Shown: in pieces, positions 1-39,391 of the stretch | Position numbering within the stretch: position 1 is the first letter of the stretch | Layout: the number at the start of each line of letters is the position of its first letter | Source: a virus | IMG/VR virus record: IMGVR_UViG_3300013004_000081 | Coordinates: 1-39,391 of that record | Reading direction: 5' to 3' (one strand) | DNA length: 39,391 bases | Notes under the pieces: model-generated | What the model saw: only the letters and a program-made list of their open reading frames with translations | Databases searched by the model: none | Told to the model about the DNA's origin: nothing | Position numbers and translations under genes: made by a program

Positions 1-1046
1 ATACAAAAATTTTTAATCTTGTACAGTTCGTGGTCTTCAAATTTTCTTCTCCGACCAAAAACATCAGTCGCCGTGTTGTTGCCATCGGTGGTCTGGGAGT
101 TAACCCAGTCAAAGGCAACGGGAAAGGTACTATTTAGCTTATATATGAGTTTGGAAGCAATTTCTTCCTTTATGCCCAACTTCTTGGAGAGAGACCTAGC
201 TCCTTGTCCGAAAACAACGGGAAGAAATATATTCTTACACAATGTCCGGTGAGAATCGGTTGGATGATCTTGCTGCGTAATCCTACTCCATATCTCCCTA
301 TACAAGTCCTTGCCGGAGTCTAATATCCCTGCAAGGGCAGCATCTCTGCTGAGCCACTGGAGAACATTTACCTCCATGTTCTTATAGTCAAAGTATACGA
401 AAACTTCATCATAGTCTTTTGGCCTCAGATTGGCTTTCTCATTGGCTCCTATCGAATGAGGGTTATAGGAGGAGAGGCCGTTTTTTACCGCCTTGAGACG
501 CCCGTTTATCTGGCCTTCTATAACATATGTCGGATATACGCACCTTCTTTTCGCATTGTCTATTAAACAATGCGTTTCAATGTCAGGCATGACCTTGGAA
601 AACAAGGGACGATAGACCGACCGATAAAAATCGCAAAATCGAGTCCAGCCAGATTCGTTCATGGCCGCACGAAGAATAGCGGCGGCGGAGTTAAATGTTT
701 TAGGCTTGTCTAGCGGAAAACCGAAATAAGAACAAATGATTGATATGTCGTAGATTCGGCCGACCATCTCTAGGTCTATTTCCGTCTTTCCCTTGAGATA
801 GGTGAACAAATCCTTGATGCCCCAGCACATAACCACGCTATTCTCGTCAATAAAATGATAAAGAGAAGAGGCGAGGTAGGAAGAACTTTCAACATCGGCC
901 AAAGAAAGGGACGCCTTCTTCCCGCCATAATGCAAAACAAGTTCGACACACTCCTCGGAACTCGTCCAGTCCGGACACTCCTTGGAAAGGTAAAGGTAGA
1001 GATCCTTCCCCTTCAGCTGCGGCAGAACTTCTGCGAATTCGGTCAT
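1..1046 (-). CDS. polA: Family A (Pol I-like) DNA polymerase, C-terminus cut by window edge
   Basis: This would be the replicative DNA polymerase. The frame is open for 348 codons from ATG at 1046 and leaves the window before motif C, so it is partial. Visible polymerase signatures: motif A around residues 219-226 (FDYKNMEV, with D220 and E225 matching the catalytic Asp and steric-gate Glu of Pol I); motif B with R267, K271 and FG at 279-280; and the conserved GRRR at 331-334. The position equivalent to E. coli Phe762 is Leu275. The first ~150 residues could be a degenerate exonuclease-like domain but show no clear DxE motif. No Shine-Dalgarno is visible before the ATG. T4 relatives normally carry a family B gp43, so a family A enzyme here is notable. 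Assignment is confident from motif order and spacing. Confidence 0.9.
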   Translation of the reverse strand, partial: MTEFAEVLPQLKGKDLYLYLSKECPDWTSSEECVELVLHYGGKKASLSLADVESSSYLASSLYHFIDENSVVMCWGIKDLFTYLKGKTEIDLEMVGRIYDISIICSYFGFPLDKPKTFNSAAAILRAAMNESGWTRFCDFYRSVYRPLFSKVMPDIETHCLIDNAKRRCVYPTYVIEGQINGRLKAVKNGLSSYNPHSIGANEKANLRPKDYDEVFVYFDYKNMEVNVLQWLSRDAALAGILDSGKDLYREIWSRITQQDHPTDSHRTLCKNIFLPVVFGQGARSLSKKLGIKEEIASKLIYKLNSTFPVAFDWVNSQTTDGNNTATDVFGRRRKFEDHELYKIKNFC

Positions 1047-1090
1047 GGTTAAAATCATACCCGAAAAGGTTTTTTAAATCCAGAGAGATC

Positions 1091-1300
1091 TCACCGCTTG
1101 TACAGAGAATACAAGAGATTTTTATCTAAATCCTTCAAGGACTTGACTTGGTAGAAGCGAAGTATTGCCATTTCATAAGTGATTCCCTTCCTCTCGGCCA
1201 ATCTTCTTATGTTCCTCCTCAATCCCTTGTTCGTCTTCTTACTCTTGCAGGAACTCTTCCAAACAATCTCGGGAACAAGTCTCTTAATATCTTCTTGCAT
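1091..1300 (-). CDS. Small basic hypothetical protein
   Basis: A 69-residue, strongly basic protein, rich in Lys and Arg in its central part (KKTNKGLRRNIRRLAERKG). I do not recognise the family. The frame is open up to 1351, but ATG at 1300 is chosen because AAAGGA lies six bases before it, while the upstream ATG has a poorer site. It lies directly upstream of the polymerase gene on the same strand and could be co-transcribed with it. The basic helix suggests nucleic-acid binding, but that is inference only. Confidence 0.5.
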   Translation of the reverse strand: MQEDIKRLVPEIVWKSSCKSKKTNKGLRRNIRRLAERKGITYEMAILRFYQVKSLKDLDKNLLYSLYKR

Positions 1301-1802
1301 CTTCAATCCTTTGTTCCTCTGAGAATTATGTTTGTGTAAACCGGGGGCCATCCCTTAGGGTACACCCTTAATAGAACCTATTCTTTATGATCGAATATGG
1401 TCTATTTCAGGATGTGCCCTAAAGTTCATTCTTCCTTTTGATCCTTTGCAAGTCCCCCGGCTTGAATTATACGACTTTTATTTTTGTACCCATTACGGAC
1501 CGTGACCCAGGCCCCATGACGCATCAAACTAGCGTCGGGTTACACGGGAAAACGCATAGATTTCTCTATGCCAAAAGTCTTTCATCAAGCGGTTCTGCCC
1601 CTTAGTTATTTCATACGCATCTCAGCGTAAGGCGTAGGACTACAAGGTCGTATAGGACCTTGCGTTCGTGACCCAACACGATGATCAATCGGTTTTTTGA
1701 AGTTCAAGGTTGAAGTTTTCGGTTTCTTAGGTTATAGTAGTTCATGTTCAAGTTTTCGTTGCCGCGAATCATATCTAATTCCGTTCAAATTGCAAGGTCA
1801 AA
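1301..1802. other. 502-bp non-coding region with a series of hairpins
   Basis: No convincing ORF or tRNA on either strand separates the leftward gene at 1300 from the rightward gene at 1803. Perfect or near-perfect hairpins are crowded between 1500 and 1662. One is a bulged stem 1500-1508/1537-1547 enclosing GACGC/GCGTC (1518-1522/1532-1536). Others are GCATAGA-TTTC-TCTATGC (1554-1571), TACGC/GCGTA (1614-1629) and CAAGGTC/GACCTTG (1643-1662). An interrupted palindrome AGGGT-AC-ACCCT lies at 1357-1368. None has a terminator-type T run except a weak stem before TTTTTT near 1693. It could hold divergent promoters, a structured RNA or a replication origin; the sequence does not decide. Confidence 0.6.
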
Positions 1803-2483
1803 ATGAGAGAGCTAGAGCCCATCCTCAAGTACAAGATGGACGAGGTCGAGTCCAAGGCCTACAAAATAGCGATAATGTGGCAAGAAGAATGCGAGAGAGA
1901 GCTGCCCAAAGAACAGACCGTCAAGCTCAAGAAAAACTCAGACCCCAGAAAATCTACGCTTTTTAAATACTGCTACAAACTTGCCAAGGAAATGAAGGGG
2001 ATATTGCCCGATAACGATTTCAGGTTTTATATAAGGGCTCAAATACAGATCCTCAAAAGCATTAGAGAAGGCGAAATTCACGCATTGGTGGAGCCTCATT
2101 GTCTTGTAGGCGAAAAGGCATGGAAAAGATGGAAGGTTTGGAAAAGCAAGTACCAGAGAAAATTGAGAGAATCCTTGACCTCCGATGAAATGGAAATATC
2201 AGCAAAGGACTCAAAGGTCATCGGAGACCTGGAGAATTCATTCAATCTCCTTTCTAGAAGGGGATGTCTTGTTTTTGAAGAATTAGAAAAGAATCAAGAA
2301 AACATAGGCAGATGGGTCAGCAATGGAGAATTATCTTGCTATTACATGGTTATTTCTCCTTGGATGAGAAAAATATTTGGAGATTTAGATGAATTCAATT
2401 TTGACAAGACATACTACAGATCCGCAATAAATCCTCATATTGATCAATTTTTTAGGACCAAGTTCAGCCATGAGTATCTTTGA
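1803..2483 (+). CDS. Hypothetical charged helical protein
   Basis: A 226-residue protein that I do not recognise. It is rich in Lys, Glu and Trp, looks largely helical, and has no signal peptide or membrane segment. A conserved-looking core reads EPHCLVGEKAWKRWKVWKSK around residues 97-116. The ATG follows AAGG with five bases between, an acceptable ribosome site. It opens the rightward pair 1803-2880 next to the structured non-coding region and overlaps the next gene by 14 bp, so the two are probably co-expressed. Function unknown. Confidence 0.7.
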   Translation: MRELEPILKYKMDEVESKAYKIAIMWQEECERELPKEQTVKLKKNSDPRKSTLFKYCYKLAKEMKGILPDNDFRFYIRAQIQILKSIREGEIHALVEPHCLVGEKAWKRWKVWKSKYQRKLRESLTSDEMEISAKDSKVIGDLENSFNLLSRRGCLVFEELEKNQENIGRWVSNGELSCYYMVISPWMRKIFGDLDEFNFDKTYYRSAINPHIDQFFRTKFSHEYL

Positions 2484-2880
2484 TAAAGATGATGAAAATA
2501 AAGATGATATAACTAGGTTTCAAATACTTAATAAGAGAGGCTCTTACTTTGTCATGTACAAAGGGTGGGCCTACAATCTCTCTCCCTCATCATATACTCA
2601 GATGAGTCTTTCCCCCGCGATCCTTGGTGTGGATTCTTTTTTGAAAGAAGGATCAAAAATAAAAGGAATTGACGGTAACTTAACGCTGGCGAGTTGCCCA
2701 GACTGGTTTTTGGGCTGTGATGTTAGGATAGAATTTCAAGAAAGGCTTCTTGACGGATGGGTTTATTCGCTCCATGCCGAGTCACTTAATGTAAAAAACT
2801 TTCACAGAGTTTGGATATGTCCATACTTGAAGTTCTTTTTTGAAAATCCTCCACCTAAGCTTTTCCTATCCTTGGAATGA
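2470..2880 (+). CDS. Hypothetical protein, possibly DUF6717-like
   Basis: A protein of 136 residues from ATG 2470; the frame is open from 2440, but the upstream ATG has no ribosome site while TAGGA precedes 2470. The middle (LSPAILGVDSFLKEG) and the C-terminal pattern with GWVYSLHAES and VWICPYLKFFFENPP recall small phage proteins of the DUF6717 type, which have no known function. That link is from memory and weak. The gene overlaps the end of its upstream neighbour and converges on the leftward gene ending at 2866, overlapping it by 15 bp. Confidence 0.65.
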   Translation: MSIFDKDDENKDDITRFQILNKRGSYFVMYKGWAYNLSPSSYTQMSLSPAILGVDSFLKEGSKIKGIDGNLTLASCPDWFLGCDVRIEFQERLLDGWVYSLHAESLNVKNFHRVWICPYLKFFFENPPPKLFLSLE

Positions 2881-3234
2881 TTTGGGATGCACAAGATAAG
2901 CCTCGTCGGCCACGGTGAGATATATCGACTCCTCATCTATCTTCAAACATAGCGAAGAAAGGAATTCAACAAAGTGCTTGAATTTTTCATCGCCATGAAA
3001 TGCAACTTCGTATCGCTCATGTTTGTCTCGGACTATTTCCCCAGCATTGACCCAATAGCCTTTTATCTCACTTGATTCATGCGTGTAGGCGCAATACTCC
3101 GACACAAAAAAATCATGTATTTTATCCCTGACCTCATCGGTCAGTTTCTCTACTGGAACATAAAAAACGGCAACCTTGCCGACATATTTAACGAATTGAC
3201 TGTTGTCAATCATCCACTTTTTGAAAACTTCCAA
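2866..3234 (-). CDS. Hypothetical protein with capsid-targeting-like N-terminus
   Basis: 122 residues starting at a TTG codon, with GGAATGA upstream as a weak ribosome site. The first residues, MEVFKKWMIDNS, fit the pattern aromatic at 4, aromatic at 7, hydrophobic at 8. Six other proteins in this window share that pattern, as do T4 internal proteins (MKTYQEFIAE). No [IL]xE cleavage site follows closely in this case. The rest is a mixed alpha/beta sequence I cannot place. It lies four bases downstream of the secreted protease gene, so both are probably read from the TATAAATA box at 4004. Being a packaged protein is inference. Confidence 0.65.
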   Translation of the reverse strand: MEVFKKWMIDNSQFVKYVGKVAVFYVPVEKLTDEVRDKIHDFFVSEYCAYTHESSEIKGYWVNAGEIVRDKHERYEVAFHGDEKFKHFVEFLSSLCLKIDEESIYLTVADEAYLVHPKSFQG

Positions 3235-3238
3235 TTAA

Positions 3239-3997
3239 TCATTCCGTTTTTATCTTCATGTTCTCCGCCACCCAGTCGACATACAGACTGATTCTCGTAT
3301 GAGCGCATTCGTCGCCGTAGTCCGAGTTTGACTTCCCATCCGTGGCCATCACGAAGGAATTTATCCCGGCCAGCTCATTGCCTATAAACAAACCTCCTCC
3401 GCTGTCTCCGCTTGCTATCATATATTCCAACTGGGTTTTTTTTCCTACGGAGTTTGAGCACACAAGGACATTCCTTTCTGTCCTTTCTATTATGTTAGAT
3501 CCTGCTCTTCTTATTCCGTCTGATTTAACATATCCTGTGGAAAAGGTTCCGGTCATTCCATATCCTGCCATGCTTACTACTTTTGACACCTCATCGTCTT
3601 TTTCGTACAGCTTTGGATAAAAATCCATGACTAATTCGCTTTCGCAATATCCTAAGGCTATGTCGTGATATCCTATTTCATCTTCCTTGAAGTCCTTGTT
3701 TATTATGATTTTTTTTATGTCATAATCCTTGCCTTTAATTGAAACCTTTACATCTTCCGCTCCGCTAACTACATGAGCCGCAGTAAGGATCCAATGAGGG
3801 TCAATCACCACGGCACTTGCGTAGAAAATGTGCTTATCTTCCTTCTTCTCGCAGCAGCATATTCCTTTCAAGCTTACCACGCACTCAAATTTGGATCCAT
3901 AATCCCTGTATTTCGAATCAGGAACCGAAGGGTCTATCGTACCCCCGAGCGAAAGAGAACTCATTACAAGTAAGATCAACATCCATGAGTATCGCAT
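3239..3997 (-). CDS. Secreted chymotrypsin-fold serine protease
   Basis: 252 residues with an N-terminal signal peptide (hydrophobic residues 5-18) and a complete S1-family triad: His75 in LTAAHV, Asp112 in HDIALG and Ser199 in GDSGGG. The residue six before the serine, which sets primary specificity in trypsin (Asp), is Met193, so Lys/Arg specificity is not expected. Several Cys residues (39, 47-49, 118, 180) suggest disulphides or metal binding outside the cytoplasm. Phage-encoded S1 proteases are uncommon; a role in the periplasm, in lysis or against a competitor is possible but unproven. No Shine-Dalgarno precedes the ATG, and TATAAATA ends six bases before it. The protease fold is confident, the biological target unknown. 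Confidence 0.88.
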   Translation of the reverse strand: MRYSWMLILLVMSSLSLGGTIDPSVPDSKYRDYGSKFECVVSLKGICCCEKKEDKHIFYASAVVIDPHWILTAAHVVSGAEDVKVSIKGKDYDIKKIIINKDFKEDEIGYHDIALGYCESELVMDFYPKLYEKDDEVSKVVSMAGYGMTGTFSTGYVKSDGIRRAGSNIIERTERNVLVCSNSVGKKTQLEYMIASGDSGGGLFIGNELAGINSFVMATDGKSNSDYGDECAHTRISLYVDWVAENMKIKTE

Positions 3998-4003
3998 GAT
4001 ACT

Positions 4004-4011
4004 TATTTATA
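4004..4011 (-). promoter_or_regulatory. Candidate T4-type late promoter box TATAAATA
   Basis: Exact match to the T4 gp55-dependent late box, reading leftward, ending six bases before the ATG of the secreted protease gene. In T4, transcription starts about 5-7 nt after this box, so the mRNA would begin at or next to the start codon. A gp55-like gene is present at 29099. Confidence 0.55.
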
Positions 4012-4083
4012 TCTAAGCGATTTTAATATATTAGGATTTTTTCCAATAATCCGTCGTCAAAATTACGAATAATTCGCTTGGAA

Positions 4084-4332
4084 TCATTGATTATTCTCTT
4101 CTTGACTAAGCCAATTTTTGAAACTTTCGTTTTTAGTTGCCAATTTCTGGAATGTGTTTATCTGTCTGGACGGGTCGTTAAGTATCTTCTTTATTTCTCG
4201 TTCTCCCGCCTTGCTGGTTATCTTCTCCCATGCTTTTATTCTTGTTTGTCTGCTGTATTTCTTGAATGTGCTCTCCAATCCTTTTGCAATGTCCACAATA
4301 GCGTTTTTGACATTAGTCTTATTAGATTCCAT
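4084..4332 (-). CDS. Small hypothetical protein
   Basis: 82 residues, charged and helical, unrecognised. It ends with SFKNWLSQEENNQ, whose FKxWL core matches the motif that seven other proteins here carry at their N-termini. It is the last of four leftward genes (5465 to 4084) linked by overlaps or tiny gaps. GAGGAA inside the preceding stop region serves as the ribosome site, and the start codon lies one base after the upstream stop. Confidence 0.65.
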   Translation of the reverse strand: MESNKTNVKNAIVDIAKGLESTFKKYSRQTRIKAWEKITSKAGEREIKKILNDPSRQINTFQKLATKNESFKNWLSQEENNQ

Positions 4333-4333
4333 C

Positions 4334-4483
4334 TTATTCCTCCTCTACATCCGTGAAAGATACCGTTATTTCGCTTGCGTCTTCGGGATATAAGTCCTTA
4401 GCCCTAGACTCGGCCTCAAAAAGCGATTCGGATATTATGTAACCCTTGTCCTCTTGTCCCAAATACACGCCATATGTCTTCAT
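4334..4483 (-). CDS. Very small hypothetical protein (49 aa)
   Basis: A 49-residue acidic protein starting MKTYGVYLGQ and ending TDVEEE. Support comes from context: GAGG lies upstream of its ATG, the upstream gene stops in an ATGA overlap with its start, and its own stop TAA is followed after one base by the next ATG. A compact modern pattern YLGQEDKGYIISESLFEAES looks like a small beta-alpha domain. Function unknown. Confidence 0.6.
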   Translation of the reverse strand: MKTYGVYLGQEDKGYIISESLFEAESRAKDLYPEDASEITVSFTDVEEE

Positions 4484-4659
4484 TTTTTGTTATTCCTCTT
4501 TGAAACCCAATCCTTGAATTTCATCTTGATGACTTTTTCTTTCTCTTGAGGACAAGAGTCCGACATGGCTCCCCATACTTGAAAGTTTGGGTTTTTTCTG
4601 TCCTTGCAAGAAACTATTCCGAAATTTCCTGTCATTTCATTGATCATTTTTATGCTCAT
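4480..4659 (-). CDS. Very small hypothetical protein (59 aa)
   Basis: A 59-residue protein starting MSIKMINEMTGNFG and ending KMKFKDWVSKRNNKK. It fills the space between the 266-residue gene (stop 4665) and the 49-residue gene and couples to the latter by an ATGA overlap. The C-terminal FKDWV again resembles the shared FKxW motif. An internal ATG makes MKFKDWV a possible separate micro-peptide start, but the overlap structure favours the longer reading. Function unknown. Confidence 0.55.
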   Translation of the reverse strand: MSIKMINEMTGNFGIVSCKDRKNPNFQVWGAMSDSCPQEKEKVIKMKFKDWVSKRNNKK

Positions 4660-4664
4660 CCGTA

Positions 4665-5465
4665 TCAGTAAGTACTAAATGCAGCGGCTATAGCTTCCGC
4701 TATTTCATTTTGATGCTGGGATGGTGCAAAGTATTCCTCCCACTCCGAAGGCTGAGGATACCAAACATGTCCCTTTGCAGGAGATTGAACATCATGGCCG
4801 AAACTCTTGATCATTCCAGTTGACGGATCATAACTCATATCGATCATGAATTGTTCCACCCTCGCGGATCCGGGAGCCTCAACTCCTTGCCCCCGGGGTT
4901 CAAAAAATATCAAATAGTTTTGCTTATTCTTTATTTCTTTTACTCCTCTGAAAACAAATATTTCTGGAATTATATCTTTTCTTCGGCATAAGTTAGATAT
5001 TTTTAGCGTAAGTGAATCTAACTTTTCGTAATCATTTGAAGGCGACTCAGTGTCTCCATTACTTGCTTTTTTTATATGCTCAAACAATTCTGCGGCAAAA
5101 GACTCGTCAAATTTTTTATTAGAATGCATTAAGTCCTTGTAGGGTATTATTTTTTTGCACACCCACACGCTTTCTCCCTTCAAATTCGTCTGGAGCCTTC
5201 TCACTATGCTTTTAAAGGATCCTAGAGGACTTATGACCATCTGCATGGCTCCGGGCTCCCTGCCCCACTGAACTTGGTCCGGGTAGTCGGAAAAAGCCTT
5301 CCTTCCTCCAATTTCGTTAAGGAGCATGGTCTCTATCAATACTTCCGGATTGATAGGTATTATCGGACTTTCGTCCACGATTCTCGCAGGCACGACACGT
5401 TCTTTTTCAAACCCGAATATGTCCCTACCTTCTTTCAAATCCATCCATTTTTTAAATGTTTTCAT
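4665..5465 (-). CDS. Hypothetical protein with capsid-targeting-like N-terminus
   Basis: 266 residues beginning MKTFKKWMDLKEG: Phe4, Trp7, Met8, then LKE followed by Gly, the form of a T4 gp21 prohead-protease site ([IL]xE before a small residue). The remainder is soluble and mixed, with no motif I can name. It contains a stretch SLTLKISNLCRRKD and ends in an Ala-rich helix. There is no Shine-Dalgarno; TATATATC (5470-5477) ends four bases before the ATG. It heads a four-gene leftward run. A role as an internal or prohead-associated protein is inferred from the N-terminus only. Confidence 0.7.
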   Translation of the reverse strand: MKTFKKWMDLKEGRDIFGFEKERVVPARIVDESPIIPINPEVLIETMLLNEIGGRKAFSDYPDQVQWGREPGAMQMVISPLGSFKSIVRRLQTNLKGESVWVCKKIIPYKDLMHSNKKFDESFAAELFEHIKKASNGDTESPSNDYEKLDSLTLKISNLCRRKDIIPEIFVFRGVKEIKNKQNYLIFFEPRGQGVEAPGSARVEQFMIDMSYDPSTGMIKSFGHDVQSPAKGHVWYPQPSEWEEYFAPSQHQNEIAEAIAAAFSTY

Positions 5466-5469
5466 GCCA

Positions 5470-5477
5470 GATATATA
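5470..5477 (-). promoter_or_regulatory. Candidate late promoter box TATATATC
   Basis: A late-box-like octamer reading leftward, ending four bases before the ATG at 5465, with no ribosome binding site between. One of a set of similar boxes directly before start codons in this window. It is weaker than the exact T4 box at 4004, and the sequence could be chance in AT-rich intergenic DNA. Confidence 0.35.
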
Positions 5478-5494
5478 GGTTCGAGGATGGCATT

Positions 5495-5956
5495 ATGATT
5501 CCTAATTTCAAGAGGTGGGTGGTCGACAAGTATCCCGAAACATTAAAGGAGGGATCTAATCCTGGTTCTAAGACGGGCCTGTACGCTTTGAGTTATGGAG
5601 GAATTGGCCTATACCCGCCCGCTTGGTACCTAACTAGAAGCGCCGACGCCATCTTTTATCTTTCTATAGATGAACGGATATACAAGGGAGACGACGCCGG
5701 AAGTTTCGACATCAGCAAGATCCCAGGATCCACGCCACAAAATTTAAATTCTGGGGAGGGCGGAGTTTGGAGCATATCCCATCTTGAAGGACGCCCCACC
5801 CACGCCACCCAGAAAAATTATGCAGCCAGGAACGGAGAGAGAGGTCCTTGGGACATAACCCACATCAAGGGCAAGTCCACATGCCAGAAGAATAACGATT
5901 TCGTTCCAGATCCTGGAGATGGCGGAATGTGGAAAATAAGCCACCTTCCATCTTAA
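5495..5956 (+). CDS. Repeat protein with a 27-residue Trp/His period and capsid-targeting-like N-terminus
   Basis: 153 residues from ATG 5495 (GAGG upstream; the frame is open from 5456 but without a good start). The N-terminus MIPNFKRWVVDKYPETLKEG has the aromatic pattern offset by one and LKE-Gly further on. The C-terminal half contains a repeated motif of the form GGxWxISHLxG at residues 89-99, 116-126 and 143-153; its tryptophans 92, 119 and 146 are exactly 27 residues apart. A degenerate copy (GSFDISKIPG) lies at 69-78. Regular Trp/His repeats suggest a small repeat fold or ligand-binding surface. I do not know the family. Confidence 0.7.
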   Translation: MIPNFKRWVVDKYPETLKEGSNPGSKTGLYALSYGGIGLYPPAWYLTRSADAIFYLSIDERIYKGDDAGSFDISKIPGSTPQNLNSGEGGVWSISHLEGRPTHATQKNYAARNGERGPWDITHIKGKSTCQKNNDFVPDPGDGGMWKISHLPS

Positions 5957-6648
5957 GCGAAGTTCATAGACTTAAGTTTCTGCCTTACCATTTCAAATTG
6001 ATTGAACTTTTCTTCCTTGGATATCGCGCAATTGGCGTGGTGTAGAAATATAGGAGCGTCTATGACTCCTATGGTCATGTTCCATATCTCCTTAGGAAAC
6101 CTTTTCCACAACAACTTTTCATTGTTCTTGTATTCTACAATATTGTCTTGCATTCCCGATATATTATCATAAAGAACCTTGTTCATCACCATCTGATCCC
6201 ACTGACCTTCGCCCAGCGATATTTCATAAACCTCTTTCCAAAAATTCCTCACCCTATCGTTGTTCTTCATGGCCATGAATCCCATGTTCACCATTCCGTT
6301 CAGATACTCCATCTGCGAAACTAGATCCACTTCTTTTTGAATAATATCGTTGCCTATTTTCACCCACTGCCTTGCCAAGAATTCTTGCATGACCACAGAG
6401 AAGCATGGCTTGTAGAAAACTATGTCCACATCTGCCATGATGAATATTTCGTTCTCAGCGGAACACTCAAAAGCCCTCCAGAGTAAGTTCTTCCTCATAT
6501 GATCGCCCGCCGATCCGCCCGCCATGGCGTTCTTTATCTCAAAATTTTCTATCTTGGATGGCATCAATTCCCATCTATCCTTCATGGAATTGATGAAATT
6601 GTCGTGCATGTCCTTGAAGTCTTCATTGTAACTATAGAAAATTTTCAT
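5953..6648 (-). CDS. Putative nucleotide-sugar glycosyltransferase
   Basis: 231 residues. A DxD-type motif (ADVDIVFYKP, about residues 72-81) follows a helix and a hydrophobic strand (EIFIMADVD), as in GT-A enzymes that bind a nucleotide sugar through a divalent metal. Further features (NGMVNMGFMAMKN and WDQMVMNKVLY) resemble the nucleotide-diphospho-sugar transferase family, in which acceptor-side residues lie after DxD. It overlaps the helicase stop by ATGA, so translation is coupled. Its substrate could be phage DNA, virion proteins or host surface sugar; nothing decides this. Confidence 0.65.
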   Translation of the reverse strand: MKIFYSYNEDFKDMHDNFINSMKDRWELMPSKIENFEIKNAMAGGSAGDHMRKNLLWRAFECSAENEIFIMADVDIVFYKPCFSVVMQEFLARQWVKIGNDIIQKEVDLVSQMEYLNGMVNMGFMAMKNNDRVRNFWKEVYEISLGEGQWDQMVMNKVLYDNISGMQDNIVEYKNNEKLLWKRFPKEIWNMTIGVIDAPIFLHHANCAISKEEKFNQFEMVRQKLKSMNFA

Positions 6649-8042
6649 TCAATTATGGTCACATCGTGACCTTCCTTCTGCAATATTTTTATTCTCTTCT
6701 TGCTGTGCTCAAGAAGATATTCGTTATTGTGAAATACAAAATCGTAATAGTTCAACACTTCCTTGTCGTCTGCCGTTCTTAGTCCTCTTCCTACCCTTTG
6801 TATTATGTGGTGATCGGCTTGTCCTCCGGCAGCATTGATTACATTGTGAGTCATGACATTGATTCCTGCGGTCATTATTTGTTGTGTAGCTAGAGCCGTT
6901 ACTTTTTCTTTTGAGGTCTTGAGTTTGTCTATTACCATTTTTCTTGTCTCCAAGTCGTCCTTACCTTGAACCCACAATGCCCCAGGAATCAGAGAGGCCA
7001 AGGCGTCTCCTTGGGCTATTCTTTCAACAAGAATCAAGGTTCTCCCCTCAAGTTTCTCTGCCAATTCCTTTATCATCTCATGCAGGTGCCAGTTTTCAGC
7101 GATACCTCTCGTGACAGCATCCATGTACACCTCATATCTCAAGTCGGGCTCTCTCACCGGCATGAAAGTACATTTGGACTTAGAAAGAGTTCCTCGCTCT
7201 TGGAGATGGCTGGTCGTCAATGCTCCACCGACGCTCTTTGACTTGAGGGCTGGACCGAAATATCCCTTCACCAACCATTTTTGGCATTGGTCTTTCCCCC
7301 CGAACTTGAACGGCGTCGCACTCACCGCGGCACGGACGCTGCAGCTCTTGAGCTTGTTGAAGTACTTCTTGGGCTGCTTGCTCATGTTTTCATGTATTTC
7401 GTCTACTATCAAAACGCGGATCTTGTCGAGCAGAGGCTCCATCTTGTGCAAGCTTTGCACGGTCGAGCATGTTATTATGTTTGGACTGGCGTGCTTTCCA
7501 TAAAGCCTTCCCACATTATCGAATCCGTATTTGACTATTTCCTCGTAATTTTGCTCCACAAGGCTCTTCTTGTTGGCGAGGACCAAAGCAGGGCAGTTTT
7601 TGGGCATGGCCTTGAGTATCGCAAGCATTATCAGAGTCTTGCCGGCCCCGGTCGGAGCACATATCACGCCCCTCTTGTGCTTGATCAGCGAGTTCGTCAA
7701 GTCCACTTGGTAGTCGTACAAAGTCATTCCGCCGCCCAAGAAATTTTCATCTATCTCGTTGGCGACAAAGTTAAACTCGCCTCTCTCATCCATGATCTTG
7801 TATTCCTCGCCTATGTGGGCGAGGGCGGCCTTGACCTCGGGAAGAAGCCCCGTGAGGAACCTACCCGTCTTCTTGCTGAAGAACTCGGTGTATCCGTCCC
7901 ACAACTTTTGCTTGTAGAGCCTGCTATGGAAATACCCCCTCTCCCTGAACCTCATGTTTTCATGGAGTACGCTCAGGACCTCGGGCTTTTCACAATATAG
8001 CCACGAGTAGCAGTTTTGAATTCTTAGTATCGTTTCCTTCAT
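6645..8042 (-). CDS. uvsW: UvsW-like superfamily 2 DNA helicase
   Basis: 465 residues. An ATP-dependent helicase for recombination and fork or R-loop processing, as T4 UvsW is. SF2 motifs in order: Walker A APTGAGKT (129-136), DEIH (214-217), SAT (241-243) and motif VI QRVGRGLR (415-422). The N-terminal ~100 residues with RGYFHSRLYKQKLWDG resemble the UvsW N-terminal DNA-binding domain in layout. T4 UvsW is longer (587 residues). No Shine-Dalgarno lies before the ATG; TGCTATAGT, an extended -10-like sequence, lies just upstream. Sits between glycosyltransferase genes and is coupled to the downstream one. Helicase certain, UvsW orthology likely. Confidence 0.9.
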   Translation of the reverse strand: MKETILRIQNCYSWLYCEKPEVLSVLHENMRFRERGYFHSRLYKQKLWDGYTEFFSKKTGRFLTGLLPEVKAALAHIGEEYKIMDERGEFNFVANEIDENFLGGGMTLYDYQVDLTNSLIKHKRGVICAPTGAGKTLIMLAILKAMPKNCPALVLANKKSLVEQNYEEIVKYGFDNVGRLYGKHASPNIITCSTVQSLHKMEPLLDKIRVLIVDEIHENMSKQPKKYFNKLKSCSVRAAVSATPFKFGGKDQCQKWLVKGYFGPALKSKSVGGALTTSHLQERGTLSKSKCTFMPVREPDLRYEVYMDAVTRGIAENWHLHEMIKELAEKLEGRTLILVERIAQGDALASLIPGALWVQGKDDLETRKMVIDKLKTSKEKVTALATQQIMTAGINVMTHNVINAAGGQADHHIIQRVGRGLRTADDKEVLNYYDFVFHNNEYLLEHSKKRIKILQKEGHDVTIIE

Positions 8043-8071
8043 AATTGTTGACTATAGCACAAAATCCCCAA

Positions 8072-8887
8072 TCATGGAACAGATCCAAGCAGTTCCTTCC
8101 ATCCGGGGCTGTGTACGCATGTCGCTTTTACGAGCGTCGATCCGCTGGAGTTGAACCACGGCTCATACATGAATTTCTTTTCCTGCCTTATGACTCTTGG
8201 ATCATGGCTCATATTGAGTTGGCAAATTCCGTTTCTGCAAATATCGGGAGTTTTGTACTCGGGGTACATGTCCGCCAAAATAATGGAGAGAACCAGTTCG
8301 TCGTTGGAGCCTCTTCTTCCGTAGAAGTTTTTTATTTTGTGTGTCCATTTTTTAAAGGCATCGCATATTAATTCAATCTTTTCACAACTGATCACTATCA
8401 ATCCGCCATTGACATTCTTCCACTCTTTAAAGCCATTTTCTTTTGCGAATTCCTCGTGTCTTTGAAAGGTTTGTCCTTGCCACGACCACCCTCTATTGAT
8501 CCTGCTACTTACCTCCTCGTTTTCGGTGACTATGGACTGGCACCAAGCAGAGTAGAAGTCAGACTGATATATGCTCTCGTCAAAGTGCATTTTGTCAACG
8601 CACTCGCAGTCGCTGTCCAAGTATATTAGTTTTTTGAAGTCTTTGAGTATGTCTTTCATGCTCAAGAGCGATCCAAGCTTGAACGAGTACGATTGACCCT
8701 CCAAGCAGAAATCATTTATATCTCTGTCTAGCAGAACATGGATGTCACATAAGTTCGGCTTATTCGGAGACAAGCATGCGGTCACCGCCTCCTCGTTGAA
8801 ATTCTTTATCGTCCTGAACAAGTTGGAAGCCATCCGCTCAAAGACAGAGCCTTGAGCCACGGTGAATATCAATGTGTCGCTTTTCAT
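8072..8887 (-). CDS. Putative glycosyltransferase (GT8-like)
   Basis: 271 residues from ATG 8887, chosen because it forms an ATGA overlap with the preceding gene; the frame is open further upstream but inside that gene. It begins MKSDTLIFTVAQG and carries LIYLDSDCECVDK, a DxD motif after a hydrophobic strand, then VNGGLIVIS and SNDELVLSIIL, the order seen in GT8-type enzymes acting on nucleotide sugars. A late HSPGWKE may supply a metal-binding His. It follows the glycosyltransferase-methyltransferase fusion gene directly, so both may modify the same glycan. Substrate unknown. Confidence 0.7.
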   Translation of the reverse strand: MKSDTLIFTVAQGSVFERMASNLFRTIKNFNEEAVTACLSPNKPNLCDIHVLLDRDINDFCLEGQSYSFKLGSLLSMKDILKDFKKLIYLDSDCECVDKMHFDESIYQSDFYSAWCQSIVTENEEVSSRINRGWSWQGQTFQRHEEFAKENGFKEWKNVNGGLIVISCEKIELICDAFKKWTHKIKNFYGRRGSNDELVLSIILADMYPEYKTPDICRNGICQLNMSHDPRVIRQEKKFMYEPWFNSSGSTLVKATCVHSPGWKELLGSVP

Positions 8888-10023
8888 TTGTTTTTTTGCA
8901 GCACGATCATGACGCTGTCGTATGTTCCTTTGTTTCTCCTCTGATCTATCACTTCGGCATTTAAGAACTTCCAATGCGAACCCCAGGACTCAAAATTTTG
9001 AATGTCTTCTATGACATACATTCCGCCGTTTTTCAACAAAGGCCATAAATTCCAAAGGGTTTTGAGTTGCGAGTATGGATGATGATCGGCGTCATCGACT
9101 ATTATGTCAAACTGCTTCCAACGAAGAAGATCGCAGACCTCGATCTTTTGAGTGTCCGCACGAATTATTTTGGTTTTTTGCAAATCTATCGAGGGTAGTG
9201 AATTCAGGTAGGTTCCGTCATCAACCCCATATATTTCCGCTTTGGTGAACCACTCCCTCCACATCAATATGGAACTTCCCCTGAAGACCCCAAGTTCTAG
9301 AAATGATATTTCCTTGTGCCTATAGTTTTCAAACAATCGTTCGTAAACTTCGCAATAATTGTGTCTTGAGTGCTTGTCGGTCCCGAATCGTACGGCGAGC
9401 CTTGCCAATTCGCCCGAGCCCGGATCTTCTTTTATTCTGTTATAGAAGCACAAATTCCTCTGCTCTAGCCACGGTTTAACTTTTGGGCTGGATATCATTC
9501 TGCACACAAAATGACCATCCCCTCCATAGGTCAAAGGATAGTCTATGCCTTCGCACGCAGTCTTGTTGAAGATGTACATGGCCGCATCAACTACGCCCAC
9601 CCTTATATCCTCCAACTTTCTTGGAGAGTACCTGTTGAGCTGCCAGAAGCAGAACAAGTTGCAGTCTGGATGTTCCGCAAGCATTATTTTGAAACTATTC
9701 ACGAACCCTGGGAAGAGTTCGTTGTCGTCGTCCACTTGATAAATCCAACCTTTTTCCGTTGATTTTATCAATGTGTCTTTTCCATGATTTCCGCCCGAAG
9801 CCTTGTTGGCCTCGTGCTTCAAGAAAGAGAAACTTATCCATTCTGATCTGCTGACAAGGAAGTCTTCCACTTCCTTGTTTAAAATTCCATCTTCTCTATT
9901 GAAATCAAATATTATCCTCCAGAAATAACCGCCTTCCCACTCTGATTTTTGCCTCTCTATTTCTAGAGCCACCTTGGGAATATTTTCCGGACGAGCAGAT
10001 ACAGTAATAAATGTCAGTTCCAT
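8884..10023 (-). CDS. Glycosyltransferase fused to SAM-dependent methyltransferase
   Basis: 379 residues from ATG 10023, just after the upstream stop at 10025; the frame is open to 10098, but that part overlaps the membrane-protein gene. Residues 1 to ~190 form a GT2-like domain with QVDDDNELFPG (Asp98-100) and a late GGDGHF. Residues ~205-379 form a class I methyltransferase: FLELGVFRGSS (glycine-rich SAM loop, ~241-251), then FDIIVDDADHHPYSQ and GGMYVIEDI. This resembles sugar O-methyltransferases of the macrocin/CmcI type. Such a fusion would add and then methylate a sugar on one acceptor. The domain calls are good; the acceptor is unknown. Confidence 0.8.
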   Translation of the reverse strand: MELTFITVSARPENIPKVALEIERQKSEWEGGYFWRIIFDFNREDGILNKEVEDFLVSRSEWISFSFLKHEANKASGGNHGKDTLIKSTEKGWIYQVDDDNELFPGFVNSFKIMLAEHPDCNLFCFWQLNRYSPRKLEDIRVGVVDAAMYIFNKTACEGIDYPLTYGGDGHFVCRMISSPKVKPWLEQRNLCFYNRIKEDPGSGELARLAVRFGTDKHSRHNYCEVYERLFENYRHKEISFLELGVFRGSSILMWREWFTKAEIYGVDDGTYLNSLPSIDLQKTKIIRADTQKIEVCDLLRWKQFDIIVDDADHHPYSQLKTLWNLWPLLKNGGMYVIEDIQNFESWGSHWKFLNAEVIDQRRNKGTYDSVMIVLQKNK

Positions 10024-10024
10024 T

Positions 10025-10234
10025 CTATAACACCCAACGCCACAGAAAATTAAGAATGGTACATACGCCAGAAAGGAAACACACACAATAAAACGCAACC
10101 AACAAGCATCCGGTCACAACAAACTGAGCCTTTATTTCTTCCTTTTTTGCCTTGTTTTTGGCATACAGAATGTAGGCCAGCGAAGTTGTGAACAACACTG
10201 ACGAGATAATCAAGTAAAAATTGTAAATATCCAT
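10025..10234 (-). CDS. Small two-helix membrane protein
   Basis: 69 residues from ATG 10234; GAGGTG precedes this ATG, whereas the in-frame ATG at 10246 overlaps that ribosome site. Two hydrophobic segments (about residues 5-24 and 38-62) flank a basic loop KNKAKKEEIKA, predicting two membrane passes. It is the first gene of the leftward run ending at 5953 and is divergent from the metallopeptidase gene, 27 bp away. A holin-like or superinfection role is conceivable from size and topology, but nothing specific shows it. Confidence 0.65.
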   Translation of the reverse strand: MDIYNFYLIISSVLFTTSLAYILYAKNKAKKEEIKAQFVVTGCLLVAFYCVCFLSGVCTILNFLWRWVL

Positions 10235-10250
10235 TTTGCACCTCAAATTC

Positions 10251-10258
10251 TATATATT
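10251..10258 (+). promoter_or_regulatory. Candidate late promoter box TATATATT
   Basis: A late-box-like octamer ending three bases before ATG 10262, with no Shine-Dalgarno. It lies in the 27-bp gap between two divergent genes. Matches the other boxes that sit almost on the start codon. Confidence 0.3.
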
Positions 10259-10261
10259 AGC

Positions 10262-10864
10262 ATGATCGGCTTCAGAGAGTGGCTCGGAAATACCGTCGGA
10301 ACGGAAAATGTTGACAGCAGCAAGATTGAATCCTTGTACAACAAGGCCAAATATGCTGTCAAACTAGTCCAATTATATGACAGTAAGACAAATCAGAAAT
10401 TGCTTACCAATATAAGTACCATAGCCAACTTGAACATGTCCGGAGTTTATGGACTCTACAATTCGGCTGAAAACAAAGATGTGATAGGGCCGGCCGCTTC
10501 CAAGACTAAATTTTTGTTTGGAAAACAAACATACAATCAGTACAAAAATAATTTGTCAAATTTGCCTCCTGCCGTCGTCAATCAATACAAGCCCGACTTG
10601 GATCCCGGAAATTTGGTTCCTTCTGATGTGATACATGTTAATGTTCGGGAAATAGTATCCAGATTTGGAGATACAAAAGAAGCGATCATAGAGATAGCGG
10701 GAACAATAGTTCACGAATGCACCCACCAAATAGAATTCAGAACAAAAGGTAAGACAAGTGAGGCGGGACCCGTAAGAGCCAAAGAAGCGTTTAAAGTTTG
10801 GGCCGACCCTGCCGGCCCAAACTGGAAAACCATAATTTCCGCGATTCCTCAGCTTAATTTTTAG
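10262..10864 (+). CDS. HExxH zinc metallopeptidase with capsid-targeting-like N-terminus
   Basis: 200 residues. The motif TIVHECTHQIEF gives HExxH at 151-155, with Glu167 and Glu175 downstream (SEAGPVRAKEAF) as candidates for the third zinc ligand of a gluzincin-type peptidase. The protein starts MIGFREWLGN, fitting Phe4, Trp7, Leu8 of the capsid-targeting-like pattern; no [IL]xE site follows. There is no signal peptide or membrane segment. No Shine-Dalgarno; a TATATATT box ends three bases upstream. Together these suggest a peptidase packaged in the capsid and delivered with the DNA. The metalloprotease motif is clear; packaging and target are inference. Confidence 0.75.
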   Translation: MIGFREWLGNTVGTENVDSSKIESLYNKAKYAVKLVQLYDSKTNQKLLTNISTIANLNMSGVYGLYNSAENKDVIGPAASKTKFLFGKQTYNQYKNNLSNLPPAVVNQYKPDLDPGNLVPSDVIHVNVREIVSRFGDTKEAIIEIAGTIVHECTHQIEFRTKGKTSEAGPVRAKEAFKVWADPAGPNWKTIISAIPQLNF

Positions 10865-11040
10865 TCTTTGAGAACGACATAAATGCCGTGTATCAGTCCC
10901 GCCAGATATAGGCCAAAAATGGTCAGAGCCAGGTTCACGCAAAAATGAAGGCCGAATCCCTTTTTCAAAGCCACGCCCAGAGGGGGCACAAAAATCGTCA
11001 CCAAAAGAGTTGCGATATCCCTATTGTCCATATTCTCCAT
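10861..11040 (-). CDS. Pmp3/YqaE-like small membrane protein
   Basis: 59 residues from ATG 11040, chosen for the strong AAGGAGG site upstream. The pattern fits the Pmp3 (UPF0057) proteolipid family: an N-terminal hydrophobic segment with FVPPLGVALKKGFG (17-30), then NLALTIFGLYLAGLIHGIYVV (36-56). Family members are stress-related plasma-membrane proteins in plants, yeast and bacteria that affect membrane potential and ion leak. In a phage it may adjust host membrane properties. It is convergent with the metallopeptidase gene (4-bp overlap) and divergent from the Pro/Gly-rich gene. Confidence 0.75.
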   Translation of the reverse strand: MENMDNRDIATLLVTIFVPPLGVALKKGFGLHFCVNLALTIFGLYLAGLIHGIYVVLKD

Positions 11041-11085
11041 GAGAACCTCCTTGTTGAAATCATCCACAATTATCTATTGGAAGCC

Positions 11086-11093
11086 TATATAAA
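11086..11093 (+). promoter_or_regulatory. Candidate late promoter box TATATAAA
   Basis: Late-box-like octamer ending five bases before ATG 11099, with no ribosome binding site between, which predicts a transcript starting at the start codon. It lies in the divergent gap 11041-11098. Confidence 0.45.
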
Positions 11094-11098
11094 ATCTG

Positions 11099-11467
11099 AT
11101 GAAGACTTTTCACCAATTTCTTATATCTGAGGCCACCCCTCCCGCTCCCCCTCCATCTAAATCCGGCGGAGGACCGGCGTCTGCCCCGCCTCCGCCGTCA
11201 GGCCCCCCAGGAGCCCCTCCGGGGCTCGGAGGCCCGCCTGGAGGACTTGGAGGCGGCATGGGCGGAGGCCCGCCTCCGGGTCTTGGAGGCCCGCCGGGAG
11301 GGCCATCTTTCAGCCCGGGAATGGGCGGCCCAGGAGACGGCCAACCGCAAGGCCAAAGCCAATCCGCAATCGTCAAAAGAATTGGATCCCATGATGTATG
11401 GACTTTTCTAAAGAATTCCTTGAAGAATAAGGCATCTGGACAGAGATCCAAAAATTCATTAGAATAA
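11099..11467 (+). CDS. Pro/Gly-rich protein with capsid-targeting-like N-terminus
   Basis: 122 residues. The start MKTFHQFLISEA is the closest match here to the T4 internal-protein leader MKTYQEFIAEA: Phe4, Phe7, Leu8, then ISE followed by Ala, a gp21-type cleavage site. Residues ~14-88 are low-complexity Pro/Gly repeats (PPG, GGPP). A short conserved-looking helical tail, GSHDVWTFLKNSLKNK, follows. The middle is probably disordered. GC content is far above that of the neighbours because of the repeats. A prohead-core or internal head role is plausible. It precedes gp47 on the same strand. Confidence 0.7.
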   Translation: MKTFHQFLISEATPPAPPPSKSGGGPASAPPPPSGPPGAPPGLGGPPGGLGGGMGGGPPPGLGGPPGGPSFSPGMGGPGDGQPQGQSQSAIVKRIGSHDVWTFLKNSLKNKASGQRSKNSLE

Positions 11468-11488
11468 AAATCCCTATTGTGGATTTTT
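11466..11488 (+). other. Hairpin directly before the gp47 start
   Basis: AAAAATCC (11466-11473) and GGATTTTT (11481-11488) form an eight-pair stem with loop CTATTGT, ending at the base before ATG 11489. The T-rich 3' arm could act as a weak terminator for the Pro/Gly-rich gene or could hide the gp47 start. Confidence 0.4.
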
Positions 11489-12580
11489 ATGCAAATATTA
11501 GTATTCAGCGACCTGCACATCCATCCCCACAAAAGATCCACGGAGAGGCTGAATCACTGCCTCGAGGTCTTGGACTGGGCATTTGGGACAGCCACGCAAC
11601 GAAAAATCAAAAACATCGTGTTTTTGGGCGACCTATTTCATGACCGCCAGAAGATAGACGTCCTCACCTACCAGAGAACTTTTGAGATATTTGAAAAGCA
11701 TCTTTGCTCCAACGAACTAAACATAAGTCTTCTTTTGGGAAACCACGACTTGTGGCATTATGAAAAACTCGATGTATCCAGCGTGAATCCACTCAGGAAT
11801 CTGCCTGGCGTTCGTATCATCAACAAGCCTTGTGTGGAAAAGATTTCCGACGAGTCAGAAGATTTCTTTTTTGGGTTTTTGCCATACACGCACAATCCAA
11901 TACAAGATTTAAAGTCCATAGAACAAGAATGGGACGAAAAGGTCTCCAAAAAACAGAAGAAGGTTTTAGGAGGCCACATATCTGTTGATGGAGCGGTTTG
12001 GAATGTCAGATACAACACCATGTCCGAGGTAACCATAGAGCATGATGGAGACATGGTGAAGGTAGGTCCCAACATATTCAAAAAATGGGACAAGGTTTTT
12101 CTCGGCCACTATCACGCCGAGCAAAAACTCAATGACAATGTAGAGTATGTCGGATCCCCACTGCAGCTGAGTTTTGGAGAAGCCTTCCAGAACAAGCACA
12201 TTTTGGTGTTCGACACGGATTCCGGAAAATCGGAATACATAGAAAACAATTTTAGTCCAAAGCATTACATTTTGAATCAAGCTCAACTGGAGGAGTACAA
12301 CCTTGAAGGACAGTTCGTTCGCCTTGAGGTAGAGGACATAGCGAGCCGCGAAATGAGCGAAATAAGACAGAAACTTGTTGAGTCCTCAAAAGTTTCTTCT
12401 TTGGAAATCAAACAAGCTCAAAAAAAAGAAGACCATGTCGTGAAGGATGCAAAGGCGATCCTTTACAAGGAAGAGGAGATGCTTGAGAGGTATGTAGATC
12501 AAGCCAATGTGGAAAATCTTGATAAGTCAATCCTAATCAAGATTGGTACTGACATTTGCCAACAGAGCGCAGCAGAATGA
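11489..12580 (+). CDS. gp47: gp47-like recombination nuclease (SbcD/Mre11 family)
   Basis: 363 residues from ATG 11489 (the frame also has an ATG at 11477). Metallophosphoesterase motifs appear in order: FSDLHIH (6-12), LGDLFHDR (46-53), LGNHDLW (83-89) and LGHYHAE near residue 205, which together bind two metal ions. With gp46 it forms the end-processing complex that makes 3' single strands for recombination-dependent replication. T4 gp47 has 339 residues. It overlaps gp46 by ATGA, so the two subunits are co-translated. High confidence. Confidence 0.93.
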   Translation: MQILVFSDLHIHPHKRSTERLNHCLEVLDWAFGTATQRKIKNIVFLGDLFHDRQKIDVLTYQRTFEIFEKHLCSNELNISLLLGNHDLWHYEKLDVSSVNPLRNLPGVRIINKPCVEKISDESEDFFFGFLPYTHNPIQDLKSIEQEWDEKVSKKQKKVLGGHISVDGAVWNVRYNTMSEVTIEHDGDMVKVGPNIFKKWDKVFLGHYHAEQKLNDNVEYVGSPLQLSFGEAFQNKHILVFDTDSGKSEYIENNFSPKHYILNQAQLEEYNLEGQFVRLEVEDIASREMSEIRQKLVESSKVSSLEIKQAQKKEDHVVKDAKAILYKEEEMLERYVDQANVENLDKSILIKIGTDICQQSAAE

Positions 12581-14580
12581 AAAGCCTAGACATTAAGTAC
12601 ATATACGCTCAGAACTTTCTTTGCTTCGGATCAGATGCATTCGAGATGGATCTGAAGAAGTACGGCAACATAGTCCTGGTCACAGGCAGCAACTTTGATG
12701 TCGTAGACAGTGAATCCAAGACGGCAAGCAACGGAGTTGGAAAAAGCAGCATACCCGAGGTAATAGTTTACACTCTTTTTGGAAAGACAATAAAGCACCC
12801 CAAGAAGATAAACCACAAGGATGTCATAAACAATCAAATTGGAAAGGCCTTAAAGACCGAAGTAAGGTGGGGCGATTTTAGGGTGGTCAGAACGAGGAAG
12901 CCAGATTCTTTGAGGCTTTGGGAAAGTTCCAAGGGCATTTGGGACGACACCACGGAGATAACCCTCGGCGGCCAACCGGCAACTCAGAAATTGCTTGAAG
13001 AAAAACTCGGTCTCAATTACGAGACATTTGTCAATGTAGTCGTCTTTACGGACAATAATGCCGGAAGTTTTCTGGAGTGCGATGCGTCCAACAAAAGAGA
13101 GATAGTAGAAAACCTTCTCTCTTTGGACAAATATAAAGCCTTCGCCGAACGAGCGAAAAATTTGAAGAAGGAAAGGAAGGATTCCATAAAAATCCTTCAA
13201 AGCGAATATGACAACATCCGACAACAACTCGATCAGGCAAAACAGAAGATAAAAGCGGCAAGGGATCAAGAGTCCTCTTGGCGGTCAAAGCAAGAACAGG
13301 AGCTAGAGACGCTTCGCTCCAAAATAAAGCTGCTTAAAAAGCAGTTGGAGTCAACCTCGGAAGGAGCGGGGCTCATCAGGTACCAGGAAGCCCAGGACAA
13401 AATAGAAGTTCTGAATTCGGAAATACCGGAAATTGAGAAAAAGCAAGTCAAAATTCAAGAGATAATAGACATCGCCCAGGAAAAGCTAAATTCCTTGAAG
13501 CAAAAGCAAGGCGAAGTCCATGTTGCTATAAAAGGCTTGGATCTTTCAATCAAGAACATAAGCCTGCAGATTTCCGAAAGCAAAAAGGAAATAGCCCGCC
13601 TTGAAAACAACGAGGGGGCGACATGTAAGTTCTGCCTTGGCACCGTATCCAAGGAGAACTACAAGAAGTATACCGATCAGATGATCAAAAAGGTGAACGA
13701 ACTTGAAAGTGAATTGCGCGACGAAACCGAGAAGAAGACCTCCGCATCCGATAGGCTAGAGGCACTCGAAGTCAAAGAAAAAACAATATCTTCCGGCATA
13801 TCCTCCGCGAAGAAAAACATGCTAGAGTTCTCTTCAAACTTGTCGCAAAAGAGAAGGGAACTTTCCGAACTTAATAAGATAGAAAAGCCTCAAAACAAGA
13901 ACATATCCGACCAATTAATAGAACAGCAAATTCAAAACATATCCGAGCAGATAGAAGGCAAAAAGAAGGAAATTGAATCTCCGACCCCTTTTGAGAGCAT
14001 CATAAATTCTCTTTCCGAAGATATAGATTCCAAGAATAAGGAATTTGATGCAAAAAATAAGGAACTAGAAGATTTGGAGGGCGAACTTCCTTATTATGAA
14101 TTCTGGGCCACTGCATTTGGAGACTCCGGAATCAGGAAGTTCATAATAGATGGAATAATACCGGCTCTTAATTCCAAGGTCGCGTACTGGCTCCAGTTCC
14201 TAATAGATGGGAAGATAAGTTTAGAATTTAATAACGAATTGGAAGAGAGGATAGAAAGAAATCCTTCTGATGGAGACCCGTTCGTTTATTATGCAATGAG
14301 CGGCGGCGAGAGAAGAAGATTGAACTTGGCGGTCTCGCAAGCCTTCGCCCATGTTATGATGCTGAGCTCCGGAATGGCCCCCAGCCTAGTTTTTCTAGAT
14401 GAGGTCACAACTAATATTGACCAGATAGGTGTGGTTGGGGTATATAATATGATCTTGGAATTGGCGAAGGATCGGCAAGTCTTCATAACCACCCATGACC
14501 AAAATCTATTGGACATGCTAGAAGGGTGCGAGTCGATAAGGCTGGAAAAAAGAAAAGGCTTCACCAGTCTAAAAAAGTAA
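12577..14580 (+). CDS. gp46: gp46-like recombination ATPase (SbcC/Rad50 family)
   Basis: 667 residues from ATG 12577, overlapping the gp47 stop. SMC-type ABC ATPase: Walker A NGVGKSS (52-58), long coiled coils, a zinc hook CKFC at 350-353, signature SGGE at 575-578 and Walker B LVFLDE ending at 608-609, then ITTHD. The hook joins two molecules through a shared zinc. Somewhat longer than T4 gp46 (560 residues), mostly in the coiled coils. Works with gp47 in double-strand-end resection. High confidence. Confidence 0.94.
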   Translation: MKSLDIKYIYAQNFLCFGSDAFEMDLKKYGNIVLVTGSNFDVVDSESKTASNGVGKSSIPEVIVYTLFGKTIKHPKKINHKDVINNQIGKALKTEVRWGDFRVVRTRKPDSLRLWESSKGIWDDTTEITLGGQPATQKLLEEKLGLNYETFVNVVVFTDNNAGSFLECDASNKREIVENLLSLDKYKAFAERAKNLKKERKDSIKILQSEYDNIRQQLDQAKQKIKAARDQESSWRSKQEQELETLRSKIKLLKKQLESTSEGAGLIRYQEAQDKIEVLNSEIPEIEKKQVKIQEIIDIAQEKLNSLKQKQGEVHVAIKGLDLSIKNISLQISESKKEIARLENNEGATCKFCLGTVSKENYKKYTDQMIKKVNELESELRDETEKKTSASDRLEALEVKEKTISSGISSAKKNMLEFSSNLSQKRRELSELNKIEKPQNKNISDQLIEQQIQNISEQIEGKKKEIESPTPFESIINSLSEDIDSKNKEFDAKNKELEDLEGELPYYEFWATAFGDSGIRKFIIDGIIPALNSKVAYWLQFLIDGKISLEFNNELEERIERNPSDGDPFVYYAMSGGERRRLNLAVSQAFAHVMMLSSGMAPSLVFLDEVTTNIDQIGVVGVYNMILELAKDRQVFITTHDQNLLDMLEGCESIRLEKRKGFTSLKK

Positions 14581-14628
14581 TTTAATACGCTTACATACCC
14601 TCGCATCAAACAAAAAGCAGGAGTTTTT

Positions 14629-15600
14629 ATGATTTTTGAAGAGCAGATCAGCCGCAAGCCGGACAGATATCCTTGGACTCAGGATTTCATAGAAGCCATG
14701 CACAATGGATTCTGGACAGATAAAGAATTTAGCTTCCAGAGCGACATACAAGATTTCAAGGTTTCTCTCACCGAACAAGAACGAGAGATCATAATCAGAG
14801 CCCTCGCGACGATAGGCCAACTTGAAATAAGCGTCAAGAAGTTCTGGGCGAAACTGGGCGACAATCTCCCCCATCCGAGCATCAACGATATGGGATATGT
14901 AATGGCCAATACCGAGGTCATTCATGGCGATGCGTACGAGAGGCTCCTTGAGGTCCTCGGAATAGATGACGCATTTGACAAGATTCTGGAACTGGACATC
15001 ATCAAGGGGCGCGTCAATTATTTGAGGAAGCACCTGCACAAGTTTCATTCAGACAATAAAAAGCAGTTCATATATTCGCTGATACTCTTCACACTTTTTG
15101 TGGAAAATATCGCATTGTTCTCTCAGTTCTACACCATAAGTTGGTTCGGAAGATACAAGAACCTTCTTAAGGACACGAACAAGCAAGTCGAATACACCTC
15201 CAGGGAGGAAAACTTGCACGCGATGATCGGTATGAAACTGATCAAGGTCATGCGGAAAGAGCACCCGGAACTGTTTGACGATGAGCTTGAGGAAAAGATA
15301 CTCCATGAGGCCGGAGAGGCCGTAAAGCATGAACTTCAAATAGTCGAATGGATAGTCAACGGATACGGCGAGGAAAAATTGAACTCCGAATTGTTGAAGG
15401 AGTTCATAAAAGATCGCATGAACAATTCCCTTAAGGAAATAGGGTACAAAAAAATATTTGAAGTTGACAAAAACCTCATTGCCAAAACGACATGGTTTGA
15501 GGAACAAGTTCTTGGAAATAACCAATCGGATTTCTTCCACTCCAGACCCGTCGAATACAGCAAGAAATCCAAGAGTTTTGCCGCAGAAGATTTGTTTTGA
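14629..15600 (+). CDS. nrdB: Ribonucleotide reductase class I beta subunit
   Basis: 323 residues. The di-iron ligands are recognisable: Glu66 (GQLE), Glu96 and His99 (TEVIH), Glu159 (FVEN), and Glu194 with His197 (EENLH). Tyr103, four residues after the first ligand His, is in the place of the E. coli radical Tyr122, so a stable tyrosyl radical is expected. The first ligand is Glu rather than the Asp of E. coli. A GCAGGAG ribosome site lies six bases before the ATG. It makes deoxynucleotides with NrdA for phage DNA synthesis. Confidence 0.93.
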   Translation: MIFEEQISRKPDRYPWTQDFIEAMHNGFWTDKEFSFQSDIQDFKVSLTEQEREIIIRALATIGQLEISVKKFWAKLGDNLPHPSINDMGYVMANTEVIHGDAYERLLEVLGIDDAFDKILELDIIKGRVNYLRKHLHKFHSDNKKQFIYSLILFTLFVENIALFSQFYTISWFGRYKNLLKDTNKQVEYTSREENLHAMIGMKLIKVMRKEHPELFDDELEEKILHEAGEAVKHELQIVEWIVNGYGEEKLNSELLKEFIKDRMNNSLKEIGYKKIFEVDKNLIAKTTWFEEQVLGNNQSDFFHSRPVEYSKKSKSFAAEDLF

Positions 15601-15611
15601 GCTTCCTTCAC

Positions 15612-15636
15612 TCTTTTAGAAAAATCATCTAAAAGA
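15612..15636 (+). repeat. Perfect 9-bp inverted repeat between nrdB and nrdA
   Basis: TCTTTTAGA (15612-15620) and TCTAAAAGA (15628-15636) flank AAAATCA in the 54-bp gap between nrdB and nrdA. No T run follows, so it is a poor terminator; it may be an mRNA stability or processing hairpin that balances the two subunits. Confidence 0.5.
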
Positions 15637-15654
15637 ATCATCCCGAGAACAAAA

Positions 15655-17739
15655 ATGACCAACAAAGAGTATTATTGGCTCAATTCACACAGTAGACTTT
15701 TCCTGGAGCGCGGCTACCTTGAGCCAGGAACTACGCCTGAGGAAAGAATAAGACAGATAGCAGAAAATGCCGAAAAAATACTCAAGAAGAAGGGTTTTGC
15801 CGACAAATTTGAAGGCTACATGAAGAGAGGCTTCTACAGCCTTGCGACACCTGTATGGTGTAATTTCGGCAACAAGAGGGGCCTGCCCGTCAGTTGTTTT
15901 GGAAGTTACATTGACGACAAGATGGAGGCGATACTCACCAAGGCTGCTGAAGTCGGTATGATGAGCAAAATGGGCGGAGGAACCTCTGGATTCTTTGGAT
16001 CTTTAAGGCCCCGAGGAACCAAAATAAGTGTCGGAGGAGAAAGCAGCGGGGCCGTGCACTTCATGGAGATTTTTGACAAGGTCAGCGAGGTCATAAGCCA
16101 AGGCAGCGCCCGCAGGGGATCGTTTGCTGCTTATATGCCGATAGAGCACGCGGATATAGAAGAATTTCTCCAGGTTAGAAGCGAAGGCCACAGCATTCAA
16201 AACATGAGCATCGGCGTGACCGTCACCGACAAGTTCATGAAGGATCTGGTTGATGGGGACAAGGAGAAGAGAAGGATTTGGGCAAAAGTCATCCAGAAGC
16301 GATTTGAGACCGGATATCCGTACATCATGTTCGTGGACACGGCAAACAAGCAGGCTCCTCAGGCATACAAGGACAAGAAGCTCAAGATTAAAGCCAGTAA
16401 CCTCTGCGTCTCGGCCGACACACGGCTTCTTACAAGAAAGGGCGAAATCAGAATAGGCGACCTTGAAAATCAAAATGTTGAAGTTTGGAACGGCAACGAA
16501 TGGTCGGAAACCACCGTTGTGAAGACTGGGTCTGAACAAAAACTTTTGAGAATGAGGATTATCAAAAGAGAGCTTGACGACGAGGATACAGAAAACCTTT
16601 ATTGGATAGACCTTGACACGACAGAATACCACAAGTTCTACCTCAAGGATGGATCAGAGGTTCGTGCGTCCGAATTGTCCGAAGGGGACAGGCTTGTTAA
16701 TTTCCTAGGCCCCAACGGCAGAACCTATATGTGCGAAGTCATCAAAATAGAAGAGCTTGATGGGCTTCACGACACATACTGCGTCAATGAGCCCAAGGAG
16801 CACAAGGCCGTATTTAACGGAGTTTTAACCGGCAACTGCTCAGAAATACAACTTTATTCGGACGAACAGAACTCTTTCGTGTGTGTGCTTTCTAGTCTCA
16901 ATCTGCTTCATTGGGATGAGATCAAGGAAACAGATGCCGTGGAAACGATGGTGTACTTCCTTGATGCCGTCTGCGAGGAATTCATACAAAAGACAGAGGG
17001 CGTGAAGTACCTGGAGGCTGCGAGAAACTTTGCCATAAACCAAAGGGCTCTTGGTCTAGGGGTTCTTGGCTGGCACTCTTGTCTTCAAAGCAAAAATATC
17101 GCCTTTGAAAGCATGCAGGCTAAGATGCTCAATATTGAGATATGGAAGGCGATCAGAAGCAGAGCCGACAAAACCACGGAAGAAATGGCCAAGGAGTACG
17201 GCGAGCCGGAACTTCTAAAGGGATACGGAAGAAGAAATGTGACCACATTGGCTGTCGCCCCGACAACCTCGAGCAGTTTCATACTCGGACAGGTCAGCCC
17301 CAGCATAGAACCCCTCAACAGCAACTATTTCGTCAAAAACCTTGCAAAGGGGAAATTCACCTACAAGAACCCTTATCTCAAGGAAATACTCAAAAAATAC
17401 GACAAAAATAATGATGATGTATGGAAGAGCATTCTTGTCAAGGGCGGATCCGTACAGCACTTGGACTTCCTCAGCAAGGAGGAAAAGGATGTGTTCAAGA
17501 CATTCGGGGAAATCAGCCAAAAAGAAATAGTCATCCAAGCGGCCCAACGTCAAAAGTACATAGACCAAGCCCAGAGTCTGAATCTCACAATCCCCCCCTC
17601 AGCTTCCCCAAAGGATGTCAACAGCCTTCTGATAGAAGGCTGGGAGATGGGAATTAAAACCTTCTACTACCAGAGATCTGCAAACCCTGCACAGGAGCTT
17701 GCAAGGAGCATACTTACTTGTTCCTCGTGCGAAGCATAA
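15655..17739 (+). CDS. nrdA: Ribonucleotide reductase class I alpha subunit, split by an intein
   Basis: 694 codons encode a host protein of 550 residues interrupted by a 144-residue intein (residues 251-394). Catalytic features: Cys81 (PVSCFG), the site SNL-Cys395-SE with the radical Cys395 and Glu397, Cys410 as redox partner, and FYYQRSANP with the Tyr pair of the radical path. CSSCEA forms the C-terminal redox pair. There is no N-terminal ATP-cone, so dATP activity control is probably absent. The enzyme must splice to work, because the radical Cys is the first residue after the intein. RNR identity is certain. Confidence 0.95.
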   Translation: MTNKEYYWLNSHSRLFLERGYLEPGTTPEERIRQIAENAEKILKKKGFADKFEGYMKRGFYSLATPVWCNFGNKRGLPVSCFGSYIDDKMEAILTKAAEVGMMSKMGGGTSGFFGSLRPRGTKISVGGESSGAVHFMEIFDKVSEVISQGSARRGSFAAYMPIEHADIEEFLQVRSEGHSIQNMSIGVTVTDKFMKDLVDGDKEKRRIWAKVIQKRFETGYPYIMFVDTANKQAPQAYKDKKLKIKASNLCVSADTRLLTRKGEIRIGDLENQNVEVWNGNEWSETTVVKTGSEQKLLRMRIIKRELDDEDTENLYWIDLDTTEYHKFYLKDGSEVRASELSEGDRLVNFLGPNGRTYMCEVIKIEELDGLHDTYCVNEPKEHKAVFNGVLTGNCSEIQLYSDEQNSFVCVLSSLNLLHWDEIKETDAVETMVYFLDAVCEEFIQKTEGVKYLEAARNFAINQRALGLGVLGWHSCLQSKNIAFESMQAKMLNIEIWKAIRSRADKTTEEMAKEYGEPELLKGYGRRNVTTLAVAPTTSSSFILGQVSPSIEPLNSNYFVKNLAKGKFTYKNPYLKEILKKYDKNNDDVWKSILVKGGSVQHLDFLSKEEKDVFKTFGEISQKEIVIQAAQRQKYIDQAQSLNLTIPPSASPKDVNSLLIEGWEMGIKTFYYQRSANPAQELARSILTCSSCEA
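16405..16836 (+). mobile_element. Mini-intein in NrdA without homing endonuclease
   Basis: Residues 251-394 of the NrdA precursor. It begins with Cys (CVSADTRLLTRKG, block A) and has a block B-like TxxH (Thr323, His326) followed by DGSEVRASELSEGD. It ends with FNGVLTGN before a Cys. The block F His is present (His383), but the residue before the terminal Asn is Gly393, where most inteins have His. At 144 residues there is no room for a LAGLIDADG or HNH endonuclease. Insertion lies immediately before the thiyl-radical Cys. It can splice in cis but cannot home alone. Confidence 0.9.
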
Positions 17740-18111
17740 ATGCAATACGATCAAAGGAAAACTTGGTTTTTAGACTTTGATGGAACTTTGGTTGCTCAAA
17801 AAAGCCACCATGGTGATGTGGATTACATCCTCCCAGGGACAAAGGAATTCTTTGCGAACACAGTCAAAGATGATGACTTCGTAATAGTAACGACCGCCCG
17901 CGAAGGGGATGTGCACAAGGAAAGAATAGCATTGTTCATGAAAACTCACGGGCTCAAATGCGACATGATCATATGCGACATACCTTCTGGCCCACGTGTT
18001 GTAGTAAATGACAAGAAGCCGGATGGTTCAGAGACTGCTTACTCTTTTAATCTTGAAAGAGATTCTGGAATAGGTTCTAATATATGGAGCAAAAATGGAA
18101 ATAAAGTTTAA
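17740..18111 (+). CDS. HAD-superfamily phosphatase-like protein
   Basis: 123 residues. WFLDFDGTLV contains the HAD motif I with Asp12 and Asp14; FVIVTTARE is motif II with Thr; ICDIPSGPRVVVND may supply the motif III/IV acidic residues. No cap domain fits in this length, so it resembles small phage phosphatases acting on nucleotides or nucleic-acid ends. It starts directly after the nrdA stop and overlaps dut by 17 bp, which places it in the nucleotide-metabolism run. Substrate not determined. Confidence 0.75.
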   Translation: MQYDQRKTWFLDFDGTLVAQKSHHGDVDYILPGTKEFFANTVKDDDFVIVTTAREGDVHKERIALFMKTHGLKCDMIICDIPSGPRVVVNDKKPDGSETAYSFNLERDSGIGSNIWSKNGNKV

Positions 18112-18517
18112 GAAGACGCATATCCTAGCATTCGCGCCAACAAGGTCTAATTCAAGCGACGCCGGCGCGGATCTGTATTCTGTAGAAGACTGTGTTATAC
18201 AACCCCTCGAGCGACTTGTCGTAAACACCGGACTGTGCGTAGAGATACCCGAGGGATATTACGGAAGAATAGCCCCAAGGTCGGGACTTGCTGCGAAACG
18301 AGGCGTTGATGTTTTTGCCGGAGTCGTAGACTCCAGCTACAGAGGCGAATTGCGCGTGGTTCTGTTTAACTCGGACAAAAAGATGCCCTTTTATATTGAG
18401 GCCGGTGATAGAATAGCCCAATTGATAATAGAGGATCACTTTAACTTTGAATTTGTTGAAACGGAACTCTCCGCCTCAGAAAGAGGCAGCCTGGGCTTTG
18501 GGTCTAGCGGACGATGA
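18095..18517 (+). CDS. dut: dUTP diphosphatase
   Basis: 140 residues of trimeric dUTPase with all five motifs: DAGADLYS (22-29), PRSGLA (61-66), GVVDSSYRGE (76-85, Asp79 and Tyr82), GDRIAQL (104-110) and RGSLGFGSSG (130-139). It hydrolyses dUTP to dUMP, keeping uracil out of DNA and feeding dTMP synthesis. Normal length for the family. It overlaps both neighbours, within the nrdB-nrdA-HAD-dut run. Confidence 0.95.
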   Translation: MEIKFKKTHILAFAPTRSNSSDAGADLYSVEDCVIQPLERLVVNTGLCVEIPEGYYGRIAPRSGLAAKRGVDVFAGVVDSSYRGELRVVLFNSDKKMPFYIEAGDRIAQLIIEDHFNFEFVETELSASERGSLGFGSSGR

Positions 18518-18897
18518 AAGAATACCTTCCGTATATTGACGGGCGCCTTCGCATAGGGTGGATAGAAGGCATAGGACATGGAGTTTTCTCAACTGAGGAT
18601 ATAGAGAAAAACACATTCGTAGAAGTTGCTCCCGTCATAATATGCCAGCCGGAAGTCATGAAAGACCCCAATCTTTCTAAATATATGGTTCTTTGGGGCG
18701 ACAAAATAGCCATGTGCCTTGGCTGGACAATGATCTACAATCACAGTGACGAAAATTGCTGCGAATTCGCTTGCAATTTCCATGATGGACTAATGGCCAT
18801 TTTAACAACAAAAGATATTAGATCCGGAGATCAATTGACTGTTAATTATGGCCCACAATGGTTTGACTCCAGAAACATTGAAAAAATAATGATGTGA
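18514..18897 (+). CDS. Stand-alone SET-domain protein (putative protein-lysine methyltransferase)
   Basis: 127 residues, almost exactly one SET domain: GIGHGVFSTEDIEKNTFVEV (19-38), then YNHSDENC (75-82, the NHS motif that helps bind SAM) and DIRSGDQLTVNYG (101-113, with the catalytic-side Tyr112). There is no post-SET Cys cluster. SET enzymes transfer methyl groups from SAM to protein lysines; compact viral forms are known (vSET of chloroviruses). The gene is coupled to dut by ATGA. The target, host or phage protein, is unknown. Confidence 0.8.
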   Translation: MKEYLPYIDGRLRIGWIEGIGHGVFSTEDIEKNTFVEVAPVIICQPEVMKDPNLSKYMVLWGDKIAMCLGWTMIYNHSDENCCEFACNFHDGLMAILTTKDIRSGDQLTVNYGPQWFDSRNIEKIMM

Positions 18898-18902
18898 AGC
18901 CC

Positions 18903-19244
18903 ATGAAACACTGCCCCTTGTGCGGACAGAAGATGGATGTTTTCACTTCTTCCTACAAAAACTCTCCATTTGTAGACAACAAGACCTATGCTTCGCTTTG
19001 TTTCACTTGTTGTCTTGTTCCCAAGACCCTTGAGCAAACCTATAAGCCCGATGGATCTATCTCCGAGGAGAAGCATCTGGATTTTTCCTGCGAGAATCTG
19101 CACACTGCCAAGGAACTTTACGAACAAGGCTCCGCCGACACTCTAAAATACGCAAAGAGATGCGTAGAGGCAGTAATTAATTCTTGCAAGGGATCTAAAA
19201 AAACAGCCAAATCAAGGATTAAATCATCATGGAATATTTGCTAG
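18903..19244 (+). CDS. Small zinc-finger-like protein
   Basis: 113 residues from ATG 18903; a GTG at 18894 overlapping the upstream stop is an alternative. CPLCGQKM near the N-terminus and CFTC a little later form a likely four-Cys zinc site. More Cys residues follow (SCENL, RCVEAV, NSCKG), and the C-terminus is basic (KGSKKTAKSRIKSS). It follows the SET gene on the same strand. Possibly nucleic-acid binding; no family recognised. Confidence 0.65.
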   Translation: MKHCPLCGQKMDVFTSSYKNSPFVDNKTYASLCFTCCLVPKTLEQTYKPDGSISEEKHLDFSCENLHTAKELYEQGSADTLKYAKRCVEAVINSCKGSKKTAKSRIKSSWNIC

Positions 19245-19285
19245 ATAAACATACATAATGATAATCATCCTTTCCAACAAATAAA

Positions 19286-19639
19286 ATGTCAAGTTTTAAA
19301 GATTTCGTCCTGAATGAGAGCAAGGTATACCTCCCTCAAAGGGTGGCTGACATACTGAGTGCGGTCCAAGATCTCATTGATTCCGACATGGGAGCAAGAC
19401 AACTTGTTTCAAATGCTCAAGCCATAGTCAATCGCATAAGGAGAATAATCCATACGCATTGGCCACAAAGCGACGAACCGAGCCTCTTGGTGCTCCAAAA
19501 GTGTGCAGTTGCCATAATGAAGGCAATAGACGAAAAGGGCGATGTGGCCGAGGTTCTGAAATCTTGTGAAAAATATCTTTCAAGAATTTCAGGAAAAAAT
19601 GAGTCCCCCATAAACGACCTGGGTGCAGACAAGACCTAG
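19286..19639 (+). CDS. Helical protein with capsid-targeting-like N-terminus
   Basis: 117 residues starting MSSFKDFVLNES: Phe4, Phe7, Val8, then LNE followed by Ser, which fits a gp21-type cleavage site. The rest is predicted helical (RVADILSAVQDLIDSDMG, LVSNAQAIVNRIRRII) with no known domain. There is no Shine-Dalgarno before the ATG, but also no clear TATATAA box. It is followed directly by the sigma70-type promoter at 19645. A packaged internal protein is inferred. Confidence 0.65.
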   Translation: MSSFKDFVLNESKVYLPQRVADILSAVQDLIDSDMGARQLVSNAQAIVNRIRRIIHTHWPQSDEPSLLVLQKCAVAIMKAIDEKGDVAEVLKSCEKYLSRISGKNESPINDLGADKT

Positions 19640-19644
19640 CGGCT

Positions 19645-19673
19645 TTGACAAACCTCTGCGGATCGGCTAGAAT
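19645..19673 (+). promoter_or_regulatory. Sigma70-type promoter TTGACA-N17-TAGAAT
   Basis: A perfect -35 hexamer (19645-19650), optimal 17-bp spacing and a 5/6 -10 hexamer (19668-19673). It lies 27 bp before the acetyltransferase start, whose AGGAG site falls within the leader. It would be read by unmodified host RNA polymerase early in infection. Confidence 0.75.
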
Positions 19674-19700
19674 CAGCCATACAAACAGGAGAACATCTAT

Positions 19701-20123
19701 ATGGATTCTTTGAAGGTGCGTTGGATGAAAAGGGACGACTTGAGTTCCGTCATCAAGATGCAGCAGATTAGCGGAGAGTTTTCTGAAAATCACACCCAAG
19801 AGTTCATCAATAGAACTAACGCCATATGCAATGTAGTAGAAGTAGAAAAGAAGGTTGTTGGATTCATATTCTACGAAATAGACGCCGTAAAGATAGAGAT
19901 TGATAGCCTTCTCGTGGATCCGTCTTTTCGTCGGAGAGGCATAGGCACAGAACTCATATCTAAACTCACATCAAAACTCAATAAAAAGAGGCGAACCATT
20001 GAGTTCAAGGTATCAGAATATGACCTCCCTCTTCATCTTTTTTTGAAAAAGGCCGGATTCAAGGCGACTGGAGTGATTAAAAATCACGCATCCAGCGACT
20101 ATCTCTTTTGCTTCCCGGGATGA
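19701..20123 (+). CDS. GNAT-family N-acetyltransferase
   Basis: 140 residues. A RimI-like GNAT fold: IEIDSLLVDPSFRRRGIGTE (66-84) is strand beta-4 followed by the acetyl-CoA loop RRRGIG; FLKKAGFKATG is the usual C-terminal helix and strand. It transfers acetyl from acetyl-CoA to an amine of a protein or small molecule. It is served by its own strong sigma70-type promoter, which marks it as an early gene, perhaps acting on host proteins. Its end overlaps the convergent gene by 25 bp. Confidence 0.82.
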   Translation: MDSLKVRWMKRDDLSSVIKMQQISGEFSENHTQEFINRTNAICNVVEVEKKVVGFIFYEIDAVKIEIDSLLVDPSFRRRGIGTELISKLTSKLNKKRRTIEFKVSEYDLPLHLFLKKAGFKATGVIKNHASSDYLFCFPG

Positions 20124-20413
20124 GAGCAGAGTTTGCACTCGCGCAGCTTTTCAATCTCCAGGTCTATCGCATGAAGCCTGTAGTTCAATTCGGCTTCCAG
20201 AAGATGCTTGTCATTCTCTGAATAAACGGCCTTGATCTGTTCGTATCTGGCCTTGTAGAATTCCGCCTTCAGTTCCGCCTTGCGGATCATGAGGCTTTTC
20301 AAGGATTCCTTTTTCGTAGTCAAAAAGGGCATTTGAACTCTTGGATCCTTGGTTTTTGACTGCCACGCCAATAAGATCATCATTAAAAGGGTCAAGATTA
20401 CGATTTTTTTCAT
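20099..20413 (-). CDS. Small exported or membrane-anchored coiled-coil protein
   Basis: 104 residues: a hydrophobic N-terminus (MKKIVILTLLMMILLAW) forms a signal or anchor, then a long charged helix (SLMIRKAELKAEFYKARYEQ onwards) and a C-terminal CKLC. No Cys in lipobox position. Size and layout recall Rz-type spanins, but no lysis partner is seen nearby, so this is a guess. The ATG lies within one arm of the inverted repeat 20411-20450; there is no close Shine-Dalgarno. Confidence 0.6.
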   Translation of the reverse strand: MKKIVILTLLMMILLAWQSKTKDPRVQMPFLTTKKESLKSLMIRKAELKAEFYKARYEQIKAVYSENDKHLLEAELNYRLHAIDLEIEKLRECKLCSHPGKQKR

Positions 20414-20450
20414 GTATTATATAGGTTTTCTCCCTCATATATAATACATG
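20411..20450. repeat. Perfect 13-bp inverted repeat spanning two divergent start codons
   Basis: CATGTATTATATA (20411-20423) and TATATAATACATG (20438-20450) flank a 14-bp core. The last three bases of each arm are the ATG of a divergent gene (20413 leftward, 20448 rightward), and each arm holds TATATAAT two bases before its ATG. It may be a bidirectional late promoter or an operator with two-fold symmetry. Confidence 0.75.
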
Positions 20451-20996
20451 GAAGAAGACGCAGAAGTAGAAGACATATTCAATAAGAAGCCAAAAAAAAT
20501 AAAGTCCGGAAAAAAGGGCAAGCGCGTCGAACTAGAGTTGGTAAAAAACCTCAACCATAGGTTCCAGAAAATCCTCGCCTCCAACCCCGACTTAGGTAGC
20601 TTCTCGCGCTCAATAGGGTCTGGAAATAGATGGGGCCAACATGTTCATCTTTCTAAGAATGCTAGCAACACCTATTCAGGCGACATCGTCTGCCCCGACA
20701 ATTTTAAGTTCGTTCTAGAGTCCAAAGGTGGCTATAATGATATAGACCTTTGCTCGGTCTTTGGTGGCGGGCAGTCGGAACTTGATGGATTCTTGGATCA
20801 AGTCACATCGGATTCGGAGAGGTGCGGAAGGAAGCCGCTCCTCCTATGGAAGAAGGACAGGAAGCCCAGGTTGGCCTTTTTGAAGGCCAAGGACTTGCCG
20901 CCCATGGAGTTGAAATGCTCCATGAAATACAAGGACTGGATTGTCGTTAACTACGACGATCTTATGAGCCTGGACGACGGTTTTTTCTTTTCATAG
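20448..20996 (+). CDS. PD-(D/E)XK nuclease, Holliday-junction-resolvase-like
   Basis: 182 residues. A basic N-terminus, then GKRVELELVKNL (Glu28/Glu30 in the first helix), SRSIGSGNRWG (53-63), SGDIVCP (Asp79) and FVLESKGG (Glu91, Lys93). This order, E then GSGN then D then ExK, is that of Hjc-type resolvases and related PD-(D/E)XK nucleases that cut branched DNA. It could replace T4 endonuclease VII in resolving packaging substrates. No Shine-Dalgarno is visible; the start lies in the 20411-20450 repeat. Nuclease fold likely, substrate inferred. Confidence 0.72.
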   Translation: MEEDAEVEDIFNKKPKKIKSGKKGKRVELELVKNLNHRFQKILASNPDLGSFSRSIGSGNRWGQHVHLSKNASNTYSGDIVCPDNFKFVLESKGGYNDIDLCSVFGGGQSELDGFLDQVTSDSERCGRKPLLLWKKDRKPRLAFLKAKDLPPMELKCSMKYKDWIVVNYDDLMSLDDGFFFS

Positions 20997-21506
20997 TTAT
21001 TCAACGCCCCAGTCCTTTGTCCAAGAAAAAATATCCTTGGATCTATCAAGTCTTTTTATCTTTTTGCCCATGCAATATTGCTTGCACGCATAAAGAGAAA
21101 TTTCATATGTGGATATGTCATTCTTCTTTCTCTTCGGACCTTTAAGACCCCTGAGCCACAGATAAAAGTGATAGACGGGATCGTCCTTTCCTTCAAAAAT
21201 ACCTTCCTTCGCCCTTTTCATGAAGCCTATGGCCCGTTCCGGCCCGTACTTGATAGCACACTTGCCGGCAGCCGCGCCGATGGAGTTCATCCCCCTCGGC
21301 ATGTGCTCCATGACCGAATCTATGATGTCCTTGTATTTTTCAATGAACGCCTCCACCTCGGCGTCGTCCAGCTTTGCCCCTTTGTTAGACACAAGCATCA
21401 TGTTTTTGGCGACCCAATATTCCTTCTTTTCTTGGGGCGTGATCATACTCTTGCCTCTTTCTTTTTGGGCGATCCTTCGCCTTTGCGAATTGCCCGAATC
21501 GCTCAT
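20997..21506 (-). CDS. Hypothetical protein, paralogue of the C-terminal domain of the 22982 gene product
   Basis: 169 residues. From about residue 53 (AFIEKYKDII) to the end (DIFSWTKDWGVE) it aligns with residues ~220-333 of the protein at 22982: FMKR/FLKR, then IFEGKDDP/LFESKEDP, then DIFSW/DIFEW. The N-terminal part is basic and unrelated. It overlaps the preceding gene by ATGA and is the last gene of the leftward cassette under the promoter at 24038. A duplication or domain-sharing event is clear; function unknown. Confidence 0.7.
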   Translation of the reverse strand: MSDSGNSQRRRIAQKERGKSMITPQEKKEYWVAKNMMLVSNKGAKLDDAEVEAFIEKYKDIIDSVMEHMPRGMNSIGAAAGKCAIKYGPERAIGFMKRAKEGIFEGKDDPVYHFYLWLRGLKGPKRKKNDISTYEISLYACKQYCMGKKIKRLDRSKDIFSWTKDWGVE

Positions 21507-22957
21507 CTTTTCTTCCCCGTAAGTTCTCCGATGACAGACTCCAGACGCTCCTTTTCCAAAAGGTAGGGAGCCCGGAACCTACGCCAGTCCTCTATTTCCT
21601 TGTCTTTCTTTGCCATCTCCTTCTTCACCTCTTGCTCCTTGTCGTCCAGCTTGGAGATGGCCTTGTCAAGTTCCTCCCTCAGCCTCAGTTTTTCCTCTCT
21701 CGTGGATGATACGCCCGCCAGCGTCAACATCAAATCTGATTTTTCGGAGTTGAGGTTGGCAATGATGGTCTCAGTCTCGGATATGTGCTCCGTAGCCTCC
21801 TCCAGCGAGGCGATCCAAGCCTTTATTTTTGAGAGATCATCGGAAGTCAGCCCGGAAATTTTCTCAGGGATGTTCTCTTCCTTCTCTTCCTGGAGCTCCG
21901 GTTCGTCGTCTTCTTGAGGGTGGCTTGCTGGAATCTGGACACAAGCCTCAGCCCTGCACCAACCGGGATTCATTTTCGCTATGACCGAATCGTGCAAGAA
22001 TGCCTTGAGCGAATTGATTCTTTTTTCGCCCCTGTGGGTGATCTTGTAACCCCGCACGCCTTCGCCCACCCGACCATCCGAAGAGGTGCAGTATATCCGC
22101 TCCAAGTAGCCGTCCCTGCAAAGGGCCATCGTCAGCGCCCTCATCGCCCCTTGGTGGGTTTCGTATTCCCACTTCCCGATTCCCGAAACAAACTTCTTCA
22201 CGCCCAAGTTGTCAATTATTGAGTCGGACGCAGCCTTCTTCTTCGCGAATCCATCCTCGGCAACGAAACTTATGGCTATTAAGGCTTTGTCCATGACATC
22301 TTGGTCAGACATGGAGACCCGCTCGTCTATTTCAAGCGAAGAGGTTTTTGATACTTGGGGGGTTCCGACCTCGGATGCTATGTCTGAGGAGTTTAGGCAA
22401 ACATCCGGTATCGTAGCAACATCCACATCTTGTTTGCCACTGATTCCTTCCTCAATTATCTGCCGCGTCATATCTTCATCAGCCAGGGAATTTGTCGGCT
22501 TGATGGAATTTTCGTTGCGGATCTTTTGAGCCTCGCGAGGCAAGACTCTGACCACAGGAGGAGGAGGCATATCTCTGAGTTCTGGGTACATGATTGCAGC
22601 CTTGAGAGCAATTGTTTCGTGTATTTTGAGTGTTTGCGGGTGTACTCTTTCCATGAGGTGAAAAAGAACTCCTATTTCCACATCGTTCGGCGGCACCAGC
22701 GTGTACTCAAAACTCGTGTCGTTGCCACCGGGCTTGCATCGTATGCGAATTCCCTTAACACCGCCGGAGTAGTCCAGCCTAATTGCCTTGAACCTCTCGC
22801 ACCCCTTCTTCCTGACCCTGTGGGGCATTCGCAAACCCCATTCGCCCTCATCCAAGCCGGCGTTTTCAAGAACGCGTCTTAGCATGGCTATGGTCGGATT
22901 CACTACTTTCTTGTCGGAAACTTTGAGCGAAGCCCGCTCCAGACCGATGAAGAACAT
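21503..22957 (-). CDS. Hypothetical protein with winged-helix-like and coiled-coil regions
   Basis: 484 residues. The centre (KWEYETHQGAMRALTMALCR, DGYLERIYC, RGYKITHRGEKRINSL) looks like a winged-helix DNA-binding domain. The last ~130 residues are a coiled coil (from GLTSDDLSKIKAWIASLEEA to the end). The N-terminal ~120 residues form an unrecognised domain with FEYTLVPPNDVEIG. AAGGAAAGG precedes the ATG. Middle member of the three-gene cassette 20997-24065. Perhaps a DNA-binding partner of the neighbouring ParB-like protein; that is inference. Confidence 0.65.
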   Translation of the reverse strand: MFFIGLERASLKVSDKKVVNPTIAMLRRVLENAGLDEGEWGLRMPHRVRKKGCERFKAIRLDYSGGVKGIRIRCKPGGNDTSFEYTLVPPNDVEIGVLFHLMERVHPQTLKIHETIALKAAIMYPELRDMPPPPVVRVLPREAQKIRNENSIKPTNSLADEDMTRQIIEEGISGKQDVDVATIPDVCLNSSDIASEVGTPQVSKTSSLEIDERVSMSDQDVMDKALIAISFVAEDGFAKKKAASDSIIDNLGVKKFVSGIGKWEYETHQGAMRALTMALCRDGYLERIYCTSSDGRVGEGVRGYKITHRGEKRINSLKAFLHDSVIAKMNPGWCRAEACVQIPASHPQEDDEPELQEEKEENIPEKISGLTSDDLSKIKAWIASLEEATEHISETETIIANLNSEKSDLMLTLAGVSSTREEKLRLREELDKAISKLDDKEQEVKKEMAKKDKEIEDWRRFRAPYLLEKERLESVIGELTGKKR

Positions 22958-22981
22958 GATTTTCCTTTCCTTAGGAGGACA

Positions 22982-23992
22982 TTATCGCTTAGGAACCCGC
23001 CAGCCATCTTCCCACTCAAAAATGTCAGTATCGCGTTCTACAAGTTTGGAAACCTTGCGGCCGCTCACATGATGATGAACCGCAGCAAGAGCCTTCTTGT
23101 ACAAACTGAGTCGGGTTCTGGATCCTCCCGTGACTTTCACCGCCGCATGAAGGAGCCTTGCGGGATCCTCCTTGCTCTCAAAGAGGACATCTCCGAACCT
23201 TTTGAGAAAAGGCTCCATCAGATCTGTACCGTACCACAGAACAGCCTTCAAGAAGGCTGCGAGAACATCGCTTCTGTAGGTAGGACAAACCCGCTCCAAC
23301 CATTCAATTTGAGCCCCGTACATTTCAGCAAACTCGGCAAGTTGCCCTTGCGAAATTCGCTTAGTGGCTCCATTAACGCCTCTCATCGCCGCTCGACAGA
23401 TGGCGGGAAGCTTATTCCCAATCCTGTTGTGCAGTTTCAGTTCAATCTGAACCGCCGGCTTCCTCGGAGCACCAACGTCTTCGTCTTCTCTCGCGGAAAC
23501 GAGCGTGTTGAATGTGAAGTATAGCCTCTGTGGCCGATCCAACTGCACTATTGCCGTAAGCCTGTGCTGACCGTTATGCAGATACCCCTTGTAGTCAATC
23601 GCGATGGACTGGCTGTTGTCGTTCCACTCGCCCGACTTCATGTCAGAACGATACCGGTCAACCACAGTCTGCATGATCCTTTTTCGAGGGTTGTTGTTCC
23701 ACTCCAGAAGTTTTTTGGCCATGTCTGGAGTTACTAGCACGAATTCACTATACTGCTTGGGAAACTTGGTGTTGTGGAACCAAGGCTTGCCCGTACGCCC
23801 CGCGAGCGACAAGTAGTGGCTCTGATTGTCCTCCGCCTCAGCCTCTATTCCGGCAATGGCTCGCTTCTCCGAATTGACCTCGGCAGGCTTCGGAATATAG
23901 TGCCTCTTTCCCGTGACATCACTCGAGGAAAAGCCCATCTTTTCAAGTTTCGCAAGAATAGCGATCCGCTCTGCATCCAAGTCAACAGACAT
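22982..23992 (-). CDS. ParB/DGQHR-like phage protein
   Basis: 336 residues from ATG 23992 (AGAGGTGA upstream; the frame is open to 24052). The N-terminal half has VTPDMAKKLLEWNNN and GEWNDNSQSIAIDYKG followed by HNGQHRLTAIVQ (139-150). This is a common phage domain with a (D/N)GQHR motif related to ParB/Srx-type and DndB-type proteins. The C-terminal ~115 residues recur in the protein at 20997. First gene of the cassette behind the sigma70-type promoter at 24038, so expected early. Whether it binds nucleotide or DNA is not known. Confidence 0.7.
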   Translation of the reverse strand: MSVDLDAERIAILAKLEKMGFSSSDVTGKRHYIPKPAEVNSEKRAIAGIEAEAEDNQSHYLSLAGRTGKPWFHNTKFPKQYSEFVLVTPDMAKKLLEWNNNPRKRIMQTVVDRYRSDMKSGEWNDNSQSIAIDYKGYLHNGQHRLTAIVQLDRPQRLYFTFNTLVSAREDEDVGAPRKPAVQIELKLHNRIGNKLPAICRAAMRGVNGATKRISQGQLAEFAEMYGAQIEWLERVCPTYRSDVLAAFLKAVLWYGTDLMEPFLKRFGDVLFESKEDPARLLHAAVKVTGGSRTRLSLYKKALAAVHHHVSGRKVSKLVERDTDIFEWEDGWRVPKR

Positions 23993-24037
23993 CGCGTCAC
24001 CTCTGGACATTTGGCAAATGGAAATCACTGTCCTATG

Positions 24038-24065
24038 ACTATACGCCGCCACCCCAAGATGTCAA
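24038..24065 (-). promoter_or_regulatory. Sigma70-type promoter TTGACA-N16-TATAGT
   Basis: Reading leftward: TTGACA at 24065-24060, 16-bp spacer, TATAGT at 24043-24038. The first gene starts at 23992, about 40 nt after the expected start point. A strong match to the host consensus and the only such element facing this cassette. Confidence 0.75.
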
Positions 24066-24201
24066 CCAAAATTTTTGGAAACCTCTATTTTTTGGCTGAA
24101 AAGACGCATTCTTTGATAGATGGGCATTCCGAGAGTACGCATCAAATCTGGGCAGTCTGGGCAATCTGAGAATTCGCTAAATCGCGATTCTGCCAAGAAT
24201 C

Positions 24202-24951
24202 TCAAAATACTTGGAGCTGCAAGTTCTCGGAGATGTAGGTGCTCTCGCCGAAATCAAGTTCGAACCACACATCGTAAATTCCGCAATCCATGTTGAGTCC
24301 CACGGTATCCAGGAAGAAATAACCCTCAGAGTCCCTTCGGTGCTCAACTTGTCCGCCAGAAACAACCATTCTCAAATCTTTTTCTGCCGGAACGCACTCT
24401 CCGCATGTTTTTTCTATGTAAATCTTTATCGGGCTCGCTATCGCCAAATTTGTATAATACCTTTGCAAGTCCGAGGCGTTGGGAACATTTGGAATAACTT
24501 CCACTGTTAACCATCTTCGCTCACCTTTTCGTATTCTGTTTGGTCTGAAGCCATAAGAAAAATCATAAACGATGGGCATGTCGGATGCATACCAAAGATC
24601 TGATATGATCTTGAACTCATTGGTCACCGTTCCGGATTGATTTTCATTGAACTGAACATACCATACATCAATGTAGTCCCCAATGACGTACACTTGATCC
24701 AAAAGACCTATGGAGACCTTGTAGTGCCCGCCGAAATCGTCAGAAACCGTCTCTATGTCGGGAGATTCAATGGTTCCTATTAGCCTACGGCCCTCGGGAT
24801 TGTCTTTTGTTATGCAAGTAGAATCCAATTGGTATATTTCAACTTTAGATACATTCTGCACGCTCTGACGGTGGTTTGAGTTGTAGGTGAACATTCTGAG
24901 GTTCAAAACATCACCAACCACTGGATTTTGATTTCTTTCCTTTATTGCCAT
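24202..24951 (-). CDS. Putative virion structural protein
   Basis: 249 residues of beta-rich sequence starting MAIKERNQNPVVGD. Segments such as GHYKVSIGLLDQVYVIGDYI and YDVWFELDFGES look like immunoglobulin-like or adhesin-type strands. It follows the hub gene and its -1 frame ORF on the same strand, within a structural block. A baseplate or tail-surface role fits the position, but I cannot name the family. Confidence 0.55.
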   Translation of the reverse strand: MAIKERNQNPVVGDVLNLRMFTYNSNHRQSVQNVSKVEIYQLDSTCITKDNPEGRRLIGTIESPDIETVSDDFGGHYKVSIGLLDQVYVIGDYIDVWYVQFNENQSGTVTNEFKIISDLWYASDMPIVYDFSYGFRPNRIRKGERRWLTVEVIPNVPNASDLQRYYTNLAIASPIKIYIEKTCGECVPAEKDLRMVVSGGQVEHRRDSEGYFFLDTVGLNMDCGIYDVWFELDFGESTYISENLQLQVF

Positions 24952-24954
24952 GCG

Positions 24955-25203
24955 TTATCTCTTAGTTTTCGCTTTCCTTCTCGCCGACTCCATGGCTTCG
25001 TTCTCCTTTTCTTTCTGCTGGATGAATCTGCTTATCAGCCATTTTCTTTCATTGATGGGCAAAGACATGAAGTTCTCTCGGCTCTGGTGCATGTGGTAGA
25101 TGAAGAAGAACATCTCCTCCATCAAGTTGCTCCAAAGTTCTAGGCTTGAGTCCTCGATATCGTATTTTTCTTTCGCTTTGCCCGCGGGAAGAAAAAATTT
25201 GCT
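24955..25203 (-). CDS. Short -1 frame ORF, probable frameshift extension of the hub protein
   Basis: A frame open from 25203 to the stop at 24955, -1 relative to the hub gene. Its sequence is protein-like from the overlap onward (KAKEKYDIEDSSLELWSNL, MEEMFFFIYHMHQSRENFMS, LPINERKWLISRFIQQ), while the overlapped hub tail is only K/R-rich. It could be made by -1 slippage at 25191-25200, adding 78 residues to hub codon 360, or from ATG 25122 (55 residues) after a GGAG site. In T4 the gene after 26 is 51, so it may be a positional counterpart. Coding nature likely; mode of expression open. Confidence 0.6.
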   Translation of the reverse strand, partial: SKFFLPAGKAKEKYDIEDSSLELWSNLMEEMFFFIYHMHQSRENFMSLPINERKWLISRFIQQKEKENEAMESARRKAKTKR

Positions 25204-26270
25204 TCAAGCGGAAGTTCTATTTCAAAGTCCCTCATTGTGTATGGATTTGTTATGTTTATCTTCGTATCCACGCCGAACGGAGGCTCGTTAACAACTGTTC
25301 TCAAATAAGCCACATCTTGAATAGGCAACTTCTTTAGAAGCGTCTGTATTTCCAACTTGTCCGTCAGTCCCTCAATTTCCTCTATGAGATGGGCTGTTCT
25401 AAACAACAGTGTGTCATCGGCCTGACCTGAAAGATCAAAGTTCTTAGCCCTTCTTTCTCTGTATTCCTGAATCAACTGCTCATCCTTGCCCACAGCCAGC
25501 CGATATCGGAACCTATACTCGGTCGTCGGCAGGACATCCTCCAAATTTTCTGGACCAAAATCCTCTGTGCAGTAGTCAACATAAAGGTCGTTGAGGTTAA
25601 TGGTGGTTGCAAAGGTCTGATCCGAATCCGGATCCTTCACCTCTACATCGTATTCCGGCGTATACGATATGCCCCTTAAATAAATCAACATGTATGTTCT
25701 GTCTTGAGTCAAAAAATTAGCCGAGTCGTAGCTTTCCCTCATGCAGCGATTGAAGATCATATTGATGGCTTGCCCCTTCTTGACGAACCGAGGCGTAGCC
25801 AGTATCTCTTCCTCCTCGCCCGTCATGGGGCGCAAGTGGATGACGCCGTCCTTTGGGCCGTTCTCCCCGTCATAAAACTTTCCTTTTGATGGAAGCTGGA
25901 TGGGCTCGAACACCATTGTTCCCTTTGTGCCAATCCCAGCAATCAACTCCTCCAACTTGCCACTCCCCGTCACCCTCATTTCTGACTTTCTGCTCTGTTG
26001 GTCGGGCTTGGAGCCTCCCGATCTAGCATCCATCTTCTTGGAGGCCACAGCCTGCTTGAATGCCTCCGGAATCCTTCCCGTGACCTTCACCCCGGCCTCA
26101 GCAGCTGGATTTTCAAGTTCTTTTTCTACTTCGGCCGCAGCACTCTGTCGCATCGCCGCCATCCTCGCCAGTTGCTCAGCAGCATTTTCGTTTTCCGTAT
26201 TTTGAAAATCCCCATCTATCTCCTCTTGGGAAATGCTTCTTTTCTGTGGTCTGAAAGTCTCGTCGGCCAT
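25140..26270 (-). CDS. gp26: gp26-like baseplate hub protein (T4_baseplate family)
   Basis: 376 residues. The first ~100 are charged and low-complexity (QTNETENAAEQ-type composition, KPDQQSRKSE). The family core follows: MVFEPIQLPSKGKFY (119-133), then IHLRPMTGEEEEILATPRFV (144-163) and GQAINMIFNRCM, which match the layout of T4 gp26-like baseplate hub proteins. Longer than T4 gp26 (208 residues). AAAGGAG precedes the ATG. The last 15 residues overlap the -1 frame ORF and may be replaced by frameshifting. Family likely; hub location taken from T4. Confidence 0.72.
   Translation of the reverse strand: MADETFRPQKRSISQEEIDGDFQNTENENAAEQLARMAAMRQSAAAEVEKELENPAAEAGVKVTGRIPEAFKQAVASKKMDARSGGSKPDQQSRKSEMRVTGSGKLEELIAGIGTKGTMVFEPIQLPSKGKFYDGENGPKDGVIHLRPMTGEEEEILATPRFVKKGQAINMIFNRCMRESYDSANFLTQDRTYMLIYLRGISYTPEYDVEVKDPDSDQTFATTINLNDLYVDYCTEDFGPENLEDVLPTTEYRFRYRLAVGKDEQLIQEYRERRAKNFDLSGQADDTLLFRTAHLIEEIEGLTDKLEIQTLLKKLPIQDVAYLRTVVNEPPFGVDTKINITNPYTMRDFEIELPLEANFFFPRAKRKKNTISRTQA
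25191..25200 (-). promoter_or_regulatory. Candidate programmed -1 frameshift site AAATTTTTTC
   Basis: In the hub reading frame the sequence is GCA-AAT-TTT-TTC. It contains two overlapping heptamers of the X-XXY-YYZ form with correct phase, A-AAT-TTT and T-TTT-TTC. It lies in the only window (25203-25143) where both frames are open. No stimulatory structure was identified by eye. Confidence 0.55.
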
Positions 26271-26313
26271 TTTTTCTCCTTTAGATTTTACGGGTGAAGT
26301 ATTCTATTAGAGA

Positions 26314-26676
26314 GTGATAAGGATAAATTTTCAAAATGTGGAAGATCTTATTTTCCACGACAAAGAAGCGTGGAAAAACATGCCCGACTTGGTTTATCTG
26401 CGCGACCAATGGAGGATGAGCAAAATGAGCCCCATGCTAAGGGCTCTCGGAAGGAAATCTTTGTTGGATTTCCTTCGTTCCGCAAAGGATAGGCATGAAG
26501 ATGTACTGTCACTTTATTTCAAAGATACAGTGACTATTGATAAAATAGATCGCCACCTTGTTAAGAACATAGAGTTCGGCCTGGACGACGAGCCCGAACT
26601 TGAGTTTGCTGAGATCTATTCTGGATTTTCCACTTTCAGAAAAAAAGATAAGATACATATTACATTCTGGAGATAG
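26314..26676 (+). CDS. Hypothetical protein
   Basis: 120 residues from GTG 26314; no ATG is available in frame nearby, and the ribosome site is weak. Charged, with LRDQWRMSKMSPMLRALGRK in the middle and an acidic stretch (LDDEPELEFAE). It starts the rightward run 26314-27653 and is divergent from the hub gene. Unrecognised. Confidence 0.6.
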   Translation: MIRINFQNVEDLIFHDKEAWKNMPDLVYLRDQWRMSKMSPMLRALGRKSLLDFLRSAKDRHEDVLSLYFKDTVTIDKIDRHLVKNIEFGLDDEPELEFAEIYSGFSTFRKKDKIHITFWR

Positions 26677-26679
26677 TTA

Positions 26680-27000
26680 ATGGATTCTTTTACTTCATTT
26701 TTACTGTTCGCTCTTTCTGTCATAGGAATGACCAACATCATTGTAGATCCGGCCTACATCATGCAGCCTGCTAGAGACTTCATAGAAAAAAGATGCCACC
26801 CTTGGGTCAACAAACTGGTTTCTTGCTACCAATGTTCTGGAACATGGGTCGGCTTCTTGTTCGGATACATATTGATCGGAAAAGATCCTCTTGTGGTTTT
26901 TTCTTGTGGCATGGCAGGAAGTTTTTTGGCCACTCTTTCGGCCACATATATGAACTATCTAGAGGCGAAAAGCGTCGTGGAAACAAACTTTAATGAGTAA
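26680..27000 (+). CDS. Membrane protein with CxxC-GxWVG motif (DUF1360-like)
   Basis: 106 residues with two or three hydrophobic segments (5-25, ~52-67 and ~72-92). SCYQCSGTWVGFLFGY (about 48-63) matches the CxxCxGxWxG signature of DUF1360-type small membrane proteins found in bacteria and large phages; function unknown. GGAGA precedes the ATG. It overlaps the zinc-ribbon gene by 8 bp. Confidence 0.7.
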   Translation: MDSFTSFLLFALSVIGMTNIIVDPAYIMQPARDFIEKRCHPWVNKLVSCYQCSGTWVGFLFGYILIGKDPLVVFSCGMAGSFLATLSATYMNYLEAKSVVETNFNE

Positions 27001-27277
27001 AAAGCAAATACTACTTTGCGATTATTGCGGGTGGAAAAAGATCTGCGACCAAGGATCGTCGGGCTTGCATGAGCTAAAGAACGACACGCTCAGCAGTAAG
27101 AAGTTCAGATGCCCAAACTGTGGGCGAGCCGTATCCGCCAGGTCTTTTAAAGACCCGCAAGGCGAAGCCGACAGGAAGTCCCATGAAACAAAAATTGAAG
27201 AAGACAATAAAAAGTGGATGGAAGAAAACACGCAGTTTCAAGAAAAGTTCCTAAAGGAGACGCAAGATGAGCAATGA
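26993..27277 (+). CDS. Zinc-ribbon protein
   Basis: 94 residues. CDYC near residue 9 and CPNC near residue 40, with Cys18 between, form a zinc-ribbon site; the C-terminal half is a charged helix (ADRKSHETKIEEDNKKWMEE). Zinc ribbons of this kind are often nucleic-acid or protein binding. The start codon lies inside the end of the preceding gene and the stop region overlaps the next start, so the three genes are coupled. Confidence 0.68.
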   Translation: MSKKQILLCDYCGWKKICDQGSSGLHELKNDTLSSKKFRCPNCGRAVSARSFKDPQGEADRKSHETKIEEDNKKWMEENTQFQEKFLKETQDEQ

Positions 27278-27653
27278 AAAGAAGATAACGCTAATAGATG
27301 TGAAGAAGGCACTCAAGGACTCAAGATTCAGGCTGACGCTCCCGAAAGAGATGGAGAAGGAAGTCGATGAATTCTTGAATAATCCCGGGTGTGCCTGCCA
27401 TGTTCCCCTTTACAAGAAAATTGTGAAAGAATGTAAAGACCAACTGCGAAAATATTATCCAAACATGGATGTGCCAGACCATGAGGAGGAAGTCAAAAAG
27501 TTAGCCGAGAACAGTTGGTCTGTAATAAACTGCCACATAGACGAACTCGAGAAGAAACTCAGCAAACTTGGACCCGGACGAAAGCAATTAGATGTGGCAA
27601 GATGGGAAGACCAAGTCACCGTTGTCGTAAACGATCTGGATATTATCTTCTAG
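27267..27653 (+). CDS. Hypothetical protein
   Basis: 128 residues starting MSNEKKITLIDVKKAL. A central NNPGCACHVPLYKKIVKECK stands out, with Cys residues that could bind metal. I believe similar sequences occur in T4-like marine phages without known function, but cannot confirm it. AAGGAG precedes the ATG. Last gene of the rightward run, overlapping the convergent gene by 4 bp. Confidence 0.68.
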   Translation: MSNEKKITLIDVKKALKDSRFRLTLPKEMEKEVDEFLNNPGCACHVPLYKKIVKECKDQLRKYYPNMDVPDHEEEVKKLAENSWSVINCHIDELEKKLSKLGPGRKQLDVARWEDQVTVVVNDLDIIF

Positions 27654-27898
27654 TCGCTGGAAGGGACTTCTAAATTTATTGCTATATCGTCACGCCAGTC
27701 CGAACGATGAAGAACGCAATCCTTGATTCTTTTGCTTATGAAGATATTTTTTTCAGCCATCAAATCAATGAGTTCATGATTTTGCTCAACTAATTCAAGA
27801 CATTTTTTCCTTGCTTGTTCGTAATTATCCGCTGCCAATTCAATAGTTTCTTCGCAACAGCAGCCGAAATAAATTATGGAGACCTTGAATTTCTTCAA
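27650..27898 (-). CDS. Small hypothetical protein, TTG start
   Basis: 82 residues from a TTG codon; AAGGAGG five bases before it makes the start secure. It begins MKKFKVSIIYFGCCCEETIE and looks like a small alpha/beta protein with a Cys triplet at 13-15. A TATATAAA box at 27918 lies 19 bases before the start. Unrecognised. Confidence 0.68.
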   Translation of the reverse strand: MKKFKVSIIYFGCCCEETIELAADNYEQARKKCLELVEQNHELIDLMAEKNIFISKRIKDCVLHRSDWRDDIAINLEVPSSD

Positions 27899-27917
27899 TA
27901 CAACCTCCTTGTATATC

Positions 27918-27925
27918 TTTATATA
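27918..27925 (-). promoter_or_regulatory. Candidate late promoter box TATATAAA
   Basis: Late-box-like octamer reading leftward, 19 bases before the TTG start at 27898. The AAGGAGG ribosome site falls in the short leader, the normal T4 late-gene arrangement. Confidence 0.5.
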
Positions 27926-27933
27926 TCCAAGAT

Positions 27934-28863
27934 TCAGATTGTTTTTTGCACTATGAATTTTGATTGACTAATTAACTGTTGGATATTTTCTATCATTTTT
28001 TTGGGGTATTCTTTATATTTTGATATTTCTATGGGAAAAGAATCCTTGCTTAGTCTTCTTTTTCCTATTATGATTGAATTTTCATACATTCGTCTTGCCT
28101 TTTCGTATTTTTGATCCTTGTATAAAATGTCCCCCAACAGACACCAGAACTCGGAGAATGTTGGGCAAACTGAAAGGCACGATAGTGCGTTCTTTGTCGC
28201 TTCATTTAGGTTGCCCGTGTGTAAATGCACTTGGGCCATATAGTACCTCAGAAGTATTCCCGATGCGCCCGCCTTAGAATCCATTATCAAATACTGATCC
28301 GCAAAAGAAAAGAACTCTTTGTACATTCTGTTGGCCAGACACGAACAAGCCATGTAGTAGTAAGGATCCGGCGAGGTTGGCTTTCTGGAGATCCATTCCC
28401 TACAGATAGACATCTTTTCATTTCGATTGTCGGGCTGAACCCCTGACAAAATAACTACATTCGGGTCGCAATCTGCCGTGTCGTCGACCAAGGTTTCATA
28501 TATCGGATTGACGAACTTGATATCCCTCCAAATCCTTATTTCCTTAGATACAATCCCTCCTTGTACAACATATATTCTTGTTGTTCTTTCGTAATTTTTA
28601 ATTTTTTCAGCCCCACTAGCCAACACCTCCCACGGATCCAAATAAAGGTTCATGCCTTCGGCGGCCAAATTGTTCCTGACCTTGGCGTAATCTCCGTCAA
28701 ACCGGACTGGAATCACTTCTGCTCCGTATTCGGCACAAATCCGATCTGTTCCGTCCGTAGACCCCAGATTGCCGACTACAATTCTGCCGATCCCGGCCAA
28801 AGAATCCAAGGTCTTTTTAATGGTTTTGGAGTTATTCTTGATTAGAATTTGTACTGTCAGCAT
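27934..28863 (-). CDS. GT2 glycosyltransferase with TPR-like C-terminus
   Basis: 309 residues. The N-terminus MLTVQILIKNNSKTIKKTLD and IVVGNLGSTDGTDRI (33-47) are the nucleotide-sugar-binding part of GT2 enzymes (NxGSxDGT form). No clear catalytic DxD is visible after it, so it may be reduced or inactive. From about residue 165, repeated helical pairs (DPYYYMACSCLANRMYKEFF, YYMAQVHLHTGNLNEATKNA, FWCLLGDILYKDQKYEKARR) look like TPR repeats. It overlaps the small upstream gene by 32 bp. Confidence 0.75.
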   Translation of the reverse strand: MLTVQILIKNNSKTIKKTLDSLAGIGRIVVGNLGSTDGTDRICAEYGAEVIPVRFDGDYAKVRNNLAAEGMNLYLDPWEVLASGAEKIKNYERTTRIYVVQGGIVSKEIRIWRDIKFVNPIYETLVDDTADCDPNVVILSGVQPDNRNEKMSICREWISRKPTSPDPYYYMACSCLANRMYKEFFSFADQYLIMDSKAGASGILLRYYMAQVHLHTGNLNEATKNALSCLSVCPTFSEFWCLLGDILYKDQKYEKARRMYENSIIIGKRRLSKDSFPIEISKYKEYPKKMIENIQQLISQSKFIVQKTI

Positions 28864-29023
28864 TGAATTTTTCTCTTAAAATTAACTCCATGGCCTCCGC
28901 CTCTTTTTCCATGCCCATGGCCAAGTAGTGGCTCTTAAGATCCTCGTATCCTTTTTCTGCAAATGGATTTTCCAAAATGAATAAAAGTGACGAAAAAATC
29001 GCCTCATAATTGGATTTCTCCAT
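28832..29023 (-). CDS. Small acidic hypothetical protein
   Basis: 63 residues, helical and acidic (MEKSNYEAIFSSLLFILENP; MEKEAEAMELILREKF). AAAGGAG seven bases before the ATG supports the start, and TATAATAG lies in the region upstream. It overlaps the glycosyltransferase start. The helices could be one more TPR-like unit belonging functionally to its neighbour. Unrecognised. Confidence 0.65.
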   Translation of the reverse strand: MEKSNYEAIFSSLLFILENPFAEKGYEDLKSHYLAMGMEKEAEAMELILREKFNADSTNSNQE

Positions 29024-29098
29024 TTTTTCTCCTTTAGTTCATCACTATTATAGGGGTGCATATTACTTTTAGATAAGGCCTATGCCATCTGGAGGACA

Positions 29099-29635
29099 AT
29101 GAATGAATATTTGAACAACAAGACCTTTGAAAGCATTATAAATCAATTTCAAGATTCCAAGAGGGAAAAGCAGAGGCTTTTGATAATCATAGACGAGATA
29201 AAAGGCACATTAGACAGAAAAAAAATCAGGAAGGTCAAAAACAACTATAACAAATCGCTTTTGAAGGCCAAAGAAGATCTTCTCAGAGAGACGGACGCAA
29301 GCCACGAAGACTCAAAGCAAAAGTTGGCCGTCGCCTTCTTCACACTTTCTGAAAACATAGTCAGATACGCCAAATTCCAACTCATAGACGCGGACGACGC
29401 AATACAAGAGGGCGTAATGATATGCTTTGACAAAATAGGAAGGTTTGACTCGAGGAAGGGAAAGGCCTTCAACTACATGACTACATGCATACTTAACCAC
29501 TTCAGACAACTCTACAGAACGGCAAGAAACTATAACGAACTTAAGAAAAAATACTTAAATCATATGCAGATGATTGAGGGAAACTCTTCGTTCAAAAATG
29601 GAAAGGTTCTGTTTGATAACAACAACCATTCATAA
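29099..29635 (+). CDS. gp55: gp55-like late-transcription sigma factor
   Basis: 178 residues. Residues ~75-148 contain a sigma region 2-like block: FTLSENIVRYAKFQLIDADD, AIQEGVMICFDKIGRFDSRK, then GKAFNYMTTCILNHFRQLYR. This agrees in layout with T4 gp55 (185 residues), the small sigma factor that directs host RNA polymerase to TATAAATA promoters together with the sliding clamp and gp33. There is no region 4, as expected. GGAGG lies close to the ATG. Its presence supports reading the TATATAA boxes as late promoters. Confident as a sigma factor, fairly confident as gp55. Confidence 0.85.
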   Translation: MNEYLNNKTFESIINQFQDSKREKQRLLIIIDEIKGTLDRKKIRKVKNNYNKSLLKAKEDLLRETDASHEDSKQKLAVAFFTLSENIVRYAKFQLIDADDAIQEGVMICFDKIGRFDSRKGKAFNYMTTCILNHFRQLYRTARNYNELKKKYLNHMQMIEGNSSFKNGKVLFDNNNHS

Positions 29636-29643
29636 AAGTGGTG

Positions 29644-29671
29644 TTGATTTGTTTTGCATAATGTGTAATAT
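29644..29671 (+). promoter_or_regulatory. Possible sigma70-type promoter TTGATT-N16-TAATAT
   Basis: In the short gap between gp55 and the 74-residue gene, a 5/6 -35 hexamer (29644-29649) and a partial -10 (29666-29671) are 16 bp apart and end 7 bp before ATG 29679. A modest match. Confidence 0.35.
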
Positions 29672-29678
29672 TTAATTC

Positions 29679-29903
29679 ATGAGCAATATAGACCACATTG
29701 AAAGACAAGAGTTGATTAAGAAACTCATAGAAAATGGCTATGAGGACATAGTCAATGCCCTTCTGGATGATGAAAAGAAGGTATACACCAAGAAAGGCAG
29801 ACTTAACAAAAGCGGAGCATGCCGCAAGTTGAAGTTAAAGGCCAAGCAACTAGAAGATAAGCTTGCGGAAATGCGAGAACTTCTAAAGAAAGATATGGAC
29901 TGA
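29679..29903 (+). CDS. Small basic helical protein
   Basis: 74 residues: IDHIERQELIKKLIENGYED, then GRLNKSGACRKLKLKAKQLE and a helical end. Basic patch at 41-57. I have the impression that similar short proteins occur in T4-like marine phages but cannot name a function. Its place right after gp55 would fit a gp33-type co-activator; that rests on position alone. No Shine-Dalgarno is visible before the ATG. Confidence 0.65.
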   Translation: MSNIDHIERQELIKKLIENGYEDIVNALLDDEKKVYTKKGRLNKSGACRKLKLKAKQLEDKLAEMRELLKKDMD

Positions 29904-29909
29904 TCCTAG

Positions 29910-30482
29910 CTAGGCCAGACTTGTCCCCGCACGCGGATTAATGTCCCCAGTGAACAAGGCGCCTGTTTGCGAACAATCTTTGGTGTATGCCCTGTCGTAC
30001 CTCAAGGTCATTTCCACCGTAACATAGTCTTGGTTGCTCATATCCAGATCCCCCCATTCTATGTTGTTGGGCCAAATATTGCTGAATACCCATTCCTCCA
30101 TGACCAATCCGCAGCCATTGTACATCCTAAGGCGACCTGTCTTCTTGAAGGCCCCAGGAACCGGAGCTCTCCATGTGCCTTTGTCATCACAAGGCTCATA
30201 AATTTGCTTCAACCATTGAAATATAGGATTTTTATTTCCCTTTAGATCAAAAAGCGTCAAATTTATAGGCTTCCAGTCGGGCTTTCCAGGAAAGTATATA
30301 GTCTCGTTTAGGTGTTGTGCCTCTATTTCCTTGAAGTTAAGGCTGGGTCTAGCCGCCTTGTCCGGAGGCAATGCGTCCGTTCCGTCGTCACAAACCCCGT
30401 CTATAAAGAAAAGCCAACGGAACTTGCGCATCATGCATAAGTTTTCGCTACCCAGTCTCCCAAGACCCATTTTTTGAGCCAT
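29910..30482 (-). CDS. Second tail tube protein (gp19-like paralogue)
   Basis: 190 residues. It shares its start (MGLGRLG, then RKFRWLF) and its later pattern with the protein at 30569: INLTLFDLKGNKNPIFQWL against ITVTYYDVSGDDNMPLWDWL, and MYNGCGLVMEEW against MYTGCGDPMERW. The two are paralogues of the T4 gp19 tube family. GGAGG precedes the ATG. It is separated from the first copy by a strong terminator, so the two can be expressed at different levels. It may be a minor tube component or sit at a tube end. Confidence 0.8.
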   Translation of the reverse strand: MAQKMGLGRLGSENLCMMRKFRWLFFIDGVCDDGTDALPPDKAARPSLNFKEIEAQHLNETIYFPGKPDWKPINLTLFDLKGNKNPIFQWLKQIYEPCDDKGTWRAPVPGAFKKTGRLRMYNGCGLVMEEWVFSNIWPNNIEWGDLDMSNQDYVTVEMTLRYDRAYTKDCSQTGALFTGDINPRAGTSLA

Positions 30483-30513
30483 ATTTCCTCCAATTTAAAT
30501 ATAGTCTGTAAAT

Positions 30514-30544
30514 AAAAAAGGCCAGCGTTTCCGCTGGCCTTTTT
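30514..30544. terminator. Bidirectional intrinsic terminator between the tail tube genes
   Basis: GGCCAGCG (30520-30527), loop TTTC, CGCTGGCC (30532-30539): a perfect eight-pair GC-rich stem, with five T after it on the plus strand and six A before it (T run for leftward reading). It would end leftward transcripts of the first tube gene. Confidence 0.9.
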
Positions 30545-30568
30545 GTTTCATATTTTACATCATCAATA

Positions 30569-31249
30569 TCAACGAACGGGATCCCCAGTGAGACCAACCG
30601 AGGGCAGAGTTGTCGCTGCGGCCCCGCCGGCGTTCAATCCCATGAGGCTGCCAGCCTGCGTGCTGCATGGGCAGCAGCTGGATCTAGGATCTCTTCCGCA
30701 CAGGTTCTTGTATGAAACATTGGAGTATCTGATTGTGACTTCAACAGTGGCCTCCTCGGACGAAGAATAGTCCAACTCGCCGAAATTTACGGCTTGAGGC
30801 CAACAATCACCCAGAGTCCATCTTTCCATGGGATCTCCGCAACCTGTGTACATGGTGCAGATACCAATTCCGGCATAGCAATTTCTTCTAGAGTTTTGCT
30901 GGAGGCCTAGCGGATCGGTGAAGTTATAGACATCGGCAAGCCAGTCCCACAAGGGCATGTTATCGTCACCGCTCACATCGTAATATGTGACGGTGATAGT
31001 CTCCCAGGTCCCCTTGCCAGGAATGTAAGTCTTTCCATTGAGGAAGTTTATTTCAGTTTCTTCTATAGAAACATTCGGGCGAGCAGCCATTTTTACGAAA
31101 CTCGCCGGAACATCTTGTTTGGCAGCTAGCACTCCGCTGCCAGGCCCGCCGCTTCCGCCACTCCTTCTGACCTCAAAAGTCCATCTAAACTTTCTCTTGT
31201 GGGTGACTTGATCTCCGCCCAACCTTCCCAAACCCATTTGAATCGCCAT
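30569..31249 (-). CDS. gp19: Tail tube protein (gp19-like)
   Basis: 226 residues. It forms the inner tube of a contractile tail. Evidence is the tube-family layout (MAIQMGLGRLGG, KRKFRWTFEV, the paired W-rich segments WDWLADVYNF and MERWTLGDCWP, EATVEVTIRY), the paralogue next door and the tail sheath gene directly upstream on the same strand, as gene 18 precedes gene 19 in T4. It has a Gly/Ser insert near residue 30 and a Cys-rich stretch (CGRDPRSSCCPCS) near residue 193. AGAGGAG precedes the ATG. Confidence 0.85.
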   Translation of the reverse strand: MAIQMGLGRLGGDQVTHKRKFRWTFEVRRSGGSGGPGSGVLAAKQDVPASFVKMAARPNVSIEETEINFLNGKTYIPGKGTWETITVTYYDVSGDDNMPLWDWLADVYNFTDPLGLQQNSRRNCYAGIGICTMYTGCGDPMERWTLGDCWPQAVNFGELDYSSSEEATVEVTIRYSNVSYKNLCGRDPRSSCCPCSTQAGSLMGLNAGGAAATTLPSVGLTGDPVR

Positions 31250-31279
31250 TTTTATCTCCTCTTTTTATGATTTCTCTTA

Positions 31280-34006
31280 TCAGAAGGTGTTCGAACCGGC
31301 ATCGAAACTTCCAGTCCTGTGGATGCTAAACTCAAGGAACATGAATTCCACGGCCCTTGTCGGCTGCACGCCGATTCTTGCCCTGAATTCATTCCTGTCA
31401 ATAACGTCAGGCGTGTTGAGTTCCTCGTCCGCCTTAATGATGAACGCCGTCAGACCTCTCGCTATCTGCACCTCACGCAAGATCCTCGTGGCTATCTCGA
31501 TGAACTTCTGGCGGAAGATTTCGTCATGCGGCTCGAACAACAATGTTCTCGAGGCGGCCCTGATTCTCTTCTCTATCGCAAACATAAGCCTTCTCACATT
31601 TACGCGATCCAAGGCTGTAGGCTTGCGCTGCAGCGTTTTCTGACCCCAAACGACATAGTCCTGGAAGTCCGCGTACTGGACGATAGGATTGATGGCGTTT
31701 CTGTTGCCGTACATCAAGTCCCTCTCTTCCAATGTCGGCCTGCTGAACACATCAGTGATTCCGGGCACCACGCCACGGTTCACGCCGGCGGGAGCAAACC
31801 AAGGAGCAGAAAGATTATCGCTCCTGGCGTAGACCGCCATGATGGAACCCGAGGGCGGAACCCAAACATCAACATTGTTGAAGGTGTCGCGAATCCTGAC
31901 CCACGGCCAGTAAAGAGCCGCGAAATCCGAGTCGAATCTCGTCGTGTTCAGAGGATGGGCGCCGTTCTGCCAGTGGATTATCTCTTGAACTGTAAGTCCG
32001 AACGGAGCGTCCACTATGGCCATGCAGTCCATTCTCATGTTCTGGCACATGTCAATCATTGCGAGGACGACACCCGTGGATGTATGACCAGGAACGGCGA
32101 CCAGATCTATGTCGATCTGCTCCGGCTCGCTCAAGGCATATATTCCCGTGTATCCGACCATGTTTCCGATGAGGAAGTAATCCTGGTCGTCCGGATCCGA
32201 CGGTATACCGTCCGAACCGCCCGACAGATCATATGTTCCATCAAGCGGCGGCGACGGGTTGCTCGTATTATCAACGGCCCTAACAAAGTCAGAAACTAGG
32301 CTCAAGAATGTTTCAACATAGAATCTGCTTGTTTCATCCTTTGTCAGATTTCCCCAAGATTCAACTTGGACTCCATTGTTGTAAACTTCCATTATGAAGT
32401 TTCCTTCCCTGACATTGTTTCTGACCACGACCTGGGTCGAGTTTCCGTCGATTCCAGGGGAATCGGCAGTGAGCGTGACAGAAACATCTCCGAACCTATT
32501 TGAATCTCCGTTAATTACGCCATAGCTTGATACGGCCGCGGCACCACTGACTCCTCTCGGCGCGCTGCCGGAGGCTGTGATGTACAAGCCCTTGTTGGAT
32601 CCGTTAGAGTCAACAACGGCCGGATTGGCCGGATCCAAAAGCGGAGCGTTGAAACCGAACAAATTGAATGTAGAACTTTCGTTCTTGACTATAATCCTTG
32701 CGTCGTTGCCCGAGTGTAGTGTTCTGAGCGAAACATAGTCACCTACGGAAATCGCCTCAAAACCACCAGGAATAGAACCTGAGTTTATCTGGTCGTTGAT
32801 CTCGTCAACCACATCTTCAGCGGTAGCGGCCGAATTGGTGGCCAAGGTAGAAAGATCAATCACTTGAACGACATTGTCAATTAGCACATTGTCGGTACCA
32901 TCCAGCACGACTTGCAGATCATACTCATCAAGCGATGTGAAATTGAAATTAGCGGCTGTGCTTCCCGTGAACTGAGCGGGCTCCATTCCGCTACCCAGCC
33001 CTGTCGCTCCTTCCGGACCACATAGGGAATCTTGCACGGACACAAGTTCCAGAACGGCTCTAGGACCGAACGAAAAGGTTGTTCTCAATCCTATTCTTGA
33101 TGTCGTATAGGTGTTCGTGTACTTGTAGTCAACAGATATTCTGTTGGCTCCTGCAGAAAGCGAATTCTGATATGTAAGTGTTATGTTTCCGTTCGGATTG
33201 TCAATAGATCCAGCTATGGCCTTGTTTGAAGGCGAAGCAACTATCGTCTTGAAGGAAAACACGCCGCTATCATTTACTTTGAATGTCTGAACAACAGTCC
33301 CGTCTATGACAATTCTGCCGGTTACCGAACCAGGAACGAGGCCTCCATTTCCGAGGCTGAATGTTACTTGGCTATCTGTTTCCGAAGTTGTCTGAATTTC
33401 TGCTTCTATGAGACTTGTTGTTTCATTTGTAGCGAAGAACTCTATTCCGTCCACCGAAGCATCCAGTTGTACATTGAGATCGTCCGCCAACTGAGTGGCT
33501 GTGTATCCGCCCGACTGAACGAGAGGATCTGGATGATTGGCATTAGCTAGGGCGACGAGCGTCTTGGAAGCAAGCACGCCGTTTAGCCTCCACCTGAAGT
33601 ACATGTCCTTGCTCAAGTTGTATGGTCCGGCTTGGCTCGAGACGAACACAACTTCGCCACCGGCAGAAGGAAGTTCGACCTGAGCCGTACGGGCGCGCTC
33701 CCAGCTCACTGCGTCGGTGTCAGCCACGCGTACGATATAAAGTTCCGTAGCAACCAACAAGTACTGCTGGGCAGCATAGATGAGGTAAGGATCGCCAGCC
33801 TCTGGATGAGGATATCCGAACACAGTATTTAACTGCCTTGTGGACTGGATCAATGTGGGAACATTGATTGGACCCTTGCTGGCAAAGCCGACCAAACCGG
33901 CCCTGTGAAAGGACTGGTCTGGAGCGATGAAGCTCAGATCTTTCTCGGTTATTCTTACCGAGGGCGAAATTGTGTTGGACGGCGGAAAGCCCTTTAGGAT
34001 TGCCAT
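31280..34006 (-). CDS. gp18: Tail sheath protein (gp18-like)
   Basis: 908 residues. The contractile sheath subunit. The N-terminus (MAILKGFPPSNTISPSVRI; HRAGLVGFASKGPINVPTLI; LYIVRVAD) and the C-terminal third (LVAVPGHTSTGVVLAMIDMC; YWPWVRIRDTF; RNAINPIVQYADFQDYVVWG; FMFLEFSIHRTGSFDAGSNT) are typical of myovirus sheath proteins. T4 gp18 has 659 residues; the extra ~250 lie in the middle as beta-rich, surface-type sequence. GGGAG precedes the ATG. It is the largest gene here. Confidence 0.92.
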   Translation of the reverse strand: MAILKGFPPSNTISPSVRITEKDLSFIAPDQSFHRAGLVGFASKGPINVPTLIQSTRQLNTVFGYPHPEAGDPYLIYAAQQYLLVATELYIVRVADTDAVSWERARTAQVELPSAGGEVVFVSSQAGPYNLSKDMYFRWRLNGVLASKTLVALANANHPDPLVQSGGYTATQLADDLNVQLDASVDGIEFFATNETTSLIEAEIQTTSETDSQVTFSLGNGGLVPGSVTGRIVIDGTVVQTFKVNDSGVFSFKTIVASPSNKAIAGSIDNPNGNITLTYQNSLSAGANRISVDYKYTNTYTTSRIGLRTTFSFGPRAVLELVSVQDSLCGPEGATGLGSGMEPAQFTGSTAANFNFTSLDEYDLQVVLDGTDNVLIDNVVQVIDLSTLATNSAATAEDVVDEINDQINSGSIPGGFEAISVGDYVSLRTLHSGNDARIIVKNESSTFNLFGFNAPLLDPANPAVVDSNGSNKGLYITASGSAPRGVSGAAAVSSYGVINGDSNRFGDVSVTLTADSPGIDGNSTQVVVRNNVREGNFIMEVYNNGVQVESWGNLTKDETSRFYVETFLSLVSDFVRAVDNTSNPSPPLDGTYDLSGGSDGIPSDPDDQDYFLIGNMVGYTGIYALSEPEQIDIDLVAVPGHTSTGVVLAMIDMCQNMRMDCMAIVDAPFGLTVQEIIHWQNGAHPLNTTRFDSDFAALYWPWVRIRDTFNNVDVWVPPSGSIMAVYARSDNLSAPWFAPAGVNRGVVPGITDVFSRPTLEERDLMYGNRNAINPIVQYADFQDYVVWGQKTLQRKPTALDRVNVRRLMFAIEKRIRAASRTLLFEPHDEIFRQKFIEIATRILREVQIARGLTAFIIKADEELNTPDVIDRNEFRARIGVQPTRAVEFMFLEFSIHRTGSFDAGSNTF

Positions 34007-34010
34007 GACT

Positions 34011-34235
34011 TTATTCTCCCTTGTTCAATTCTTTTTTTGTTATGTGCCTTGTCGAAATGAGCCCCATCTTCTCGGCCCTCTCAACGTATTCCGTGCTCCT
34101 CTCATCCTCTAACATGTAGATGTTGTTTCCACCACCTACGCCAGGAACATTCAGTGTCGTGAAAGCCTTGGGTGACCTTCTAGACCTTATCAGTATCTGA
34201 ACCGGACCCCTTGTTTTGTTCTTGATCTCGATCAT
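34011..34235 (-). CDS. Small structural-region protein
   Basis: 74 residues (MIEIKNKTRGPVQILIRSRR, then TTLNVPGVGGGNNIYMLEDE). Compact beta-type sequence. It overlaps the stop of the gp15-like gene (TAATG) and ends five bases before the sheath gene, so it is co-expressed with tail genes. Similar tiny proteins precede sheath genes in other phages, but I cannot name a role. Confidence 0.65.
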   Translation of the reverse strand: MIEIKNKTRGPVQILIRSRRSPKAFTTLNVPGVGGGNNIYMLEDERSTEYVERAEKMGLISTRHITKKELNKGE

Positions 34236-35209
34236 TAATTCTGCCTTTCTATTTTATCAACACTGTCTTCCAACTTGTCCAACGCCTCAGTAATTTTGTC
34301 CTCGTCGACCCCGTTATAAAAATCCGTTTTTGTTGCTAGAACTGACTTGTTTCGAACAATTGGCTGTGGTATATATGCCTTGACCGTCAAATTAAATTCA
34401 AACTTGATTATTCTTTGATTTTGGTCGCCCGGCTCATAGTCCACATTATTTGCTATGGAATCCAGATTGACCGAAGTCTCCCAATTGATTCCCCTAACGC
34501 GTATATATGCAATCGGAGAAAATTTTAGCATTATCTGCTCTAGAATCTGATCCATGTCCTCCATGTACATAGTCCATGCCGTCAAGGTATAGGTTTTGTT
34601 GATCGGTATGCCCCTTGCGACACCGAACACCGTGTCTCTCTCAAACTTCTCCTTGGTGGTAAAGCCCGGCTTGCCGTCCGGCCTCAACCTGCGCATGTAA
34701 TCTAGAGCCTTGTGGTATGTGTACCTCTCGGGGTCAAAATCCATTCCGTTTGAATATATTGCAAGCACAGGAAGTCTTATTCTTTCTACTACAAGACTTC
34801 CGTCCTTCCGGACATTATCCTGCAGAATCCAAGTTACCGCCCTTTCCTGCGTCCCCCACAGTATGGGAACCTTGTATGCCTTCCCGTCTTCGTCAAGAAC
34901 GACCAAATTAGAAAACAAATCTACCATCGCCTCATCGCAGCCACGAAGACTCTTTGAATACCTGTAGAGAACATGGCGTTCCGGGTCATTCATGTCGTCG
35001 ACAATTCTTCCGGTCTGCATCGGGTCGCACTGGGCCTCTTTGCCGAGTCCTATCTTGGACTTGGCGGCTTCCTCCACCCAACCTGTGCCCATGCCCGGCC
35101 CATCGCAACTCTTCGGAGCCTTCTCTTTGTTCCTGCTGGTTTCCGCCGGCGGCACGACATTGCAGTCGTTTAGGCTTTTGTTCTGGTGATTTCCCGGATT
35201 GACAACCAT
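34235..35209 (-). CDS. gp15: Putative tail terminator / sheath stabiliser (gp15-like)
   Basis: 324 residues. After a ~70-residue low-complexity N-terminus, the core reads HVLYRYSKSLRGCDEAMVDL, FSNLVVLDEDGKAYKVPILW and GTQERAVTWILQDN, followed by IPINKTYTLTAWTMYMEDMD and LEQIMLKFSP. This is the layout of T4-type gp15 proximal sheath stabiliser/tail terminator proteins, and the gene sits directly before the sheath gene. T4 gp15 has 272 residues. The assignment is from pattern and position, not from a search. Confidence 0.6.
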   Translation of the reverse strand: MVVNPGNHQNKSLNDCNVVPPAETSRNKEKAPKSCDGPGMGTGWVEEAAKSKIGLGKEAQCDPMQTGRIVDDMNDPERHVLYRYSKSLRGCDEAMVDLFSNLVVLDEDGKAYKVPILWGTQERAVTWILQDNVRKDGSLVVERIRLPVLAIYSNGMDFDPERYTYHKALDYMRRLRPDGKPGFTTKEKFERDTVFGVARGIPINKTYTLTAWTMYMEDMDQILEQIMLKFSPIAYIRVRGINWETSVNLDSIANNVDYEPGDQNQRIIKFEFNLTVKAYIPQPIVRNKSVLATKTDFYNGVDEDKITEALDKLEDSVDKIERQN

Positions 35210-35279
35210 TGTTTTCCCCTCTTGGTCTATCTAGACGAGTGATCTTTTTAATTGGTTGCCCAGCCGATATAATTGAAGA

Positions 35280-36131
35280 ATGATCACAGTCAAATACAGA
35301 ACATGGCACCTCGGCGCCCATCCCTCTCCGATCAAGCTTCAGATACCAGGCTGGTCCGGCAAGGACAGAAACCACGGCGATGGAGCAACGCCCCAGCCAT
35401 GGCACTGCCCCCCTTTCGTGGAGGGAAGCACATACGGCCACGAGTTGATTTATCCCTTCAAGAGCGAGTGCTGTGTGACGAGGCGTCACGGCCAAGTTTT
35501 TTTCGAGGGCGATTTCTCCGGCGAAGACTGGAACATGAATGAGCAAGGCAACACGATCAACGGACAAGAGCCCAAAAAGACCACGCCCCCGATGATGAGC
35601 TTCGCGCCGGGTCACTACGGCATGTCAAGCTCGCTGGACATGGAGCCGCCCGAAGGATATGTGATCAGAACGGAACCGCACCCCAGGTTCTTCACCGACG
35701 AAACAGGAACCGTCCCGTGCCTGCTTACGGGACATATTCAAAGGTGGTGGTCAAGAATCTTCTTCGTCGTTTTCAAGGCTCCTAGAGAAGGCGAGACCCA
35801 CATCTTCAGAGCGGGCGAACCGTACGGCCAAGTTCTTTTTGTCCCCCAGAAAAATGATGTTGAATTCATCCCGTTCACGGAGGAAGAAAGAATAGAAAGG
35901 GAAGGCCGAGACAGAAGAATAAGCGAACACGGAAGCAAGATTGCAACCCGCTCGTGGTCGGCAACCCCGCAATTGACGTTTGACGACAAGTACAAGGTTC
36001 TCAGCAAGGCCTATACTAAAGGCGGCTATTCCGAGGTTGACAACACTATATCAAATAAAATATCATCCGCCTCCACTCCGATAGAGATGAAGACGAAAAT
36101 ACCCAAGCGTCTCTTCTCTCCCAGAAGATGA
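35280..36131 (+). CDS. Hypothetical protein, possibly DUF6065-like
   Basis: 283 residues. WHCPPFVEGSTYGHELIYPF (41-60) and later LTGHIQRWWSRIFFVVFKAP and RAGEPYGQVLFVPQK recall the DUF6065 group of uncharacterised proteins in phages and bacteria. No catalytic motif or signal peptide. GATATAATTGAAGA precedes the ATG, containing a -10-like TATAAT but no good ribosome site. Divergent from the gp15-like gene and coupled by ATGA to the 41-residue gene. Family link from memory. Confidence 0.65.
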   Translation: MITVKYRTWHLGAHPSPIKLQIPGWSGKDRNHGDGATPQPWHCPPFVEGSTYGHELIYPFKSECCVTRRHGQVFFEGDFSGEDWNMNEQGNTINGQEPKKTTPPMMSFAPGHYGMSSSLDMEPPEGYVIRTEPHPRFFTDETGTVPCLLTGHIQRWWSRIFFVVFKAPREGETHIFRAGEPYGQVLFVPQKNDVEFIPFTEEERIEREGRDRRISEHGSKIATRSWSATPQLTFDDKYKVLSKAYTKGGYSEVDNTISNKISSASTPIEMKTKIPKRLFSPRR

Positions 36132-36253
36132 AACACTATCCCATAAGAAAGGCCAAAGAAAAAAGAAAACCATACATGCCAGAAGGAATAAGGCTTCCGT
36201 TGCCGAAGCCGAAGTTCCCAAGGACTGTGTTTTGGAAAGTGAATAAAAGTTAA
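36128..36253 (+). CDS. Very small basic protein (41 aa)
   Basis: 41 residues, strongly basic with a Pro-rich middle (MKHYPIRKAKEKRKPYMPEG; LPLPKPKFPRT). It starts in an ATGA overlap with the preceding gene and fills the space to the tRNA. Conserved-looking composition suggests a real micro-gene; a nucleic-acid-binding or structural role is a guess. Confidence 0.5.
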   Translation: MKHYPIRKAKEKRKPYMPEGIRLPLPKPKFPRTVFWKVNKS

Positions 36254-36268
36254 CTTATTTCATTAAAT

Positions 36269-36341
36269 GCGAGTGTAGCTCAATTGGCAGAGCGTTAGGT
36301 TTCCATCCTAAATGTTGCCGGATCGTGGCCGGTCACTCGCT
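36269..36341 (+). tRNA. tRNA-Gly(TCC)
   Basis: A full cloverleaf can be drawn: acceptor GCGAGTG/CACTCGC, D-stem GCTC/GAGC, anticodon stem TTAGG/CCTAA with loop TTTCCAT (anticodon TCC at 36302-36304), T-stem GCCGG/CCGGT. Discriminator base T fits bacterial tRNA-Gly; CCA is not encoded. The T-loop reads ATCGTGG, lacking the usual T54 and A58. A T run follows directly. It would read GGA codons. Confidence 0.88.
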
Positions 36342-36407
36342 TTTTTCTAATTCATCTTTCTCCATATTGAACTTTTTGGCTAGGGCGAGCTTGGAGCACG
36401 GAATGGA

Positions 36408-36959
36408 TTAGCCTCTTTGATTAATTTCATTCAAGTCAAAGTCCGGCTTCTTCTGAGAGGCCTTTCCCTCTCCTGTCGTGACGCTTTCTTGGAAGCGTTG
36501 ACATAGTATCTGTATCCTCATCTGACTCCAGAGCATCGTTTCCCCTATGTTCCTCTGGATGATGACCCAGTCCTCCTTTCTGTGCGGGCTGTGTATCCTT
36601 GATCCCACCTTAGGCGGGTGTCCTATCTTATTTAGAACATCCCTGTAGTTGAAGTCGAACACAACCTCGTCAGGCGAGTCTATTCCGAATGCGCTCTGGT
36701 AGTTCTGTCCCACCACGGGCTCGTAGGACGCATAGAGCATGACGGGATTGTTCGACCACAGTTTGCCCCTGTCCTCGCGGTAGAGTTTGTCGAGGGAGCC
36801 CGTCTGGATGAACACCTCATAGTAGAAGACGGGCGACCCGTATATCTTTATCCACTCCGCATCCCAGTCGTTCCAGAGGCAGCGCTCCGGATTGTCCGGA
36901 TCAAACTGCTCCAAGCTGCCAACAGGCTTGTACGGCGTTCCGTCGGGATTCTTGATCAA
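36408..36959 (-). CDS. gp14: Putative neck protein (gp14-like)
   Basis: 183 residues from a TTG start, secured by AAGGAGG eight bases upstream. The central part matches the layout of T4 gp14: GSPVFYYEVFIQ, then LYREDRGKLW, LYASYEPVVGQNYQSAFGID, SPDEVVFDFNYRD, a KVGSRIHSPHRKEDWVIIQR segment and METLW-like MLWSQMRIQ. gp14 joins the finished head to the tail with gp13. T4 gp14 is longer (256 residues). Tail genes 15, 18 and 19 lie to the left on the same strand. Assigned by recalled pattern; moderate confidence. Confidence 0.6.
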   Translation of the reverse strand: MIKNPDGTPYKPVGSLEQFDPDNPERCLWNDWDAEWIKIYGSPVFYYEVFIQTGSLDKLYREDRGKLWSNNPVMLYASYEPVVGQNYQSAFGIDSPDEVVFDFNYRDVLNKIGHPPKVGSRIHSPHRKEDWVIIQRNIGETMLWSQMRIQILCQRFQESVTTGEGKASQKKPDFDLNEINQRG

Positions 36960-36975
36960 GGCGGTTTCCTCCTTG

Positions 36976-36983
36976 ATTATATA
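36976..36983 (-). promoter_or_regulatory. Candidate late promoter box TATATAAT
   Basis: Late-box-like octamer reading leftward, 16 bases before the TTG start of the neck gene, with AAGGAGG in between. Confidence 0.5.
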
Positions 36984-37004
36984 TCTTCCCCGAGGCCTTA
37001 TTCC

Positions 37005-37613
37005 TCAGACCCCGACCAATCTTCTTCCGCTCGGATCATGAATGTCAGGGCGTTCCGGATGGCTATCATCGCCGCCGTCGTCTTCTCCGTCTATGTCGGT
37101 GTGGTCTATGACCATTTTGACCCACTCAGCTAACTGAAGGGGCGTCTTCAAGGGCGGGCCGTCAAACTCCGAAAGCGCCCCGGGAAAAGATACGCGTTCA
37201 TCCCGCTCGCTCAGTCTTATGTGGCCGTCCCTGTCAAGCAGACCCCTCATACTTGTGGGTTCGACCCCTGAATGCATTCCGGCAAGCCCTGTCCTTCCGT
37301 TAAATAAAAACATCGTGGCCTTTATCTTCATTTCCGCCCCGCCCTCCACGGAATCGTACTCAGAATCGGGTCGCTCAAGTATCGCGAACGCCCGCAGATA
37401 GAAGAACGCGGGCTTTTCAACCTTGGGGTTGTAGAATGCGGCAGAAAAGTCAAATGAATCCTTCGTGCCCTTGTCGGTTATCCATCCCCTCGGCTCTACG
37501 CTCCACTTGATCCACTCCGCATTGACCTTGAAATCAAGCGTCCTCTTCATCGCCTCGCCCGCTGCGGAGCCCATCACCTTCGCCTCTGCAAGCCACTGCC
37601 TAAAGCCGGACAT
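37005..37613 (-). CDS. Hypothetical protein with capsid-targeting-like N-terminus
   Basis: 202 residues starting MSGFRQWLAEAKVMGS: Phe4, Trp7, Leu8, then LAE followed by Ala, nearly the T4 internal-protein leader ending (IAE-A). The body has AEWIKWSVEPRGWITDKG and KIKATMFLFNGRTGLAGMHS, and an acidic tail (DIDGEDDGGDDSHPERPDIH). I do not recognise the domain. It overlaps the stop of the upstream structural gene (TGATG) and sits beside the neck gene, which fits a head-associated protein. Confidence 0.7.
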   Translation of the reverse strand: MSGFRQWLAEAKVMGSAAGEAMKRTLDFKVNAEWIKWSVEPRGWITDKGTKDSFDFSAAFYNPKVEKPAFFYLRAFAILERPDSEYDSVEGGAEMKIKATMFLFNGRTGLAGMHSGVEPTSMRGLLDRDGHIRLSERDERVSFPGALSEFDGPPLKTPLQLAEWVKMVIDHTDIDGEDDGGDDSHPERPDIHDPSGRRLVGV

Positions 37614-38014
37614 CAGTTGAGCTGAACCTGCGGCCTGATGGATATTTCTCCACCGGCTGACGGAAGAGTGAACGGAGCCCCCGGGAACTGCTCGGCCCAG
37701 AGTATTCTGTTTGAGGTGTCGGTCACATAGTAGCCTTGTATGCTGGCTGCGGCCGTGAATGAGAATGTTATGCTAGAGCTGTACACAGCAGAAGAAACTC
37801 CCGCCGTCGTGCTTGCCGTCCAATTCGCCCCCAGCAATGTGACGGGCGCATATCCGCTTGTCGTCGCCTCGACAAAGCTTGATTCTGTCCATGTTTCCGT
37901 GGATAGATCCAAGCTGTTGGTGTAGAGGTGCAATATCATGTTGGTAGGGGGCGTCTTGTTCACAATATATTCAAGAAGTCTGCGCTCACCTGCGTCCGGA
38001 ACTACTATTGGCAT
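37613..38014 (-). CDS. Putative virion structural protein
   Basis: 133 residues from ATG 38014 (GAGG six bases upstream; an in-frame TTG at 38020 overlaps that site). It begins MPIVVPDAGERRLLEYIVNK and continues TNMILHLYTNSLDLSTETWT, then beta-rich Ser/Thr sequence ending FTLPSAGGEISIRPQVQ. Sequences of this type occur as small structural proteins in many myoviruses. Function not defined; position next to neck genes supports a virion role. Confidence 0.65.
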   Translation of the reverse strand: MPIVVPDAGERRLLEYIVNKTPPTNMILHLYTNSLDLSTETWTESSFVEATTSGYAPVTLLGANWTASTTAGVSSAVYSSSITFSFTAAASIQGYYVTDTSNRILWAEQFPGAPFTLPSAGGEISIRPQVQLN

Positions 38015-38036
38015 TTTCAACCTCGCTTTTCTCTCG

Positions 38037-38044
38037 TATATATC
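38037..38044 (+). promoter_or_regulatory. Candidate late promoter box TATATATC
   Basis: Late-box-like octamer 15 bases before ATG 38060, with AAGAG as ribosome site in between. The core is nearly palindromic (GATATATAC on the other strand), so it could also serve the leftward gene at 38014. Confidence 0.35.
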
Positions 38045-38059
38045 AAGAAGAGTCTAAAA

Positions 38060-38734
38060 ATGTCCATTTTAAACAAAGAAGGAAAAGTCTATAGGCTTTC
38101 GGAACCAAACCCTCTTGTTAAGCAACAAGAGGCATGGGACCCTTCCGGCCTTGTGTTCCACAACTTCGAATGGGATGAGGTCAAGATGTCCGCAACCCAC
38201 AGAATACGCCCTCCCAAAAAGGCAGTCCCCGTAATGGAGGAGATGCCTGTTGAGCGCATGCCCATCCCAAGTTCGGATACGCCAAAGTCTCGATTAGACA
38301 CCCCCAGCCCCGGCCCCGCACCAAAATATAAAGCTGAACAGACCGAGCAGGAAAAAGAATACGACATGCCCTATATCAAGCACAAGGTTTTGTCGTACTG
38401 CCTCCCCGCCATCATAAAAAAAGGATCCGATAAACTTTATGGCGAATCATGGAAGAGGGTTCAATACGGAAATAAGATGATCTTTCCCTCGGTTATAATA
38501 GAGGCGAGCGACTTCTCGCTCTCCTTTTGGACTAGCGATCCAAACGAACAGATAGGAGAAAGGTCTATCATATATCCTTTTGCATACGAAATACACAACC
38601 AGCAGACGGACGCTTACGATAGGGTTCCGTACGACGAATACAGGTGGTGGAAGGTGACAGGAAAGGAGCAGAAGGAGGGAGGGTGGCTTTTTTCAACAAT
38701 ACCATCTGAAGTTCAGCCCGACTTTTCTGATTAA
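38060..38734 (+). CDS. Hypothetical protein, probably virion-associated
   Basis: 224 residues from ATG 38060; the frame is open from 37928 but overlaps the divergent gene. It starts MSILNKEGKVYRLSEPNPLV, has a Pro-rich linker around residues 60-95, and a C-terminal domain with FPSVIIEASDFSLSFWTSDP and YDEYRWWKVTGKEQKEGGWL. I have the impression of similar proteins in T4-like phages, without known function. It ends 4 bp into the convergent gene. Confidence 0.65.
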   Translation: MSILNKEGKVYRLSEPNPLVKQQEAWDPSGLVFHNFEWDEVKMSATHRIRPPKKAVPVMEEMPVERMPIPSSDTPKSRLDTPSPGPAPKYKAEQTEQEKEYDMPYIKHKVLSYCLPAIIKKGSDKLYGESWKRVQYGNKMIFPSVIIEASDFSLSFWTSDPNEQIGERSIIYPFAYEIHNQQTDAYDRVPYDEYRWWKVTGKEQKEGGWLFSTIPSEVQPDFSD

Positions 38735-39021
38735 TCAAATATTCTGTTATTGGGATCCTTTGCCCGCTCGGGCGTGGTTATGCCCACACTCATGCCCATC
38801 TTAAGAAGTTGTTCCTTGTACTCGTCAACAGCCTTGATGAATCCTGTTTCAAATATGTCGGCTATGAATTTTCCAAACCTTTCGTAGTCCTCTTTGGTTT
38901 GGATATTGGTTACTAGCCTGTCTATGAAACTTTCGTTTGCCGGGTATCTTTCCTTTAGTATTTCAAAAAGATATTTCTTTATGGCTATAGACTGCGGATT
39001 TTGAAACATGAATGGTATCAT
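38731..39021 (-). CDS. Small helical hypothetical protein
   Basis: 96 residues (92 if the ATG at 39009 is used; neither has a clear ribosome site). Helical, with IAIKKYLFEILKERYPANES and FGKFIADIFETGFIKAVDEY, ending in a flexible TTPERAKDPNNRIFD. Unrecognised. Divergent from the collagen-like gene. Confidence 0.65.
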   Translation of the reverse strand: MIPFMFQNPQSIAIKKYLFEILKERYPANESFIDRLVTNIQTKEDYERFGKFIADIFETGFIKAVDEYKEQLLKMGMSVGITTPERAKDPNNRIFD

Positions 39022-39101
39022 TCCGTAAATTAGTCATAGAAATCAGATAACATCTTCAATATCTAATGTGGACTTTAATCATTGATCAAAAGGGTAGCCG
39101 C

Positions 39102-39391
39102 ATGTCAAGATCATATACACAACGAGAGCAAATCAACGTAGACAATTTGACGCTTGACGGAAATACAATAAGCAGCAAAAGCGGAGATATAGTACTTAAT
39201 CCAAATGGTTCCGGAAAAGTTCTTATAGGCAATCAAGAAATAAACGCCCAAGGAATTCAAGGAATTCAAGGTAGTCAAGGAATAACAGGTAGTCAAGGAA
39301 TAACAGGTAGTCAAGGAATAACAGGTAGTCAAGGAACAACAGGTAGTCAAGGAACAACAGGTAGTCAAGGAACAACAGGTAGTCAAGGAAC
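39102..39391 (+). CDS. Collagen-like tail fibre or structural protein, C-terminus cut by window edge
   Basis: The frame is open from ATG 39102 to the edge, 96 codons (AAAGGG upstream; an in-frame ATG at 39066 has no site). The N-terminus MSRSYTQREQINVDNLTLDG, then NTISSKSGDIVLNPNGSGKV, is the kind of repeat head seen in phage fibre proteins. From about residue 51 it becomes Gly-X-Y repeats (GIQ GIQ GSQ GIT GSQ), which form a collagen-like triple helix in many phage fibres. The protein certainly continues beyond the window. Confidence 0.8.
   Translation, partial: MSRSYTQREQINVDNLTLDGNTISSKSGDIVLNPNGSGKVLIGNQEINAQGIQGIQGSQGITGSQGITGSQGITGSQGTTGSQGTTGSQGTTGSQG
39270..39391 (+). repeat. 18-bp tandem repeat coding for Gly-X-Y triplets
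   Basis: At least six full copies of an 18-bp unit from 39270: three of GGTAGTCAAGGAATAACA, then three of GGTAGTCAAGGAACAACA, plus a partial one at the edge. Each unit codes for two collagen triplets. Copies of the same type are identical at base level, suggesting recent expansion. Two 9-bp copies of a related unit precede it. Confidence 0.9.

Follow-up and report, generated by a model that had tools for sequence, protein, structure and literature searches.

Probable T4-type capsid targeting leaders on seven unrelated proteins of an uncultured huge myovirus

Capsid targeting in described phages

The capsid targeting sequence of the T4 internal proteins was reportedly described by Mullaney and Black in 1996. 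IPI, IPII, and IPIII carry an N-terminal leader of 10–20 residues with aromatics at positions 4 and 7 and an aliphatic residue at position 8, are cut after L/I-x-E, and have mature parts of unrelated sequence; the proteins described here share this layout, with cleavage predicted at the corresponding site. Mutational data on T4 assign residues 4 and 7 to targeting and residues 8 and 10 to processing; D10 blocks processing and leaves targeting unaffected, and the gp21 protease cleaves after L/I-x-E (PMC9026906). Among the T4 internal proteins, a target is known for IPI alone, which is an anti-restriction factor; IPIII is required to infect one strain with an unknown defence (PMC9391042).

Comparable signals occur in other phages. 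In the phiKZ-like giant phage SPN3US, the head proteins gp47, gp50, gp53, and gp54 have long N-terminal propeptides that a protease removes and that are believed to direct ejection proteins to the head (PMC5694885). Most of the phiKZ-like propeptides are longer than 100 residues, and the sites in phiKZ are S/A-x-E (PMC5694885), whereas the huge-phage clade considered below has leaders of 10–19 residues with a short, fixed motif and an MCP (major capsid protein) of T4 type. DarB of phage P1 likewise has a signal at its N-terminus, 10 to 30 residues in length, that suffices for reporter packaging; unlike the clade leaders, the Dar proteins have no common consensus, and their use of an F..W motif is not known (PMC9024508). 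Cyanophage P-SSM2 encodes the leader-like MRTFQEFLQLCE, MKSFKQFLEE, and MKSFSQFLTE, which have the F..F-aliphatic-E layout found in the clade but on only about three genes and with F at position 7.

Leaders in the window

The window is a 39,391-nucleotide fragment of an uncultured huge myovirus genome (IMG/VR record IMGVR_UViG_3300013004_000081), for which megablast against deposited phages gives no match. All seven N-termini singled out in the preliminary description as aromatic, two residues, aromatic, aliphatic are present, fit M-x(1-3)-F-x-x-[WF]-aliphatic, and lie at the very N-terminus within 10–20 residues, as in a T4-type capsid targeting sequence. The features are listed below (genes are named by their first coordinate; a slash marks the cut).

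3205..3234, minus strand: leader MEVFKKWMID of gene 2866-3234; targeting residues F4 and W7 present, D10 in place of E
2866..3234, minus strand: leader-bearing protein, 122 aa, without known domain, immediately after gene 3239-3964
5430..5465, minus strand: leader MKTFKKWMDLKE of gene 4665-5465; predicted cut E12/G13, with LKE/G at residues 10-12
4665..5465, minus strand: leader-bearing protein, 266 aa; mature body starts near DIFGFE; neither a known domain nor a matching fold
5495..5551, plus strand: leader MIPNFKRWVVDKYPETLKE of gene 5495-5956; predicted cut E19/GSNPG, with LKE/G at residues 17-19
5495..5956, plus strand: leader-bearing protein, 153 aa, without known domain
10262..10306, plus strand: leader MIGFREWLGNTVGTE of gene 10262-10864; identity among orthologues 0.92 at F4 and at W7; no clear cut site
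10262..10864, plus strand: leader-bearing protein, 200 aa; residues 151-158 form a conserved zinc-peptidase motif, HExxHxxE
11099..11131, plus strand: leader MKTFHQFLISE of gene 11099-11467; predicted cut E11/A, site ISE/A
11099..11467, plus strand: leader-bearing Pro/Gly-rich protein, 122 aa
19286..19318, plus strand: leader MSSFKDFVLNE of gene 19286-19639; predicted cut E11/S, site LNE/S
19286..19639, plus strand: leader-bearing protein, 117 aa, without known domain
37584..37613, minus strand: leader MSGFRQWLAE of gene 37005-37613; predicted cut E10/A
37005..37613, minus strand: leader-bearing protein, 202 aa, immediately after gene 37613-38014 (box at -28)

Orthologues exist for all seven genes and keep the aromatic-x-x-aromatic core; the two aromatics persist, and other leader residues drift. 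The glutamate is also kept in orthologues of 4665 and 19286, with the mature body starting right after it. Across ten orthologues of 4665, identity is 1.00 at F4, 0.90 at W7, and 0.90 at E12, and 0–0.5 at the remaining leader positions. The 19286 family (17 homologues) has invariant columns F4, F7, E11, L24, and R52. F..WL is kept in the 37005 orthologues L207, L208, and L109, and the leader of orthologue L009 is identical to that of 11099. A Pro/Gly-rich protein resembling the 11099 product is found in G002 at 57867.

The 5495 gene starts at an ATG inside an open reading frame that opens at 5456. Leaders of its orthologues are 10, 11, and 19 residues long (MNFREWLLAE, MLNFKNWLLNE, and MIHKFNKWLNNNHPEVVAE), and each ends in a glutamate immediately before GSNPG[SA]KTGLY; the E/GSNPG junction is constant while the leader varies in length. 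Gene 2866, on the minus strand, has a TTG start codon, and its orthologues L209, L154, L212 (MNFKKWMTEQ), and L211 keep F..W[MIV]. Because D10 replaces the glutamate and F4 and W7 are retained, the 2866 protein is probably targeted but cut poorly or not at all.

The proteins behind the leaders are unrelated, as initially proposed: when 90 leader-bearing proteins were entered into a consensus alignment, they aligned solely to MxxFxxWL. A Pfam search of the seven gives nothing over the cut-off; a match of the 10262 protein to Tox-MPTase3 is weak and under it. For none of the seven does the mature part match the families of IPI, IPII, or IPIII. With tblastn against 50,697 phage records, 4665 and 10262 find LR756511 only. 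Structures were predicted from alignments without the rows from deposited phages (one row per alignment). For the 10262 family, the model is of low confidence (pLDDT 62.5) and matches no fold in the PDB; the 4665 family model (pLDDT 77.7) has no convincing match, its best high-probability one being a partial Atg10-like alignment (E = 0.016). Profile searches of solved structures give no matches for these two families and marginal matches only for 19286.

Frequency of the motif in the window and in relatives

The pattern ^M.{1,4}[FYW]..[FYW][LIVM] occurs in 10 of the 57 called window genes, compared with 0.63 ± 0.78 expected when residues 2–15 are shuffled, and 0 of 5000 shuffles reach 10 matches. 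Over all genes, position-wise enrichment is seen for F at position 4 (z = 12.7) and W at position 7 (z = 10.3); at position 7, the clade mostly has W where the T4 internal proteins have F. Three matches are additional to those in the preliminary description (4334, 18514, and 26680). Equal frequency on non-virion proteins, named there as evidence against packaging, is not seen: no recognised replication, nucleotide-metabolism, transcription, or tail protein of the window has a leader, and the motif does not rise above background in control phages.

The leader is spread through a clade of related huge phages at about 30–40 genes per genome, as opposed to a handful in T4, and its length is more variable than in T4. 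It is found on about 3–10% of genes, compared with about 0.5% at internal methionines. Three of the genomes are as follows.

G002, 458 kb: leader on 34 of 656 genes
G020, 381 kb: leader on 36 of 548 genes
LR756511, 595 kb: leader on 34 of 1080 genes

Tested against its own internal methionines, each clade genome gives a Fisher P between 2.8e-4 and 1.7e-16, although the genomes were gene-called by a home-made caller and clade members are non-independent samples. The same enrichment is not significant in seven distant relatives and T4, the more distant phages being at background. With the first ATG taken as the start, the clade has 162 matches among 2979 genes where 15 are expected, and the controls have 9 among 2034 where 8.3 are expected. 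In the cultured jumbo phages RaK2, GAP32, and CBB, the M..F..W[LIM] pattern is at background; thus, their virion data cannot test leader packaging.

Chance resemblance among hydrophobic N-termini does account for some matches. The SET-domain-like 18514, the membrane protein 26680, and a DNA polymerase (G005 114288) were rejected as leader proteins because their orthologues are without the motif. As an explanation for the set, chance has a negligible probability and is refuted by the per-genome significance, the clean controls, and the conservation among orthologues.

Cleavage site, head protease, and capsid genes

In the four residues that follow the motif (+1 to +4), glutamate has a frequency of 23–29% at every position, over a background of 7.4%. 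A hydrophobic-x-E within 10 residues is present in 67 of 92 unselected leaders, compared with 34 ± 4 after shuffling and 20% at other N-termini; within 13 residues, it is present in 139 of 152 clade leaders, which had been preselected for E at residues 8–20. Of these 152 leaders, 56 have W, F, or Y at P3.

The leaders thus show the T4 pattern of an aliphatic residue at position 8 and a glutamate at or near position 10 with L/I-x-E; in the window, 2866 has no E and 10262 is weak. The earlier proposal that five of the seven continue with [IL]xE plus a small residue is broadly correct. It fits strictly for 11099, 19286, 4665, and 5495; 37005 has WLAE/A, with L two before E, 10262 has GTE/N only and no clear [LI]xE, and 2866 has ID/N.

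Like T4, the clade has T4-type gp21 and gp23. Peptidase_S77 is found in G002, G005, G006, G019, and LR756511, gp23 in G002, G005, G006, and G019, and a portal is also detected in relatives; the gp21 homologue of G002 lies at 440504-441199. The MCP N-termini of the relatives contain LNE/A, LLE/N, and (M or I)NE/(A or S), the same LxE contexts as the leaders. Since no head protease or capsid gene was detected in the window or its near-identical 101 kb contig, the head machinery is inferred from these relatives. G006 has gp21 and gp23 and no leader genes, and the machinery alone is therefore no predictor of the tag. No profile match to the T4-type scaffold gp22 was obtained in the relatives; a protein of 298–304 aa between gp21 and gp23 is a scaffold candidate by position only.

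A different reading is that the leader docks the protein on another structure of phage or host, such as a membrane, a replication complex, or the host RNA polymerase, and is unrelated to the head. Amphipathic helices with aromatic and aliphatic residues at the N-terminus serve generally for docking, and the AlphaFold models show just a short helix of low confidence. This reading is nevertheless quite improbable: the glutamate is conserved at a variable distance, exactly where the constant mature body starts, which a T4-type protease would explain; the conserved positions coincide with the T4 targeting and processing positions; and the MCP propeptide has the same LxE contexts.

Late-promoter-like boxes

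Unlike in T4, a late-promoter-like box abuts the start codon. A TATA box lies at -8 to -14 in 68 of 152 leader genes (45%) and in 153 of 2866 others (5%; P = 2e-40), and the boxed leader genes have this T4-late-like box without a Shine-Dalgarno sequence. Boxes at leader genes of the window and a candidate factor to read them are as follows.

5472..5477, no strand assigned: TATATA box between divergent leader genes 4665 (-12) and 5495 (-23)
10251..10256, plus strand: TATATA box at -11 of gene 10262
11086..11091, plus strand: TATATA box at -13 of gene 11099
29099..29635, plus strand: late sigma factor, T4 gp55-like (PHROG 234, E = 1.2e-6)

The first box is palindromic and therefore could serve both 4665 and 5495. 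The position of the box and the missing Shine-Dalgarno sequence would in many cases place the mRNA start at the AUG, which suggests that these leader genes give leaderless late mRNAs; the sigma factor could read the boxes. To our knowledge, leaderless late translation is unusual for a T4-type phage. The new element suggested by these sequences is the link between leader genes and a late-promoter-like box placed for leaderless mRNAs.

Cargo proteins

Unlike the T4 internal proteins, the clade cargo includes recognisable enzymes: among the relatives' leader proteins are an Arr-type ADP-ribosyltransferase, an SNF2-type helicase, a tRNA nucleotidyltransferase + HD protein, an FMN reductase, and DnaJ. 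Several resemble ADP-ribosyltransferases, as does the packaged T4 Alt; unlike Alt, they are small and have an internal-protein-type leader, with a single profile match of Arr type (Arr-ms, G002 27016). A YHG[TS] motif is found in G002 361187, G005 60123, G017 59117, G018 66921, and G020 229564. The leader set was also considered as defence systems and rejected, as PADLOC matches fall mostly on helicase and polymerase members and show none.

The leader might instead package parts of the core or scaffold for head assembly, to be degraded or kept in the capsid rather than ejected. T4 IPIII mutants are defective in head assembly (PMC9026906), and some leader genes lie near head genes (G002 438146, 447547, and 448786). 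Most, however, are scattered, the leader genes form 70 families in sets that differ between genomes, and some encode enzymes without an obvious assembly role, making this alternative unlikely.

Proposed mechanism

Support for T4-type capsid targeting, as first proposed, comes from the aromatics at positions 4 and 7, the aliphatic residue at position 8, the glutamate a few residues on, a body that starts right after the glutamate at any leader length, and the T4-type protease and capsid genes of relatives. Taken as one reading, it is highly probable that the seven leaders are capsid targeting sequences of the T4 type, working as outlined below, and that the phage is a member of a clade of huge, T4-related myoviruses with the tag on about 30–40 proteins per genome.

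Late in infection, leader genes would be transcribed from the late-promoter-like TATA boxes, many mRNAs presumably starting at the AUG. By analogy with T4, the leader of 10–19 residues would dock the protein on the prohead scaffold core; it probably forms a short amphipathic helix whose aromatics lie three residues apart. A gp21-type protease would then cut after the glutamate and release the mature protein within the head; this is supported by the conserved glutamate at the leader/body junction and by the matching MCP sites. The packaged proteins would stay with the DNA, be ejected into the host, and act in take-over or against defences. We infer this packaging, ejection, and host role because of T4 IPI, IPIII, and Alt and of cargo domains such as the ADP-ribosyltransferase-like ones.

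Box abutting the AUG, leaderless start, and targeting leader may together form a portable cassette, about 50 bp long, to which almost any gene could be attached. Each virion would then carry a modular payload of some 30–40 delivered proteins, enzymes included, gained and lost between phages; the case for this is somewhat better than even. The findings suggest that phages of this clade deliver a large protein set into the host along with their DNA. With the sequence signal as predictor, the delivered (first-responder) proteins of these huge phages could be listed from the genome alone, which opens dozens of so far unstudied candidates in each genome to testing.

The genome and its relatives

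The 39.4 kb virus record encodes a T4-type tail sheath, tail tube, and sheath stabilizer as well as a late sigma factor, together with ribonucleotide reductase (RNR) and SbcCD-type genes assigned by reading. A megablast search of its central 12 kb against 50,697 deposited phage records returned no match. The RNR gene (15655-17739) leads to the IMG/VR contigs G001 (101 kb, near-identical to the window), G002 (458,813 bp), G005, G012, G017, G018, and G019, and the 2866 gene to G020 (381,443 bp). The closest deposited genome found is LR756511.1 (595 kb, unannotated). It alone among the phage records contains relatives of 4665 and 10262, and the SbcC-like window protein has its best hit there (44%). 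These findings place the window in the genome of an uncultured huge myovirus related to T4. Other features of the window are:

15655-17739: RNR large subunit with an apparent mini-intein, from about CVSADTRLLTRKG to VLTGN/CSE; the RNR match is ~145 codons shorter in several relatives and ~230 longer in others
3239-3997 (-): phage-encoded, secreted protease of the trypsin-like type (PHROG 9683) whose N-terminus resembles a signal peptide; at G002 49641, a gene similar to it has a TATA box ahead of its start
5953-6648, 8072-8887, 27934-28863: putative glycosyltransferase-like genes (assigned by reading), interspersed with leader genes
39257-39390: contig end, an 18 bp unit in a tandem array of 7.4 copies

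Frequency of the leader

All seven N-termini for which the preliminary description claimed a common leader (2866, 4665, 5495, 10262, 11099, 19286, and 37005) are present. A loose form of the motif matches 10 of 57 window genes versus 0.63 expected (residues 2-15 shuffled; 0 of 5000 shuffles reach 10).

Contig genes were called by a simple codon-usage caller blind to the motif, and internal methionines served as the comparison set for the called N-termini. The leader is found in 7/57 genes of G000, 34/656 of G002, 13/177 of G005, 14/143 of G012, 10/115 of G017, 7/118 of G018, 11/124 of G019, 36/548 of G020, and 34/1080 of LR756511, versus 0.2-0.8% of internal methionines in this clade (Fisher P 2.8e-4 to 1.7e-16, each genome taken separately). 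Extended to the relatives, as had been proposed, the motif search finds the leader enriched in every clade genome counted. Taking the first ATG as the start gives the same answer (clade, 162/2979 vs 15 expected; controls, 9/2034 vs 8.3 expected). In a motif-free positional test, the strongest N-terminal enrichments of the clade besides K2 are F4, W7, and L8.

The W form, M..F..W[LIM], occurs 15-17 times each in G002, G020, G005, and LR756511 and is at background in T4, Aeh1, KVP40, P-SSM2, RaK2, GAP32, CBB, and LR756508. The more distant RNR relatives G003, G004, G006, G010, G011, G014, and G016 have 0 or 1 leader each, and P-SSM2 has ~3 plausible ones. T4 has one match among 264 proteins with F first and three with F or Y first, namely the internal proteins IPII and IPIII and the 54 aa gp61.1; IPI (MKTFKEFT) falls just outside the pattern. 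Hypothetical gp61.1 (gene 61.1, NC_000866 18966-19130) begins with the targeting-like leader MKTFKEFIKED and could be an internal protein of T4 that has escaped recognition.

Conservation and the predicted cleavage site

The proteins had been described as unrelated apart from the leader, and 90 leader-bearing proteins indeed share only the alignment consensus MxxFxxWL; with their leaders removed, they form ~70 families. Glutamate occupies each of positions +1 to +4 past the motif in 23-29% of leaders (background, 7.4%). A hydrophobic-x-E within 10 residues of the motif is present in 67/92 leaders versus 34 +/- 4 when shuffled, and in 20% of other N-termini.

Within orthologue families, the leader determinants are kept while the spacers drift. 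Identity in the 4665 family is 1.00 at F4, 0.90 at W7, and 0.90 at E12, compared with 0-0.5 at other leader residues and 0.50 in the body, and in the 10262 family it is 0.92 at F4 and W7. In the 19286 family, F4, F7, and E11 have identity 1.00 and, together with L24 and R52, are the sole invariant columns among 17 homologues. Leaders of the 5495 family are 10, 11, or 19 residues long, each with its final E directly before GSNPG[SA]KTGLY, which has the look of a removable signal of free length.

Correspondence to the T4 head machinery

According to the review PMC9026906, ten residues of T4 IPIII are enough for packaging; targeting depends mainly on residues 4 and 7 and processing on residues 8 and 10, a D at residue 10 prevents processing while leaving targeting intact, and the head protease gp21 cuts after L/I-x-E. 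The same positions are conserved in the clade leaders. In window 2866, position 10 is occupied by D.

Because the window contains no head genes, the protease and capsid step is inferred from relatives. Peptidase_S77 is encoded in G002, G005, G006, G019, and LR756511, a gp23-type capsid protein in the first four of these, and a portal in G005, with head genes in T4-like order. In G002, G005, and G019, the N-terminus of the capsid protein holds LNE/A, LLE/N, and either MNE/A or INE/S, the same contexts as in the leaders. G006 has the protease and capsid protein but no leader genes; therefore, the tag is an addition in the clade and not a consequence of the machinery. LR756511.1 has two matches to the gp21-type Peptidase_S77 (242621-242989 and 526118-526534) in one 595 kb genome.

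A late-promoter-like box

T4 and cyanophage late promoters are TATAAATA/NATAAATA (PMC2984593), to which the clade box TA[TAG]ATA is close. With positions counted from the ATG, this box starts at -8 to -14 in 68/152 leader genes (E at residues 8-20, no membrane-like start) versus 153/2866 others (P = 2e-40); several of these others that have the box look leader-like by eye. Its position before leader genes peaks sharply at -10/-11, and a Shine-Dalgarno sequence accompanies 9% of leader genes with the box versus 55% without. The G002 capsid gene also has the box. In the window, boxes lie at -23 to -28 before tail genes, the sheath stabilizer among them, and those of leader genes are:

4665: -12
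5495: -23, the box shared with 4665
10262: -11
11099: -13

A TATA box at -10 to -13 without a Shine-Dalgarno sequence lies upstream of 4665, 10262, 11099, and 20448, an arrangement seen clade-wide. As T4 spacing would put the transcript start at or near the AUG, the boxed leader genes would probably yield leaderless late mRNAs in the clade.

Probable cargo

Leader-bearing proteins of relatives include:

G002 27016: Arr-type ADP-ribosyltransferase
G002 204196: DUF5662 protein
G002 209332: HD-domain tRNA nucleotidyltransferase
G002 368515: FMN reductase
G005 50755: SNF2-type helicase
G005 53667: DnaJ-domain protein

DUF5872 and GP88 proteins and further proteins with a YHG[TS] motif also bear leaders, and many others have no known function. 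An invariant HExxHxxE motif suggests that window 10262 is a zinc peptidase; structure models of the 10262 and 4665 families gave no convincing fold match. The 383 aa protein at G012 96992, which begins with an ADP-ribosyltransferase-like YHGT motif, additionally matches the 10262 family.

Proteins delivered by T4 include IPI (anti-restriction) and Alt (ADP-ribosylation). IPIII is likewise delivered and is required on some hosts (PMC9391042), and the packaging of ADP-ribosyltransferases is regarded as widespread among myoviruses (PMC9503650).

Proposed function

The feature is borne out in its motif, position, conservation pattern, and cleavage-site signature, is spread across the clade, and is linked to a late-type box. 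Literature on capsid targeting sequences, with subscription journals and bioRxiv preprints mostly outside its scope, yielded no report of such an expansion. The leader function put forward in the preliminary description is very probably correct. The tagged proteins would dock on the scaffold, lose the leader to the protease, reside in the virion, and be ejected to act in the host.

Follow-up and report, generated by a model that had tools for sequence, protein, structure and literature searches.

Is the small protein encoded at one locus of the virus record IMGVR_UViG_3300013004_000081 a zinc metallopeptidase, and is it one that could be carried in the phage head and delivered with the DNA? 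We analyzed the whole 39,391-base record, here called the window. When the sequence was re-read, the open reading frame (ORF) was as the initial annotation had described it, with HECTH at residues 151 to 155, glutamates at both 167 and 175 and the start MIGFREWLGN (Table 1); no hydrophobic signal peptide was visible, in line with its claim that the protein lacks one. Since the window encodes a tail sheath, a sheath stabilizer, a baseplate hub, a ribonucleotide reductase and (by inspection) gp47- and gp46-like proteins, it is part of the genome of a large T4-like phage. A small Pmp3-family membrane protein (E = 1.3e-15) is encoded convergently with the locus, at 10861-11067 (-).

Table 1. Features of the protease locus and of related tagged genes (positions refer to the window unless a contig is named)
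Feature	Position	Strand	Evidence or remark
Predicted tagged zinc metallopeptidase ORF, 200 aa	10262-10864	+	relatives; dN/dS 0.04-0.10 in close relatives
TATATA, T4-late-promoter-like box	10251-10256	+	ends 5 nt 5' of ATG; no Shine-Dalgarno sequence
Residues 1-10, MIGFREWLGN, capsid-targeting-like tag	10262-10291	+	motif control in T4, enrichment, variable linker
Residues 11-15, TVGTE	10292-10306	+	kept in most members
Residues 151-155, HECTH, predicted zinc-binding and catalytic motif	10712-10726	+	invariance in 43 members; zincin fold
E158, conserved acidic residue, HExxH +3	10733-10735	+	alignment of 43 members
E167, candidate third ligand	10760-10762	+	Glu in at least 90% of 43 aligned members
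K174-E175; Glu at column 174 in relatives (HEXXH-x18-E)	10781-10786	+	alignment of 43 members
Adjacent Pro/Gly-rich protein, same tag type (MKTFHQFLISEA), ISE/A site	11099-11467	+	late box 11086-11093
Further tagged late ORF, start MKTFKKWM	4665-5465	-	conserved in neighborhood; late box 5472-5477
Tagged candidates for injected enzymes (NADAR, C39, HAD_SAK, NUDIX, P-loop kinase, ART-like)	L072:1967-2461; L067:9897-10481; L075:2920-3579	-; +; +	
Tagged candidates, same set of enzyme types, continued	L134:7409-7843; L134:8560-9099; L106:14663-15265; L121:3256-4131	-; +; -; -	

Two profile-guided scans of IMG/VR yielded first 13 and then 68 loci, which, with LR756511, a 595-kb phage genome, make up the known relatives. 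LR756511 was the single relative at the first search of annotated phages (41% identity), and the 50,697 annotated phage records held no relative besides one metagenomic genome. No cultured phage carrying the gene was found, the bacterial and archaeal genome contigs contained no relative, plasmids gave nothing meaningful, and the window had no DNA similarity to annotated phages; the same gene, at 100% amino acid identity, is present on an IMG/VR contig of 101,673 bases. Searches against Pfam, PHROGs and PDB sequences returned no match above the curated cut-offs. The top Pfam match, Inos-1-P_synth (E = 0.0012), fell below the cut-off, and it and Pox_VLTF3, also among the top matches, were treated as chance. 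Tox-MPTase3 (PF15639) reached 15.7 bits against a cut-off of 25 and was matched by 4 of 43 members at E <= 0.1, the Pfam SprT-like family gave only a nonsignificant E of 0.056 in 2 of the 43, and the polyvalent-protein MPTase families of Pfam were absent among matches at E <= 0.1. The gene, which is single copy wherever it is present in the contigs examined, is one of a family, without a name until now, of putative small zinc proteases encoded by huge T4-like phages.

His151, Glu152 and His155 are invariant in the 43 aligned relatives, the identity of which extends down to 39%, and Thr154, Glu158, Glu167 and a Glu at column 174 are each at least 90% conserved; the exceptions are Asp in a few members at column 167 and, at column 158 (HExxHxxE), Asp in the remaining members inspected. 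The dN/dS values of close pairs (0.037 to 0.099) imply a functional protein, and these low values together with the invariant residues indicate that HECTH is more than a chance occurrence. Of the two third-ligand candidates put forward initially, Glu167 agrees with the alignment, whereas the conserved downstream Glu lies at column 174 and not at 175: the window copy has Lys at column 174 and its Glu one residue on, while nearly all relatives have Glu at 174. This column-174 Glu is a probable zinc ligand in the relatives, and the resulting HEXXH-x18-E spacing favors a gluzincin on sequence grounds. A spacing of x19 from HEXXH to Glu also occurs in gluzincins such as thermolysin.

The lysine at a column that is otherwise nearly always Glu would be expected if the window copy had lost or weakened its catalysis and acted solely as a binding protein. 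We consider this very unlikely, given that His151, Glu152, His155, Glu158 and Glu167 are all intact, that Glu175 provides the x19 spacing and that the family-wide conservation argues for catalysis in general.

An AlphaFold2 model of the window protein, built with 43 sequences, had a pLDDT of 80 with a poor middle and placed the HEXXH motif in a predicted helix spanning residues 139 to 162. The top structural matches of this model were mostly zincin-like and weak (YbeY, Z = 4.5; TTHA0227, 4.4; selecase, 4.0), Foldseek found no match at E <= 0.001 in PDB or BFVD, and a SprT-like phage protein headed the viral structure library at an E value of only 0.21. In a second prediction (pLDDT 81), the first sequence was a relative, L129, and its best match in PDB was the zincin-like metalloprotease 3e11 (Z = 9.4 over 104 residues, 16% identity), with a Foldseek probability of 1.00. 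Further matches of the L129 model were Wss1 (Z = 7.9 over 99 residues at 3.1 A), M32 carboxypeptidase (6.9), TTHA0227 (2ejq; 6.3, 12% identity), selecase (6.3), the minigluzincins abylysin (5.6) and jannalysin (5.4), SPRTN (5.6) and IrrE (5.3). The fold prediction suggested in the initial annotation therefore bore out a zincin through the L129 model, whereas the window model alone gives weak zincin matches (Z = 4.0 to 4.5). On these models the family can be placed soundly in the zincin fold, at that level and without a subfamily. Taken together, the invariant HExxH, the modeled fold and the purifying selection support the zinc metallopeptidase claim well, and we regard identity as a zincin protease as highly probable.

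The appearance of Wss1 and SPRTN among the best structural matches would suit a protease that clears proteins off phage DNA, in the head or on entry, in the way that these two enzymes deal with DNA-protein crosslinks. However, a different zincin is the top match, scores are similar across many zincin families, and no DNA-binding segment was recognized. The third zinc ligand of Wss1-type proteases is His, whereas the conserved third-ligand candidates here are Glu. We therefore judge such a role to be highly improbable.

A start of the form F-x-x-[WF]-[LIF] is present in nearly every member, while the linker between it and the domain varies from a few to ~50 residues. Written as a regular expression, the pattern in the window protein is the same as in T4 IPII and IPIII; as a positive control, the expression retrieved IPII, IPIII and three others from 251 T4 ORFs. 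It fits 47 of 1,020 ORFs in LR756511 if the start may be any of the ATGs within the first 60 codons, with 29 ORFs tagged at the longest start relative to ~6 expected from the interior rate. The 101-kb contig has 13 tagged ORFs (8 at the longest start) versus 0.7 expected, and in most related contigs the motif is ~5 to 20 times above chance. The sequence [LI]xE[AGS], the kind of site that a gp21 protease cuts in T4, follows such tags in 11 of 55 cases, compared with 2.2 in shuffles. An [LI]xE prohead-protease site is present in 18 of 51 family members and absent from the window protein, the tag of which is possibly left uncleaved. We considered TVGTE as such a site and rejected it, as LNE/A or LNE/S stands near the N termini of the clade's capsid and gp21 proteins and the L129 subgroup lacks TVGTE. 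Elsewhere in the window, ORFs at 37005-37613 (-) and 19286-19639 (+) have tag-like starts (MSGFRQWLAEA and MSSFKDFVLNES, respectively) and an [LI]xE-type site, with no late box directly 5' of the ATG.

T4 and cyanophages have TATAAATA and NATAAATA as late promoters (PMC2984593). In tagged genes, a TATATA or TAAATA box ends 4 to 6 nt 5' of the ATG, with a peak at 5. Such a box lies 3 to 8 nt 5' of the ATG in 29 of 49 distinct family members, versus 2.4% of all ATGs; ~40% of members are without a recognizable box at the ATG, and some of the family have Shine-Dalgarno-like sites in its place. In LR756511, a late box accompanies 21 of the 45 tagged genes, compared with 51 of 906 others; across eight contigs, the figures are 33 of 97 and 91 of 1,500. 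For these counts, p-values overstate independence because the sequences are related. In T4, TATAAATA boxes lie mostly 10 to 30 nt 5' of the first ATG, compared with mostly 0 to 9 nt in LR756511; in the latter (L046-L075) and related contigs, boxes end ~5 nt before many ATGs that lack Shine-Dalgarno sites. Since a box so near the ATG implies that late transcripts should start at or next to it, leaderless late mRNA is predicted for the window gene, the TATATA box of which fits late expression from a gp55-type promoter. In the literature collection searched, leaderless late genes were not described for T4-like phages; leaderless phage mRNAs in general have been described (PMC5312081). The notion that leaderless translation itself causes the F-x-x-W-L start was dropped, as many late-box genes do not have that start. 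A trypsin-like protease with an apparent signal peptide (E = 3.4e-16) is encoded at 3239-3997 (-) of the window, and in the 101-kb contig a late box immediately precedes the ATG of the corresponding gene.

The late box would also suit a late cytosolic protease that is never packaged and that acts on host proteins or in lysis, its F-x-x-W-L start being an ordinary N-terminal helix. Packaging is itself no more than probable, and the Shine-Dalgarno-like sites that replace the box in some members would suit this view. Nevertheless, the start is kept though the linker varies, the motif is common to many unrelated late proteins, and there is no signal peptide or membrane segment, as many lysis proteins should have, so we find an unpackaged enzyme quite unlikely. 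The initial annotation had named production only late in lysis as an argument against delivery; this does not discriminate, because proteins packed into heads, such as the T4 internal proteins, must be made late.

A prohead protease of the gp21 type and a capsid protein of the gp23 type are encoded in related contigs, LR756511 included, and in L125, L095 and L104 the zincin gene lies 3' of the gp21-scaffold-gp23 head cluster with 1 to 3 ORFs between. Genes 47 and 46 are instead the neighbors of the zincin gene in the window and in the relatives nearest to it. The capsid-targeting-like start that had been pointed out initially thus gains statistical support from the T4 control, the enrichment, the variable linker, the late box and the head-gene neighborhood in several relatives, and packaging of the protease in the head is, on this sequence evidence, probable.

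A packaged protease need not be an injected one. Its tag could bring it to the prohead core as a second head-maturation protease that cuts core or structural proteins beside the gp21-type enzyme, without any role in the next host, a reading that the nearby head genes of several relatives and the late box would suit and that has a precedent in the conserved zincin of phiKZ-type (group 1) jumbo phages, for which a maturation role was proposed (PMC7824862). However, the clade already has a gp21-type protease, and the neighboring tagged proteins are enzymes of unrelated kinds. Moreover, 8 of 26 contigs searched on account of their capsid gene carry the protease gene. It is missing from contigs of 533, 343, 254 and 223 kb with capsid proteins 84 to 88% identical to that of the carrier L125 (87% for the 533-kb contig), with the proviso that absence was scored on possibly incomplete contigs and is not the same as absence from the phage. 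The gene is thus accessory in its phages, which counts against an essential maturation role; we consider this alternative unlikely.

From the computed HExxH conservation, the zincin fold of the family, the tag statistics, the late box and the patchy occurrence, we infer packaging, injection, catalysis and a host target, in the following sequence. Transcription late in infection from a T4-type promoter very close to the ATG would yield a leaderless mRNA, and the F-x-x-W-L tag would dock the protease into the prohead scaffolding core, as in T4 internal proteins. The enzyme would remain in the head during DNA packaging and enter the next host along with the DNA. There, His151, His155 and a downstream Glu would hold zinc, Glu152 would activate water, and the zincin domain would cleave a host protein, most likely one of defense or regulation. 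Injection and action on a host factor are inferred steps, and we place the complete proposal of a capsid-targeted, co-injected zinc protease acting on a host protein at an even balance. Against it stand, in the window copy, the missing Glu174, the missing [LI]xE site before the domain and the position beside genes 47 and 46 rather than head genes, as well as the share of members without a late box.

The internal proteins of T4 have only the tag in common, which led to their discovery, and once injected they block restriction enzymes (PMC3012670, PMC12373910); the T4 capsid-targeting sequence is an N-terminal signal of ~10 residues (PMC9958956). Like IPI, IPII and IPIII, the window protein combines a short N-terminal tag of the same pattern, a late gene, unrelated cargo and accessory occurrence. 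In contrast, IPI to IPIII are small inhibitors of restriction enzymes and the window protein is a predicted zinc protease; their genes have a leader with a Shine-Dalgarno site, whereas here the late box is at the ATG; and the window copy has no [LI]xE site. By analogy, it may work like a T4 internal protein, but with no cleavage site and a putative presence in virions we do not class it as one; its class is that of the zincin fold.

Zincins are the commonest domain of the polyvalent proteins delivered by phages and plasmids, and the MPTase domains of those proteins, thought to be delivered with DNA, share with our family the HExxH zincin motif, an acidic residue at HExxH +3 and, in the second C-terminal helix, a Glu whose counterpart here is a candidate zinc ligand (PMC5512222). 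They differ in being parts of large multidomain proteins, whereas the present domain stands alone behind a T4-type tag and matches none of the Pfam families of that type. Acel_2062 (PDB 3e11) and TTHA0227, which resemble the L129 model in structure, are bacterial proteins of unknown function with no detectable sequence relation to the family. The SprT-like and other zincins of jumbo phages are likewise phage HExxH proteins, with proposed roles in host-protein cleavage or virion maturation (PMC7824862), but the window family has no significant SprT-like match.

Among the other tagged proteins, NADAR (E = 2e-19), NUDIX (2e-19), HAD_SAK (2e-15), AAA_33 P-loop (7e-15) and C39-type peptidase (5e-14) members were recognized, along with weakly ART-like ones; several of these enzymes are of types known from host conflict. 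By inspection, two contigs without the zincin carry other tagged proteins, a C39-like one in L236 and an Ntn-hydrolase-like one beside the capsid gene in L240. The range of tagged enzymes suggests a swappable cargo set, paralleling the varied internal proteins of T4. More broadly, and as a tentative proposal to which we give slightly less than an even chance, huge T4-like phages may possess a whole regulon of late genes, each leaderless and each encoding a product with a swappable capsid-targeting tag, so that every virion would deliver varied enzymes at infection (zinc and cysteine peptidases, NADAR, NUDIX, HAD, kinase and ART-like proteins), the protease being one widespread member. If packaged and injected, the protease would parallel the T4 internal proteins as an enzyme, able to act on host defense before phage gene expression. 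Most genes of huge phages have no annotation, and combining the tag with the late box could serve to draw up lists of candidates for injected effectors among them; the tag also lends itself to a direct encapsidation assay in laboratory T4 infections.

The family consists of solo domains with the possible exception of L100, where an ORF at 7443-8591 (+) has the zincin domain and a tag-like FKEW segment fused after ~190 residues that start with MKFNERTLYHGT; an ART reading of this N-terminal part was set aside, as it relied on a YHGT motif seen by eye, with no Pfam support. In L013, L014 and L128, a module, GMKSRWSxxYKxSIxCxxPKGFSQKNYCKRxxRGG, is inserted between tag and domain, and the same module occurs in an unrelated 466-residue ORF of L106.

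Follow-up and report, generated by a model that had tools for sequence, protein, structure and literature searches.

A gp26-like gene and its overlapping -1 frame

The stretch analysed here, referred to as the window, is 39,391 nt of DNA from an uncultured T4-type virus of bacteria (IMG/VR record IMGVR_UViG_3300013004_000081). The features discussed are listed in Table 1. The gp26-like gene belongs to PF12322, with a score of 47.3 bits against a curated cut-off of 24.5. Membership of DUF6760 (PF20546) was considered and rejected, as the match reaches 20 bits in the window and 21.7 in the best relative, below the curated cut-off of 27.

Codons 357-361 of the gene are GCA AAT TTT TTC TTC, and the T TTT TTC contained in them (25197-25191, minus strand) obeys the X XXY YYZ phase of a slippery heptamer. 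The zero frame ends at a TAG (25142-25140). The -1 frame has a stop just upstream of 25203 and is then open as far as the stop at 24957-24955, so that joining residues 1-360 to the 78 residues of the -1 frame gives a product of 438 aa. When the window sequence was re-read, the coordinates and lengths given for the gene, the site and the fusion in the original prediction, which was made from the sequence alone, proved to be right.

The gene lies downstream of sheath and tube genes, with other genes between, and no tape measure gene adjoining it was identified in the window. The two tail tube genes (29910-31249) are adjacent and diverged, and stand behind the 908-aa sheath gene. Among the tail genes, 27934-28863 encodes a 309-aa protein with TPR repeats, whose start weakly resembles glycosyltransferase-2. 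A ribonucleotide reductase-like ORF (15655-17739) includes an intein-like insert, CVSADTRLLTRKGEIRIGDL to VFNGVLTGNC, recognized by eye in the translation.

Table 1. Features of the tail gene region of the window
Feature	Position	Strand	Remarks
Tail sheath gene, 908 aa	31280..34006	-	
Tail tube gene 1 (gp19-like)	30569..31249	-	upstream of the gp26-like gene, same strand
Tail tube gene 2 (gp19-like)	29910..30482	-	
gp26-like gene, zero frame, 376-aa short product	25140..26270	-	PF12322 T4_baseplate, E 2.7e-12; phrog_150, E 1.7e-14
Overlapping heptamer A AAU UUU	25194..25200	-	not conserved
Slippery heptamer U UUU UUC, in phase	25191..25197	-	P-site Phe359, A-site Phe360; invariant in all usable homologues
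Dual-coding overlap	25140..25190	-	Lys/Arg-rich zero-frame tail and -1 frame linker
-1 frame extension, 78 aa and stop	24955..25190	-	helical domain with LELWSNLMEEMFFF...LPINERKW motif
ATG inside the -1 frame (NLMEEM)	25120..25122	-	sole conserved internal start candidate

Conservation of the slip site and of the -1 frame

The site, the frames, their conservation, the protein-level selection on the -1 frame and the homology of the short form to gp26 and gp51 were all computed directly. IMG/VR supplied 25 homologous loci, one of which ends before the slip site, leaving 24 usable. The original prediction had expected homologues to retain the slip site and the -1 frame even where the tail of the hub protein varies, and both are indeed kept without exception, T TTT TTC being in phase and the -1 domain present in 24/24, beside a variable overlap tail. 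The same is true of LR756511, at 46.6 % hub identity, and of a Neisseriaceae-labelled MAG contig, at 48 %. Counted from the slip site, the -1 domain measures ~75-84 residues in the 24 homologues and LR756511. It begins with an invariant FFLP, and throughout the overlap both frames are variable save at the slip site.

Synonymous change was scored as codon change at conserved residues in the 210 pairs formed by 21 non-redundant relatives. At AAT TTT TTC TTC (codons 358-361) not one of the 210 pairs has a synonymous difference, compared with 0.58 gene-wide, which agrees with the constraint foreseen at this point. Of 320 nine-codon windows, the 15 with the least synonymous change start without exception at codons 353-368, near the site and the overlap. 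Two overlapping heptamers had been proposed. The first, T TTT TTC, is conserved, but A AAT TTT is lost in four homologues, being replaced by GAATTTT in three (L021, L025 and L035) and by GGGTTTT in one (L001), and T TTT TTC is therefore the site under selection. Neither a conserved downstream stem-loop nor a conserved upstream Shine-Dalgarno-like stimulator was found among the homologues, and it is therefore likely that slips are infrequent.

The -1 frame, for which a plausible domain had been suggested, evolves as a protein, with a median dN/dS of 0.11 among the homologues. Past the overlap, its codon positions 1, 2 and 3 differ at 0.163, 0.104 and 0.470, which is the pattern of a translated frame. 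The overlapping -1 ORF is thus conserved as a protein, without a conserved start of its own at the overlap. Taken together, the comparative sequences strongly support the programmed -1 frameshift, with a short and a 438-residue product, that had been put forward.

Two other routes to the product of the -1 frame have to be weighed, and we regard each as improbable. The -1 ORF could be a separate small gene, expressed with no frameshift from the ATG at 25122 or through coupling to the termination of hub translation. This ATG, within NLMEEM, is conserved, has GGAG a few bases upstream in the window and could yield a free 55-residue product, and databases do annotate fragments of this kind, such as a 'baseplate hub assembly catalyst' of 45 aa in S-RIM8. 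However, a separate gene leaves unexplained the zero synonymous change at AAT TTT TTC TTC, the invariant FFLP with which the -1 frame starts and the presence of T TTT TTC in 78/78 cyanophage-type loci. Between the slip site and the ATG, the -1 frame is almost without start codons, a few TTG excepted, and in T4 gp51 both parts are fused in frame, which also argues against a separate small gene. With similarly small probability, the slip could be made by RNA polymerase on the run of six T, giving a mixed mRNA population in which the ribosome plays no part. Runs of T (T6C or T7) do occur in most groups, but six T is short for transcriptional slippage. Moreover, the run always keeps one codon phase and mostly ends in C in the -1 groups, making U UUU UUC, a sequence that permits perfect tandem re-pairing and for which a polymerase has no need. 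An assembly error or gene decay, in which the -1 ORF would be the end broken off a longer hub gene, would account for the change of frame and nothing more, and is already refuted by the purifying selection on the -1 frame and by the recurrence of the arrangement, which is seen in finished isolate genomes as well as in dozens of independent contigs.

Probable recoding in the wider PF12322 family

Examined singly, XacN1, CM1, Atu_ph07, S-RIM8, PhiW-14, ZPAH1, a KVP40-like phage and Melnitz-1 all have a -1 domain behind a T run. Searches of IMG/VR for XacN1-like relatives found none, and those for SP-15-like relatives found only SP-15 itself. There are 80 cyanophage-type loci, of which 78 are untruncated, and in all 78 T TTT TTC lies exactly 10 nt before the stop and the -1 frame is open for 57-66 codons. 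The codon preceding the heptamer is AGT (41), TCT (29), GCT (3) or AAT (2), always with a final T. The serine at this position is spelled in two ways, always ending in T, though TCA is common elsewhere in the genes; these sequences are related, and probabilities for the preceding codon are therefore not those of independent cases.

In a second large group, of T4 type (L038-L117, L006, L007 and L002) and including Mel-JY01, immuto and uncultured loci, it is the +1 (or equally the -2) frame that encodes the domain, as found in 76/76 untruncated uncultured loci. The site is TTT TTT TGG in nearly all of them. Two loci of this group were scored as -1 by the longest-ORF rule, and both hold the +1 domain too. 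At least 600 stretches related to the group are present in viral_contigs, and SP-15, LIS04 and GXN1 likewise need +1 or -2. In Ackermannviridae, the -1 domain is kept in 18/18 loci (L223-L240; also L135 and L140), without a canonical heptamer. The site there is ATT TTC AT(T/C) TAA, or GTT TTT CGC TAATG in VAP7, where either slipping on UUC alone or reinitiation may be at work.

T4 has two separate, divergent genes, 26 and 51, where the window has one gene with a slip site. Both T4 proteins belong to PF12322 (8.8e-64 and 3.9e-52, respectively) and match the same family models as the window gene, which probably likewise has short and long forms. T4 gp26 ends near the slip position and gp51 continues into an extra C-terminal helical part. 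The phrog_634 model, 'baseplate hub assembly catalyst', matches residues 147-246 of T4 gp51 (1.2e-23) and also the -1 domains of S-RIM8 (2e-30) and the KVP40-like phage (1.3e-21). When profiles were compared, -1 domains of the S-RIM8 and KVP40-like type aligned with gp51 C-termini from the slip position on (97 %, E 9e-11). A direct profile comparison of the window-group -1 domain with the gp51 C-terminus was not significant. The link from the window domain to gp51 would instead run, on profile comparison, through the +1 clade (95 %, E 4e-8) and from there through the cyanophage-type domains (91 %, E 1.3e-6 between the two).

AlphaFold models suggest a similar correspondence. That of the window -1 domain (pLDDT 74) has predicted helices at 14-36, 40-44 and 48-79, counted from the first slip-site Phe, and that of a gp51 (pLDDT 86) at 207-221, 226-230 and 234-248. 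The modelled pattern common to both is a long helix, a 5-residue helix and a Pro-capped helix. We read the -1 extension as the C-terminal domain of a long chaperone. No convincing relative of solved structure was found by sequence or by fold. The fold search with gp51 returned a weak match to BFVD entry A0A0A0YVM8, a 545-aa 'Tape measure chaperone' of Citrobacter phage Moon.

In a tree of 45 proteins, the seven proteins of T4-type two-gene phages form one group (95/94), which sits beside the KVP40-like phage and ZPAH1, inside the users of -1. Placing three recoding labels on this tree needs three changes, the minimum being two. The tree is unrooted, with some long branches, and the fork that places SP-15-type phages next to the window lineage is weakly supported (85/74). 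It fits an ancestor that frameshifted, a single duplication of its gene and one or more changes of direction between -1 and +1. Tentatively, and at a little short of even odds, we suggest that recoding at a single Phe-Phe codon pair has changed, within one chaperone family, between -1 (T TTT TTC) and +1 or -2 (TTT TTT TGG), that frameshifting was replaced once by duplication on the T4 branch, and that the switch of direction has not been reported. Within the open-licence PMC papers, a -1/+1 switch in a single family is possibly unreported.

Proposed short and long tail assembly chaperones

The best explanation of the locus, to which we give a probability of about 0.88, is low-level programmed -1 ribosomal frameshifting that produces a tail assembly chaperone in a short and a long form, much as lambda does with G/GT. 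We infer the ribosomal nature of the slip, its efficiency and the role of the products as follows. The short form of 376 aa would come from the majority of ribosomes, which stay in the zero frame, and the 438-aa long form from a minority that step back one base on U UUU UUC. Most likely, the paired tRNA-Phe would re-pair from UUU/UUC to UUU/UUU in a tandem -1 slippage. The last 78 residues of the long form, encoded by the -1 frame, would then form a domain of three helices. On the model of lambda gpG/gpGT, the tape measure protein may be coated by many copies of the short form and a few of the long one, whose additional domain may recruit the tube protein, and both forms would be expected to be absent from the finished virion.

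Two hub products had been envisaged in the original prediction. Two forms are supported, but as hub parts they are less convincing, and the window gene is better read as encoding short and long tail assembly chaperones than as encoding two structural hub proteins, T4 gp26 and gp51 being the paralogous counterparts of the short and long forms. The reasons for the chaperone reading are that T4 gp26 and gp51 have been listed as hub assembly chaperones (PMC3004832), that the Konradin record names gp26 and gp51 both as tape measure protein assembly chaperones, and that the gene of SP-15, LIS04, immuto and Mel-JY01 has the tube gene on one side and a long tape-measure-type gene on the other.

In lambda, gpG and gpGT are a chaperone pair in tail assembly, and a 2016 review described G-T frameshifting as conserved among long-tailed phages, T4 excepted (PMC5009743). 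No sequence link between lambda gpG and the window gene was found, and the slip site in the window is U UUU UUC. In another phage clade, Vandenendeviridae/Andersonviridae, the chaperone gene has a conserved GTTTTT -1 site (PMC12846349). The original prediction was aware of no report for a T4-type gene. However, Vladimirov, Gautam and Davidson (2022, Virology 566:9-15) identified T4-like tail assembly chaperones, according to the papers that cite them (PMC10885494 and PMC12846349). As cited there, some T4-like phages do without the frameshift and carry two genes, one of them short and the other long and fused (PMC10885494), and T4-like short genes have poly-T slip sites (PMC12846349). On the strength of these citations, the T4 short/long pair does not count as undescribed, and what is basic to the finding has to be regarded as known. 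The window shares with the T4-like chaperones, as so cited, a PF12322-type chaperone in short and long forms and a poly-T slip site, but it comes from an uncultured lineage, and this lineage is new material.

In cyanophages, gp51 was noted to be ~20 % of the usual length and to lack the first ~200 residues by Sullivan et al. in 2010, in whose main text the word 'frameshift' does not occur (PMC3037559). The -1 domain explains these short proteins, as the 'truncated gp51' of cyanophages and vibriophages is the -1 frame domain beside a gp26 gene with T TTT TTC. The 45-aa annotation in S-RIM8 (L133:3232-3369) covers just part of the -1 frame, from an internal start, and misannotation of this type is probably found across cyanophages.

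What has been annotated as a 'baseplate hub subunit' together with an overlooked ORF or a 'truncated gp51' is thus very probably one frameshifted chaperone gene, and this correction extends to cyanophages and to many uncultured viruses. The family also offers a comparative series in which -1, +1 and duplicated genes are routes to two chaperone forms in a fixed ratio. If this is true, it would be a natural series for the gain, redirection and loss of a programmed frameshift.
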